From NCBI GenBank assembly GCA_030272155.1, contig CP126194.1, positions 7,361,001 through 7,425,000 of the forward strand: DNA of 64,000 bases. Reading direction: 5' to 3'. Below, in pieces: positions 1 through 64,000 of the stretch. The first letter of the stretch is position 1. Each line of letters starts with the position of its first letter. Under the pieces are notes generated by a model, which saw nothing but the letters and a program-made list of their open reading frames with translations, ran no database searches and was not told where the DNA came from. The DNA comes from Tetradesmus obliquus. Lineage: Eukaryota; Chlorophyta; Chlorophyceae; Sphaeropleales; Scenedesmaceae. A program made the position numbers and the translations under genes.

Positions 1-805
1 GTTCTATGGCTTTTGGCTTGCGAGCACATTAGTGCTCTGGACACTTCGGGTAAGAAGACCGCTAAAAAGATGCCCGCTAAAAAGAGTTTTGGCACGGTTT
101 TGGCAGCCTCTGTGCATGTGTGTTGTGCCAGCACGGAGGAGCGTGCATGTGAGCATATGCTAGGTGTTGACCATGCCTGAGTCTGCTGCTGCCAATGCTC
201 TATATATCTGCCCCCTCTCTTGCTGGCTGCTTCTGTTGCAATGATGTGTCCTTGCACCATACAGGAGTACTATGAGGAGGAAGCCCGCTATGCCATCTCA
301 GCCCCCAGCAGCGGCACCAGCCCAGCAGCAGCAGCTGCGAGCAGCAAGCCAGACAGCAGCAGCAGCAGCAGCAGCAGCAGTGCGCCGTACGTGTCAGGCT
401 TTGGCCCTGGTGCTGCTGCAGCTGCTGCAGCTGCAGGTGCAGGTGCGGCATCTGCCGCAACTGCAGCAGCCGCCACCAGCGACAGCAGCAGCAGCAATCA
501 ACAGGAGCAGCAAGAGGACGAGCCGCCTCGGGGTCCTGTTGTAGAGGCAGATGAAGTTGTACCGCCTGAGGGCAGCAGTACATTTGGCAGTACAACAGGC
601 AGTACAACAGGCAGTACATCAGTCACCAGGCAGTACAGCAGTGAGCAGGAGCGGCAGGCGCGCTGGGATGCGTTCCGGCGCAGCAAGTTCTTCAGGGTTG
701 TGATCAAGGACAAGCGCACCGGCGTGGTCAAGCTGGAGACGCGCATCCCTGCTGGCTTCATTGGGGGCATGACCGCGCTCATCCCACAGGTGCGTGGCAT
801 AGTGT

Positions 806-860
<55 letters not shown>

Positions 861-1461
861 CTTCATTGGGTGCGTGACCGCGCTCATCCCACTGGTGCGC
901 TTGAGATGTCACCCCATAGGTATATCAAGAGGATCAGTTTTGTCATTGGGTTGCGTTTTTGAGACGCGCATCCCTGCTGGCTTCGTTGGGGCATGACACT
1001 CATCCCACAGGTGTGTGGTTGAGGTCCAGGCGAAAGTTGCATGGCGAGGTACATCTACGTGAAGAATTTGTGTGCTGCTGTTGAAATCCCAGGACTGTGC
1101 TGCTGTGGTGATGCTGCAGGTGCAGGTGCATGCGTATGGATATGCAAGCGAGTGCGCTGCTGGCAGAGATGGCCAACCTTGCGCGCCTTCACTGTGTCTG
1201 CCGCTGCCGCTGCCGCTGCAGGTTGCCGGTGTGAAGTTTGAGGAGATGGTGGAGGCGCCTGTTCCCGTCAGTTCCCGTCACACAGTGCTGCCACCACCCT
1301 CACTGCTGCTGCTCTTTCTGTTGCTGCTGCTGCCGCTGCAGGTTGCCGGCGTGAACTTTGAGGAGATGGTGGAGGCAGCCATGGGTGAGAGCCTGGACCT
1401 GAGCAAGCCGCTGCTGGACTATGAGAGCGGCAACGACGTCATCACAGTGTTCCTGGAGTGA
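1..1461 (+). CDS. Protein with SHOCT-like C-terminal domain (5' partial)
   Basis: The gene enters from the left edge. Likely exons are 2-49 (tentative, donor GTAAGA at 50), 265-789 and 1342-1461; the last two join in phase 0. Exon 265-789 begins after an ACAG acceptor and encodes an acidic start (EYYEEEARYAIS), a Ser/Ala-rich low-complexity linker, then a conserved-looking basic segment (FRVVIKDKRTGVVKLETRIP). The final exon adds FEEMVEAAMGESLDL and ends in NDVITVFLE. The order 'R-I-P-x-G...LIP...F/LEEMVEA...V-x-V-F/I-x-E' resembles the SHOCT-like C-terminal domain known from bacterial hypothetical proteins. That resemblance is from memory and unsearched, and the function is unknown. The intron 790-1341 holds echoes of both flanking exon edges, so splice choice is uncertain. 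Confidence 0.6.
734..1381 (+). repeat. Exon-edge echoes around intron 790-1341
   Basis: The end of exon 265-789 (GAGACGCGCATCCCTGCTGG to CTCATCCCACAG) is partly repeated at 857-900 and again at 961-1011, the latter followed by a GTGTGT donor-like sequence. The start of exon 1342 (GTTGCCGGCGTGAACTTTG) has a copy at 1222 preceded by the same CCGCTGCAG acceptor. Copies diverge by substitutions and small deletions; the 961 copy has lost several bases. Confidence 0.8.
808..860 (+). repeat. GCT triplet microsatellite
   Basis: About 17 uninterrupted GCT units lie in the intron just after the donor at 790. It also separates the real exon end from its first echo. Confidence 0.9.
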
Positions 1462-2298
1462 TGAGCGCAGCAGCAGCAGCAGCAGCAGCAGCAGCCATTG
1501 TGTCTACCTGCGGTGATAATGGACCACCACCTCGACCACCACCACCAATAGCAGCAGCAAGGGCAGTGTCGTCACCACCTGGATTTCATCACAGTCTGGC
1601 TCAGATGATGGCAGACAAGCAGGCAGTGCAGGAAACATACTGAGCAGCAAGGCATCTACTGGCACACAGGCCTGAGGAGGGTGCAGGTTGCTGCTGCCGG
1701 CTGCTGCAGTGGTTGTGTCACAGCTGCTGGCACACGTACTGGTGCGGGTGCAGATTACTCACACACTAGTGTGGGGCAATACGGCTTGCGCATGTGCACA
1801 GCTGTCAGGGGAGCCAGTGCTCCAGGCAGTGCCGTGACTAGCCGTTTGAGGTGATGCAGTGGTGTGCAGTCTGGCTGCTAGGTCTGCCGGTGTCTGTCTT
1901 GCTTTCAGGTGGCGATACTGGATTTCCCGCAATGCTTGCAAGCACACGCACAGTTGAGTAGTGCTCCCCGCTGTCACTTCCTGTGGGGCTTCGGGCGGTA
2001 TCAAGTGGTTCATGTGGTAACATGATGATGGGTCATCATGAAGCTTTGAGTCCACCGAACAGTCACACCCCTGCCAGAACTGCGTGCAACAATTTTAAGT
2101 GACAAACAGCTGTCACGATGTACAGCATCGTACAAAAGCACGCTGGAAACTGGCGCTGTTTGTAAAGCTGGTCAACATACACAGCCCTTCCATGCTTGTT
2201 GACATCAGAGGTTGAACATCAGGCATTGCAGAATGTCACATTCTGATGATCTGCAACGCTTTCTGATCACGATGCCGGTGTTTGTCTGGGGCACAAAA
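1462..2298. other. Convergent intergenic region
   Basis: This lies between the stop of the SHOCT-like gene and the stop of the minus-strand gene at 2299. It starts with a short CAG run (1468-1494). A TGTAA, the usual chlorophyte polyadenylation word, occurs at 2161-2165 but far from either stop. No coding signal is seen. Confidence 0.5.
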
Positions 2299-5200
2299 TC
2301 ACACATCATGTGTGGCCGCGATCTGAAGCTCCTGCAGAGCTGCTACCACCTGCATGCCCAGCCACACACGTAGCCGCACCTCAGGAGCAGGCTGCTCCGC
2401 CAGCACTGCACCTGTGGCTGCAGCAACTGTCTGCCGTGCCACTTGAGACAGGGACAGTGCATTGCCTGCCCTCTTGCGGCTATACACACTGAATGGCATG
2501 CTCTTCATCATGCGCCTGGTACTGCTGCTGAAGCTGTCTGCCTTGTCTTTCTCCAGTGCTTCACGTATCCCGCTGAGTGCTGCCTGTGCGTCATCAATCA
2601 GCCCTGCAGCAGGAACTGCTGCCATCCTTGATGCAGCTGGCAGCTTACACAGCAGCAGCGCTGACGTGAGTGACTTGGCATGCCTGACAGCTGCTGCCAG
2701 CAGCCCTGTAACCTGCTGTGGCTGCAGCAGCTGCGCAGACGGCATGCCACACAGCAGAGCTACCATCCTGTGATCGTCTTTTTGCACACTCGCACGCAGC
2801 ACGTTCCCCATTTGCTCTGCAGTGAGGCTGCTTGCAGCATGGGGCAGCTGCAGCAGCGCTTGCACGCCTTGACGCTGCTGCTGCTGCGCTGCAAGCTGCA
2901 GAAGTGAGCCCACCTGCTCCTTCTGTGGCTGCTGCAAAGTCCTGACCCTCACAAGCTGCTGCACCATGCATGAAGCCCCCTGCTGCACTGCCTGCTGCAG
3001 CAACAGCAGCAGCAGATCTGCACTGACACCATGCACTGCAGCCACGCCTGCTACTGCCTCCACAGCTTTCATCCAGCTCCTTGCAACATTGTCCTGCAAA
3101 TCACTTGTCCCCATCTCATACCTGAAACACTGCAGTGCTGCCAAGACTGTTGCCTGTAGCAGCTGCTGCACATGCTCGCTGCTCTGTGGTGCTGCCGGCA
3201 GACACGCCAGCAGCACCTGCATGGCCGCCGGCTGCTGTGCCTCTACTGCCTCCAGCAGCAGCTGCTGTGCTGTGCCGCCGTCAACCTCCTGTGCTGTTGC
3301 ATCACTGCACAGCAGCTGGATGCATGCTGCTGCGCTCTTGTCTGTCCTGTTTTGCAAGCATGCAGTGAGCAAGCTGACCAGTTCCTCTGGCCCTGGCAAG
3401 CTGCCTGCACCCAGAAACATCTGCAGCAACTCCTCACACACCTCAGCATCACTGCACTGCTCCACCACACCCCCACACAGGCGCGCTAGGTCACTTGCTG
3501 GCAGTCCTGCTGCAGCAGGCAGCTGCAGCCGCAGTGTAGCAGCCGCAGCTGGCTCCCTACATGCCCTCAGGCCCCTGAACACCAACGCAGCGTCTAGCAA
3601 GCGCACCACATTACTGGTGTCCACCACATTCCTGACACACTGCATGCGGCAGGTGGCTTTCAGGCCCTGCACAGAGCCGCGCTTTGCCACTGGCAGTGCC
3701 CGTGTAAGCAGCTGTTCTGCCTCCTGCCGGGTCAAACCTCCCCACGATGTCTGTACTGCTGCCTGGTCAAGAAGGACAGCCAGCACAGCTGCTGCTTGGT
3801 GCCTTTCCTGACTCAGGCTCTGTCCTAGCCAGGCCAAGATGGTTGCAGGGTCGATGTGCTGCGCCTGGGGCAGCTGGCACAGCAGTGGCCAGACCCTGCC
3901 TAGCAGGGGCGTTGCTGCAGGAGCCAGCTTGATTGCGCTGAATGCTGCGTCTAAAAGCCCCTCAACCATGTCAGCGCTGAGCTCCTGTGCCTGTTGGAAG
4001 CTGCACAGTGTGTTGAAGCCCGCCATGTTGCTGCTGAGTGATCGTCGCTGCTTTGTGAAGGCTGCCCCACAGAGCTCCAACGACAACTGCATCAGCTGCT
4101 GCAGCTGCGCAGGGGATGCATTGCGCACCGCTGGCAGCCTGACATACAGCCGCAGTGCTTCATCATTGTAGCGCTGCGCTGCTGCTTGGTAGGTGCGCTG
4201 CAGCTGGTCAAAGCTCATCTTCCTTGCAAGCAGCGGCAGCTGCCCTACAAGGTCTGGCAGGACGTCCGCAGCGCCAGTGCTGTGCTGCATCAGCGCTGCT
4301 TCTAACAGAGCCTCGCAGCTGTCCCATTGCATCTCCTGAGCAGCTGGCACATTCAAAAGCATGCTGATGCACTTCTTGGCTGTTGTGGGGCCCTGAAGCG
4401 CTGCCAGCAGCAGGCTTGAAACCTGGCCGGGAGTCAAGCCCTTTCCCAAGCCTGGCATCCCCAGCAGTTTCTCTGCCCCTTCAGGATAGCCTTGCTTGAA
4501 TGATGCCAGCAGCAGCGACATAGCTGCCTCTGTCCTGCAAGCTTTTGCTGCGCCCTGCTTGCACAGCTGTGCCAGCATTGCTGTGTCGCGCTGCTGCACT
4601 GCTTCAGTCAATGCTGCCTCAACCGCGGCAGCTGGCACGGATTGAGGTTTGAAAATCTCCAATTCTGCGTGCTGCTGCTGCCAGGAACAGATTTCCTGCA
4701 AGCTCTGCATCCAGCGTCTGTGCCACCCACTGCTCCCAGGCTTCTGGCACTGCCGCCATGCTCCCTCGCATGACTCTAATCAATTTGGTTGCTACTGATT
4801 CTGAGCTCTTAGTGTGCTTGTTAGCACGAAACGCTGTAGCTGGCTGTGACATGTTGCAAGCCATCAGCAGCATGTCTGGCAAAGCTGCTGGCGGCAGCAT
4901 TGAGATCAGCTCTGTGGGCTGCAGTAATCCATAGCAAAACAAAGCGGTGCAGAGTGGCAGGGCAACACAACATTGTTGCTGCAGTTGAGACGCCGGTGGA
5001 GCGGAGGTTGTCTTGCTGCATTCATGCCCTGGGATGTAGCTGGACATTCAAATGCTTCATGGGTGGCACCAAAACAAACCACTGCAGGTGATGCAACCTG
5101 AATTGGTGCTGTTCAAGGCCTGAGTCAGGCACTCGCAGGGCTTGATGCAACTACAGGAACCAAGCTTTCTTCCTGTCAGACACCAGTCCCAAAATTTGCT

Positions 5201-5827
5201 CACCGTCTTGTTCCTGCACACCTCAAAGACCCAGGGCGGCAGGCTGGCCCTCTGTGAAGACCCTGGCATTGGCAGCTCCGCTGTTGATGTGACCCATACT
5301 TCTACCCCTGCTGTGCGTGCACGCACTGACTGCATCAGCTGCTCATAGCTGAAGTCAAGTCCTGCTTGCAGGAAAGCTGACGCCACTTCTGCTGGTATGT
5401 TGCTGGTGGTGAGGAAGTGGGCTGCTGTTGCAGGTGCAGTCAGGGAGCTGAGCTTGGACATCCCGCAGGCAGCGTTCTGCAGAAGCCACACTGCCGCGCT
5501 GGTTGACTTCTGCTTCATCTTCCTGCTGGCAGCATGCGCTGGAGCTGCTGCCTCCTTCACGCATGAAGGCAGCAGAAACGTTGCTGGTTCCTGTAGCAGT
5601 GCTGCAGCTGCACTTCTGTATGTCTTGCTGCAGCTGCCCAGGCACACAAGGCCCAGCACACCCAAGTTGCCTGCATCAACCAGAGGCTCCAGTATGTCCA
5701 AGAGGATGTCATCTGAGTGCCGCAGGGATTGTCCTAGGCGGGTCGCCCTGCTCCTGATGGCGCTGTTGCTGGTTGGTGCCGGGCTGCTGTTGGACATGCC
5801 CCGAACACCCTTCTGCCGCCTCGCCAT
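2299..5827 (-). CDS. F-box-like N-terminus plus long helical-repeat protein
   Basis: Exon 1 is 5827-5204 (208 codons, donor GTGAGC) and opens with basic residues, then an F-box-like stretch (DDILLDILEPLVDAGNL...SKTYRSAAAALL). Exon 2 starts at 4918 after CTGCAG in phase 0 (PTELISMLPPAALPDMLL). The rest is an uninterrupted frame, 4710-2299, of about 800 residues. It contains degenerate helical repeats of roughly 35 residues: 'LL.AA/LQ....AA..LL.LP.A..L....V..LL', such as MVALLCGMPSAQLLQPQQV. These recall ankyrin or PPR-like solenoids, but I see no canonical ankyrin TPLH motif. Exon 2 and the long frame are offset by one frame near 4690-4740, so a tiny intron, an assembly error or a real frameshift remains possible. 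A substrate adaptor role is inference only. Confidence 0.6.
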
Positions 5828-7671
5828 GACAACCAGCCCGAAATGATAACAAGCTCAGTCGCTCGCAATTAAATGCCTGGAAACCTCGCAGCATGGCTTT
5901 AAAGTGAGACGAAGCTGCGATGGCGGACAGTTCGTACAGTGTTGCGACTTGTTTCAGAGCGTGAAGCCAAGCATTGTGCTGCTTTCAGATGAAACAATGT
6001 TGCATTTCACTATTAGTCTTGTGTCTGCGCATCTTGCATGGCATACCCAAACCCTTGTTGTTGTGCGCTCAAGTCACTGCTGCAGCACTGGAGGAGCACA
6101 GTTGTGCACTATGCTTGAAAACTCATCATTAACAACGCCTGCTTTTCAAACCGTTTGTTTGCACCTCTTTGGTCACGTGGCAGCTGCCGCAGCAGTCTCA
6201 ACGTTCAAGACAGCTGCTAGCCAGCTGGTTTGCCATGGCAAAACACAGTTGTGCAGTGCAGCAAGAACAAAGACCCTCCCACCCACCAGCATCGCACCTG
6301 AGGCACTGGGCCTCGTTTACCATCCATTCCGCTTGTGAACTGGACTTCGGTACGGATACCGGTGGAGGGCATTCCCGAGAGCTCGCAAGCGAGCAAGCGG
6401 GCGCAACCTAGGGATTCGGCAGACGGAAGCCGAATGTACGGTACCCCAGCACTGTACACCGACTCCATCTACATGCACAGTACTGCGGGATGTCCCGATA
6501 TACCCTTGCGAGCAGGGGGTATGTTACTTCACACCATTGCAGCTGCCACGTCATTTTACCGCCATTTTGCTTGCGCGTGACCAAACGCTGCCAGAAGCAG
6601 AAACATAATTACTTAATTGTTTCCAGGAACTTTGCAAACCTGAATGCTAGCAAGAGATGCTATTTGCGGCACCTCTATGTGCATGCTTCTGCTTGCTGCT
6701 GACACAGCTGTGCCATGGCGCACTGGCTAGTGCTGCAGTGACACTAGAGCTGGCGAGAAACATGCCGGGAGGTCTGTATTGCCTTGAACGCTGTTCATAT
6801 GGCATATGCCTGCAACACACTCTAGTGAACAAAATCGCTGTACACACCAGCGGACAGCAAGCACCAATATGCAAAGCTGAGGTTCAAAATCACATGTTGC
6901 TAGCTTGACGACAGACTATGCCACAGGTCATGTGTAAAGTGCCGAGTCATCTGCACCTGCCATAGCAGACACCTGCTCCAGGCACACGCTGCTCAGGCAA
7001 CTTTCAGCAGCATGGCTGTTGAAGGCAATCTCAACACCTTGCACACGATCACAAGAACAGTCTGCAGCTCTCAGGGGAAGCCTCATGCATTTGCTGAGCT
7101 GCCAAGGGCGATGGGGCCGGTTCACTTCTTGTCTGTTTGCTGTCATCCACACAATCAACCTGCTCCTCTTGATGCAGCTCAGCTGCAGGCTGCAGCTGGC
7201 TCTGCAGACACAGCTGCAAGCCAGCTGAACCTGCTGCTGCTGCCAGTGGCTGCAAAGCAGGCGCTGCTGCTGCTGCTGTTGCAGTCAGTAAGGCTGCCAC
7301 AGGGCAGCACAGACCGCGCCAATGACTGGTGCTACCGCCACTGGGCAGGCTCGCTGCAGGGCACTGTGATGTGTAACTCCCAAAGGCTCACTGAGAGATG
7401 TGACATCTGCCAGACTTTCAGTGAAAGGACAGACTGCTGACGATGGGCGACAAACTGGCTGCTGTGGAGTCAGGCCCCACCCAATGCAGCTTGGAAAACA
7501 GGTGCACCTGCAACCAACCACCAGCAATGTCAGTGTCGGTGATACAGTCTCTGTTTGCAAAGAAGGCTTGATCAGAGTGTGGCCACATGCCATATCATGG
7601 CATCGCATGGCGCCAGACACCCTCACAAGGACGCTCCTGAAAGCAGGCGCCAACTGGGTGACCTGCGCCCC
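5828..7671. other. Intergenic region without a confident gene
   Basis: This stretch separates the start of the minus-strand F-box-like gene from the exon at 7672. ORFs here are short, Cys/His-rich and without recognisable domains. A short inverted repeat (GATTCGGC ... GCCGAAT) lies near 6414-6434. Upstream exons or the promoter of the 7672-8846 gene probably lie here, but none can be placed. Confidence 0.4.
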
Positions 7672-8561
7672 AGACACCTACTGCAAATGCCCGCACCCTC
7701 AGGAAGCCCGCAGCAGCCAAGCCAGCACGCAACAAGAATGACGGGCGCTCTCTGTTGGAGCTGACAGCACCGTCATCGCTGTACCCACCCGGCACCATCA
7801 GCCTCAAACCCACTCCATCACCAACAGCAGCAGCGGCAGGGGCAGCACCTGTTCCTGCAAGCCCGTCGGCCCTGACCAACCGCAACCCCTCAAAGGTGCA
7901 CCGAAAGGACAAGAGCGCTGCAGCAGACAGCACAACTGCAGGTGGCAGCAACAGCGGCAGTGATGGTGGCAGCAGCAGCGCCAGCACCACAACAGTGCGT
8001 GCGCCCAAGTTCCCAGAAACTGCCAAGCGCACAGCGAGTGCCAGCGTGGCACATGCATTGCTCAACAGAAACCAGAGCAAGCACAAGCACAGGATTACCA
8101 CGAAGCAGCCTGCCACTGTCAGCAGAATGCAGCAGATGGAGCGACCAAGCAGCGCCGCCGGCAACAGGGCAGGCTTTGGCAGCTCTGCAGCTGCCGCCAG
8201 GCGCAAGCAGCGCGAGGCTGCAGCAGCTGCCACCTGTGCTCTGGACGAGCTGCTGCCGCAGCAGTTAGTGGCACCCATCACTGCAGCAGCAGCAGCAGGA
8301 GCAGCAGGAACCAAGGCAGACACAGCATCCAAGGCAGCAGCAGCAGCACCCAAGGCAGCAGCAGCATCCGAGGCAGCAGCAGCACACCAGATAGCAGCAT
8401 CATTCCAGGCAGCCGCAACACCCAAGGCAGCAGCAGCATCCAAGGCAGCAGCAGCATCCAAGGCAGCAGCATCATTTGAGGCAGCCGTAACACCAAAGGC
8501 AGCATCAGCACACCAGGCAGCAGCAGCAGCAGCAGCACCCAAGGCAGCGTCGCCAGCTCCG

Positions 8562-8620
<59 letters not shown>

Positions 8621-8846
8621 TGAGCGCAATGCAAACGCCACTTCACTAGTTGGGGTGCAGCAGTCACTGAGCACTGCAGGCACATCAGCAGCAGCAGGCG
8701 CAGGAGCAGCAGCAGCACCACCACCACCCACAAAGCGCTGGCTGCGGATGTGGCGGGAAGAAAACAAGCTTGCCATTTTGACAGGTCTCTGCGGGCTGCT
8801 GATGTCTCAGCTGGTGCTATCAGCCGCTGGCCAGCAGCAGCAATAG
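7672..8846 (+). CDS. Ala/Ser-rich basic protein with C-terminal membrane segment (5' exons not placed)
   Basis: An open frame follows a CCCCAG acceptor near 7671; an in-frame stop lies just upstream and there is no ATG, so earlier exons must exist. The product has a basic start (RKPAAAKPARNKNDGRS), LTNRNPSKVHRKDK and ALLNRNQSKHKHR motifs, and a long tract of Lys-Ala-Ala-Ala repeats (ASKAAAASKAAAA). After a poly-Ala run it ends in a basic helix and one hydrophobic segment (KLAILTGLCGLLMSQLVL) five residues before a Gln tail. This layout suits a tail-anchored membrane protein, which is inference. The antisense frame is also open but is the mirror of the GCA repeats. Function unknown. Confidence 0.55.
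8566..8620 (+). repeat. GCA triplet microsatellite (poly-Ala coding)
   Basis: About 18 uninterrupted GCA/CAG units in frame give a poly-Ala run in the protein at 7672-8846. Confidence 0.9.
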
Positions 8847-11012
8847 GTGTGCAGCACAAGCTTGGCAGGCATTGGTTGCATGGTGTGAATGAGCAGAGTA
8901 TCGGCTGGTTGTGCTAGTACCTGTGGCACGGGGAAGTGTATTATACTGTGTGCTGCAATGGTAAATTATGGACAGGATGCGTATCAGGGTGACTTGATAT
9001 CACTTTGTCAGTAGGTCCCTCCTGCACTGGGGCAGAACCGGGGTACTGGGTGTTGTTGCCAAAGTACTGCTAGGTAGCTCCTTTCAGCCTGCCTCAGGCT
9101 AATGATGTTTTAACTGCTGCTGTCTGTGGCAAGGCCTGTTGCATCACAGCAGCAGCAGCAGTGCAGCGCAGGCGCTGCAGCCGCCGCATGTATGACGAAA
9201 CTCAAGAAAATGACAGTATTTCTGCAATGATCCCCCTTGTGCCTTTCTTTCTTATGCTGTTCGGCCTCATACCCTTCTGCATCGACACCATCAGCCATGG
9301 GAATTGCATCACATGGCCGCCATGGGCGGTGCAGTCAGCTGCGCAGTTTGGCTGTGAGCACACATGCTTTGACATTTATTTGGTTTTGGGCTGCAAAGGT
9401 CGCTGTATCAAAGAACAGTGGTGTATATTGGTGTGATATGCCATGGTTGAAAGATTTCATAAGCCCGCAGCTTAATATTTGAGCCACTCCTGCACTGCAT
9501 TGGCGGTGTGGCAAAACCAGGGCACTGGAGATGCATTGCGGTGCGCTGCATGGCTGTACTGGCACCGCCTGGCAGGCCGTTGAGTGTACCTGGTTGCGAT
9601 GGTCTTGTGCCACTTTGTGAATAACAATGCAATCCAAGCAGGATGCAGGCATGGCAAGCAAATGACTACAACAACAAGCATGCACGACCAGTGGTGCACG
9701 GATGAACTGCAGTCGCTGTACATTGAGTGCAGGGGAGACATGTTTACCAGCACTGCTGCAGAAGCAGATGCGTGAACAACACATGCACATGCGTGAACAA
9801 CACATGCACATGCGTGAACAACACATGCACATGCGTGAACAACACAACACATTACCTTGTGTGTGAACTCACTGGGTTCACCTGGAGCAGCTGACAGCAG
9901 TGAGATTTGCAGCGCTGCGTGGAGTGCATGGCAGCACTTGGCAGTGGACTGAGCTGGCAGAGCAGCGGCTGGCGGCAATCCCTGGCTGACTGAGCTGCTG
10001 TGGCTATAGCTTATAAGAGCCAGCAGTTTGCGTATCTGCAGTTGTGGGCATCACTGGGGCAGCGACAGCCGCTATCAGTGGCTGGGCTTGCATCAGTCGC
10101 TGAGCTTGTGTCACTCTGTGCAGTGACAGCTTCAACAATAAGTGCGTTGTCTGCTGGCATGACAGCCGATGGCTGCTGTGTGGGTCGGTCTGAGTGGTTG
10201 CCAGCGCTGCGCTGCAAATCTGCGCTCACCAAGCGCTGGGTATGAACCGGGACGCGCTGAGTGCAGGGCGGCACGCACATGACGCCGCACCCGCTGGGAT
10301 GCTGCGTGCTATTGTTGCCACTGACCATGGCTGGGCCACAAGCAGTGTCTGCTTGGCTACGCATTTATGAACATGCATATATGCCGCATAGGGCGTTGCG
10401 TGGGGCATCTGGTGCACTGCAACTGCAGAGCCCTGAGCCTTCGGCTTTGGCATGGCTGTGGCATGGCTCCCCAGGCTGCATCAGGCTTACATATACGTCA
10501 GTCTCCAGCCTGACTCTGCACTGCAATCGGCTTCCTTGAAACGCTGTGCATTGAAGGGGTTGTTGTGAAGCTTGCATGAGGCTGGTGTTCAGGTTCCAAC
10601 CTCACGTGCTTCGTCACAGTCGCTGTGACATGTGTGCAAACATTGGCATGCTTGCCAGCGCCAGTGCTAGAGTTGGGTGACTGTCTGCAACAAGCACACA
10701 GCAGCCATGATTTTTCAGCAATCAGCTGATACCGAATCTATGCCAGCAATCTGCCGAGGAGAGATGGGATGCAGTTGACGAGCAGCAGCACCTTGGGTAC
10801 CTCAGCCCTGCACCCTGCACACCAGGGGTAACATGACACTAGACATGCTGAAGCACCACACGAACCGTGACGATGACTGTGATTGGGATGTGTTTAGATC
10901 GGTTGTTTGCGATTGCAAGTTGCTCATCTGCGCACTTTTGAAGTGAGACGATGTGATCCTGCAGGCCGGTGCCACTCCGCAGCTCTGCCTGTGTCGTTAG
11001 TAGTATTTAAAC
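8847..11012. other. Intergenic region, probable SF3A1 promoter at its right end
   Basis: No open frame with domain content is seen on either strand. The region holds a 21-bp minisatellite (9774-9848) and several short Cys-rich ORFs that look random. The last few hundred bases before 11013 should contain the SF3A1 promoter and 5' UTR; I see no clear TATA box. Confidence 0.4.
9774..9848 (+). repeat. 21-bp minisatellite, about 3.5 copies
   Basis: The unit ACATGCACATGCGTGAACA (plus AC) repeats head to tail with essentially no divergence, which suggests recent expansion. Confidence 0.9.
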
Positions 11013-12081
11013 ATGGTGGCTGAAACACCTGAGGCAGCTCCGGCTGCCGGAGCTATCGTTGCTGTTGGGCAGGCACGCTCAGCAGGCAGCAAGCTGCCTG
11101 CTGCAGACCTAGAGGGCGTAAAGCAGCTGCTCACGCAAACGAAGGCCATCGGGATCATCCTCCCGCCACCGGATATCAGGGCTATCATAGACAAGACAGC
11201 CCAGTTCGTGGCGAAAAATGGTGGGCAGTGCTGTCAGCTGCTGCTCCTGCTGCTGCTCCTGCTGTGCAGCATCATGTCAGCCTGGCTGCTGCTAGCAATG
11301 CTGCAATGCTGCTCTGTGTGCTCAAGTTTGTGATCAGTGCCTGCAACATCTGGCCAGCATGCAGCACTACCTTGCAGCTAGTGCATGCAGCGGCACGCTG
11401 CAGCAGCAGCAGCAGCAGCGCAAGCAGCAGCGCATGTCCGGCAGCATGCACTGAAGTGCCAGACCTAGCTGTGTCGGATCTCATTTCATCATTTCATTTC
11501 AAATGACAGCAACAGCACCGCAACAGCGTCATCAGCAGCTTCAAAACGTTACCAGCATCTAGCAAGGAGCAGCGAGGGCACGGCAACTGTGCCACTGTAG
11601 TCGCACAGTGGAGCAGCGCTTTGTGCAGGACGTAGTACAGCATGCAGCATATATAAAAACACAGCTGTTGCATCTCAACCCAGCAGTGGTGCAGCAGGTG
11701 ATTGCCGTCAAAGCGCTTGCCCTAGGGGCAGCGTTACGCTGCTTTGCAGCATGCTGTGCCACTCGTCAGCAGCATGAGCAGCAGAGGCATCATCAAATGC
11801 TGTAGAGTTCTGCTCAGCATCAACGGCAGCAGCAGCAGCAGCAGGCAATGTCACGCGCAGCCACTGCTTCCTGCAATCACCCCGCGGCAGTGCACAGCTG
11901 GCAGCCGCAGCACCACGCCTGCTTGCTGCTGGCTGCAGGACACACCAGCACGTTATGCACCCACAGCCTTTGCCTCCGAATGTGGCAGTACACCAAGCTA
12001 GGCAACGTCCATGTAGCACACACGCTGCGCTGCGGCTGCGGGTGCTGCTGCTGCTGGTAACGGCAATCTTTCTCTTCTCAC

Positions 12082-12114
<33 letters not shown>

Positions 12115-12839
12115 GCCGCCAGGCATGGAGTTTGAGCGCCGCATCATGGCCTCGGAGGCCAACAACGCCAAGTTCAACTTCCTGGCAGCAGGCGACCCCT
12201 ACCACGCCTACTACCGCATGCGGGTGAGACCAGCGGCACCGGGTTTTTCCGTTAGTGTTGAAACTGTGTTTAAACATGCCGAAACATGCTGCCGCAATGA
12301 TGCCACCTGCTGCTGTGTTGGCGCTGCGGCCACTGTCATACCTAGCACCGCATGCAAGTGAGGCCAGTGGGTGCTGAAAAGCTGTGGGCAGGGGGAAACG
12401 TAGGGGCCTGGCGGCAGCTGCGGTGCTGCGACTGGTGGCTGCAGCGCGTTTGGGAGCAGAGGCGGGCGTGCTGTGCTGCAGGTTGCTGCTGTAGCAGCAA
12501 CCGCGGCCCGGTGCTGTGTCTGCTACTTCAGCAGCGTGCTTAGCTGCCCCATCCGGTCTTGCATGTCGCAGACATGCTGCTGCTGCTGTTGCTGCTGCTA
12601 ATGTGTTGCTGTGTTTGTGCTGCACCTTGCAGGTCAAGAATTTCTCAGAGCCTGAGGAGGCTCAGCAGGAGGGAGCAGCAGCCAAGGAAGGCACCACAGC
12701 AGCAGCAGCACAGCAGGCAGCAGCAGCCTCGGCAGCGGCAGCAGCAGCGGCGGCAGCAGCAGCAGCGGCAGCAGTGCCTGCGCCTGTGACAACGCGGCCG
12801 CTGGAGAAGCCGGAGGATGAGAAGTACACGGTGAGGGCC

Positions 12840-12879
<40 letters not shown>

Positions 12880-15800
12880 TCACTTGCAGCAGCACCAGGA
12901 GCTTTGTCTGCAGGCCAGTTGTTCTGTGCAACAGTAGTGATGTGGCTGGCTCATTAAACGAGTGGGAGACGTGGTCAGCAGCAGCAGCAGCAGCAGCACC
13001 AGCAGCAGCAGCCGTTGAATCAGCAGCTCAACATCCTGCACAGCATCTTGGGAGCCGTGGCGCATTGCTGACGCCCATTGCCCGCAGCAAGATGCAGTAA
13101 AAGCATTGCACTGTGTGCAGCATGCGCCTGACTTTTGTGATGTCGCGCCTAATCATGCCTACTGGCCATGACTCTCTATCTTGTCCCATGACCGTGCTCC
13201 TGCTGCTGCTGCTGCTGCTGCTGCCAGGTGCATGTGCCTGAGGGCCTCACCGCGCTGGATTTGGACCTCATCAAGCTCACTGCGCAGTTCGTGGCACGCA
13301 ACGGCGCGGCATTCCTGACTGGTGAGGAACCCCCGGTTGCAGCTGCGTGACTTGTTGTGAGCTTGGCTGCGTGCCTGCTTGTGTTTATGCATTTGCATCT
13401 CTGCGTGCCCTGTTTGATTGCCGTCCAAAATGTTTGCACTTTCAGCTGCACAACTGTAACTGCGCAAGTATGCCATCGGGCTCTCTCTGGACTTTCCAGT
13501 GCGTCACCTATGTGACCTTTGGTGCATGGTGACGTTGTTGCGTTGCTGCAGGCCTGACGCAACGCGAGGGCAGCAACCCCGCCTTCTACTTCCTCAAGCC
13601 CACGCACTCCATGTTTGGCTTCTTCACCAGCCTCGCGGACGCCTACAGCGCGGTGCTCATGCCCGACAAGGCGCTCAAGCCGCGCCTGGCACAGGACGCC
13701 GGCGACAGGTGGGGGCCAAATGCATATGCTGCAACATCTTGTTGACTATTGCTGCTCATGCCTGACACGGCGATGAAGCCTGGCGCAGGACGCCAGCGAG
13801 CTCATGTGTGACACCATGCTGTGACACTTCCACTTACACCTTAGGATGCTGTGCTGCGCTGCGCTGCCGTAGGTCTGCTAGCTGGACACTGCTATTCAGC
13901 GGCATTTACTGCACAACCTATGGTGCTGTGCCGCTGTACACAGCCGCAGGTCTGCCATGCTGGAGCGCTGACTGCGCGGGTTCAAGACCGCGGGCCATCT
14001 CTATGTGCACTGACCAACCCACACACAACCTCCGCTCGTCGACAGCAATGCAACAACATGGATGCTTGGCTGTGCTGTGTCGATGGGATGCCAGGTCTGC
14101 CATGCAGGTCCTTGCTTGACACTCTTGCAACATCTGCGGCCAACGTCGCATGCTATGCTGCTGCCTGCCTCCGCAGGTCTGCCATGCTGGAGCGCTGCCT
14201 GAAGCGGCTGGAGTGGGACCGCGCACGAGCACGAGAGGCGCAGGAGCTGGAGGATGAGGCGGAGAGGGAGCGGCAGGCCATGCAGCAGGTGCGCTTGGGT
14301 GGCAGTGGAGGGGTGTGATGATGGGCTTGTTTGAGGCTGGGTTTGCCTTCATCATCTTCAGCAGCAGCGGCGGCAGCAGCAGCAGCAGCAGCGGTGTGTG
14401 GCAGGAGGCGCAGGAGCTGGAGGACAAGGCTGAGCGGGAGGCTGAGCGGGAGCCATGCAGCCGGTGGGCGGATGAGGGGAAGGGTCAGGCAGCAGCAGCA
14501 GCAGCAGCAGGAGCAGCAGCAGTGTGGGACGGGCTAATGGGGCGGAGTTCGGGTGTGCTCACTCTGGTGGACCAGCACCAGCATCAGTGAACAAGCCATC
14601 TCCTGAGTTCAGCCGCAGCACGTACCCTCTCCCCCCAAGGACAGATACCTTCCTTCGCGCGTCTCTTTGCGCTCTGTGCTCATTGCCTGCTTCTTGTTGT
14701 GGTGCACACCATCTCTGCTGCCCGTGCACCCCAGCTTGACGTCTACGGCGTTCCTCAAGCGCTGTGCTGTCTGCCTCCGTCCTACCTTGCTGCGCCCGCA
14801 GATTGACTGGCACGACTTCGTCATCGTGGAGACCATCGACTTCTACGAGGACGAAGACGAGGAGCTGCCACCCCCCATGAGCCTCAAGGAGCTGATTGCA
14901 TTCAACAAGCAGCAGGCGCAGCAGGGCGGCGGCGCGGCAGCAGCAGCGGCAGCGGCAGCAACGGAGGAGGAAGATGCGGCGATGGAAGAAGAGGATGCTG
15001 AGCAGGTGGGGGTGGATGGCAGCACTGCTGTAGCGGTTGTGGGTCAGCATCATGCGTGAAGTTGTAGACTACCACCCTGCAACTTTGCGCTGTGCACAGG
15101 AGGATGTGCTGGCTGTGCACCATGCATAGATGCCTTACCTACGTATCTGCTGCTTGCTAGCTGACTACAGCATTCGTGTCAGTAACAAGATTATTCAACA
15201 CGCGTCTGCCTGCAGGCCAACGGCGGTGTTGGGCCATGGACGATGAGGAGCGGGCGCTGCTGCATGCTGTACTTGCTGCTTGCGTTAGAACACGTGTTGG
15301 CCAGATAGATCGATATCAACCACCAACTGCCATATCTGCCTGCAGGCCAACGGCGGTGTCGGGGCCATGGACGATGAGGAGCGGGCGCTGCTGCATGCTG
15401 CACTTTCTGCTTGCCACTAAACACGTGTTGGCCAGATTGATCAATTTCAAGCACAAACGGTCGCATCTGCCTGCAGGCCAACGGCGGTGTCGGGGCCATG
15501 GACGATGAGGAGCGGGCGCTGCTGCATGCTGCACTTTCTGCTTGCCATTGAACACGTGTTGGCCAGATTGATCAATTTCAAGCACAAACGGTCGCATCTG
15601 CCTGCAGGCCAACGGCGGTGTTGGAGCCATGGACGATGAGGAGCGGGCGCTGCTGCATGCTGCACTTTCTGCTTGCCACTGAACACGTGTTGGCCAGATT
15701 GATCAATTTCAAGCACAAACGGTCGCATCTGCCTGCAGGCCAACGGCGGTGTTGGAGCCATGGACGATGAGGAGCGGGCGCTGCTGCATGCTGCACTTTC

Positions 15801-17978
15801 TGCTTGCTTTCCAACATGTGTTGGCCAGATACATCAATCTTAAGCACAAACGGTCATATCTGCCTGCAGGCCAACGGCGGTGTCGGGGCCATGGACGATG
15901 AGGAGCGGGCGCTGCTGCATACTTGCTGCTTGCTTTCAAACATGTGTTGGCCAGATAAATCAAGTTCAAGCACAAACTGTCGTTACTGCCTGCAGGCCAA
16001 CGGCGGTGTTGGGGCCATGGATGATGAGGAGCGGGCGCTGCTGGCGCAGGCTGCAGGCGCAGCAGGCGGCGCAGCAGCAGCAGCAGCTGGGTTGCCTGCG
16101 GCGCCGCCGCCGCTGCCGCCGCCTATTACGGGGGTGGATGCTGCTCCGGAGCTGCCAGATGAGGTGGGCATTGGATGCGGATTATGTTCAGTGCTTGCCA
16201 CAGAGTGCTGGGTGTGGTAACTGTGCATTGCTGGGATGTTGCCGTGGTGCATGCCGCATCAGGTGTCACAGTTCCGCATGCTGAACTCATGCTCGTCCCT
16301 GTACGCGGCTGAAGCCCGGCACTTTGCTGCTGACCACCCTTTGACCAAATGTTGACCATGTAATGACCAGGACATGGAAGACGACATGGACATGGAGGAT
16401 GAGGGGCCCATCAAGGTGGTCACTCTTTCTTCTGCGACTCCTCACTTTCCTCTTCCTCTTCCTTTTCAAATATCGTTATTTGCAGGACATGGAGGATGCC
16501 ATGGACATGGAGGATGAGGGCCCCGTCAAAGGTGGCACTCTTTTTGTGCTGCTTCTCTCTCTCTCTCACTCGTGTGCGCGGCTTAAACTCCTCACTCTTT
16601 TGCAGGACATGGAGGACGAGGGCCCTCTTTTGCGCTGGTCACTCTTCGTCTGCTGCTTCTCACTCTTCCGCATGCATTCTTCCTGTCCATCTCACTCTTT
16701 TGCAGGACATGGAGGACGACATGGACATGGATATGGAGGATGAGGGCCCCATCAAGGTGGTCTGTACACGGTCACTCTTTTTCTGCTGCTGCTCACCCTC
16801 ACTCTTGTACATTTTTAAACCTCACTATTTTGCAGGACATGGAGGACGACATGGACATGGAGGATGAGGGCCCCATCAAGGTGGTCTGTACATTGTCAGT
16901 CTTTTTCTGCTGCTGCTCACTCTCACTCTTGTGCGTCTTTGAATCCTCACTCTTTGCAGGACACGGAGGATGACATGGACATGGACATGGAGGATGAGGG
17001 CCCCATCAAGGTGGTCTGTACATTGTCATTCTTATTCTGCAGCTGCTCACTCTCACTCTTGCGCGTCTTTGAATCCTCACTCTTTGCAGGACATGGAGGA
17101 CGACATGGACATGGACATGGAGGATGAGGGCCCCATCAAGGTGGTCAAGAACTACAAGCGCCCCGCAGCGCCCCGCACCGCACTCACCGCGGGCGGTGAG
17201 GCATACGACCCCGCCAAGTTTGCGGTGTCGCCCATTACTGGGGAGCTCATCGCACACGCTGACATGGCGGAGCACATGCGCATCAGCCTGCTGGACCCAC
17301 GGTGAGCTGGCATGGTGGTTCTGTATGTGCAGGCATGCGTGCGTGTGTGCGCAGCGAGTTCGGTATGCGCATGTGCGATGGCCTGTTGGCTGATTGCGCT
17401 GCAGGGCTGGCTTTCCAAGTGCCTATGTGTATGCGCTAAGCGTTCTGGGCACGCGGCGAGCTGCTGGCTTCCAAGGACACTGCCCAGGCTGACATCCAAC
17501 TAGCACTGTTGTTTCTGATTGTGAGAACATGTCTTGAATGCTGTCCTGCAGGTGGAAGGAGCACATGGAGGCCATGCTGTCCAAGATCAAGGACACCACC
17601 AAAGTTGAGCACAAAGTAACACTGCCCTTGTCATGACAAACCAACACTATTCTTGTCATAACAAACTAACACTGTTCTTGTCGGAATTGGCTGCAGGTGG
17701 AAGGAGCAGAAGGAGGCGATGCTGTCCAAGATCAAGGACACCACCAAGGCCGATGATGACGAGATCACGCGCAACCTGCTGGGGCTGGCCAAGACGCGCC
17801 CAGACATCTTCGGTGAGCGGCACTGCTGCTGCTGCTGCTGCTGGTTTAATGGCTGCTGCTGTTGGTGTGCTGTCGTGCTTCTCCTGTACTGATATCCTGT
17901 ACTGAAATGCACTTGGTGTGGGGTTGGCCAGGCTGCGCTCCAACGATGCTTCCAGTCACATCATATTGCTCACACACG

Positions 17979-18012
<34 letters not shown>

Positions 18013-20260
18013 GCCGCAGGCTCCACCGAGCAGGAGCTGGCGGAGGTGGTCACTGCAGCCGTCAAGGAGAAGCAGACCAGCGGCCAGGGCCGCGCAGTGG
18101 CCTGGGACGGCCAGACCACAGGCGGCGCACACCTGCGCACACAGCTGCAGGAGATCAAAGACAACCGGCGCGAGTACACCGGCAGCAGCAGCACACCAGG
18201 CAGCTCAAACCTGCCGCAGGCCGGGCCTGCGTCCGGCCAGCAGCAGCGGCAGCAGAAGCCGCAGCAGCTGCCGCCGCCGCCGGTGCTGCCGCCGCCGCCG
18301 ATGCAGCCGCCACGGCCGCCGGCGCAGCAGCAGCAGCAGCAGCGCGGGCCGCTGCCGCCGCCGCCGATGGGTGGCTTGATGCGGCCGCCGCCACCTATGG
18401 GTGGAATGGGTGGCATGGGGGGCCCTCCTTTACCCGGCCCTCCTCCCCCTGGCATGATGGGAGGTGGGCCCCCTGGCATGATGCGGCCGCCTATGCCCGG
18501 CCCCCCGCCGCCAATGGGTATGGGCATGATGGATCGGGGCCCGCCACCGCCCGGCATGCGGCCGCCGCCGCCGATGCCGCCGGGCATGATGGGCGGCGGC
18601 GGTGGGCCGATGGGTGGTGGTGGTGGGCTGCCGCCGCCGCATGGTATGGGGCCGCCGGGAGGAGCGGGCAGCGGCAGCAGCAGGCCAGGTGAGCGGCAGT
18701 GCGGGCAGGTATACGAGGTGTGTAAACAAAAATTATTGTGAGCTGTAGATCCAAACGTGATGGTGGCATGATGCGGCACCTATGCATGGCCCACCACTGC
18801 CAGGTGGCATGTGGCTGTATCGGTATATGCCTGGCATGGTGGGGAAGGGGTGGTGGGCCGATGGGTGGCGGCGGTGGGCTGCCGCCGCCGCCTGGGATGG
18901 GGCCGCCGGGAGGCAGCGGCAGCAGCAGGCCAGGTGAGGGGCGGTGCTGGCAGGTGTACGAGGTGTGTAAAAAATCACTGTGAGCTGTAGATCCAAACGT
19001 GATGGTGGCATGATGCGGCACCTATGCATGGCCCACCACTGCCATGTGGCATGTGGCTGTATCGGTAGATGCCTGGCATGGTGGGGAAGGGGTGGTGGGC
19101 TCATGGGTGCTCATGGGTGGTGGTGGTGGGCTGCCGCCGCCGCCGCATGGCATGGGGCCGCCGGGAGGTGGCGGCAGCGGCAGCAGCAGGCCAGGTGAGG
19201 GGCGGGTAGGAGAGTGTGTTTCTGTTTGATTCTTGAAAGCGTGATTGCCGCACCTCAGTTACAACTGGCTGAGCTGTGTGTTGCTGGGCTGTGCAGCAGC
19301 TAGTTCACTGTGCCACTGCAGCCTTATCGAGCGCCATTGGTGACGTTGCACGCTTTGCTGCTGCTGCTGCTGCTGCTGCAGGTGGCCCGATGGATGATGA
19401 GGCTGCAGCCAAGCGCCCGCGGCTGGACTTCGTGCTCACGCCAGAGGACGAGTTCCTGGCGGCACACGGGGACGGGCCCAGCAAGGTAATCAAGCGCGGC
19501 AGGCAGTGTAATAGGCTGAGCATGATGGTGTGTATGTGTCTGTTGGTGTTCAGGGGTGGGGACGAGTTTCTGGCAGCACACGGGGACGGGCCCAGCAAGG
19601 TGAGCCATGGGCAGTGGCGGGCTTGGCGGCATCAGGTTGTAGTGCGGTGTGTCTTTGTGGGTGTGTGGGACGACTCTCTGGCGGCACTTGGCGACAGGCC
19701 CAGCATGGCGGGTCAGGTTGTGGCTCCATTTTCAACTTGTGCATGCAGTTCCCCGCCTGCTCCGCGCCGCTGCCTGATCCTGGTGCTGTCATGCCGCGCT
19801 CTCTCTGCTGCTGCTGCTGCTACGGCGGCGGCGGCTGCTGCTGCTGCTGCTGCTGCTGCGGCTGAATCGCGTTTTCCACTCTGCCTCACAATGCTCCTGC
19901 TTGCAATCAACCGCTGCAGGTGCAAGGTGCCCTGCTGTCATGCTGCTATCACTGACCTGCTTTAACTCTGCTGTTACTCTGCCACCACCACCACAGGTGC
20001 GTGTGCAGTGCCCGGAGGTGCCTGGCAGCGACAAGCTGCTGGGTCAGCTGCTGGAGGTGGAGGTGGCCTCACTGCGGGACAGCGTGGGGCACTTGAAATC
20101 TCGCCTGGAGGGCGTCACTGGGGTGGGCGTGAACAAGCAGAAGCTGAACCGCGAGGGCGTAGGGTTCTTGAGGGATGAGATGAGCCTGGCGCATTACAAC
20201 GTGAGCCCGGATGTGGTGCTGGTGCTGGGCAGCAAGGAGCGCGGCGGCAAGAAGAAGTAA
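11013..20260 (+). CDS. SF3A1: Splicing factor 3A subunit 1 (SF3A1/Prp21)
   Basis: This is a core U2 snRNP protein needed for prespliceosome assembly. Thirteen exons close with consistent phases: 11013-11220, 12123-12223, 12633-12830, 13228-13321, 13552-13708, 14177-14288, 14802-15005, 15996-16163, 17090-17301, 17697-17812, 18020-18688, 19382-19485, 19997-20260 (868 aa). Visible domains in order: SURP1 (IIDKTAQFVAKNG...NNAKFNFL...YHAYYRMR); SURP2 (KLTAQFVARNG...NPAFYFLKP); the PRP21-type region (IDWHDFVIVETIDFYEDE); an acidic linker; KVVKNYKRP with FAVSPITGELI; TWDG-like AVAWDGQT; a Gly/Pro-rich stretch; and a C-terminal ubiquitin-like domain (LKSRLEGVTGVGVNKQKL) ending in Lys. The size fits the family. 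Introns carry unusually many copies of adjoining exon edges, so alternative isoforms are plausible. Confidence 0.95.
13747..13800 (+). repeat. Echo of SF3A1 exon 5 3' end
   Basis: The segment CTCATGCCTGACACGGCGAT to GACGCCAGCGAG copies the last ~50 nt of exon 5 (CTCATGCCCGACAAGGCGCT to GACGCCGGCGAC). It is diverged and lacks a clean donor. Confidence 0.75.
13866..14106 (+). repeat. Echoes of SF3A1 exon 6 acceptor edge
   Basis: The true acceptor CCGCAG and start of exon 6 (GTCTGCCATGCTGGAGCGCT, from 14177) recur without change at 13944-13969. Partial copies lie at about 13866 (GTAGGTCTGCTAGCTGG) and 14091 (CCAGGTCTGCCATGCAGG). Each is a potential decoy 3' splice site. Confidence 0.85.
14403..14463 (+). 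repeat. Echo of SF3A1 exon 6 3' end
   Basis: GAGGCGCAGGAGCTGGAGGA to GCCATGCAGC copies the end of exon 6 within the following intron, with an internal duplication of the GAGGCTGAGCGG unit. Confidence 0.8.
15216..16043 (+). repeat. Seven-copy acceptor-side array of SF3A1 exon 8
   Basis: The junction TGCCTGCAG / GCCAACGGCGGTGT occurs with exon-like starts at 15216, 15346, 15477, 15608, 15739, 15870 and 15996. Spacings are 130, 131, 131, 131, 131 and 126 bp. Each copy carries 48 nt of exon (ANGGVGAMDDEERALL) and then runs into intron sequence with a stop about eight codons later. Only the last, 15996-16163, continues as the full exon and has a donor. The first copy has lost one G. Copies 3-5 are almost identical. 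Confidence 0.95.
16371..17134 (+). repeat. Seven-copy array of SF3A1 acidic exon 9
   Basis: Copies start at 16371, 16486, 16606, 16706, 16836, 16960 and 17090, mostly after TTTGCAG. Most encode DMEDDMDMEDEGPIK followed by a GTGGTC that can act as donor. In the last copy GTGGTC is read as Val-Val and continues into KNYKRP (true exon 17090-17301). Copy lengths to AAG such as 45 and 51 nt are multiples of three and phase 0. Copy 3 (16606) is degenerate. Confidence 0.95.
17552..17606 (+). repeat. Echo of SF3A1 exon 10 5' edge
   Basis: CTGCAG followed by GTGGAAGGAGCACATGGAGG encodes WKEHMEAMLSKIKDTTK, matching the true exon 10 start at 17697 (WKEQKEAMLSKIKDTTK). The spacing is 145 bp and no donor follows in frame. 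Confidence 0.85.
18689..19196 (+). repeat. Donor-side echoes of SF3A1 exon 11
   Basis: The exon 11 end (GGGCTGCCGCCGCCG ... AGCAGCAGGCCAG, then GTGAG) ends at 18688 and recurs ending at 18933 and 19194, steps of 245 and 261 bp. The units also share intron sequence such as AGCTGTAGATCCAAACGTGA at about 18741 and 18983. All copies keep a good GTGAG donor, so alternative 5' splice sites are possible. Confidence 0.9.
19552..19712 (+). repeat. Donor-side echoes of SF3A1 exon 12
   Basis: GACGAGTTTCTGGCAGCACA to GGGCCCAGCAAG ends at 19599 with a GTGAGC donor, 114 bp after the true end at 19485. A more decayed copy lies at about 19670-19710 (GCGACAGGCCCAGCATGG). Confidence 0.85.
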
Positions 20261-22684
20261 CATTTGTTATAACATGTGTTATAGCATGTTTGCAGCGGGT
20301 GGCGGGGGTGGCAGGTGTTGACAGCTGGAAAGGGTGGTTGGTTGCGCGGTAGTGCGGGCTGTGCGCAGCTGTGGTGCGGCTGAAGGGTTTGAGGGGCGTG
20401 AAGCATGTGTTGTGGACTCCAACTTCGGAAGCTGAGGTGCCCGTCTTGCTCACAGGTGCAGACGCTGTTGTCAGTGCAGTATGCAGGCACGTGGGTTGTG
20501 CGTGCAATAGCACGGCTGCTGCTTTGTTGCGGTCAGCAAGCAGCACATGTTGGTGGACAGGGCTGTGTCCAGGACAGCGCTGCACGCGACCCGTGTGACA
20601 CTGCCTGCTGCGCTTGGTGTGGTTGTGCATTGCGTGTGCCATTTGGTATGCCGCACTGGTGATAATGCTGCGCAGGCGTGCCTGCCCCTGATGTCTGGCA
20701 TGCATGTTGCTGCACAGTGGTCAGGTGTTGGCTGTGTTGTGTGCAGCTGTGCATCATCCTGAGGCCCGGCGCCACTGGTGTGCAGTGGTGCTGTGTTCTG
20801 TTGCAGATGATGTTGTGTGTGCTGGCATTCGCATGCATGCACAGAAGCTGTTGGGCTGCACATGCAAGCTGCCGCTGAGAAGCACTCACTGTCACACCTG
20901 ATGGGATTCACACAATGGCTGGTACCGCGGTGCATGTGAGCACAACACGCAGTCTCAGTGTTGGCTCCTTGCAGGAGCGACATGCACGGGGAGAGCACAC
21001 TGGTAGGTCGCATATGTCGACCACCTGGGCTGCGCATCCATGCAATCCTGGCTGCTACCTGTGGCCACTGTATCTCCTGGAACACACTTAATAGTGTGAC
21101 CAGCTTGGTGTGCCGCGTGGCTACTTCAAAGCCACTGGCGTGGCAGCTCACTGGCTTGCCACTGGCAGGGTGGCACCCTTTCACCAAATGTGGCGCACCA
21201 TTGGATGAGGCTGCTTGCTGGGTTCAGCCTGAGAGTTCAACAAATGCATACGTTTTGTGTTTTGGCACGTCGAGTATGTGCAGCATAGGCTGGCAGTGCT
21301 GTTGCCTGCTACTCGTGCAGTGTGCTCGTGACGCTGCGGTGTAACCTGTGCTTTGGCGCCTTTTCAGCTGTGCCCGCGCCGGGGTTCCAGTGCACCATCC
21401 ATCAACTGTTGTTCACGATGCCTGCACCCTTGATGATTCACAAATGTAAAGATGGACAGTTGCGCAGGTTCAGATCATCTACTCAGTAGACCTGAGGCAG
21501 ACAAGCTGCTGGCACATTTACACGCAAAATGTTATAACGATAATTATTGCCCCTTTTCTAAACTAGAGGAGGGGGGGACCAAGATATACATCTGCGATAT
21601 ACGTGTGTTGCGGGTTTTGTAAAGGTTGAAATAATTAGACCCCCTATTCTAAACTCAAGTAATGGACTCGTGCTGCAACACCACACATCAAACAGCAAAC
21701 CCCGCCAAACTTGCAGGCCCTGAGGGGTGCGTCATGGTGAACAGGGCCACTTGTGGCACATGTCAGACATGATGTACGCCGATGCATGCGGGGTGTCCGG
21801 TGCGCCTGCCAGGCTGGATCACCAGAAGCTGATGCTCTGTAAGCAGCGCATTCAAACACATCAACTTCACCTCCGAGGCTCGGTGGCGAGTCTAGTGTTG
21901 TGGTGTTGGACGTTAATGCACTGGAGCGGAGCATGCCCCAAGGCTCTCAATCTATGCGACGCACAGGAAAGCCCAACTTTTATAAAACATGAATGGCGCG
22001 CTTACATGATTTGCAGTGTTCAAGCCGAACTGGCAAGTTTCACTGTTTGCACGCACATTGTCAAATCCAGGTGCACCGCTGAGATACCATTCGTCGAAGC
22101 AAATACTTACTTGTTACGATCTCTAATACAAACATCAGCACGAACCTCGCAACCGCTGCTCAACAGGGGCACGTGACCTGCAGGTGAAATAATTGGACCT
22201 TTCATATGTACAGGTCTGAGCAGGTATCGAATATATGAGTAATATTTCTTGTACATTAACGCATGCTGTGAATAGAAAGCAGAAGTACATGGCATAATGA
22301 AAGTTTCGTACAGTGGAATTGTTTGGACGAACCTGCGGTAGATTGCGCTGGTTATGGCACTATGGGTTATGGTGATCTGCTGGCCACGCATGGTCTGCAG
22401 TATGTGTCGTCCTCAGAAAGCCGTAAAGACATCTGGATTGTGCTCATAAGCTTAGTATCACAGTAGAGCACCGTTTGATTCGGATAATCAGGGTGAATCC
22501 TATAGATCCTTCACTATAGCAGTATCTGGTACCCAATACTTTGTTACTCGTCTTCAACAGCATTCTAAAAGCTGGTCAGTGCTGCAGCAACTCTGATTCC
22601 GCCGCGCACGTGGTGCTGCACACAAACTTGCCGTGGCTAGGTTCCGTGGCCGCAGCTCATCAGCGCCGTTCTCGCTCGCTACAA
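20261..22684. other. Intergenic region after SF3A1
   Basis: This contains the SF3A1 3' UTR and the upstream region of the polyQ gene. A TGTAA at 21340-21344 could be the SF3A1 polyadenylation word, about 1.1 kb past the stop. ORFs on both strands lack domains. AT-rich sequence with a pair of related motifs lies at 21539-21657. Confidence 0.4.
21539..21657 (+). repeat. Pair of AT-rich direct repeats
   Basis: ATAATTATTGCCCC-TTTTCTAAACT (21540) and ATAATTAGACCCCC-TATTCTAAACT (21630) are 90 bp apart. AAATAATTGGACC near 22187 is a possible third. This is more AT-rich than its surroundings and the origin is unknown. Confidence 0.55.
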
Positions 22685-24672
22685 ATGCATGTGGACTACG
22701 GTCAGCCACTCGCATCTGCAGCGGGCGTGCTTCGGATGCAGCAGCAGTGGTCCCAGCAGCACTCGTGGCCACAGGGGCTCCAGACCCAGCTCTCTGGCTG
22801 CAGTGACATGTCAGCCAGGGCTGAAGTCGAGTGGCCAGCTTCTCCTGTTAGCAGCTCACTAGATGCTTTCTCACCCAAGCCTACTGCTGCTTGGATGGCT
22901 GGAAGCAGCCCAGCCGGGCCGCTGCCACTGCCAGCCGCAGCAGCAGCAGCGGCAGCACCACACAGCGCGCCACTGCGTGTCAGGCGCTCCAGCAACACAG
23001 AGCAGTACCTGCTGCAGCTGCTGCACTCTGGCGCTACGCTAGATCAAGTGCTATCTGCCAGGTCACAGCTGCAAGCCAGCCCTGATGCAGCAGAGTGGGC
23101 TGCAGCACGCCCTGGCCCCGTCCTGCAAACAGCAGGCAGCGGCGCTTACAGCAGCAGTACAAGCGGCACCCTGACAGCACGGCAGCCTGTGCTACCCCCA
23201 GCTGGCAGCCAGCAAGACGATCCTATGCTGCTGCTGTTCCAGCAGCAGCTGCTGCAGCAGAAGCGCCAGCAGCAGCAGTTTGAGCGGCAGCTGTCTCATG
23301 TTATACAGAGCAGCAACCTGCAGGATAGCAGCATCATGAAGCTGCTTGCATCACACCTGTCCATTGGCAGCTCGTCCGGCGAGCACGTGCAAGCAGCACC
23401 AGCAGCGTCGCCGCAGCAGCGGCAGCAGCAGCAGCAGCAGCAGCAGCAGCTGCTTGGCAGCAGCAGCGGCAGCTGGCGTAACTTGCAAGTGTGGCAGCAG
23501 CCATCTGCCGGCCCCAACTCGACCGTCCGCCCCATTCACCCAGCCAACGCAGCGGCTGATGGCAGCAGCTTTAACGCAAGGCCCGCTGCAATTGCCGGCC
23601 AGCGCGGCATGGTGCCGCAGCAGCATTCCAGCAGCTTCAGTGGTGCCAGCTACAGCAGCAGCATGCCGCCAGGGCTTGCAGACTATGCATTGGCTCCTCG
23701 CAGCAACAGTGACGTGGTCGTGAGCGACCTCTCGGGAAGTCTCCCCATGCCACGTGTGCTTTGCGGCACAAGGGCGCCGCCGCCGCCGCAGCAGCAGCAG
23801 CAGCAGCAGCATGTGCCCAGGCCGCCGCTGTTGCCGCCGCGACAGCCCTGAGAAACTGCAGTCCCCGCCACTGCTGCTGCAGCAGCAGCAGCAGCAGGAG
23901 GGGTCGCAGCTACGCAGGAGCTTCAGCTTTCCGACACTGCCAAATCCCACAGAAAGCGGGCTGCTGCAGGGGCCACCCAAAAGCACCACCTCACCTGCTG
24001 CTGCTGGGCTGTTCGTTGGCCGCAGCAGCAGTGCCAGCAGCAGCAGCGGACGTGCCCCTGCTGCAGAGCAGCGCAATGGCGTTGTCAGCAGCACCAGTGC
24101 GCCGCTGCCGGCAGTCATGGGTGCTGCTGTTCACGGCAGTGTGCTGTCTGAAGTGATTGGTGAAGAGGTTGAGCGGCTGCGGCAGGTGAGGCTGCATATC
24201 TATGTAATTGTATATGTGTGCATTTGTGAGACGATGCCGTCTCTGCACAGCGCCTGTGACGTCTGAAACATGCAAGCTGGTGTGCCTGGGTACTTGATCC
24301 TTGCTTGCAGCCCATGCTGCGTCTCCGGTGCGGTTGAGTTCTGATGCTGCATCAGAACAAACAACACCTGACTGCAGCGTGGAGTGGGATTCTGCTTGTC
24401 ATGTCACCTCAGCTCTACCCGCGCGGCAGCAACGAATGCCAACTCACATGTGCTTTTGTTGTTGTGCGTCACTGCAGTTGCGGGCGCGATTGAAGGCTGC
24501 TGCAGCAGCAGCCCCCGCTGGATCCCAGGCTGCGGCAGCCATTAAGGCTGCTGCTGCGCGGTACAAGGAGGCAATGCGCATGGCGCTCACTACTCAGGCA
24601 GCGCTGCAGTCCACTGCAGAGGACGCTTCAGCCGGCACGAGCAGCAGTAGCAGCAGCATTGCAGGCTACTGA
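22685..24672 (+). CDS. PolyQ/low-complexity protein with C-terminal coiled coil
   Basis: The first in-frame ATG (22685) opens exon 1 to 23812 (376 codons). Exon 2 is 23862-24185 and exon 3 is 24478-24672; all join in phase 0 to give 548 aa. The N-terminal half is Gln/Ser/Ala-rich with one better-conserved helix-like stretch (NTEQYLLQLLHSGATLDQVL) and Gln runs. Exon 2 has RRSFSFPTLPNP, which looks like a phosphosite/short linear motif region. The C-terminus is a predicted coiled coil (EVIGEEVERLRQ then LRARLKAAAAAA ... RYKEAMRMALTTQAALQ). I do not recognise the family; a transcriptional or RNA-binding scaffold is only a guess. The first intron would be just 49 nt (GTGCCC...CTGCAG); a frameshift in the CAG run is the alternative. 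Confidence 0.6.
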
Positions 24673-27600
24673 CAGCTCCATATGCCTAGAATCGTGTCTA
24701 ATTCTGTGTATGGCAGCGCTTGGGGGGTGCGTTTTTTTGCTACGGCTGCGCTCGGGGGGTGCTTCGTGTTCTTTGCTGTGTACGACAGCGCTTGGAGGAA
24801 GCTTTGTGTTCTTTGCTGTGTATGGCAGCGCTTGGGGGGTGCTTTGCGTTTCGGCACACCAGACAGCTGCACAGACGGTCCTTCACAGCAGACGCAAAGA
24901 ACACACGACGCGCACCAGTTATGCAGTGACTGTGCTATTGTGGGGGCGGCTGGCGACTTATTGGCTGCGCGTTCTGTGTTCTTTGCGTCTGCTCTGAAGT
25001 ACTGACTGAAAGCTCGCAGCTGCTGTCAAACCAGCTGCGACATTTGAACGGTGGTTTCCTGCTGTACAGCTATGCACGGAGATGATTATGTATGTACAGC
25101 GCGAGGTGCCACCACACACTTTGGGTGTCGCCTGCAGTGCTGTGGTTGTGATGTCTGCAGTGCTGCAATGGCGATGTCGAGGCATGACACCAGACTAGCC
25201 ATGCCTCATGCTTTTGCAGGCTCAAGGAATCTGCAGCATATTCTTATACCAGCAGAAACCAATTACCGGCTTACCAAAGTACTACTACACCCATTGCATG
25301 GTATTTGCGTCGGTGTTGGACCTGCTGAAGGAATCAACTACTCACATTTGCTGCCTGGTTTGTTTGTTGTGGGGGGTCCTTGGAGTGTTGCAGGCAGTGT
25401 GTCATGCTCTGCTTGGCACAGTTTCACGCTTGCGTGTCGGTGGGGTTTTTTCACCGTGTGTTGTGTTTCACTTGCCAGGCTGTGTACTTGCTCTCAAGTG
25501 TGCCACTGACAGTGGCGCTGCTTGAGAGTTTCAGCCTTTTTTTCTGTGTGCACACTTGGCGTATTTGAAGTTGCCAGTACCGTCACCCACTGTCGAGAGT
25601 GCCGGATTGACAGCCGATTGTTGTATGTGTCCCTGCATGTGTCCCCGCTACCCCATGTATGTTAAATATATATGCAGGCTTCCGTACCTGGTGCATTCAC
25701 AGCTGCCACCAAAAACCAATGCATGCCTGGTGAAGGCTGGCGCGCTGCCGCAGCAGCATTTCTCTGTAGATCTTACTCATGGCGTGCGTTGTAGGTCGCT
25801 GTGGTTTGCTGTGGCAGAAGTATATGGCTTGATGGATGCTGGGATGCTCTTTGCTGCTGCACTTCATTGCAGGCTTTCTTTCAATGCACACACGCATGCC
25901 TAGCAGTGCTGCCACAGCGCAGTGGCAGAGTGCGCACAACCGCTGCTGCTGCTGCTGCTGCTGCTGCTGTGGCGCACTGCAAAATGTTGCTTGTCATGCC
26001 GGTCAGATCTCAGGCCAGGTTGAGAACCGCACACTTGTGAGGGCAAACTTTGCTCTCGCATTGAATGCAGATGTGGTGGCATGTGCAGTTGCTGAGTCTG
26101 CTGGTGAATTGCCGGACTGGCACCAGGCGCATCTGCTGCAGCGCTGCCGGTTGCTGACTAGCTAGCTGTTGGCTGTGTGAGGTGGCTGTACTTGTCTGCT
26201 GCGCTGCAGCACTATTGCTATTCTTCAGCTGCGACTGGTGACATGCGGCTGAGCACAATGGCCTCTGCTTTCAGCAGTTGGCTCCTCACCCATTGCAGGC
26301 CTCAGACAGTGCTCCATCGCCTTCTATTCTTTCCGGCGGCGCTGCTCCCAGCCTGCCTTAACAGAGCATCCTACACGCAGCTGGTCGTGGCCCTTGCTCC
26401 TTCAGTGGTGGGTGTTTGATTAATTATCTGTGTGCGCACACATCAGGTGCTGCACGCCCTTGCAAATGCGTTGACATGCCAAGGCCTGCTTGTTACCTCT
26501 TGGTGGCCTTGCAAGGCAATTGCCGTGGCTGGCTGGATGGGCCTGTTGCCGTGATGCGATGCCATTTCTGGTCGGATCTGTCAGTCTGAGATGCTCTACT
26601 TTAAAAAAAGGGAGTTCCGCACTGTGGGATGGTCGTATGTGTGCAAGGTGCGCGTGCGCCGGTGCACACCTCTTTTGTTGCGCTGTTGCCGGCGACAGAA
26701 CAGGCACATAACTGCCTTCTCTTCATGGCAAGAACAGGCACAAGAATGCTTTTGATCATGGCAAGGTCAGTAAGCACGGCGGTTCAGTTGCGCCATGGGG
26801 TTTCTTTGTGTGTGTTTGCACCATGGTAGAAGGTTGTCGACCATTGATCAGCATTAGACATGGCTCGCCATGCCTTTCGACATCTGCGGAGTACAGTTGG
26901 CAGCAGCTGCTGCTGTGCTGACTGCTAAGCCTCAGACGCGGCAGTGGAACAGTAGCATCTCTTGTGTAGCTGTCGTGGTCAGGCGTCGTTGCTGTGTGCA
27001 GCAATTGCAGCAGCCTTCTTTGGATGGCCATTGCGAGGAGGAATTTCAACGAACGTTGTCGTTACAAGCATGCTTGTCACGTTCAGCCCCCCTCTGGCCT
27101 GGTACTTTGAAAACGCAGTGCTGACGCACCTGGTGCTTGGTCCTGTATTTGTTTTTGGTGCTGCTGTTTTCGAAGGACCACAGGTGATGCCTAGTAAAGG
27201 CCCATTGATTGTTGAGATGGCGCCGCCTTGTAACGACATGAGCATCCTTGCGCAAGCCGCCCCTCGCAGCCATTTCATCTGTTAGCCGCGAATCAAGCTG
27301 GTTGATGTTTAAGCTTGTATACAAGGGCCCAGAGCTCGGCAGCGATCCCATGCCTATTTGCGCTGGTGAGGCAGCACACACAATGCGCTGCTCTAGTTCA
27401 CCAAGTACGCATCCAATCTGCAGCAGTGGGACTTGTCCACCAGAGGCGGTCGCTTGCCTGCTTGGTTGCAACACGATGCAATCACTCAGTTATGTCTCAT
27501 TTAAACACAGACTCAAGGGAAATTGCGCGTGTTACATAGCAGTCCTGCTGGCACGTACGAAACACACGACACCCCTCTGCCAACATGCCCTGCATCCGAG

Positions 27601-28626
27601 CAGCGCCTGCGGCCGCTTAGCAGCGCTGACAACATGACACACATGCCACCCACATATGCCTAAACCCAATGTAACCGTCAGCAGCATGGCGCTGCATTTG
27701 AATATGAAACGCAGAGTTGCACAACTCGGCATGCAGGTGCCTCTTTCTGTAACATACTCTTCCTGCAAACCATCGCTGCCTGCACATCTATTACTCCAAA
27801 CCATCAGCACAAGTTTGCACAAGCTGTGCTGATGACACAGCGCAACAGCTAACATGCAGCACACCGCAGTCAGGCTGTGCCTGCACTAGCTTGGCAGCGG
27901 CTGCAAAGTTAACGTTATATATGCTTGACACAGAGGCTGAGCTCAACTGTATCCCTGCCAGGCTTGTAGCAGCAGCCTGCCGCAATGACACGTGGCAATT
28001 TCTGTCTTGCAACATCTGATCGACACGATTGCTCTAGGGCAACCAGCACTGGCTGACCCCGCAGCAGATGCAAACACAGCATCAACAACCTGATGCCGTC
28101 AATAAAACATACACTCACTGCGTGTCTCTGGCAAACCTTCGGCATCCGCCAAAGCTATCCCCACCAGCTGAGAACAGCACCAGTGTACTGCTGCAGCAAC
28201 ATGCAATTTCAGCGCTTCAAGGCAGCGCTTGAGGCTAGCCTGCATGCACATGTGCGTCTCACATGAGATGCCCTGCAACCATGTGCACGACAAATGGCAT
28301 ATGCCTGCTGAAAGCACAGCAGCAAGGCATACCAAATTGCTGCTCACAGGAACAGCCAGCGCCCCACTACCACTGCCGCTGCCAACACACTTTGCCAAGC
28401 ACCAACAGCAGGGAGTGCTTATGCAAGGCATGCACCTAGGTCACCCAGTAATGTTGCACTCACTTGATGGCTGCCAGCAACTGCAGCAGAAAGTAACACT
28501 GAGTAGCTCCACCTTACTACACCTCACTGTTCCTACTTGCTGCTGCTGCTGCTGCCGCCGCCACCGCCTACTTGCTGCGGCTGCCGCCATATCAACCATA
28601 AGAACAACTGAATGCTGTTGCGTAGC
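24673..28626. other. Long region without a confident gene; hydrophobic ORFs on plus strand
   Basis: Plus-strand frames rich in hydrophobic residues occur at 25270-25440 (YYYTHCMVFASVLDLL, then LLWGVLGVLQAV), 26300-26420 (LHRLLFFPAALLPACL) and 26970-27180 (TSMLVTFSPPLAWYF, then LVLGPVFVFGAAVFEGP). Several are bounded by CAG acceptors or GTGATG donors. They might be exons of a multi-pass membrane protein or its remains, but I cannot join them in consistent phase or name a family. 27300-28600 shows nothing beyond short ORFs. Confidence 0.3.
24705..24850 (+). repeat. Imperfect tandem repeat downstream of the polyQ gene
   Basis: TGTATGGCAGCGCTTGGGGG and GTGTTCTTTGCTGTGTA alternate about three times, with a variant GACAGCGCTTGGAGGAAGC. 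A related GTGTTCTTTGCGTCTGC lies at 24976. Confidence 0.7.
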
Positions 28627-28629
28627 GCC

Positions 28630-28811
28630 TCAGGCCCCTTTGCAGGCCATGGCCCAGAAGTCCACCTACAGGTGAGCAGTTGCCTCAACAAACCGCGCCA
28701 CTGCCGCTGCTAGCAAGCTCCGCCAGAACCCGACACATCAACTGGCTGCCAGAAGGCATATGCCATGCAGCCCAATGACACTCAACGCGCTGGCCTGCTG
28801 CACCCTTCTTC

Positions 28812-28848
<37 letters not shown>

Positions 28849-28935
28849 AACAAGCAGCAGTCACCCTCTATAGCCTGCTAGCGCAGTGCCTCAGGCCTCG
28901 TTGTATGCCATGCCCCAGACGTCCACCTCCAGGTC
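28630..28935 (-). repeat. Two extra copies of the TENA_E terminal exon edge
   Basis: On the minus strand, copies of the last exon end (VDFWGMAYNEA, then TGA) occur with stops at 28891-28893 (VDVWGMAYNEA) and 28630-28632 (VDFWAMACKGA), downstream of the proximal stop at 29056-29058. All three keep the stop in frame. They could serve as alternative gene ends or are non-functional echoes. Confidence 0.85.
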
Positions 28936-29055
28936 TGCACCTGCCAGGCCAGCCCACATTTTAAGCACAGCAACAGCACAGTAACAAATTTCACTGCTGC
29001 TGCTGCTGCTGCTGCTGCTGAACCAGCCAGCAACTTCAGGCTCAAATGTACCACC

Positions 29056-30424
29056 TCATGCCTCATTGTATGCCATGCCCCAGAAGTCCACCTCCAGGTC
29101 AGCAACTTGCTCCACAACCTTCCTGGCCTGGGGCAGCAGCTCAGGGGTGAAGGCCAGCGCCTCGTCAGCATGGAAGCGCAACTGCTGCACGTACTCGCCA
29201 AAGGCAGGGTTGCCCCACCTGTGCAGGAAAGTGCAGGGATCAACGAGGGCCGTGGCAGCAGCAGACAGTCAGCAGGCATTGTGGAAGCGCAGCGTTCTGA
29301 CAGACTCGCAAAAGACAGGGAAGGGTCCGCCTGCACAACAGTATACATAGTGGCAGCAGACAGTCAGCAGACAGCGGCTCGTCAGCATGGAAGCGCAGCG
29401 CCTGCACGTACTCGCGAAAGGCAGGGTTGCCCCACCTGCAAAGCGAGACAAGTCATGGCAGTGTTGGGCAGGGGAGCATGCAGCATGGAAGCGCAGCTGC
29501 TTGACATACACCCAAAGGCAGGGTTGCCCCACCTGCATATCAACAGTCGCGGCAGCACACAACAGAGGGTCTTGTCGGCACAGAAGCGCAGCAGCGTCGT
29601 CACGTACTCAAAACATCACCCCACCCGCAGCCCACAGAATGTGAAGCACAAGCAGACAGACAGCATGCAGGGTGGAAGGGCTGCATGCTGGCGTACGTGG
29701 CCAATGCGGGTTTGGCCTATCTGCAGAGCAGGGCCTATCCATGCCAGCGTGGGACAGGCAGCAAGCATTGAGTGAGAGAGTGAGCTACGTGTGGTGTGTT
29801 CACACTTAACACCCGCGTAAGGATACCTCATGCGCCTCCACGCCTCCACGCCTCCTACCGTAAGACAGCAGCAAGCAGCATTGCATGGTGCACACAGCGC
29901 AGGCACAGCCTGTGGAGCCAGGGCCCCGTTCGCTCCGCACACCCACAGTAAACACTACATATGTCACATATGCGGCCCCCACCTGTGTGAGTACTGCTTC
30001 AGCTCCTCAGAGGCTGCATTCTGCAGCACGCTGGCCCAGGCCGTGTGGTAGACCGCCTCAATGGCCCAGAAGGCTGGTTGCATATGCTGCTGTTCTTTCT
30101 CGCTGCCTACTGTCACGGGGCGGCAGAGCCCCTCTTCCTAGAACCCAAGATAAGGCATGCGTCAAACACACGCCGCCTGCTGACATAAGGCCAAATGCGT
30201 TAAACACACACTCCGCGCACCCAAACTGAACGCTACCTATGCCTCCCCTACCTGTGCGAGTACTGCTTCAGCTCCTCAGAGGCCGCATTCCGCAGCACGC
30301 TGGCCCAGGCCGTGTGGTAGACCGCCTCTATGGCCCAGAACGCAGTGGCCTTGATGGCATACGGTTCGCTGTGCAGCCCCTGCATGAACTGGCGGTACGC
30401 CACACAGGCCGGCTGCATGCCTGC

Positions 30425-30462
<38 letters not shown>

Positions 30463-30878
30463 GGCTTTGATGGCATATGGCTCGCTGTGCAGCCCCTGCA
30501 TGAACTGGCGGTACGCCACGCACGCTGGCTGCATGCCTGCATGCGGCAGCAGCAGCAGCAGCAACAACAGCAAACCATCCAAGCGAGGAAACAATGCAGC
30601 CCCTGCATGAACTGGCGGTACGCCACGCACGCCGGCTGCATGCCTGCGCACGGCAGCAACAGCAGCAGCAGCAGCAGCAACAACAGCAAACCATTCAGGC
30701 GAGGAAACAATGCAGCCCCTGCATGAACTGGCGGTACGCCACGCACGCTGGCTGCATGCCTGCATGCGGCAGCAGCAGCAGCAGCAACAACAGCAAACCA
30801 TCCAAGCGAGGAAACAATGCAGCCCCTGCATGAACTGGCGGTACGCCACGCACGCCGGCTGCATGCCTGCGCACGGCA

Positions 30879-30921
<43 letters not shown>

Positions 30922-33058
30922 ACCATTCAGGCGAGGAAACAATGCAGCCCCTGCATGAACTGGCGGTACGCCACGCACGCTGGTTGCATGCCTGCGTGCG
31001 GCAGCGGCAGCAGCAGCCGCCGCAGCCGCAGCAGCCGCAGCAGCAGCAAGGAACCGCCAGGCATGAAGTCCGTCAGGCGGCCAGAGTGGCACGGTTGGAT
31101 CTTTACGTCGCTAGGTGCATGCCATCAAGGCCGCCACTGCTGCTGCTGCTGCTGCTGCTGCACGCAGGCATGCAGCCGGCCTGTGAGGTGTACCGCCAGT
31201 TCATGCATGATGGCAGCTTCCACCCACAGATGCAGACATGTGCGAGAACAGCATGTGCAGGTCTCACAGCCGCACTGCTAACCAAATGATGCTGCCGTGC
31301 TGCTGCACTGACCGTTGCAGCTACCAGCAGCCTGCTGTTGTTGCCACCAGCTCCTGATTCCTCAGCTGCTGCTGCCGCATTGTCCATGCCCGCCCTACTG
31401 CACTCGCGCACTGGGGGACGGTGCCGGGGGACGCCATTTCTAGCCATGCGAGTACGCATACTGTTGCATTGTGCTTGTGCTTGTAATGTATGACCTTCTT
31501 GCACGTTGTAATTTTTTACACTGCACTCGCGCCCTGCCCACCTATGACGGGAACTCAAGCAGCCGTTGTGGCTGTGTACTGCTGCACCGACCACTGCAGC
31601 ATTGCAATGCTGCCACGCGTGCTGCTGCCACCACTCTAGCTGCTGCTGCTGACCTTACCCCACCCATCCGTTGCGCCCTGCCCTCACCTATGATGGTGAC
31701 ATCGCAGCCGCGCTTCGCTGCTGCACTCACCTCTGCTGCATTGCGAGGTCTGGTGCGGCTACACCTGCTGCCGCTGCCACTCTAGCTGCTGCTGCCGCCA
31801 TCCTGCTGCGCCAGGCCCTCACCTATGATGGTGACATCGCAGCCGCGCTTCGCTGCTGCACAGAACCTCTGCTGCATTACGAGGTCTGGTGCTGCACCAC
31901 CTGCTGCTGCTGCCACTCTAGCTGCTGCTTCCGCCATCCTGCTGCGCCTTGCCCTCACCTATGATGGTGACATCACAGCCGCGCTTCGCTGCTGCACTAA
32001 CCTCTGCTGCATTGCGAAGTCTGGTGCTGCCACACCTGCTGCTGCTCCCACCCTACCTGCTGCTTCCGCCATCCTGCTGCGCCCTGCCCTCACCTATGAT
32101 GGTGACATCGCAGCCGCGCTTTGTTGCTGCACTGACCTCTGCTGCATTCCGAGGTCTGGTGCTGATACACCTGCTGCTGCTCCCACCCTACCTGCTGCTT
32201 CCGCCATCCTGCTGCGCCCTGCCCTCACCTATGATGGTGACATCGCAGCCGCGCTTTGTTGCTGCACTAACCTCTGCTGCATTCCGAGGTCTGGTGCTGA
32301 TACACCTGCTGCTGCTCCCACCCTACCTGCTGCTTCCGCCATCCTGCTGCGCCCTGCCCTCACCTATGATGGTGACATCGCAGCCGCGCTTCTGCGCTGT
32401 GTCCTTGAACCACGCCAGCTCATCAGTCAGCGCTGCAATGCCGCTCACAATTGTCTCCAGGTGTGAGTCTGGAGCTGAGGCCAGCAGTGAGCCTGCAAAG
32501 GGAGTGAAGCCACGCACGTAGTAGTAGTCCTGGCAGTAGCAGCAGCAGCAGCAGCAGGCAGTGAGGAGGGTTGACTGAGGAACAACAAAGCGGTGGGATT
32601 GGCACATGGGTTTTTCATGTGAGTGGATTGAGCGAGGTTTAACTAAATCTGGCTGGATGTCAGGGCAATGCATGCGGCGCAGCGCCAAGAAACAGTGATG
32701 TGAGCCACAGGCATGTGGCTGACAGCAGTCAGGATCACCGACATGTGACAGTGCCCCCTGCAACTACACGGCAACATTAAACACAGCGCCACATGCATTT
32801 TGCACCAGGATTCTGCACATGAGGGGTGCATGGGCCTGACTTGGGGCAACTGCAGATCTGACACTGCTGCTGTGCTGGCGCTGCTGCTGCAGCTGTCCAA
32901 AGCAGCAGCCAGGCCCAGATCCGGCCCCGCACCTGCACCAGCCAGCGGTTAAACTGCTCCGGCTTGACGCTGCCGTCAATGCATGCCTTTATGAACTCGT
33001 GGTTGACTGCCTTGTCCCACTTCTCCTCCAAGCCAGCAAGCAGCTCGTCGGACGACAT
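29056..33058 (-). CDS. TENA_E family protein (plant PM36-like; thiamin salvage)
   Basis: The TenA/THI-4 superfamily hydrolyses thiamin breakdown products; the TENA_E class (Arabidopsis At3g16990/PM36 type) uses Glu where TENA_C has Cys. Minus-strand exons 33058-32933, 32529-32364, 30420-30252 and 29218-29056 join in phase to 207 aa. Visible features: WDKAVNHEFIKACIDGSVKP with FNRWLVQ; DYYYVRGFTPFAGSLLASAP; TDELAWFKDTAQKRG; CVAYRQFMQGL; the hallmark TAFWAIEAVYHTAW with its conserved Glu; RWGNPAFGEYV; and the C-terminal EVDFWGMAYNEA. This order matches the plant class closely, as I recall it. The start is the first ATG. The gene shares a 304-bp divergent upstream region with SAE1. All three introns are filled with exon-edge echoes, making this the most affected gene here. 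Confidence 0.92.
29280..29740 (-). repeat. Graded echoes of TENA_E exon 4 acceptor edge
   Basis: The true exon 4 starts at 29218 (GTGGGGCAACCCTGCCTTTG). Copies upstream start near 29329 (diverged: GGPFPVFCESVRTLRFH), 29435 (WGNPAFREYVQALRFHADE, intact), 29532 (one-base loss after TTTGGG), about 29632 (in-frame stop) and about 29732 (IGQTRIGHVRQH). They show a series from intact to decayed. Confidence 0.85.
29982..30073 (-). repeat. Echo of TENA_E exon 3 3' half
   Basis: It encodes AFWAIEAVYHTAWASVL then QNAASEELKQYSHR, followed by a GTGGGG donor-like site. It is nearly identical to the end of true exon 3 (30252-30420) and lies about 270 bp downstream in the gene. Confidence 0.92.
30480..31010 (-). 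repeat. Higher-order array of TENA_E exon 3 acceptor edge
   Basis: Acceptor-plus-exon copies (GCATGCAGCCGGCGTGCGTG ... CATGCAGGGGCTG) start at 30536, 30643, 30758, 30866 and 30991; the true exon starts at 30420. Steps alternate 116, 107, 115, 108, 125 bp. Units alternate between two types, told apart by CCAAGCGAGG or CAGGCGAGG in the flank, so the real period is a dimer of about 223 bp. Confidence 0.93.
31161..31212 (+). repeat. Inverted copy of the TENA_E exon 3 edge
   Basis: GCATGCAGCCGGCCTGTGAG then GTGTACCGCCAGTTCATGCA lies on the plus strand after a CTG run and ACGCAG. This is the same exon edge in the opposite orientation to the five direct copies and the true exon, so a transcript across it could fold back. 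Confidence 0.88.
31540..32363 (-). repeat. Donor-side array of TENA_E exon 2, 135-bp step
   Basis: The exon 2 end (GGCTGCGATGTCACCATCAT AG, then GTGAGG) ends at 32364 and recurs with ends at 32229, 32094, 31959, 31823 and 31688: steps 135, 135, 135, 136, 135 bp. A degenerate seventh lies at about 31541. Each keeps the donor, giving five spare 5' splice sites. Confidence 0.95.
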
Positions 33059-33362
33059 CCTGGCAGTGCAAGTACGTCCAGCACAAAAGAATAGTAACAA
33101 ATTAACGACAGCTTTTCCGAAAGAACGATTTGCAATAGGAGACACCGTATGTTGTGCCGGAAGAGGCGTGTTACAATGCGGTTCTGGCACAGCACGAAGC
33201 ACACTGCTTGCCTGGTGCCCAGTTTATATCAACTGCTGCACGCTAAGCAAACCAACTCAATCCCACACCTTGGATGCTTTTCAGTGGTTGATCGCATCTG
33301 CCTGTCGCCCTTGGCGCCATCAGTAGCAGTTTGAACACGCTAGCCTGTTTGCTTGCTCGATC
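33059..33362. promoter_or_regulatory. Divergent promoter region between TENA_E and SAE1
   Basis: Only 304 bp separate the two start codons, which point away from each other. Both 5' UTRs and core promoters must lie here. I see no clear TATA box; regulation is unknown. Confidence 0.6.
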
Positions 33363-35058
33363 ATGAGCCCGGCACGCGCAGACGAGCTGAAGGATGAGGA
33401 GGCAGCAGTTTATGACAGGCAGCTGAGGGTGTGGGGCGTGGAGGTGCAGCGCAAGTGAGTGCCAGCCATGCTGCTGCTGTGTCTGTGCATACACCATGAA
33501 CACAGCACATCAAGGAGAGGAGTTGCTGGTACCATTAGCACTGTATGAAAGACCCTATTATGTTGGTTTGCCTTTTTGCTGTGCCTTTCAGGCTGACAGC
33601 AGCTCGTGTGCTGCTGGTGGGCTTTGGCAAGCTTGCAGCAGAGGCAAGTGGCGTCCTGTGAACTGCCGAGCAGCAGCATCAACAGCAGCAGCAGCAGCTG
33701 AGGCAATGTGCATGCTGTTATGTTTGATGCCGGCTCAGCACGCAATTTCAATGCCTGCAGTGCTGCTTGCAGCTGCCTGGGTGTGCAGCTCCTTTCCTCC
33801 AGGCAGTGTCTGTGCACTGCGTGCCATTATGCAACTGTTAAAACACCAGCAACACATGCTTTCTTGCCACATCCAGCATTGCACCATGATGCTGCCCATG
33901 TCGCTAATCGTACACCTCAGCTGGGTGATGTGGCTTTCATATGGCCAAGTATCATATGGCCACGTGATTGTCCTGGTGCTGCAGGTAGCCAAGAACATCA
34001 CACTTGCTGGCGTAGGCCACGTCACCCTGCTGGACGACACACCAGCAGCGCAGCTTGCAGGACACAACTTCCTGGTGACACCAGCAGCGGCAGGCGAGCA
34101 CACGTGAGCACATATCTGCGGCAGTGCAGCAGCACAAGCAGCAGCGGCGGCAGCAGCAGAAGCAGCAGGTGCTGCATCAAATGGCGTCACCACCCTTGAG
34201 CAACTGCAGCCCAGCAGCAGCAGCAGCAGCAGCATGTCGGCCTCAGCTTTTACGCTGGACCTGCCGGCAGTGGCTCGCCTCTGTCAGAAAGCAGCAGGAG
34301 TCAATGAACCAACTCGTGTACTTTTGCGCAGTGTGCTCGCAGCCGGCCACTCGTCGCCATGTCATGTGCTGTCCTGCGCTCTGCCGTCCTGTACCTGCAC
34401 GTGCACATGCTAACACGCCATCTATTCGTGTTACTTGCACGCGCAGTGCAGCGCAGGCGGCAGCAGCCACCCTGCAGGCTATGAACCCGCTGGTCAAAGT
34501 CAGCGCAGCAGCAGGCCCCGCAGCAGCAGCAGCAGCCTCAGCTGATGCCCTTGCTGGTCAAGATCTGGTCATTGCCACCGGGGCGATGCCACTGGGGCAG
34601 CTGCAGCAGCTGAATGCTGCTGCCAGGCGGGCTGGGGCCAGCTTCATGGCTGGAGGGGCCAGCGGGCCTGGCGGCTGGTTCTTTGTGGACCTGCGCCAGC
34701 ACAGCTACGTGCCCAAGGTAACAGTGACATGCAGGCGTGATGTGCTTGTAGGGCTGTTGTTTTGTTTGTGTCTGGTTCTTTGTGGACCTGCGCCAGCACA
34801 GCTACGTGGCCAAGGTAAGATGCTGCATGATAGTAACATGCAGATGTGTGTGCATATGCAGTGCTCTCCTTCTAGGCATGCTGTTTCTACATAGGCCGGT
34901 TCTGTGTGGACCTGTGCCAGCACAGCTACGTGCCCAAGGTACGGAGCAGCAGGCTATCTGTACTGCTGTTGATGCCCTTCGCAGCATGCCAAAACTGTTT
35001 TCAGCTGTTCTTCTGGTAGCAGCAGCTGCACTGCACAGCGCCATTACACGCCTTAAAA

Positions 35059-35101
<43 letters not shown>

Positions 35102-36172
35102 GTGCACTGTTATATCTGCAGGGCAGTGCTGGTGCTGACTCAGACAAGGTGACGCTGCAGTACAGCGCCCTGGCTGAGGTGCTAGCGCCTCCGGCTGCGC
35201 CACTGCCTGCCACCACCCACGCCATGTACTACGTGCTGCTGGGTGAGCACACAACCAGCAGCAAACATGCAGATTTACGCAGCAAACGCAGCATTCAATG
35301 CATATGCAACTGGAGATCCTTGCCATGTACTGCGTGCTGCTGGGTGAGGACAGCAGCCGCGCAGTGAATGCACAGCATGCGCAAAGTAGCCATGCAGCAT
35401 GCGCAAGTGACTCCACAGCATGCGAAAGTAGCAATGCAGCATGCGCAAGTGACTCCACAGCATGCACAAAGTAGCCATGCAGCATGCGCAAGTGACTCCA
35501 CAGCATGCACAAAGTAGCCATGCAGCATGCGCAAGTGACTCCACAGCATGCACAACGGCAGCACGCAGCATGTGCAGCTGCAAGGAGCCAGCGCCCAAGC
35601 TGCGGCTCGTGTTGAACTTCTCATGGTTGTATGGCATCGTGACAATGCGCCCAGCAACTCCCTAGTAGCTATCACCACTTTTGCACCAACCGTTGCCTCC
35701 AAAAGCAGCAACACTGCTGCCACCACAACACTTCACTCTTGCTGCGCGTCTTATTGCCTGTTGCTTGCTGCCTTTCCATGCAGTGTGTGCCGCCCTGGAG
35801 CAGCAGCTGCAGCGGCCCCTCACAGCAGCAGACCTGCCAGCAGCGCAGCAGCAGCTGCAGCAGCTGGCCGCAGCCAGCCCGCAGCTGGCAGCTGCGCAGC
35901 AGCAGCTGGCAGCACACCTGGCAGGAGCCGCAGAATTTGCGCCTGTGGCTGCTGTGCTTGGGGGCATCATCGCAAATAATGTGGTGGCGGCTGTGTCGGG
36001 GTCTGGCGCGCCGCTGAACAACATGCTGTTTTATTCGCTGCTGGATGGCAGGGCGATTGTGGAGACGCAGCCAGCGGGGGATGGTGCTGGTCAGCCAGGG
36101 AAGGCAGCATGCGGGGCAGCAGCTGGCTCGCAGCAGCAGCAGCAGCAGGCAGACGAGGTTGTGATTGATTAA
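33363..36172 (+). CDS. SAE1: SUMO-activating enzyme subunit 1 (SAE1/AOS1)
   Basis: This is the smaller subunit of the heterodimeric SUMO E1, partner of UBA2, acting in the nucleus. Exons 33363-33454, 33592-33643, 33985-34103, 34447-34717, 35122-35242 and 35784-36172 give 347 aa in phase. The signature YDRQLRVWGVEVQRKLTAAR, RVLLVGFGKLAAEVAKN and LAGVGHVTLLDD shows the Rossmann start; the Arg of YDRQ (Arg finger in the family) is kept. HSYVPK and the late segment GGIIANNVVAAVSGSGAPLN with FYSLLDGRAIVE match the end of the family. The Gly-rich loop is degenerate (GFGKLAAE), which SAE1 tolerates since UBA2 carries the ATP site. The donor after exon 2 is GCAAGT, a GC-AG intron. Echoes of exons 4, 5 and 6 follow those exons. 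Confidence 0.93.
34718..34938 (+). repeat. Donor-side echoes of SAE1 exon 4
   Basis: GGTTCTTTGTGGACCTGCGC to CACAGCTACGTGCCCAAG, then GTAAC, ends at 34717. Copies end at 34814 (GTAAGA donor) and 34938 (GTACGG), steps of 97 and 124 bp. Both copies keep donors. Confidence 0.92.
35315..35348 (+). repeat. Echo of SAE1 exon 5 3' end
   Basis: GCCATGTACTGCGTGCTGCT GG then GTGAGG copies the exon 5 end at 35242, 101 bp downstream, with the donor intact. Confidence 0.88.
35370..35575 (+). repeat. 43-bp minisatellite rich in GCATGC palindromes
   Basis: Units of the form CATGCAGCATGCGCAAGTGA, then CTCCACAGCATGC and AMAAGTAGC, repeat about four times in the last SAE1 intron with few changes. Confidence 0.9.
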
Positions 36173-36417
36173 AGTTTGCGCCTGTGGCAGCTGTGCTAGC
36201 AGGCATCATAGCGAATGGTGTGGTGGACGCTGTGTCGGGGTCTGGCGCACCGCTGAACAACATGCTATACTACTCATTGCTGGATGGCAGGGCGATTGTA
36301 GAGACGCAGCCAACGGGGGTTGGTGCTGGTGGTGCTGCGCAGCCAGGCAAGGCAGCAGCTGGCTCGCAGCAGCAGCAGCAGCAGCAGCAGCAGGCTGAAG
36401 AGGTCGTGATTGATTGA
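36173..36417 (+). repeat. Tandem duplicate of the end of SAE1 exon 6
   Basis: Directly after the stop, TTTGCGCCTGTGGCAGCTGT onward repeats 35934-36172 and again ends in a Gln run, EEVVID and a stop (TGA, 36415-36417). It is in a different frame from the gene, so read-through does not make it; it is either in the 3' UTR or a potential alternative terminal exon. Confidence 0.92.
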
Positions 36418-36576
36418 GGTGGCACAGCTGCGGACAGTGGCAGGCTACGCAAGGAGTCAACCAGCCAAGCTGTAGCTAGCTCACTATAGCCGTGGTTGCT
36501 GCTACCTGAAGCTATGATGCTGAGAATCTGCTGGCGGCTGAGATGGGCAAGTTGAGCGGAGGCGTTGTGTTGTTTG

Positions 36577-36581
36577 TGTAA
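36577..36581 (+). terminator. Candidate TGTAA polyadenylation word for SAE1
   Basis: TGTAA is the usual signal in chlorophyte nuclear genes. This one lies about 400 bp past the SAE1 stop and after the duplicated exon end. Confidence 0.35.
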
Positions 36582-36909
36582 CTTGATCACGTCATTTGCT
36601 TCAGGCGCCCGCTGCCGTTGCTTGGAAGCGCACAGCCCTCAGGGCCCTCAGGGATGAATCCTGGCAGCTGCATTTTCTGGCAAACTGATTGGCGTCACAT
36701 CCTGTTTCACCCTCGTGTGTTACAACAACAGCCACAGCAACTTGCGCGGCGCATGTTGCGCTGTGTCACTGCAGCAAATAGGCATCTGTGCTTGCAAGCA
36801 ATGCTTGGGGTTGCAGCATTGTACTTGCCACTGCGGGGTATCATACCCCGCATGATGATGCGCATGATGATCATGCCACGCATTGAAGTTGCTTGATGGC
36901 GCTCCCGAC

Positions 36910-37305
36910 CAGTGCTGTGATAAGTGTTTGGGAGTCCTCGGCGCTGCAGCGCCGAGCATAGCGCCGAGCGAAGCGAGGTGGCCGGCGCTGTGGTAGGGGA
37001 GTGCAGAGGGGGGCGCCAAAAGCCCCCTTTTGCTGGGGTGTGGGGCGAAGGCCCAGAGCTCCGGCGAGTTGAGATACATTTAAAGCATACTTAAAAGCAT
37101 TTAAACATTAGAAACGACGATTTGAAGTGAAGATGCAGCCGTATCGATGCTCTGCGGAACATGTTATTAACCGCGAACTGCAGGCAGGCAGGCGGGCCTG
37201 CCGGCGCTACAGCGCCGACAAACTCCCTAAAATCGCTTTGTTTGGCCGGCGCAGAGCTTCGGTGGCCGGCGCGGCGCCGGCGCGCCGGCAGTTATCACAG
37301 CACTG
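36910..37305. mobile_element. hAT-like MITE (non-autonomous DNA transposon)
   Basis: A perfect 14-bp terminal inverted repeat, CAGTGCTGTGATAA (36910-36923) and TTATCACAGCACTG (37292-37305), is flanked by an 8-bp direct repeat CTCCCGAC (36902-36909 and 37306-37313). An 8-bp target duplication and termini beginning CAGTG fit the hAT superfamily. The 396-bp body has GC-rich subterminal palindromes (GGCGCTGCAGCGCC, GCCGGCGCGGCGCCGGC) and no ORF, so it needs a transposase from elsewhere. Perfect ends suggest a recent insertion. Confidence 0.88.
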
Positions 37306-38403
37306 CTCCCGACAACCAACTGAAGTCCCCAACAAAACCAGGCAGATCAAGGCAGGCAGATAAAACCAGGCAGATGCCCAAATGCGCATGTGCTTGACAG
37401 GCCACTGCATTGCAGCTGTGCTGGCTGCTAAACACGGTGCTGAGCTGCAGCCTGGCAAACAATAGCAACATGCATCAAAGTTGACGACATCAGTGCAGCA
37501 ACCAAGGCAAGGAATATTTCCGCTGGCCATGCAGCCACACTACTAGTTGAGCCCTACCTACTGATCATGCACTATCATGTGCCCCACCGCGTCTCAACAG
37601 CAGCTCGGCCCCCACCCTAAACCCCCAGCACCAGCCTTTCAACACTCCAGGCAAGAGCAGGCCCAGGAATTCCTTCGAAGGCATAATGCACTGAACAATC
37701 TACGTGGGGCCACTGCTTCCAAGTTGCATGAGATGACACCGCAGTTGCTGCAGCAGCCATCACAGCAACTCTTGCCCCTTGCAACCCTTGTCAGAGAAAG
37801 CGTCTGGCCGAAGGAGCCACTAGCCACCCACCACCAACAGAAACGATCATGGTAAACTTGCAGCACCAAAGTAAGCTGGCTGGCACACCGATGCAGCCAA
37901 TGTCTGGCAGCCGCATGCAGCTTCCACACTGCTTCATTCGTACGCAACGCCGGTAGGATGCAACAGAGCATTGCCAGCTAGATAGCCTGCTACCGAGTGG
38001 CTTGTGTGCTGCCCACCACACTCCAATGAAAATGCAGTAAACCAATCAGATAACAACAGCGTGTCTATGTACATTGCAGAAGTGGCACTGCTTGAGCTAC
38101 AGCAGCAGCTGCCAGCCAGGTACCCCTACTGCATCACCCGTACCATGCTGATATTTCAAAAATCGTGCACCCTGATGCTGAACTGAACATCACACAGAGT
38201 CAGCATCACCTCATCAGCTTGAGACTAGCATGCATCTCTTGCACACATCCCTACGCATGCTCCCAACTCAACTCTCCTAGGCATCAACGCCGACCTAATT
38301 CTGATCTGCGTCTATCCTGGCCCCTCAACAGATGAACAAATTGCGCCACTGGCCTTCAGCAAATATCTGCAATTATCTGCAAATATCTGCCTGAGCCTGC
38401 TGC
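37306..38403. other. Region between the MITE and the subtilase 3' end
   Basis: No gene is seen. It contains short ORFs and a small repeat AAATATCTGCAATTATCTGC near 38360. The subtilase 3' UTR should extend into the right part. Confidence 0.4.
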
Positions 38404-41400
38404 TCACTCAGTCACTTCAAGCACACCCCTGATATCTACACGTAGCTGCCCGCCCTGCTGCTGCCCTGCAGCAGCATCTGCTGCTGCCACTGGCGCCACA
38501 AGCACCAACTTGAATCTGTACTGCCTGCCTATCTGCAACTGCGCTGTGGTGCCATTGCTGCCTACTGGTGTGTAGCTGCCATCAAAGATTCCTCCGCACG
38601 CTGAGAACTTGGAGGAATAAGCAAAGCTTGTCATAGAGCTGTACATTGGTAAAAGTGACAGCTGATTGGCTAAGGTCTTCTGACATGGACCGAAGCTCTG
38701 AGAACCTAACAGTGTGCCGTTGCGCCTGCCTACTCCATAAACCTCAACAATCAACTGCTGTAGCGGCCGCGCCAACACATGCGTGAACCCTAAACCCACA
38801 TTCTGATCTGGATTCGATATGTTTGACCAGGGTACTTTGACTACGCCTGGAGCAGCCAAATCATTGCTGCAAATAATGAAGCCTTCGTCTAAGTAGCCTG
38901 CACAGAGTGCTCCTGCAACAGGCTTGAGATCTTCATTCAGTGGTGGTATGAGCCTGACGCTTTTGGGGTCGCTGTAGTTTCTGCTGCAGCCTTGGTAGGG
39001 TATAGACAGGGGCACAGAGCCTGCCTTCAGGTCATACAGCCTAGGGTTCAGGGTTATGTAGCCGCTGTAGATGTAGGGGCCAGCCTGCAGGGCCCGTGGC
39101 ACGCTGAAGGTCACCTGCAGAGCAGTGGGGGCAGCCGGAGTGGTGAAATGAGCACAGGTGCAAGCGGAGTGCATCTGTGAGCAGCAGCAGCAGCAGCAGC
39201 AGCATACTGCAGTACAACCCAGGACTGCAGAAATGCGCCATGTGTTGCACTGCATGCGCCGCAAAGCGGCGTCCATGGCAGCAAGCCAACCAGGCGCCAC
39301 TGTTGTCGCTCACCTCAAACGTCTGTGACTGTCCCACATCCAGTGTCACGTCACTTTTTGAAAAGGTAACAGCTGCAGTTGGCACAGCTCCTGGGTTACC
39401 CGGGTCATAAGACCTGCGGCTCCAGTCCCCAACAATATCAAGCGCAAACGCCGGCTTGTGAGACAGCACCAGCTCAGCGCCGCGACGCTTCAAACAGTTG
39501 TTAGTAAGTGTTACAACAACATTTTGAATGGGTCGCCCGGATTGCAGCAGTAGCTCCGGTGGGCTGATGCTGACGCAATTTGTGATGGCTGCAGCAGCTT
39601 GCACTGTGCCGGCACCAACAAAGGCAGGAGGCCACATCAGGCTACTGATGATGCCTGGCTGGCTGTACAGTACTGGTTTGGCGGTGTTTTTGATTGCTGC
39701 TGCAGCAGCAGCTGGCCAGCCTTCCTTGGGAGTGAAATATCCATGCCTGCTCTGCTTCCAGAGTGCCAGCACACCAGAGATGTAGGGTGCCGCCCTGCAG
39801 GAAACATGTAGCAGCAGGCAGCAAGTTGAAGGCTGCAGGATGCACATCATGAGCCCCCTCTGCAACAAGTGCAGGACCATGTAAGAGCCAAGTGATACAG
39901 CCGCTGGCGGCCTCTTGCCATGTGCGCTGCGCTCACGAGTGCATCGCTGCATGTGAAGACTGCTTGTTCAGTCTGCAACATGTGTGCAACAATGTGTATG
40001 CTGTGCATGCTGTGCATGCTGCGCAACGCATTTTTTCCACATGCATCTCACATTGAGGTGCCGCTAAGCGTCTGGTAGTTGTTGGCTGGCGTGCTGCTGT
40101 ACAGCATGAAGCCAGGCGCAGCAATGTCCGGCTTCACCTGCAGGTTCAGGCCCTGTGAGCGCAGCACAGCAGCAGAACAGATGTTCAGGCAGGTCTTGCA
40201 ACACGTGCTTGTTGTTCATAGGTGTTGGCAGCGCAATCACACAGCATAGGCCTATACGCCAAGCAATACAGCATGGGCATGGCTGCAGCACTCGAGGGAG
40301 TGGGCCCCTAATGGGCTGTGTTATAATCAGTGCACGTATTTGCAAAGCAGGCTGCAGCTGACAACTTGCACACACCAGCACACCTAAGCCAGCACGCCTC
40401 CAGCACCAACTGCACTCAGTGCCTTCTTTCACTCAGGCACTCTCAACACAAGGTGCACAACGATGCGAGACAAGGTGCAAATTATTTCCCTCCTAGACTT
40501 CACTCACAAGCAACGGCCGCATTGCCACTCCTTGAGCCGCAGGCAGCGCATGCACTAGACGGGCTTGGGGTGCCAAGCTCGCTGTGCTACACAAGCAGGC
40601 TGCAGGTGGCCACGCCTAACGCCCGCACCAGCAGCACCAGCACCACCAGCACCAGCACCACCCAGTCAAATTCCAATCAGATTCAAATTTCAAAACCAAC
40701 AGACACTCACCGGCCCCCTGCTGCTCATGAGCAACGGCTGCATCACCACTCCTTGCGCCGCAGGCAGCCCCACATTGACAATGCCAGTCAGGCGCAGCGT
40801 TGCATTCGCTGCTGCTCCAGCATCTGCTGCAGCCGCTAGTGCAGCCGCCAGCGCAGTGCCGTCACTGCTGGCTAGCCAGAATGCAGGAACACTTGCATTA
40901 TTAATCTCGTAGTTTGCAGATCCGAGGTACGCATAATCTTGATATGCTGGCAAATAAAACAGCACCAGCCTGGGCCGCAGGTCATAAATTTGAAGCATAG
41001 TGTACCAGTCGCTGGTCGGCTGGAAGACGCCACAGCTAGCGGGCACTTCAATCAGCAGCGCTGCTGCCCGTGGATTGCCAGTTATCATCTCTACGTCGTA
41101 GCATGTGCTGCTGAAGCGACCATATGCGAGGCGTAGAGGCAGGCCCAGCGCGTTGCAGTGAGGGTAGCACAGGGAGCGCATTGTGTCTGCGCGCTGCACG
41201 GCCGCTGCGAGCAAGCATGTGGATAACGTGCAGCAAAGAACAGCTGAAGCATCAGACAGGCGGGACAAATAACCCCAGAACGGTATATGTCATGTGCAGC
41301 GTAGCAGCCTTTAAGCAAGATCGCATGGATAACATGGGTTAGCTGCTCGGCACTGGCAGCCCACACCGAGTGCATCGTGTCGGCGCGCTGCACGGCCGCT

Positions 41401-41603
41401 GCTCAGACATGGAGACAGGCATGCAGCAGAGAATGAGTGAGGCGTCACGCAGCAGCAACCCAGGGCGGAGCACGTTCAATGCACAGAAGCCGTCGTTGCA
41501 CAAGTAGGACCACACAGGCGGCATGCGCTCCTGCTCAGAACCTGTCAGCCGACGTCACGTCACCACAGTAACACGACGCGTTATGTCAGCAAGATCACGA
41601 ACC

Positions 41604-41671
<68 letters not shown>

Positions 41672-44600
41672 CAACTCACCAAGCTGGCTGGTCTTCATGC
41701 CATTTGGGCCGCTTGCTATGCTGCTGCTCAGGCTCAATAGCGCCCCCATTGTCACCGTATTGCCAAGCATTGCCACAGACAGCACGCCAGCATCCCAGCT
41801 GGGATAAGCAGTGCCAAAAAGCCCAGCCTGAGGGCCATCATTGCCTGCAGCAGCAGCCGCCAGCACGCCGGCTTTTGTTGCAGCAGCGAGTGCGGCTGCA
41901 TCTTCTGGGCTGGGGTTTAGGCAGTACTGGCTGTAGCTGAGGTTTAGGACGTCCATGCCGTCCTGGGTGGCCCGGGTGATGCAGTTGCTGATGGCTGTGC
42001 GGACGGCTTCATATGTTGCCGTGTTGGCCTGGCAGGAGTAGGAGAAAACATGCAGCAGGCACGCACGTCAGCTACAAGCAGCCATCTGCAAGGTGCCGCT
42101 ACCAAGCTCTGCTGCTGTGTATGCAGCACACGTCAGACAGCTTGTATGGCTGCATATGTTGCCGTGTTGGCCTAGAGGGCATGCACAGCAAGCGAAGAAT
42201 GAAGGACAGCAAACAAGGGCGTCAACGTGTATATTGGCAGCAGGCAGGTGCAAATAGCAGGCCACGCTGTGTTGCATGCAGCGGCTGTCACACTGAATGT
42301 ATGCTCTAGCAGCCAAAGCAAATGTGTGTGTGAACACACACACACGCCAGTGTCATGGCCAACAGCAGCGCTTGGTGTTGCTGTGCAGCATGCAAGATGG
42401 CAGAGGCAGCAGCTGCTTGCCAAGCAAGGCAACAGCGGCACAGGCACAACAGAGACACATGCTATGCTGGTTCTACTCACATAGAATCCCGGTATGACCT
42501 TGTAATCCCCTATGAACGCTGCAGTGCAGACGCGCAGGAACAGCACACAGTAGAACCAACATGGTCAGCACGTGAGGCACTAGCAACTTCCGTATGCAGC
42601 AGCTGGCTGTTGCATGCTGCAGTACTATCAGCAGTACACGCTGTGCAGTGCTTGCTGCCCAACTGGCGTGCAAGCCTCTCCACAGCAACTGCAGCTATGC
42701 AGCAGCAGCTGATCTGGCCAGCGCACCAAGGCCGTACAGCCTCGCAGCAGCAGCTGAGCTGGGCTGCGCATCAAGGCAGGGCCTCACCTCTGTATGCCAC
42801 ACCTCGCTGGTAGTCAAAGGGTGTGTTGTTGGCATCCATCAGCTTGTAAGGAAACGACCCAGCAGCAATGCCTGCGGAGCACCCGCAAAGAGCAGCTCAC
42901 ATTCACGTCCTCTTCCCTGCTCACAAGCCAACTGCATGATGCTGAACTAGCAGCAGCCGAGCAAAAACGTCAGCTGCATGTGCAAGTCAGACATACTAGT
43001 GCAGCAGCAGCTGCTGCATGACAGGCAGCAGCTGCTGGGCACACCAGCAACGCTCTCCAGCAACTTGCAGCAGCAGAGCAAGAAGATCACGAGTTGCATG
43101 TGCAAATCAGACATGCTTGTGCAGCAGCGGTGATAAAAGACAGCAGCTTGCAACGCTCACCAGCCACGTGGGTGCCATGTGCATCACCACTGCCCAGCAC
43201 CACCTGCAAAAGCCAGCAGCAGCAGCAGCAGCAGCAGTGGTGCACAACACCATCAGCAAGAGGAGCACAGTGCGCATCGTCGAACAGTAGCAGCAGTTGC
43301 AAGGGAACCTGATGCTGTGCATGATGCTGTTCAGGCACCGTAACAATGCAGCACACGTTTTGGCATGGCAAAGGAGAGCCTGGTCACGGGTGCTCAATGC
43401 ACTTGTGCAGTCCTGGACAGCTAGGCACGCCACACCGCAGCAACCTCGCAGCAATGCACAACTGCCAGTGCCCCGCATGGTGCTCTGCACTGCTGCAGCG
43501 CCTTCCAGCTGCAAGTAAGCCTGCATTACTTTTCTACGCCATGCGCCACGTTGTCAAATCCATCGTGCTGCTGTGCTGCATCAAGCGTATCAATCCACAG
43601 CAAGCTCACTGTGTCGCCTGTCTTGGAGAAGGGGTTGTACGAGGCCACCACCCTGCAGCTGCTGCTGCTGCTGCTGCTGCTGCTGGGGCTGGCCAGTGTG
43701 CTGCAGCGCCCCCAGTTTGCGCTGCGCCGCCAGTCCACGCCATCGTCCAGGATGGCGATACGCATGCCTTGGCCGGCCAAGCCCAGCTCGTTCTGCACAT
43801 AGTTGACCTGGGGAAGCAGAGTGTAAGGGGTGGTGTTCGGGCAGGACATACACAGGCATCAGCGCCGCTGGTTACGCCATCGTCCAGGATGGCAATACGC
43901 ATGCCTTGGCCGGCCAAGCCCAATTCATCTTGCACATAGTTGACCTGGCAAGTCATGGGGTGACAGAGGTGGAAGGGAGTGTCATGTTTGGGGTGGTGTT
44001 CTGGGGTTACATCCTGGTGGCGTGTGAGGAAGGCGTGTGTGCTGATCGCACTCAACATGCTAGACGTGCTGAGCATGCAAGGAAAGCATGCAGAAGGGCA
44101 GTAACAGACTGAATCACGTGACAACCATGTAATCCACGTGCCCTGCTATTAGTACTACTACTATAATGTTGGACTTGCACGCTTGTTCCTGCAGACCTGG
44201 TGCCAGCTGGCCTTCTGCTTCACAGCACTGCTGCATTGCGCAGCATCACTGCTGGCAGGTGACGCTGGCCTGGCAACACTGCGTGGTTACTGAGTGTGCT
44301 GCACCCTGCTGGTCACATGTATGAGAACTGACAATATGTTCTTGTTGTCTACACTGACGAACAAAAAGCTTGTTGTTCACAGGCTCTGCTGCCGTTGCAG
44401 CCAAAACAGTTGTGACCAACCAATCCCTCCCCACACACTAGTGCCCTAGCCAGGCAGCTGCTCTGCAAGCCTGCTACAGCCACGCTGCACTGCAATCACC
44501 TGCGTAAAATCAAGGCCGTCTGCTCCGATGACAGCTGGTCGCACGTCAGACAGGAAACAGCTAGCCTGCAGGAGACAGGGAAGCAGGCGGGAAGAAGAGG

Positions 44601-44760
44601 GAACAGCAGCAGCAGCAATAGCTGGCAATAGAGTGACGAGTCGATACGTTGATGCGCCCGTGCGACGCTCATTGAGATTGAACACATACGTTGCATGACG
44701 TCACGCTACCTGTGCAATCACGAGGGCCAGAACCAGCCACATCCACGTAGGGTTCGCCAT
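38404..44760 (-). CDS. Secreted subtilisin-like serine protease (S8 family) with PA domain
   Basis: Twelve minus-strand exons close in phase to 902 aa: 44760-44710, 44565-44500, 43807-43610, 43203-43161, 42871-42788, 42518-42481, 42028-41680, 41541-41449, 41204-40711, 40152-40052, 39794-39314, 39114-38404. The N-terminus is a signal peptide (WMWLVLALVIAQASC). The catalytic set is present: Asp in MRIAILDDGVDW, His in GDAHGTHVAGIAAG, Asn in AAAAGNDGP and Ser in LSGTSMAAPYISG. A PA-like insertion lies between Asn and Ser (AALLIEVPASCG ... LVLFYLPAYQDY). KPDIAAPGF precedes the Ser, and about 350 residues of Fn3-like beta-rich tail follow. The class Asp motif reads D-D-G rather than D-T/S-G. Subtilases of volvocine algae (sporangin, VheA) digest the mother-cell wall; the same role here is inference. 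Exon 2 to 3 is where a propeptide would normally be, and it is short. Confidence 0.92.
41366..41398 (-). repeat. Echo of subtilase exon 9 acceptor edge
   Basis: CGGCCGTGCAGCGCGCCGAC ACGATGC copies the start of exon 9 (41204 down), 194 bp upstream in the gene. It encodes AVQRADTMHS versus AVQRADTMRS. Confidence 0.85.
41605..41668 (+). repeat. CAG triplet microsatellite in a subtilase intron
   Basis: About 21 CAG units (CTG on the coding strand) lie immediately after the donor of subtilase exon 7. Confidence 0.92.
42135..42171 (-). repeat. Echo of subtilase exon 7 acceptor edge
   Basis: CTAG then GCCAACACGGCAACATATGC repeats the exon 7 start (42028) 143 bp upstream in the gene, with the acceptor changed from CCAG to CTAG. 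Confidence 0.85.
42947..43130. repeat. Tandem pair within a subtilase intron
   Basis: AGCTGCATGTGCAAGTCAGA (about 42972) and AGTTGCATGTGCAAATCAGA (about 43092) sit in about 120-bp imperfect direct repeats between exons 4 and 5. No exon sequence is included. Confidence 0.7.
43866..43944 (-). repeat. Echo of subtilase exon 3 acceptor edge
   Basis: After GCCAG, the copy encodes VNYVQDELGLAGQGMRIAIL then DDGV before diverging. True exon 3 starts at 43807 (VNYVQNELGL...). The step is 137 bp. It includes the catalytic-Asp motif, so mis-splicing to it would give a truncated protease. Confidence 0.92.
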
Positions 44761-44879
44761 GGTCGCCCTCCCGAGTCGACGCCTGGCTGCTGCTGCTTTG
44801 CTCAGTACCTGCTGCTACTGCAGCTTGTGGCGAACAAACCAGCTTGCATCCATCTTTGCCAAACCGTTGCTGCTGCGGT

Positions 44880-44910
<31 letters not shown>

Positions 44911-45905
44911 ACTGCCAGCCAGGAAAGCATCAATAGCAAATGGGCTGCTGACTTGACAACGCAAAACAATGAGTAGCCGAAACCACCTTGCTGGCCTATG
45001 GGTACCCTGTCAGCACGGGCTGGAGCCTGGTGCTGTTATTGTGGCATGTGACTGTCACTGTGGATGTCATGCACTACGGCACTTGCGGTTGCCACCAACT
45101 GCCACTGCTGGCCAACAACTTGTGTAAGCATGCAGTGCAACGTGCTCTGTACACGAATGCTAGCTCATGCGATCTTTGATCCATCATTCCCATACTTAAA
45201 CCAATACACTGCATCCCTTGCTGAATCATCAGTATTATACTGAAGAGCAACTGCTTGAGCCATGGTGCTTGCAAGCCATACAGCTGGACAATCATACATT
45301 TATGTTGCCTTTTAGCTGCAGGATTCGACAGGCGTTGCGGAACCTGATTTGACCAATTCTGCCCAAGGACACGTGTGCGACTGGTACAATGATGCAGAAC
45401 ACACTAGTGCCCTCTCAAGTTCGCACCGTGAAGCCATGACAGTGGCAGTTTCAAAGGCGCACAATGGTGGGCAACAGCCACTCGCTGCTCTTCCCACCAC
45501 GGCCGACTAAATGCGCGCTGAGCCTGCTGCTGTCAGCCTTGTAGCAAGTCATGCCAGCACAACTGTCCGGAGGCGGCTGTGCAATGTGCACGTCACCCTG
45601 ATGGTGATGACGTCATAACGTCGGTCATTCAATTTGCTCAAAACTACAGCTGTGGAGCTGCAGGACGGGAACGGTGCTACACACATTTGCCTTGCTGTTA
45701 GCTTCATCTGTTTACTGACTGCGTCAGCGAACTTAATTCTCATTGTGTGGAGGTCACATGTGCCCTGTGGTCCATAGTCACCACTCACTGCCAGCTGCTC
45801 CGTTCCTGTCGCTGAGCACCACCCGTTGATTCAGATCTTCTACAGAAGGGTTTGTCTGTTTTGACTGCATTGGCCTATTGCTGGCGTGGCGCGCATGCAG
45901 GAGCC
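44761..45905. promoter_or_regulatory. Divergent intergenic region, subtilase / MBD4-like
   Basis: The two genes start in opposite directions about 1.1 kb apart. It holds a CTG run at about 44865-44910 and otherwise no coding signal. Upstream non-coding or short coding exons of the MBD4-like gene may lie at its right end, where GCGCATGCAG at about 45892-45901 would be an acceptor. Confidence 0.4.
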
Positions 45906-48900
45906 ATGCCGGAGTTGCATCGGCCTCTCGGGTGCAGCAAGTGCCGATACAGCAAGGGCGGATGCAGCAGGTGCAGGAACCCAGCCTTCCAGCCTCGGCA
46001 GCCGCGTTCACATGCTGAACCTCATCCCGCAACAGCTGAGCAGGCCACAGCAGCAGGATACCAGCAGCAGCAGCAGCAGAAGCAGCGCCAAGCCAGGCAA
46101 TGTAAGGCCACACGCTTGAAGCATCCAGCTACCAGGCTTGCAGATGCAGATTCTTCAGTAAACAGTCAGCTCCAGTCCTTGCAGGAATGCAGCGTGGCGC
46201 CTCAAAGCATGGCAGTTGCTGATGCTGGTGCTGCACAGTTGACAGCACGCAACACACAGCACACCAGCAGTTGTAGCCCTGCATGCGTGCATTCACCACA
46301 GCAGCATCAACTGCAGTCAACACAGCCAGTGCAGCAGAAATCACACAGGTTTCCCAGCAGGGTCAGCAGCCTGGCAAAGAGGCTGCGCACAGCTTTGCGG
46401 GCGCCACCTCCTGCTGATGCAGCAGCAGCAGCAGTGGCAGCAGACAGTGCTGCAGCAGCAGCACCAATGACAGCAGACGCAGCAACAGGCAGTGCAGACA
46501 CGGCAGCAGCAGGGACAGCAGACGCAGCTGCAGGCCTACCAGCAGCAACTAGTCAAGGTACTGATGCCCCAGCTGCTGTGGCTGGCAGCAGTGCAGCGGA
46601 AGCAGCAGCAGCAGAGGTCGCAGCAGCAGATGCCGCAGCAGTTGTGGCAGATGATGCCTTGACTGAAGCTGAAGCGCCCGCAGTAACTGTGCCAGCACAG
46701 TGCAGCGATGCTGCAGTGGCGCCAGGCATGCAAGTAGATGGCAGCGACAGCCCACCTGCAGCTGACACAGCTGCTGTGGCTGAGGGCAGCAGTCCTGCTG
46801 CTGCTGCTGCTGCTACTGAGGGCAGCAGTCCTGCTGCTGCTGCCTTCAGCCAGCTGCTGCAGCAGCGCATCAAGCAGCAGCTGCAGCAGGGCAGGGTCAG
46901 GCTGCCTAGCACAGCAGCAGCAGCAGCTGCAGGCAGAAGGTCACAGGCAGCTGCAGCTGCAGCTGCTGCTGCTGGCACTGCTGATAGCCTGCAGGGCATA
47001 CAGCAGGATGCGGCTAACACACAGCCCAGTCAGCAGCAGCAGCAGCAGCAGACGCCAAAGCGGAAACAGCAGGCTCAGCAACCTGCTGCGAAGAGGCAGC
47101 GGCAGCAACCTCATGCAGCCACCCAGCAGCAGCAGCAGCAGCAGCAGCAGCAAGATGAGGCTGCTGCTGCACCTTCCACCCCCTCCTCCTCCATCTCCCA
47201 TGGCAGCGCCTCACTCCTACTGCCAGCCTCCCCACCACCTTCACTCAGCCCGAGCAGCAAAACCCCACGCAGCGCCAAAACCGCCACGCCCCGTAAACCC
47301 TACAGGGCACCAAAACCCTACACGCACCTGGCGCTTCCGGGGGATGATCCCCGGCTGCCGCTGCCTGGCTGGTCCCCCCCTGTGAGCCCCTATGGCTTGC
47401 TGGAAGAGGAGCTGTGGCAGCAGCCTTGGCGGCTGCTGCTAGGCTGTATGCTGCTCAACAAGACCACAAGCAAGCAGGTGGGTGTGGACATTTGCGGCAG
47501 GCTTGTATGTGTTGTTGACTTGTGTGTGAATGCACTGCGGCCGCAGACGCGGCAGGTTGTGCTACGCTGTGTGTGCATGTGCGTGCTTGCTCATATTTGC
47601 GCAAGTGTGCATAGGTGAGCCCGTATAGCCTGCTGGAGGAGGAGCTGTGGCGGCAGCCCTGGCGGCTGCTGTTGAGCACCCACCTGCTCAACAAAACAAC
47701 CAGCAAGCAGGTGGGTTGCAGGGGAATTCTGCATGCTTGTGCGGTTTTTTGGGTGACAGTGCTGTGGAATTGGAAAGGCTGCTGCTGGGCTGCATGCTCC
47801 TCAACAAGACCACCAGCAAGCAGGTGGGTGCTGGAGACTTCTTCTTTCGTTCTGCTTGCGCAGGCGTGTTGTGCGCTGTGCGGTGTTGTGTTTTTGCCTG
47901 ACAGCAGCCCTGCAGCGGGAGCCACGCTACGCGTGTGAGGAGGCCCTGCTGCGCAAACTGCTGCAGTCCAACTGCCGGCCAGGTGCTGAGCACATGGCAG
48001 CGGCAAGCTGGCAAGCGTGTTAATGGCGACTATCACACAATTAATTGACTGTTGCTGCTCTTGTGGAACCTGTTGCAGGTGCGGGCTGTGCTGTGGCGGC
48101 TGCTGGAGCTGTGTCCTACCCCCGAGGCTGCTGCTGCCGCTGATGCAGCCGCCATTCGTGCCATCATCACGCCCCTGGGCCTGCACAACAAGCGGGCGAC
48201 AGCGGTGCAGCGGCTGTCACAGGATTTTGTACACAAGCAGGTGCGTGTGGCCTGTGCTGTTGGTTGTGCCATCATGTGTGCACAGCAGGAGCTCGCCTCT
48301 TGACTCCATGCTGCTCGCTGCACATGCGCCAGCACTCGCAGCCTTGCAAGCAAGCGCACTCGCAGCGCCTAGCTCCTGCTTACTAATCTGTGTAGTCGGT
48401 TTTCTGCGAGTTGTGATCTTCCACGCATTAGTCCTCTCTACTGAGCTGTACGGCATTGGCAAGCAGATTCCTGTGGCTTTGCAATGCAACATTTTTACTT
48501 TGCCTTCTGCTTTTGTGTTCTTGTGTTGCTGTGCAGTGGTCCTGCCCCACGGAGCTGTACGGCATAGGCAAGTACGCGGCAGACGCTTACTACATCTTCT
48601 GCAGGTGGGCTGGGCAGGAATGGATGCGTGTATCTGTATTCTCTGCGGTTTGCAGACTGTCAGCTGGCCGTTGCTGCAATGTCTGCCACAAAGGTCGCAC
48701 TCTGCGGGTGCCAGTACAGCTGTCAGTAGCGCAGGCTGCTCAGTCATCGTGACGCTGTGGGGTGTGCACACTATCTGCTGGCCTGTACTGCATGCGCAAC
48801 TCGTTTGTGGCTCTTGCAGCTGTGTGGGTGCACTGCAGGGTCAGGGGACATGTGACAAACATGCCCTTGCAAGCACTTATGCTTGATGTGAACTGCATTT

Positions 48901-49176
48901 GGTCTGATTCGTGTGGGTCTTCTTGCTGGCCGCTGCTGCTGCTGCTGCTGCTGCAGGGGCCAGTGGCAGGGCGTGGAGCCTGATGACAAGGACCTCATCC
49001 GCTACCATGAGTGGCTGAGGGCAACTGGCGGCCACGGCAGCGGCCTCAGCGCAGATGCTGAGCCAGCAGCTGCAGTGGAACCAGCAGCTGCAGTGGAACT
49101 GGCAGCAGCAGAGGCAGCAGCAGCTGTCGCAGCAGACAGGGCTGGTGATGCAGCAGATGGTTGTGCTGAGGCTTGA
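45906..49176 (+). CDS. MBD4-like DNA glycosylase (HhH-GPD), no MBD seen
   Basis: This base-excision enzyme type removes T or U from G mismatches. Exons 45906-47477, 48079-48240, 48537-48604 and 48957-49176 join in phase (about 673 aa). ATG 45906 is the first in frame. The N-terminus holds a Cys-rich motif, GCSKCRYSKGGCSRCRNP, then 400 residues of Ala/Gln-rich linker. The catalytic domain is clear: SPYGLLEEELWQQPWRLLLG, CMLLNKTTSKQ, VRAVLWRLLELCPTPEAA, IITPLGLHNKRA, the helix-hairpin-helix ELYGIGKYAADAYYIF, and the catalytic-Asp loop VEPDDKDLIRYHEWL (compare human PEDHKLNKYHDWL). A Glu/Ala tail follows. The first exon end has two further copies in the next intron, one of them a complete potential cassette exon. 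Confidence 0.9.
47478..47826 (+). repeat. Two copies of the MBD4-like exon 1 3' end
   Basis: Copy A is 47615-47710, bounded by GCATAG and GTGGGT, 96 nt and phase 0, encoding VSPYSLLEEELWRQPWRLLL then STHLLNKTTSKQ. Copy B, about 47780-47822, encodes LLGCMLLNKTTSKQ before GTGGGT. The original ends at 47477. All three keep the same donor. Confidence 0.93.
48435..48470 (+). repeat. Echo of MBD4-like exon 3 edge
   Basis: ACTGAGCTGTACGGCATTGG CAAGCAG copies the hairpin segment of exon 3 (48550 on, ACGGAGCTGTACGGCATAGG) about 106 bp upstream, without a clear acceptor. Confidence 0.75.
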
Positions 49177-49590
49177 GCAGTGGAGTCTCTGCAGATCCAG
49201 CGGCAGCAGCAGCAGCGGCAGCAGCAGGTGTGGACAATGGCTGAGGACAGTTCATATGCATTGCAGTGAACCTAACTGCAAGCTTCTATGTTTTCTGCGG
49301 CACTTGCGTGTCGGAGTTTAAGTGTAAGTTGCGGTTGCAGATGTAGCTGGAAGTTTTGGGGCTTGAAGTGGAAGTTGAATGGTTGGCAGTTGGCTAGGGT
49401 TGTTCAAGTGACGGGTGCATCCCGAACAATTTAAGGCACTTTATCAGCGGAGCCATGTTTAAAAACAATCTTTTCTCGGTCGAACATAGTAAGCAGCAGC
49501 TGTTGAAAGTTTTCACGACACTTGCATTCTCACTGTCCCCGCTGTCTGTTCCGTGCTTTCCTGCAAGCGACGTGCGTGCACTGTGCTGCT
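49177..49590. other. Intergenic region MBD4-like / DUF4336-like
   Basis: This is a short tandem arrangement. TGTAA at 49323-49327, about 150 bp past the MBD4-like stop, is a fair polyadenylation candidate. The rest should hold the promoter and 5' UTR of the next gene. Confidence 0.45.
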
Positions 49591-49837
49591 ATGCCTCCCA
49601 AATTAAAACTTGCCGCCGAGCCAGTGCCGCGAGGCAAGCTGCTGTGGACTTGGGAGGCCACTATCATAAAAGGATTCGTGCTGGGCCGCTTTCCGACACG
49701 CATGGTCATCGCTGGCTATCCATTAGACAAAGATAGGATAGGCTTGGTGCTGATCAGCCCGCTTGAGCCCACGGCGGCAGTGGTGCAGTGGCTGCAGGAA
49801 ACTGGACAGGTGCGCTGGTGCTGCTGCTCAGCAGCAG

Positions 49838-49897
<60 letters not shown>

Positions 49898-52185
49898 TGC
49901 TATGCAAACATAAGCGCGTATTAATGCCTGTCAGTAACTTTCCTCTGAGAGCACTCGTGGATGTGAAGCAAAGTGCACCATGTGGCGGATGCCATGAGGA
50001 GCGCCATTACTTGCTGGTGCTGCAGTCTTGCTGTTCTGCAAGCGCAGCGTCCCTGGAACGTCGGTAGGGGACTAGCCGGACGTGAATGATGAACACTCGT
50101 GGTACGATCCAACACGACCATGTATGCTGTGCCCTTGCGTGTTACCTGGCGTGTAGGTTTGCTTCATAGTGGCACCAAACAAGGTACGCTCAATGTGTGA
50201 CAGCAGCAGGAGGTCAATAACTGGCAGCAAGCGTGGGAGGTGATGGCAGCATTGGTCAGCGCATGCAGCCATCAGCTGCAGACAGCACATAATTAAAGCT
50301 GCAGCCTCGCATGCAAAACGTGTCGTCATCAACAATACTGCTTTTTCAGGCCATTCAGTTGTATTATTCAGGACCTCTGCTTTGACAGACAGCACATGCT
50401 CGTAAACGCCAGCTTCATGATTGCCGTGTCAGCACTCTTCCTGTGCAGCACGCCAGAGCAGCAGCTGCACAACTGTGTGAAGGCGTGGCGCTCCCAAGCT
50501 CTACTGTCACATCACAGATGCCAAGTACGCACCAGGCTAGGACGTACATGCGTGCATGCCGTGCCCTGCCTGCCGTTACTCTTGCTGCGCCTGCAGCACC
50601 ACACCTGGTGGGCAGCAGCAATGAAGGAGGCCTTCCCAGCAGCCCTGCTGGTGGCACCGCTGGGCCTGGCGCAGCAGCAGCAGCAGAAGAGGCAGCAGCA
50701 GCAGCGGCTGCCGATTGATGTGCGCATAACGCCGCTGGCAGGGGTGCAAGACATGCCAGGCGCCTGGCCAGCAGCAGTGCTGGACGTGATACCAGTGAGT
50801 TGAAGTGCGGCTGATGGTGACGCAGTGTGGGTTTGCATTTCTTACATCCCTTCTATTTGACAGCTGTGCCTATAACATACTTAACATAGTCGACTGATTC
50901 CTGCATCCAACATCCAGTGCCTGGCAGGCCCAAGTGCACAGCCTGATGCGTCGCATTGGCTCGACAAGCGCTCAAAACACTGAGCTGTACTCCCTCACAG
51001 GAGGAGCCGGCTCTGCAGTACAGTCGCATGCATGCCCCGCTCTCACCTGCATGTTCCTTACGCACATGCTGCATCCATTGCAACTCTCCCTTTCTGGTCT
51101 CAGACCATGTGTTCAACCTGTTGTGGCCCCATGGTGCCAGGACTCACATGTAAGTATCCTCTCATATTGCAACCATGTGCCTGCAGGTGCAAGGCATGCC
51201 GTTCATAGACGAGCTCGCGCTGCACCACAAGCCCAGCTCCACACTCATCCTCACAGACACAGCCTTCAACTTTGACGAAGCGTGCTTGCAAGAGCTGCAG
51301 CCCGGCCTTGCGCTGCGCAGCTACCTGGGATGGGCTGTGCTGCGGCCGTGCTGTGTTACGAAGCCCTTCAGGTGGCTGGTCAAAGATGCAGGTGGGTGCG
51401 GTGATGCGTGTTAAAAGAGCAGAAAGCGGAAGGGCGTTAATTGTGCTTGGCTGCGTGATGTATGTGTGCTGCGCTGTACGACGTCAGTTTCAGAGTGCGT
51501 TGTAGTGAAAAGGTGCGCTGGGGTGGGTGGATGAGTGGCATAGCATGTGTCCAGGCCTGCCGTTGCGCAGCTACCTGGTATGGGCTGTGCTGCGGCGCTG
51601 CTGCGTCACCACGCCCTTCAGGTGGCTGGTCAAACATGCAGGTGGGTGTGGTGCTGGCAGCGGCTGCACAGCAGTCTTGCGTGCCAGCCTCGTGCTGTGT
51701 TATGTGCATAGCAGGTGCAGTTTGCTAGCTGCTTCATGAAGCAACATGGAAAAGTGGCGCAGCAGGTGTGCCAGTGCCGAGCTAGTGGCAAGCACCACTG
51801 CATGTGGCGCCTGACACTAGAAGCCAAACCAACTGCACTGATGGCCAGTTGCGCTGTCTGCTGAAGCCCTGTAATTTCTCTGCTGCTTGCTTCTCCTGCT
51901 GCAGCTGCTGTCAAGGCCAGCTTCGACCAGATGCTGGCCACCTGGGAATTTGACCAAGTCAGCATGGCACACGGCAGCTTCATCAGCAGCGGCGGCAAGC
52001 AGGCTTTCCTGCAAGGCAGTTATGCCTTCATTGATCAGCTCGTCAAAGGCAAGCAGGCAGCAGCAGCAGAGCACGGCAGCACGGGCCTTGCAGGAACGGG
52101 TGCGGCGCTTTTTGTTGCTGCAGCTGTCATATCTACTGCTGTTGGCATAGGGGTGGCAGGCATCCTGCAAGTGCGGCAGCAGTAG
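49591..52185 (+). CDS. DUF4336 (metallo-beta-lactamase-like) protein with C-terminal membrane segment
   Basis: Exons 49591-49809, 50393-50425, 50597-50794, 51187-51391 and 51905-52185 join in phase to 311 aa. Features match the DUF4336 pattern as I recall it: TRMVIAGYPLDKDRIGLVLI with SPLEPTAAVVQWLQ; a 33-nt microexon (HMLVNASFMIA) filling the 'hivaPnaf' strand; HHTWWAAAMKEAFPAALLVA; VQGMPFIDELALHHKPSSTL; ILTDTAFNF; and FDQVSMAHGSFI. The product ends in a hydrophobic helix (ALFVAAAVISTAVGIGVAGI) and a short tail, so it is probably membrane-anchored. Plant relatives include chloroplast proteins, but no transit peptide is obvious here. Its reaction is unknown. The end of exon 4 has an echo in the next intron. 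Confidence 0.78.
49840..49894 (+). repeat. CTG triplet microsatellite
   Basis: About 18 uninterrupted CTG units lie just after the donor of the first exon of the DUF4336-like gene. Confidence 0.92.
51553..51641 (+). repeat. Donor-side echo of DUF4336-like exon 4
   Basis: TTGCGCAGCTACCTGGTATG to GGCTGGTCAAACATGCAG, then GTGGGTG, copies the last ~85 nt of exon 4 (end 51391) 250 bp downstream, donor included. Confidence 0.92.
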
Positions 52186-53290
52186 CAGCAATGGCTTGCA
52201 TGCCTGGCGAGATTATGCTGTTGATGCTGGCTGCAGCTGCTATTTGTTCATGAATAGTGTTTCTAGGACAAACTGGTGCATGTGTGTCCCCTCACCCTTG
52301 AAACTGTTGGTGTTAGTGCTTGCTACCGGCCAAAACAACATGTTCGAGGTGCTGAACAGCTCTGCTTATTGGTTTTGATGCGGTTGCGATTGAGGAGGCA
52401 GTAAGCACGCTCGTCATGATCAAGAGCAGATGCAGCTGTACTGCTCGAGCAGTACACACGTACATGCTCTGGTTGTGTCGCCCCCGTGCTCTGAGAAGCT
52501 TTTATAGTGATATATAGCTTATAGTTCTGCACATATGAACATTACTCTGCACAAATTCGTATACGTCGCTTGGTTACAACAGCTTCCGGCGAAAAGCTGA
52601 CGCAGCCTAACTTTGAAAGCAGGACTGACCCGCACTGCTATGATACACGGTGTACACTCATACGAACAACTTTCACATGATTTTCTTGACAAAGATCTGC
52701 CCTGCAGGCTAAACTGAGTGTATCCTTCTCAGCAGCATTGGACGAGCATAGCCTATGTGAGACATACACGTGAAAGAGCGGTGGTGATGGTTAAAGAGCT
52801 ATGGCTGGTATGTCAAGCTGCTGCCTTATGGTGTCGATGCTGTGCTGCTACCTGACAAGGGCTGCTGCAGGTTCGTGCACACTGTGCTGCAACACTGCTT
52901 GCCAAAATGCAGTGCATCTGACCTACAGGCTGGCATAGATTGTGGACTGTCATCAACTGGGTTCAGCCGACATGACATGGCAATCAAACAAAATCGCAAT
53001 GAACAGCTAAGTGCATATGCTGACTACTGGGTGCATATCCTGACTGGTTGGCTGCAGCAACTGGTTGGCTTTATGGCCACGGACAGTCCTTTGCAAGCTT
53101 TACTACACAGTGCACCGCCTGAGCGGGTGCCAGCCAATTGCCAGCTTGACTCGTTCACGCAATGCCGTCACATTAACCTTGAGTGCGTTGCACGCATAGC
53201 AGATGTGGCTGTCATGTAGCTTTAGGACCCAGCTGTGCCACATGTGGCACTGCCACTGAGCGCTGCTGCTGCTGCTGCTGTATGCTGCAG
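52186..53290. other. Region without a confident gene
   Basis: This is the 3' UTR of the DUF4336-like gene, then AT-richer sequence, then short ORFs at 52842-53219 with no domain. Upstream exons of the PAN-domain gene may be among them but cannot be assigned. Confidence 0.35.
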
Positions 53291-53490
53291 TGCTAATAGC
53301 CTACCCAGGAGCCACCATAATAGGCAACGACATTGACTGCGGCCAGCAGCAGAGCCCTGCATCTTCAGGCAGCTCTGGCTGCAGGGTGTGCTGCAGAGAC
53401 CTGGCAGCGGTTGAGGCAGAGTGCAGGGGACTGCCATCATGTGCGGCCTTTGTGTTTGATGATGCCAGCGGCTGTGCTGAGCTCAAGGTG

Positions 53491-53563
<73 letters not shown>

Positions 53564-54677
53564 CAGCAGCAGCAGCAGGAGCAGCAGCAGCAGCAGCAGC
53601 TGCAGCAGCAGGTGAGAGCAGCAGCAGCAGTGTGCTGAGCTCAAGGTGAGAGCAGCAGCAGTGAAACCAAAATGTTGCTTACAAAGTAAATGTGACGCAG
53701 AAGGCAACAGCAGACAAACTTGCAGCACACGTGCAGTGGTTGGTGGTGCTGCCTCAGGCTGGTGCTGTTGCAAGGTGCAGCGTGCAGTTTGTTACTATGA
53801 GTGAGGTGGTGCTTTACCACACCAGCGCTATGTAACCTGTGTAGCACACAACCTCTCGACCAGTAAGATGGTGCTTTACCACACCAGCACTACATCACCC
53901 TCCTCACAAATGTGTGTTGCTGTGTGTCTGCCACGTCTGCAGAGTGCTGCACATCCCCGCTTCCTTTCCTGCAGCGGCAGGGGCTCCCGCAGGTGCAGGC
54001 TGCTGTCGCTGCAGGACCACACCAGGTGAACTTGCGCTTGGCCATGTACAAGAACGTATTAGACATCCTCCAAGTCCTGAGGACGGCGGTGGATGCGTAA
54101 CTGTGCATGTGTGCTGCAACAACAATGTATTATTATCATTGAGTGATGTTGTGTCGCATCATGGAGTTTTCAGAGTATTTTAGCATTGAGTGATGTGTGC
54201 CGTGCAGCCCTGCAGGCTGTTCAGCATGCCTTGCAGTGCCGGTGCCGATGTCCAGGGTGATGCGTGGTGGGCAGGGTGCTAGTGACGCCAGGGTGGCAGC
54301 TTTTAGCTCCAAGCTACAGCGGCGCTGTCAAATACCACAGCAGGTTCAGACGTTGCGTTGTTGTGGTGACTTGGGAAGGCACCACCTGCCATGATATTTA
54401 GTAAGGTTGCCCATGAGCACTACGCTGCCATGTTCATGTTGCCATCAGCCTGTTACAATGTCATTTGTGTTGGCTGCTGTGCTGCAGTGATGGTGCCACC
54501 ACGTATGTGCTGCTCAGCCTGAAGAGCGGAAGGCAGCAGCAGCAGCAGCAGCAGCAGGGCATGCCGGGCGATGCAGCAGCAGGTACTGATGTTGCTGTGG
54601 CAGCTGCAGACGCTGGCGGGAGACCAGCAGATGCTGCTACTGCTGCTATCAGTGCTGCAGCAGCATTTGGCAGGTGA
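53291..54677 (+). CDS. PAN/apple-domain protein fragment
   Basis: Exon 53291-53487 follows CTGCAG and encodes GATIIGNDIDCGQQQSP then SGCRVCCRDLAAVEAECRGL and PSCAAFVFDDASGCAELK. The pattern of C...C..C....C...C..F.......C.LK is that of PAN/apple domains, which are common in extracellular algal proteins. A later exon after TGCTGCAG at about 54488 encodes DGATTYVLLSLKSG, a short Gln run and an Ala-rich tail, stop near 54675. The linking exon is not resolved because the phases do not fit directly; 53970-54100 may contain it. 5' exons are not found. It could be partial or a pseudogene. Confidence 0.5.
53493..53645 (+). repeat. CAG run and echo of the PAN exon donor edge
   Basis: Directly after the donor (GTGAGAGCAGCAG...) lies a CAG-rich tract of about 135 bp. 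At 53631-53645 TGTGCTGAGCTCAAG plus GTGAGAGCAGC repeats the exon end and donor. Confidence 0.9.
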
Positions 54678-55295
54678 CAGCATGCAACCACGTGCATCGG
54701 TCACAAGACTCAACTCCTGGCATGTGGAGCTCCACTGTGTTACATACATGGAATGCATTTGATATCTGCAGCGCACAGCTGTCGGCAGCTGTTGCCTCAA
54801 GTTTATGCCAACGACTGAACAATGTAACAATCGCTAATGTAACAATGTAACCTGAGTTATCCTGCGTGTGCATGACACCCTTAAAGGGGCTATATGCATA
54901 CAGCAGGCGCATGCCTGCACTGTGCCCCACGTGGCACTGCACAGTGTGCATGCTGCGTTGGCCGATTGTCATCAGCGGCACCAAGCAGCCTACTAAACAG
55001 TTACCAACATCCGCGCATTTTTATGCTGTGCACCACGGCTGCTGGTCAAGGTGCACTTTGCCATGACCATCAAAACAACAACCTGTCTCAGCAGGTAATC
55101 ACCATGTGTGAGGGCACAGCACTGCATGCCTGCGATCAACTGCTGACTCTGAGATCGTCATCCACGGCATTATTGATGCACGCAGGCTCAGCCGTAGGCT
55201 ACGTGGTAGGCTACCACCAACCATAGCTAAGACAGCAGACTACTCCACCTGTTTCAAAACCACGTGCTGCAACAGTTGTCAACAGCCGATGATAG
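54678..55295. other. Intergenic region
   Basis: No coding signal or structured repeat is apparent. Confidence 0.4.
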
Positions 55296-55640
55296 CTACT
55301 GCCGCCGCACTACTGCCCGGAACCTATCCACCACCTCGTCTGTCACCTCCTCACTCCTGTACACATGCAGCTGCTGCAGCTGCTGCAGCCCTGTCAGCTG
55401 CGTCAGGCCCTGCTGCGTCAGCTGCGCCCCATTGCCCTCAGCTGCTGCAGCTGGCCGATTGCACCTAAGAAGGCCGTGCTGATCAAGTCCACAGCGCAGC
55501 TGTCGAACCTGCGCCTGCATGGACACCAAATGCCCAAGTGCTTGAGGTGGTTCAGGCTGGGCAAATCTGCAGTGGCTTCCGCTTCAGCCATCTCATGCAC
55601 CTTCTTCAGCGCTAGGCAATGTTTTAGTTTTGCCATTTTG
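55296..55640 (-). pseudogene. Frameshifted LRR fragment
   Basis: Minus-strand frames read LPSLNHLKHLGIW and STAFLGAIGQLQQLRAM in one frame, then QLTQQGLTQLTGLQQLQQLH with SEEVTDEVVDRFRAVV and a stop in another. The same ending occurs in the LRR exon at 61549-61815 (GVTQQGLMQLTGLSRLQQLH). The frame change near 55440 and the missing N-terminus suggest a decayed C-terminal fragment. Confidence 0.6.
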
Positions 55641-56045
55641 ACGTCAGCCTGTTGCGGCTTGTCAACACATGTCGCAACACCTGCAGCGCCCGCCCCACCT
55701 ACTGCACGTCGCCACCACCTAGCAGGCCAGCACTGCCAGCCACACCACCAGTACCACCCTGCAGCAGCAGCACACCAGTGGCAGCAGCAGCAGCAGCAGC
55801 AGATCAAACTTGACAGGTTGCATTGACGCCCACAAACCGGTGCTGGTATGGCATGCAGCTGCCAGCAGTGGCGCAATGGTGTACTCTGGTCACGACCCGC
55901 TCCCTAAGGGGCATGTGCGGTGTAGGCAGTCACATGTCGCATACACAACCAGCCTGCTCACACCACCGCTCAGCATGAGACAGCCCTGCCCGCACCCGCA
56001 CTTGCCTGCAGCTGCTGCACGCTGCTGAGGACGCCGCTCAGCAGC

Positions 56046-56752
56046 TCAGTGGCTCGCTGCGCCAATGCGCTGCCGCTCAGTAATGGCTGCTTCCGCCGCT
56101 GCCCGTGCCCGAGCTGTTTCAGCAATGCTCGCCTGGGCCTGCATCTGCGCCAGGTGGCTGGCGAGGGCCACGAAGCTGGCATTCTGCCGCAGCGGCAGCA
56201 CCAGCAGCAGCAGCAGCAGCAGCACCAGCAGCAGTAGCAGCAGCAGCAGCGGCAGCAGCAGCATTGACAGCGGTGCAGTGAAGCAGCCGAATCCAGCCCA
56301 GCAAGCTACTCACCATGCTGGCAAAGTGCAGGCAAGGAACACGCAGCAAGCAGCATTGCCGCAGTGGGCACATCTCATGCTGTGTTCTACACACTTGAGA
56401 GAAGGTGTTTCTCTCTATGAGCCTTGCAGGCTCCAGATCTTCTGTTGTTCCCACTTCTTTACTGGATGGGGAACACCACAGCGCCTGCACCAGTGCAAAC
56501 CCACACTCCACTATCACATCCCCATGCACTTGCAATCCAATACTCACGCTGGTCCAGTTTGGCGTCTGCATCACAGCGTTGAGCGCTGCGGTGGCAGCCT
56601 CTTCTGCTGCGCTGCCTGTCGTGCCTGCAGCTGCTGCTGCTGCACTGCTGCTGGTGCCAGCTGCCGCACCTGCAGCAGGCGCTGCGGCAGCAGGCTGTGC
56701 CGCACGCGCCAGCATGCCTGGGCTGCCAGAGCGTGCTGCTGCTGCATCGCTG

Positions 56753-56791
<39 letters not shown>

Positions 56792-58999
56792 GCTGCGGCC
56801 ACTGCATTGTCGCCAGCAGCAGCATCTGCCGGTGCACCAGCAGACTGCACAGCATCTCCCAGTGCCAGCAGGCCAGGGGAGGGTGCTTTAACTGAGGCCT
56901 GTTGCAGTGCTGATGGCGCCCTGTAGGGGGTGGCATTTGTCTCGTCAGCCTTCTTAGTCTTCTTTGATGAAAAAGCTGTGCCTGCTGCTGGTGGGTCGCT
57001 GCTGGTGCGCTTGCTGGGTGTCGCAGCAGCTGCTGCGGAGCTGCAGCCTGCTGTGTTGCCGTCGCCTGCTGCTGCTGCTGCTGCTGTTTGGCAGCGGTGT
57101 GCAACCAGCGGCGCGCTGCTTGGCAAATGCAGCAGAGCCTGATGATGTGCCGGGCTGGTTGCCTGTGCCCTGGGCGTCATCAGTTGGTGTAGCCACAGCA
57201 GCAGCAGCCCGGTGCTGCAGCAGTGCTGTGGCTAGCTGCTCCTGGTCTGGCTCTGCTGCAGCCGCAGCTGCGGCTGCCGCATCGTGCGCTTCCTGTGCTC
57301 CTGCTGCTGCTGCAACAGCAGTCTGCAGCTGTGGCAGCTGAAGCATGTCTTCTGATGCTGCTGCTGCTGCTGCTGCCGCTGCTGCCGCTGTTGGTGCTGC
57401 TGGTGCTGCTGCTGCCACTGCTGCTGCTGCTGCCGGGTGGCCCCGAACCACCCCCTGCCCACGCCCTGAGAAAGCCTCCAGCTGCTGCAGGAGAGTCTGC
57501 AGCACAGGGCAATGTCGTTTCACTTGCTGATTGCAATTTCACTTTTTGGATGAAATGTGCACGGCAGCACTCACGTCAAGAATGAAGCAACCCAGCAGGC
57601 AAGCATGCCACCAACCCAGGTGGGAGCAGTGCAGAGGTTGAGCTGTTGGCAGGTGTATTGCCACAGCAACTGCAACGGAGCACCAACTGCGCCATGCAAG
57701 CTGTGCATTGTACATGTGCATCGCATGACCATGGCCTCACCTTCGCAACCTGACCCTGCTGAATGCTGGGCAGCATCAGCTGCATAGCCTGGTCATCAAA
57801 CCGGTAATTTGAATGGAGTGTGAATTCCCAGTAACCGACGATGGACTGCACAGCAGCAGCAGCAGCAGACAGTCGAGGGCACGATGCACTGACCATTTCA
57901 ACGACTGTTGGGGTTAGCTAACTATAGCCGCTCACATAGCCGCTCACATACGGATCGCCGCAGTGTCAGCATGGCACCCATTCAGCGGCTGAATCGGCTA
58001 TTTGCTGTAGGCACGTTGATCAGGCACCTGACTAGCGCTCAATTAGGTGGGGTACGCATGTTACAGAGGCACATCAATACACACAGGCAGCTACGCAGCT
58101 ACATAGGTATATCTTGCGCTCTCTGTACATTTGCACTCACTTCCAGGAAAGCCCCTGTCAGGGCACCTTGGCCATTGAGCGGTGCACTCGTGATCACGCC
58201 CAAGATGGACTGCAGCTGGTCAGCCATGCTGAACGTCACATTGGTCTTGCAGTCAATGAAGACAGTGGCAGCCGCATGCGGCCTTGGCGCAGCAGCATCC
58301 TGGTCCGCCTCATCCTGCAAACAAGTGATGCACCATGCAGCATGACAAGCACGCCGTTGCGCCAGGTAGGTGTCATTTGCCTGCAAACAAGTGATGCACT
58401 GGTGGTGACCACACAGCATGCTGCGCACGCAGTTGCGTCAGGTAGGTGTCATTTGCTTCTGGACAAATGGACGAATTGTGAAGCTTGCCTCCTGCTGTCA
58501 CGTGGAAGTGCGGCTGTTGCTTCACACGACAGTTCACCAGTGCACTTCAGCAAGTTGGCTGCCTTTTTGAGTTGTTGATTGCCATAGCTTGTCCAAAACT
58601 CAGTTGGCAAATGTGCATATTGCGCAGCTCGTTGCTCTTTCCTCTGCAAGCTTGCAGCAACCAGCCACGCCGCCAGCTAGCGCATCTCATCATCCTACAG
58701 GGTTGCAGCGTTACGTAAGTGACGTGACAAACGCGCAACTGAAGAGATACTCACAGACAGCTTTGGCTGGGCCTTGCCGTTGACCACACACCACCACATG
58801 CACACCACACTCGCGATCCTGATGGGCAAGCGGCGGTCCACGGTGGGCCTGATGCTGCCAGGCCCCTTCTTGCCTTCAAGGCTCACTTCCACCTCTGCGG
58901 GCTTGCCACTGATCAGCTCACAGACAGTGTGCGTGTAGCTGGCCGGGGGCTTGGCGGCGGCTCGGTCATATGGCGGCGGCTTGTAGGCCTTGGCAAAGC
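56046..58999 (-). CDS. Unrecognised multi-exon protein, conserved-looking N-terminal half
   Basis: Minus-strand exons that join in phase: 58999-58755 (GFAKAYKPPPYDRAAAKPPA, SYTHTVCELISGKPAEVEVS, RPTVDRRLPIRIASVVCMWW), 58314-58141 (ATVFIDCKTNVTFSMADQLQ, SILGVITSAPLNGQG) and 57845-57741 (YWEFTLHSNYRFDDQAMQLM). Then an exon from about 57530 gives QVKRHCPVLQTLLQQLEAF. Low-complexity Ala/Gln-rich sequence follows with a basic SSKKTKK motif, then NAVMQTPNWTS (donor at 56547) and a last exon 56183-56046 that is coiled coil (FVALASHLAQMQAQASIAET). The 5' end is not located. I do not recognise the family; the mix of compact N-terminal domain, long linker and coiled coil suggests a scaffold or regulator, which is inference. 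Confidence 0.5.
58312..58452 (+). repeat. Tandem 69-bp repeat in an intron
   Basis: CCTGCAAACAAGTGATGCAC to AGGTAGGTGTCATTTGC occurs twice head to tail, beginning at the acceptor of exon 58314-58141. The acceptor itself (GTTTGCAG on the minus strand) is duplicated. Confidence 0.85.
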
Positions 59000-61548
59000 C
59001 TGCGGGCGGTGGCAGGACTGGACTGGTTGATGTTGAGCGCTGGTGTGGTGTGCATGTGTCGGGTGTTGTTGATGCATGTGGTTATTGCGCATGCACCAAA
59101 TACCTGGACCAGGGCGCAAAGCACACGATGTGCGGTCGCAACAATTGCAACAGCTGCAACGCTTGCATGGCATGTGGTTGTCACGCATGCTGCTGGCTGC
59201 TGCTGATACTGTTGAGAGCCAAGTAGCTGCAGAAGGCATGCTGGGGCAGGATCATCATGCATTTCTTGTTGTCAGGTGCAGCATATGTGCCTGATGCATC
59301 AGAGAGCTTGAATTATGTAAGTTGCAGATGGTCCCCAGTCGCAAATGAGTACAGAGTTCTGGAGGGTGCAGCACAGTGCAGAACATGAGACAGCCTTGTG
59401 TGCATGAACATGGTTTATAAACCATCATGCTAATTAGTAGGCAGAATGCGGCGTCCCTGTAGCAGTTCTTGCAGCTTGCCCCCGCACCTTCTGCACCAGC
59501 AGGCATGTTGTCCATGTTGCCAGCTGCTGCTGCTCTGAGCAGGCTCCGAAGGCTTCGCGCTGAGCAGTGAGTACTCTGCAATGCACAACACGCATCGGGT
59601 TGGCAGGAAGTCAGCATACAGCATTGAGCAAACGGAGGTTGGTGATCAATAACAAGTCATAAGTGTACTGCATGCTGCAGGCTCGATGATTGCTGCTGCC
59701 GCAGCAGCAGGCAGCTGCCTGTACAGGTAGCACATGTGCTACACAGCTGCTGAAGCTTCTGAGGTAGCAAACTGGTGTTGCCTGCAGTTGGGCGGCTGCA
59801 TGCCCTTTTCAGTGTCTGAAACTGATTTTCTAAGCTGCCGCGACGAACAGAAGGGGCTACTTCAACTCATCGCGGTGCCAGAGGCAAGGGGATGTGCACA
59901 AGAGGAGCACAAGGAGCTGACAGCCAGCTGTCCTGATCTGGCGACAAAGCCACGCCCTAGGCAATGCAACGCCACTGGGAAATATTGTATATATGTTATA
60001 TATAATTTTCGAACATACCTTGTACAGAGACTGTTCACGCTGGGAAGTGGGTCGGACTGTTTCCCTGCTGCCTGCGAGATCTGGGAACACGAAACACCAG
60101 TGGCATCCGCCGATGCAGCACCTATACTACTATATCAAGCACAATCGCAATGTCGACAACAGAAGTGCTGGACGCCACGCTGTCACATCTCAGGTCTTGG
60201 CACAAAGCGCGCGTTCCATGCACGTGCACCGGGAGGTAATAAACGGTCACAGGAATGTTTAGCTAGATAGAACGACAGTTTACAGCGTCAGAATGATTTG
60301 CATTGCTAGCCGTTGCTAGCATCTCAGGTCTTCAGGTCTTCAAGTCTTGGCACAAAGCGCGCGTTCCATGCACCGGCCCGGCGGGACTACTATCAGAAGC
60401 ACAGCAATGTTTAGCTGGATAGAAAGACAGCGCCAGAATGATTGGCAGAAGCCTGCCGTGTCCTTAGCCACGCAACCTGTCACGCTGTCAGCTTGACAAC
60501 TTGAAAGTTGGTTGCCAACTTGCAAGTTGGTTGCCAACTTGGCAGCTTGGCAAGCTTGACGCGCATACTGCCAGTGTACACCCTCAGGTTGGAGGCCGCG
60601 GGGCAAGGCTGCCGGCTGGAGGCTGCAGACTGGTGGCTCCACATGAACTCCACTGGACACGCAAGCGACTAGGGTTTTGCTTCCGCCAAAAGTTGCCACG
60701 GCCCAGATGCAAAGCCTGAGCCCAGTATACACCAATCACAATTGATATTTCATATTGTTTCTTCTTGCCATTGCTTGGGCGTCCAACCACGAGCTCGAGT
60801 GGCAGATTCTGAAGTTCATTTACAAATCAACGTTGACCGATTACTGGCAGAGAACTGTCTACTAGAAAAGGTGCTACTAACACCTTCGAAGCTCAGATTT
60901 GCGTTGTTGCAAGTCATACCACTTGAGTTCAGTCCAACTGCACAGCATCGCTGCAGGCTCGCAGCAGGACTGATGACGACTGCGCTGGCAGGCCAGCAGC
61001 AAAGACGCAAGACACACCAGGAGGTGGACAGCTGCTGCCTGAATATCCACAAATGCCACTGTGGCCAGCACCACACAATTGTGTTGCAACAGCACACCCA
61101 GGCTGCAGCTGACCCTGCACCAAGTGCTGTGCACGGCACGATTGCAAGGGCCTGAGCATCCTTTATCAGCGAAACACACACAGCGCATCGAAATGTGACA
61201 TCCACGACTGCGACCCACAGTCAGCCAGATCAAGCCGCTGCAGAGCCGTGCAGAACAGCGGCCTAAAAGGTATGTACACTGCAGTCAGCGCCCACACCCG
61301 CACCTGCCGCTGTTCAAACTGCGAAAAAAATAACTGGCACATGGCCATGTTACCCATGGGTAACCGCACCAGTTGTTGGCAGACTCTATCACCAGTGATT
61401 CACCACCACCACACCATGGGCTGAACAAAAGCCACTCCCACCCTTGCCATGGCAAGTGCATAGGTTGTGACAACACAACAACAGAGCAACAGCAAGATGA
61501 AGTTTTACTCATGGGCTGTTTGCTGCCGACAGGCCAACCACCCGCAGG
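59000..61548. other. Region without a confident gene
   Basis: It contains short ORFs only, one direct repeat pair (60187-60444) and a short cluster of TTGCCAACTTG words at 60505-60555. 5' exons of the gene at 56046-58999 may lie in its left part. Confidence 0.35.
60187..60444 (+). repeat. Direct repeat pair, about 115 bp
   Basis: Both copies contain ATCTCAGGTCTTGGCACAAA or a close variant, then GCGCGCGTTCCATGCAC, GAATGTTTAGCTAGATAG/GCAATGTTTAGCTGGATAG and CAGAATGATT. Starts are at about 60187 and 60328. Confidence 0.85.
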
Positions 61549-61814
61549 CTACTGTTGCTGCTGATGTACTGCTTCCCAAAAGCTGCCCAGCACCTGGTCA
61601 GTGACCTCAACATTCCTCTGCACATGCAGCTGTTGCAGGCGTGACAGCCCTGTCAGCTGCATCAGGCCCTGCTGTGTCACCCCATCATCGCCCTCCAGGC
61701 ACAAGTACGTCAGCTGCGTCAGCTGGCCAACAGCAGCCAGGAACTCCACACAGCCCAAGTGGACGTTGCACCTTGTCAAGTGCCCAAGGTGTGTCAGGCT
61801 GCGTGCAAGTGCAG

Positions 61815-61815
<1 letters not shown>
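61549..61815 (-). CDS. C-terminal LRR exon
   Basis: After a CAG acceptor following a CTG/CAG run, the minus strand reads LTHLGHLTRCNVHLGCVEFL, AAVGQLTQLTYLCLEGDD, GVTQQGLMQLTGLSRLQQLH and a short tail to a stop. These are plain leucine-rich repeats. The exon is likely the 3' end of the minus-strand LRR gene whose 5' part lies at 62545-63395, with an inverted copy of that 5' part in between. Confidence 0.6.
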
Positions 61816-61845
<30 letters not shown>

Positions 61846-61917
61846 TGGGGATCATGCCACAACATGTAACATATCACACGCTGCTGGTTGCCTGCACCAT
61901 GCTGTTCTTCCCCACAG

Positions 61918-62544
61918 GCAACAGCCAATGAGATCCAGCTTTGGCTCTCCATTGCGCTGCAGCACCCAGCACTCAGCAGCAGCCCTCAGGTGCTGTGTGC
62001 AGCAGCACGCTCCTGCAAGGCCTGGAGGCAGGCAGTGCAGCAGTGTGGTGTGCGCAACACAGCTGTTGTGCTAGACCCTAGCAAGCCGCTGCAGCAGCTG
62101 CACAGCTTTGCGCAGTGGCTGCCCAGGCATGCAGCTCTTGTTGACAGCATTACAGCCGTAACTGATGTGGCATGCAGAGACGTGGAGGAGCCACAGCAGT
62201 TGCACCTTGGTGCAGCCAAGCAGCTGCTACAGAAAGCCCTGCAGGCGGCAGCAGGACGGGCAGCTGCAGGCACCGCAAGAGCAGCAGCAGCTGCTGCTGT
62301 AGCTCTGCCCGCAAGCCGCAAAGCAGGTTCAGACAGCAGCAGACAGCAGCAGCTGCGGCAGCTGCAGCATGGTTGGCGCCTGGCCAGCTTCAGCAGTGAC
62401 CTGCCATGGGCGCCAACGCTGCTGCATGTGCTGCCAGCCCACAGCCTGACACACCTGCACCTGGTCCTGCAGCCCGGCACATCTTCTGTTGAGCAGCAGC
62501 AAGCAGACCACAATAAGCAGGCACCAGCTCTGTCAGCTGTGTGA
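61918..62544 (+). CDS. Inverted copy of F-box-like/LRR N-terminal exon
   Basis: After CCCCACAG the plus strand encodes ANEIQLWLSIALQHPALSSS, PQVLCAAARSCKAWRQAV and CGVRNTAVVLDPSKPLQQLH, then a linker and GWRLASFSSDLP ... HSLTHLHLVLQPG before stopping. This is the F-box-like start and first LRR of the family. It is about 80% identical to the minus-strand copy at 62860-63395 and faces it. No LRRs follow downstream, so it is truncated unless spliced elsewhere. It is either the intact paralogue of a decayed minus copy or an inverted duplication inside that gene. Confidence 0.55.
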   Translation, partial: ATANEIQLWLSIALQHPALSSSPQVLCAAARSCKAWRQAVQQCGVRNTAVVLDPSKPLQQLHSFAQWLPRHAALVDSITAVTDVACRDVEEPQQLHLGAAKQLLQKALQAAAGRAAAGTARAAAAAAVALPASRKAGSDSSRQQQLRQLQHGWRLASFSSDLPWAPTLLHVLPAHSLTHLHLVLQPGTSSVEQQQADHNKQAPALSAV

Positions 62545-63395
62545 GGTGTGCTAAACTGGGCAACGCCGCGGTTCGCGCCGCCCGACCTGCAAGATACTTC
62601 AGCTTCAACTTCAGCTTCAGCTTCAACTTCAGCTGCTGAAGCGGCAGCGGCTGCTCTAGCAGCTGCTGCAGCTGCTGTTTGATGCCGTACCACCCGCCTT
62701 CCGGCTTGAGCGATGTCAGCTGGCTGAGCTGCACCAGGCACTGCGGCAGCTCGCGGCTGCATTCATCAAGGCTCAGCTGCTGCAGGCTGCTCAGGCGTGC
62801 CAGCCGGCTGAGCTGTGCTGAGACCGGTTCCTCAGCTGCAGCTGTGTTGGGCTCCAGGCTTAGGTGCAGGTGTTTTAGGCTGTGGCTTGGCAGCAACTGC
62901 AGCAGGGCCTGCCCTCCTGGCAAGTGACTGCGGAAGCTGGCAAGGCGCCAACCATGATGCTGCTGCTGCTGCTGCTGCTCCTGCTGCTGTTCCGCCTGCT
63001 GCTGCGTGCTGACGTCTACACCTGCAGCAGTGCTTGCTGGAACAGGCGCTGTTGCAGCAGCTGCTGCTTCCGCTGCGCCTGCATTTGCTTGTTCTGCTGC
63101 TGCCTGCAGCGCTTGCTGCAGCAACTGATGGGCTGCCTCTAGGTTCGACTCCTTTATCCAAGTTTGCTCCCCTGGGGGGCTACTAGGCACGTTGACAGCG
63201 ATGCTCTTCACAAGTGCTGTATGCTTGGGCAGCCACTGGGTAAAGCTCTGCAATTGCTCCAGCGGTTTGATGGAGAGCACAACAGCTGTGTTGCGCACGC
63301 CGCACTGCTTCACTGCCTGCCTTCAGGCCTTGCAGGAACATGCTGCTGCACACAGCACCTGAGGGCTGCTGAAAGCTGGGTGCTGCAGTGCAAGG
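62545..63395 (-). pseudogene. F-box-like/LRR gene part with internal TGA
   Basis: The minus strand reads LQHPAFSSPQVLCAAACSCK-A, then TGA (63323-63325) where the plus copy has Trp (TGG, 62023-62025), then RQAVKQCGVRNTAVVLSIKP and onward through GWRLASFRSHLPGG, HSLKHLHLSLEP, LARLSSLQQLSLDECSRELP, CLVQLSQLTSL and LPSLAHLTQL. The frame is otherwise open for 250 residues. Translation could restart at the Met created by AAG-preceding context only if a downstream ATG is used, which is unlikely. A pseudogene, a sequencing error or selective read-through are the options. Confidence 0.55.
62596..62641 (-). repeat. Hexanucleotide repeat coding KLKLKLKLK
   Basis: Alternating CTGAAG and TTGAAG units on the minus strand give an alternating Lys-Leu tract within the LRR frame, an unusual amphipathic insertion. 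Confidence 0.8.
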
Positions 63396-64000
63396 GAGAG
63401 GCCTAGAAGGCCTCTGTGTGCTGCCTCCTGCGAGATGACAGCATGGTGCAGCGGACAGCAGTAGCAGCACCAACATCAGCACCAATCAGCTCCCAGACTA
63501 CATATCTCGCGGGCAATGCGCTTAGTGCACGGAAGATCTTGCACAAGGCCAACACGTGAGCAGCTGTCTGCTTGATGTAGCACACGCTGCTCCAGGTGCT
63601 CACCTCTGCTTCTTGCACTTCAGGTCCTTGTTCTTCACCTCCGCACCCAATTGAGGTTTTCATAGAAGACATTGTGAAGATCTGGCACCCTCGAGCAGCT
63701 GCGAGCTCTGCCACACGAGATCCCGGCACCCCAAGGTGATGGCCGCTAGAGGCAGCTGGGTTCACAACTCACACTCTATCTTGCAGATTCAGGTGGTCAG
63801 AGCTAACGGTTGATTTATCGTTCTTTGCAGATGCGATGTAGCCTTTGTTTGGCCTTTGGCACAACTGTAACATGTCCATGACAGCTCCGCGCTAGCACAC
63901 AAGACAGCAGCGGGGACAGTGACAGTTGTCGTGAGCCGACGCGGACGAAATGTTCAAGCTGAGGCAGCGCTGTGAATCAGGGGGAAGTCACGCGTGCTCG
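63396..64000. other. Right edge, no confident gene
   Basis: A minus-strand frame at 63403-63765 has one compact stretch (LALCKIFRALSALPARYVVW) that could be part of a further exon. Nothing else is supported. Confidence 0.3.

Follow-up and report, generated by a model that had tools for sequence, protein, structure and literature searches.

Genes of the green alga Tetradesmus obliquus carry, beside their true exons, direct adjacent copies of single exon edges with the neighbouring splice site, and these echoes mostly look dead. They stem from recurrent small tandem duplication (mostly 80-270 bp, copies of all ages) which often crosses an exon edge, in agreement with the sequence-only reading. 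We analysed a 64-kb stretch (the window) together with further loci, 314 kb of genome in total. Self-comparison by self-BLAST gave 170 local direct pairs, 58 of them within the window, whereas order-3 Markov surrogates of these sequences (314 kb) gave 1 pair, which excludes chance. The pairs group into 94 arrays, 33 of which lie in the window; representative pairs are ca. 70-100% identical. TRF and self-BLAST recover arrays at the positions named by that reading, so that its exon-edge echoes indeed exist. The window arrays discussed here are the following.

736..1018, minus strand: small array next to a predicted exon, with a step of 225 (and 105) and a unit that the gene model places mostly in intron
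13944..14201, plus strand: SF3A1, acceptor-side echo of 31 nt (96.8%) that precedes the true exon start by 227 bp and runs into a stop codon
14235..14469, plus strand: SF3A1, donor-side echo, step 170
15201..16055, plus strand: SF3A1 array 1, six acceptor-side echoes and the true exon start, step ca. 131
16368..17146, plus strand: SF3A1 array 2, whole mini-exons and the true exon start, step ca. 115-130
17546..17747, plus strand: SF3A1, acceptor-side echo of 57 nt (94.7%), step 145, intron half heavily degraded
18474..19205, plus strand: SF3A1, repeats across the end of the proline-rich exon, step ca. 250
19446..19708, plus strand: SF3A1, donor-side echoes, step 114
28532..29117, minus strand: TENA/THI-4 gene (Pfam PF03070), echoes around an exon, step 173
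29155..29690, minus strand: TENA/THI-4 gene, three acceptor-side echoes of falling quality, steps ca. 98-217
29966..30343, minus strand: TENA/THI-4 gene, donor-side copy (92 nt exon, 17 nt intron), step 269, 91.7%
30342..31045, minus strand: TENA/THI-4 gene, five acceptor-side echoes and the true exon start, steps 107/116 within a 223-bp higher-order pattern
31529..32392, minus strand: five donor-side echoes and the true end of an exon ending in DVTIIG, step ca. 135
34673..34941, plus strand: donor-side array, step 97, ca. 72% identical
35936..36415, plus strand: last exon duplicated almost completely in tandem, step 239, 82%, classed as exonic
42005..42173, minus strand: subtilase gene (PF00082 in 41558-42067), acceptor-side echo of 26 nt, step 143
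43724..43948, minus strand: copy beginning CAG|GTCAAC, step 138, 88.6%, exonic in the model and acceptor-side by eye
47382..47842, plus strand: HhH-GPD (MBD4-like) gene (PF00730), exon end with donor and two donor-side echoes (96 and ca. 46 nt)
48425..48572, plus strand: HhH-GPD gene, acceptor-side echo, step 108
51301..51656, plus strand: donor-side copy (91 nt exon, 15 nt intron), step 250, 86.8%

The gene names proposed earlier hold in part: Pfam supports SF3A1, TENA/THI-4, HhH-GPD (MBD4-like) and the subtilase exon, while SAE1, DUF4336, PAN and SHOCT were not confirmed. Among 10 ORF stretches searched against Pfam, 8 had no match and one had only a sub-threshold match to DUF3619. The exon echoed in 31529..32392 lies in the same minus-strand region as the TENA/THI-4 arrays. 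In the SF3A1 relative P0001 (822 aa, 2,872-nt contig), each region that is echoed here occurs singly, without extra copies.

For classification each array was collapsed to one copy before genes were predicted; an initial gene finder, whose splice models were trained freely, strayed into repeat-like exons and was replaced. Class counts cover 77 arrays, 17 of the 94 having been dropped (loci L016, L025 (satellite-like), L033 and L023 (intergenic); L033 consists of long coding-like repeats, and its two arrays were classed as single-junction and multi-junction). Units spanning one junction in direct adjacent copies make up 43 of the 77, including 13 full-length tandem arrays; the others comprise 10 intronic, 10 exonic, 8 multi-junction and 6 intergenic arrays. 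The 33 window arrays divide into 18 single-junction, 3 multi-junction, 4 intronic, 5 exonic and 3 intergenic ones, so junction copies are a part of the arrays and not all of them. Both unit types described by the sequence-only reading occur, with 15 donor-side and 16 acceptor-side units among 31 partial straddlers. Steps of the 43 single-junction arrays range from 82 to 496 bp (41 below 270 bp) and are a multiple of three in 10; the median is 128 bp for straddling and intronic arrays with steps of at most 300 bp. The claim that almost every gene is affected does not extend genome-wide: a straddler is present in 12 of the 21 analysed 10-kb loci outside the window and in none of eight subtilase loci (28 kb), making the feature common but patchy. 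Straddler density is 3.3 per 10 kb in the window (21 in 64 kb) and 1.4 per 10 kb elsewhere (30 in 21 loci).

We consider it somewhat probable that the echoes are leftovers of small tandem duplications which are harmless at one junction and whose intron half fades first. Such duplications, mostly of 80-270 bp, would arise anywhere along genes and not favour exon edges. Selection would purge those within exons, and apparently also junction duplications with a step below ca. 80 bp. A unit across one junction would do no harm, leaving the true exon intact and adding a spare edge and splice site to the intron. The intron half would then lose similarity first, and the exon half would stay recognisable longer because one of its copies, the live exon, is constrained. 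Probably recombination across the exon stretch that is still similar also renews an echo from the live exon now and then. Exonic units are rarer (10/77) than the 29% given by geometry, and none of 51 straddlers has a step below 80 bp, as against 4 of the 10 intronic arrays (p=0.0004).

Placement bears on the alternative that duplication is directed to junctions, with splice-site motifs acting as microhomology or RNA-templated repair setting copies at exon edges, which we regard as unlikely. Full-length arrays (13 single-junction, 7 intronic, 7 multi-junction, 3 exonic, 3 intergenic) match random placement, with a junction:intron ratio of 13:7 vs. 133:101 in implants (p=0.64, n only 20), and so lend no support to the junction-templated process of the sequence-only reading. 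Decayed, partial arrays are on the other hand strongly biased, with 30:3, where two implant runs gave 168:214 and 130:184 (p ca. 1e-7), and with 17:1 outside the window, which likewise favours directed duplication. The check proposed by that reading itself, whether duplications are as frequent away from junctions, thus comes out divided: full-length arrays have no significant junction bias and decayed ones a strong one. Over all arrays the ratio is 43:10, where implants give 113:113 (p 3e-5), and outside the window it is 25:6 (p 0.002 against the same implants), both in favour of directed duplication; milder simulations without the gene-prediction step move the null up to 1.8:1, against which 43:10 has p ca. 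0.008. Local duplications also cover the first 20 nt of introns more densely (0.16 at the donor and 0.14 at the acceptor side) than positions beyond 140 nt (0.06-0.09), a ca. 1.5-2 fold excess at junctions over intron interiors. Neither CTG nor CAG content rises in duplicated units, and microsatellites occur in 16% of units vs. 24% of matched random segments in a test biased low by the masking of such runs at the seeding step; the proposed help from CTG runs thus finds no support, and both results count against directed duplication. Moreover, partial echoes keep traces of homology in their intron halves, as whole-unit tandem duplication predicts: these halves are related at p<0.05 in 12 of 31 partial echoes vs. 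10 of 146 echo-free introns, and many partial echoes, at least, were therefore born tandem, although anchored extension taken alone gives a weak signal (6/31 at p<=0.05). Neutral tandem implants show intron-half similarity at p<0.05 in 32-43% of cases, close to the observed 35-50%. On these two grounds we rejected the view that exon edges are, as a rule, copied sharply and without intron. The similarity of the implants to the data, together with the constraint on the live exon, would also suit a pure detection effect, in which slippage-prone, low-complexity intron copies fade faster and exon-derived stretches stay visible without any re-copying. This we find improbable, as implants yield intron-only partials as often as junction ones (214:168) and intronic full-length arrays last down to 77-82% identity, which argues that introns do not fade that fast. 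Plain neutral decay as modelled does not yield the excess of exon-edge copies among decayed arrays, and we cannot fully explain it.

That selection keeps the echoes, at least some of them serving as alternative mini-exons or in the regulation of splicing, appears quite unlikely. Mismatch rates in the exon parts are 15.9% at third codon positions and 8.7% at positions 1-2, a ratio of 1.84 (95% 1.3-2.7), within the limit of ca. 2 that a dead copy next to a live exon cannot pass; the ratio of 2.5 (1.7-3.7) in 22 better-supported pairs of at least 85% identity speaks against dead copies. Of 30 gaps in exon parts, 9 are multiples of three and 21 break the frame, stops occur (6 in 838 codons), and splice dinucleotides are retained in 50 of 58 cases, about as expected from that divergence. 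The cassette to the best opposite splice site has a length divisible by three in 17 of 53 cases, equal to the one-third null, whereas those whose opposite sites are strongest are all in frame (3/3, n=3). Coding selection was rejected as a general rule on frame, gaps and cassette length, and the earlier proposal of a general supply of usable mini-exons is not supported by these figures. Four hand-picked window arrays (15201, 16368, 30342 and 31529) speak for selection: echoes differ from each other at 12 of 167 exon columns vs. 121 of 338 intronic ones, and the exon differences fall 1:2:9 on the codon positions (9/12 third), which is unexpected of dead copies. In array 16368 the mini-exons of 45 or 51 nt possess both splice sites and several are in frame. 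Array 15201 has variable columns at 2/48 in the exon part and 21/83 in the intron part, but its echo 1 has lost one base of the exon part and its echoes lack a good donor (best score 1.3). Arrays 29155 and 47382, with differences by codon position of 7:9:10, a dead pattern, and 4:2:4, also argue against selection. Over the six hand-curated arrays, from which the degraded copy e3 of 16368 was left out, third positions account for 23 of 48 differences (p=0.025); the automatic echo-echo table gave variable columns of 134/985 (exon) vs. 160/801 (intronic), and since several of its labels were wrong these arrays were curated by hand. An assembly artefact is highly improbable: although series of nearly identical units are known to be prone to misassembly, we found no specific support for it here, most copies differ by many substitutions and indels, and arrays turn up again in 12 of the 21 random loci.

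Going beyond the favoured account of harmless leftovers, exon edges could conceivably serve as lasting templates, although we hold this to be rather doubtful. Dead intronic copies would be refreshed repeatedly from the live, constrained exon and, as a class anchored to exons throughout the genome, outlive ordinary intronic duplications, reserve splice sites would be kept, and some copies, as in the SF3A1 arrays, would become in-frame mini-exons.

Whole-exon tandem duplication and mutually exclusive exons are of a known kind; array 16368 resembles them in duplicating a whole mini-exon, whereas most echo units hold a single exon edge. We found no paper on exon-edge echoes among the open-licence PMC literature. 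Among the closest cases is the potato RdRp gene (PMC4974935), in which a tandem genomic duplication crosses an intron-exon boundary. It shares with 43 of our 77 arrays the direct adjacent copies across one junction, but is a single event with RNA reads supporting a new spliced intron and exon, while the echoes occur at many loci, were observed here at the DNA level and usually bear no sign of use. That paper also describes an 83-bp tandem duplication inside an intron which leaves the gene structure unchanged, as well as Rogers-type intron gain, in which an exon segment containing AGGT is duplicated in tandem. There, too, tandem duplication supplies splice sites, but echo units cross an existing junction with its existing splice site and need no new intron; the counted units span existing junctions of the collapsed models and do not represent an exonic AGGT turned into both ends of a new intron. 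In Chlamydomonas and Volvox, likewise green algae, tandem repeats concentrate near intron-exon junctions, with repeat density in introns rising toward the ends as it does here (PMC3887541); those units, however, are of 1-50 bp only and were counted by intron position, and are not copies of exon edges.

The echoes constitute many natural experiments on the fate of duplicated splice sites, i.e. on their tolerance and on the recruitment of spare ones, and they inform on the minimal spacing of duplicate sites, no straddler below 82 bp being found here. In such genomes, automatic annotation will take echoes for exons, as our own gene finder did in array 16368. If confirmed genome-wide, the surplus of exon-edge remnants would point either to small duplications that favour junctions or to re-copying from exon to intron.

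Arrays of echoes (tandem copies of an exon edge with the adjoining intron side and splice site) were detected with TRF and self-BLAST in the window (G000:C4:7361001-7425000 of an assembly of 17 contigs and 104,662,953 bases). The comparison covered eight subtilase loci (L001-L008) as well as 25 more 10-kb loci (L009-L033), of which 20 lie on contigs C1 and C2. Across 314 kb, self-BLAST gave 170 direct pairs at a distance of 50-500 bp, versus one pair in order-3 Markov surrogates; the window contributes 58 of the 170 pairs and 33 of the 94 arrays into which they group. Aligned with their flanks, the pairs showed that the introns adjoining many genes' exons repeat exon edges and splice sites (35 processed, among the alignments listed). 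The arrays described in the sequence-only reading are therefore real, and Pfam agrees with its SF3A1, TENA/THI-4, HhH-GPD (MBD4-like) and, for one exon, subtilase identities.

Gene models were predicted by a two-strand gene finder written and trained on the sample itself (medians: exon 132, intron 248), which recovered SF3A1. Because echoes would otherwise count as exons, arrays were collapsed to a single copy, genes were repredicted and the ancestral unit was then located; of two ways of collapsing the higher-scoring was kept, which may favour exons, and the implants described below were treated identically. Left out were 17 arrays in L016 and L025 (satellite-like), L033 (long coding-like repeats) and L023 (intergenic). 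Among these and other repeats are:

L016:3714-10000 and L025:1-9981, tandem units of 312 bp and about 336-345 bp, AT-richer (GC 0.49 and 0.48), perhaps satellites
L033:1-6039, long arrays with steps of 274 and 351 bp, called by the gene finder as coding or as repeated 111-nt exons
window 35936-36415, last exon, possibly of the SAE1-like gene, copied nearly whole in tandem (step 239, 82% identity)
window 30342-31045, two alternating echo types forming a 223-bp higher-order repeat of 107- and 116-bp units
window 9764-9846, 35359-35576 and 17611-17682, minisatellites with units of 21, 43 and 25 bp

Predicted exons are almost absent from L025. The 25-bp minisatellite sits in an SF3A1 intron and adjoins an echo. 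Pfam returned no match for ORF 35669-36169, and no family at E 0.01 for the 826-residue open frame at 2302-4779 (minus strand).

The 77 classed arrays comprise 43 single-junction, 10 intronic, 10 exonic, 8 multi-junction and 6 intergenic cases (25, 6, 5, 5 and 3 outside the window). Random length-matched segments in predicted genes were 31.5% single-junction, 30.2% intronic, 28.6% exonic and 8.1% multi-junction, and simple decay simulations gave junction:intron ratios of 1.4-1.8, against which 43:10 has p of about 0.0009-0.008. As a null, neutral tandem duplications were implanted into real sequence and the entire pipeline was rerun, yielding 113:113 (259 detected of 1,194 implants) and, in a larger run, 301:315 (688 of 1,923). 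Compared with 113:113, the excess at junctions is significant for all arrays (p=3e-5) and outside the window (25:6, p=0.002). Full-length arrays (13:7, implants 133:101, p=0.64) are thus placed like random tolerated duplications, whereas partial arrays (30:3, implants 168:214, p=7e-8; 17:1 outside the window) survive almost only as exon edges. The contrary case named by the sequence-only reading, duplications equally common away from junctions, is compatible with the whole units, whose junction bias is not significant, but not with the degraded ones; its suggested help from flanking CTG runs found no backing, as these did not account for array placement.

In 12 of 31 partial echoes the spacer is related to the matching flank at p<0.05, compared with 10 of 146 echo-free introns and 32-43% of neutral tandem implants; many partial echoes were therefore born in tandem, and their intron half has since decayed. 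Anchored extension was weaker (6/31 at p<=0.05); the sharpest case is L020 (65 nt with 1 mismatch; spacer relation p=0.025). Steps below 80 bp occur in none of 51 straddling arrays versus 4 of 10 intronic ones (p=0.0004), which may be read as selection against duplicate splice sites too close together.

Whether the copies are dead was judged by a yardstick that puts the codon ratio at no more than about 2 for a dead copy whose neighbour is a live exon. Mismatch in 52 straddling pairs was 15.9% at codon position 3 and 8.7% at positions 1-2 (ratio 1.84, 1.28-2.73); the ratio was 2.52 (1.68-3.65) in 22 well-supported pairs with identity >=85%. Exon-part gaps were multiples of three in 9 cases and not in 21, stops fell in 6 of 838 codons, splice dinucleotides were retained in 50 of 58 echoes, and three divided the step in 10/43 arrays and the best cassette length in 17/53. 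By these sequence counts the picture is one of dead copies. Against it stands the echo-echo comparison, which excludes the live exon, for four of six hand-picked arrays (15201 and 16368 in SF3A1, 30342 in TENA/THI-4, and 31529): only 12 of 167 exon columns vary, 9 of them at third positions, against 121 of 338 intron columns, although 30342 is hard to align and has, like 16368 and 31529, intron parts of simple sequence. The other two, 29155 (TENA/THI-4; 7:9:10 by codon position) and 47382 (HhH-GPD; 4:2:4), look dead. Re-copying from the live exon would explain the low exon-part variation and is ranked above mini-exon use, which would explain single cases such as 16368. In the SF3A1 relative P0001, probably a transcript since it encodes 822 aa on a contig of only 2,872 nt, the echoed regions are single-copy.

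Straddlers, the arrays whose unit spans a junction, are present in 12 of 21 analysed loci and unevenly distributed (variance/mean 2.7). The window (21 in 64 kb), L027 (7 in 10 kb) and L028 (6 in 10 kb) are echo-rich, alongside echo-free loci; the subtilase loci (28 kb, kept out of all other counts) hold two arrays only, one intronic and one exonic. In the parts of the literature consulted, a single potato gene is described in which a tandem duplication reaches across an intron-exon boundary (PMC4974935), and in Chlamydomonas and Volvox the density of 1-50 bp tandem repeats rises close to intron-exon junctions (PMC3887541). Unlike these algal repeats, the present units are longer and straddle the junction, and unlike the one potato gene, they are abundant; within the literature searched, such abundance of longer junction-straddling units appears to be a new form of what these papers describe.
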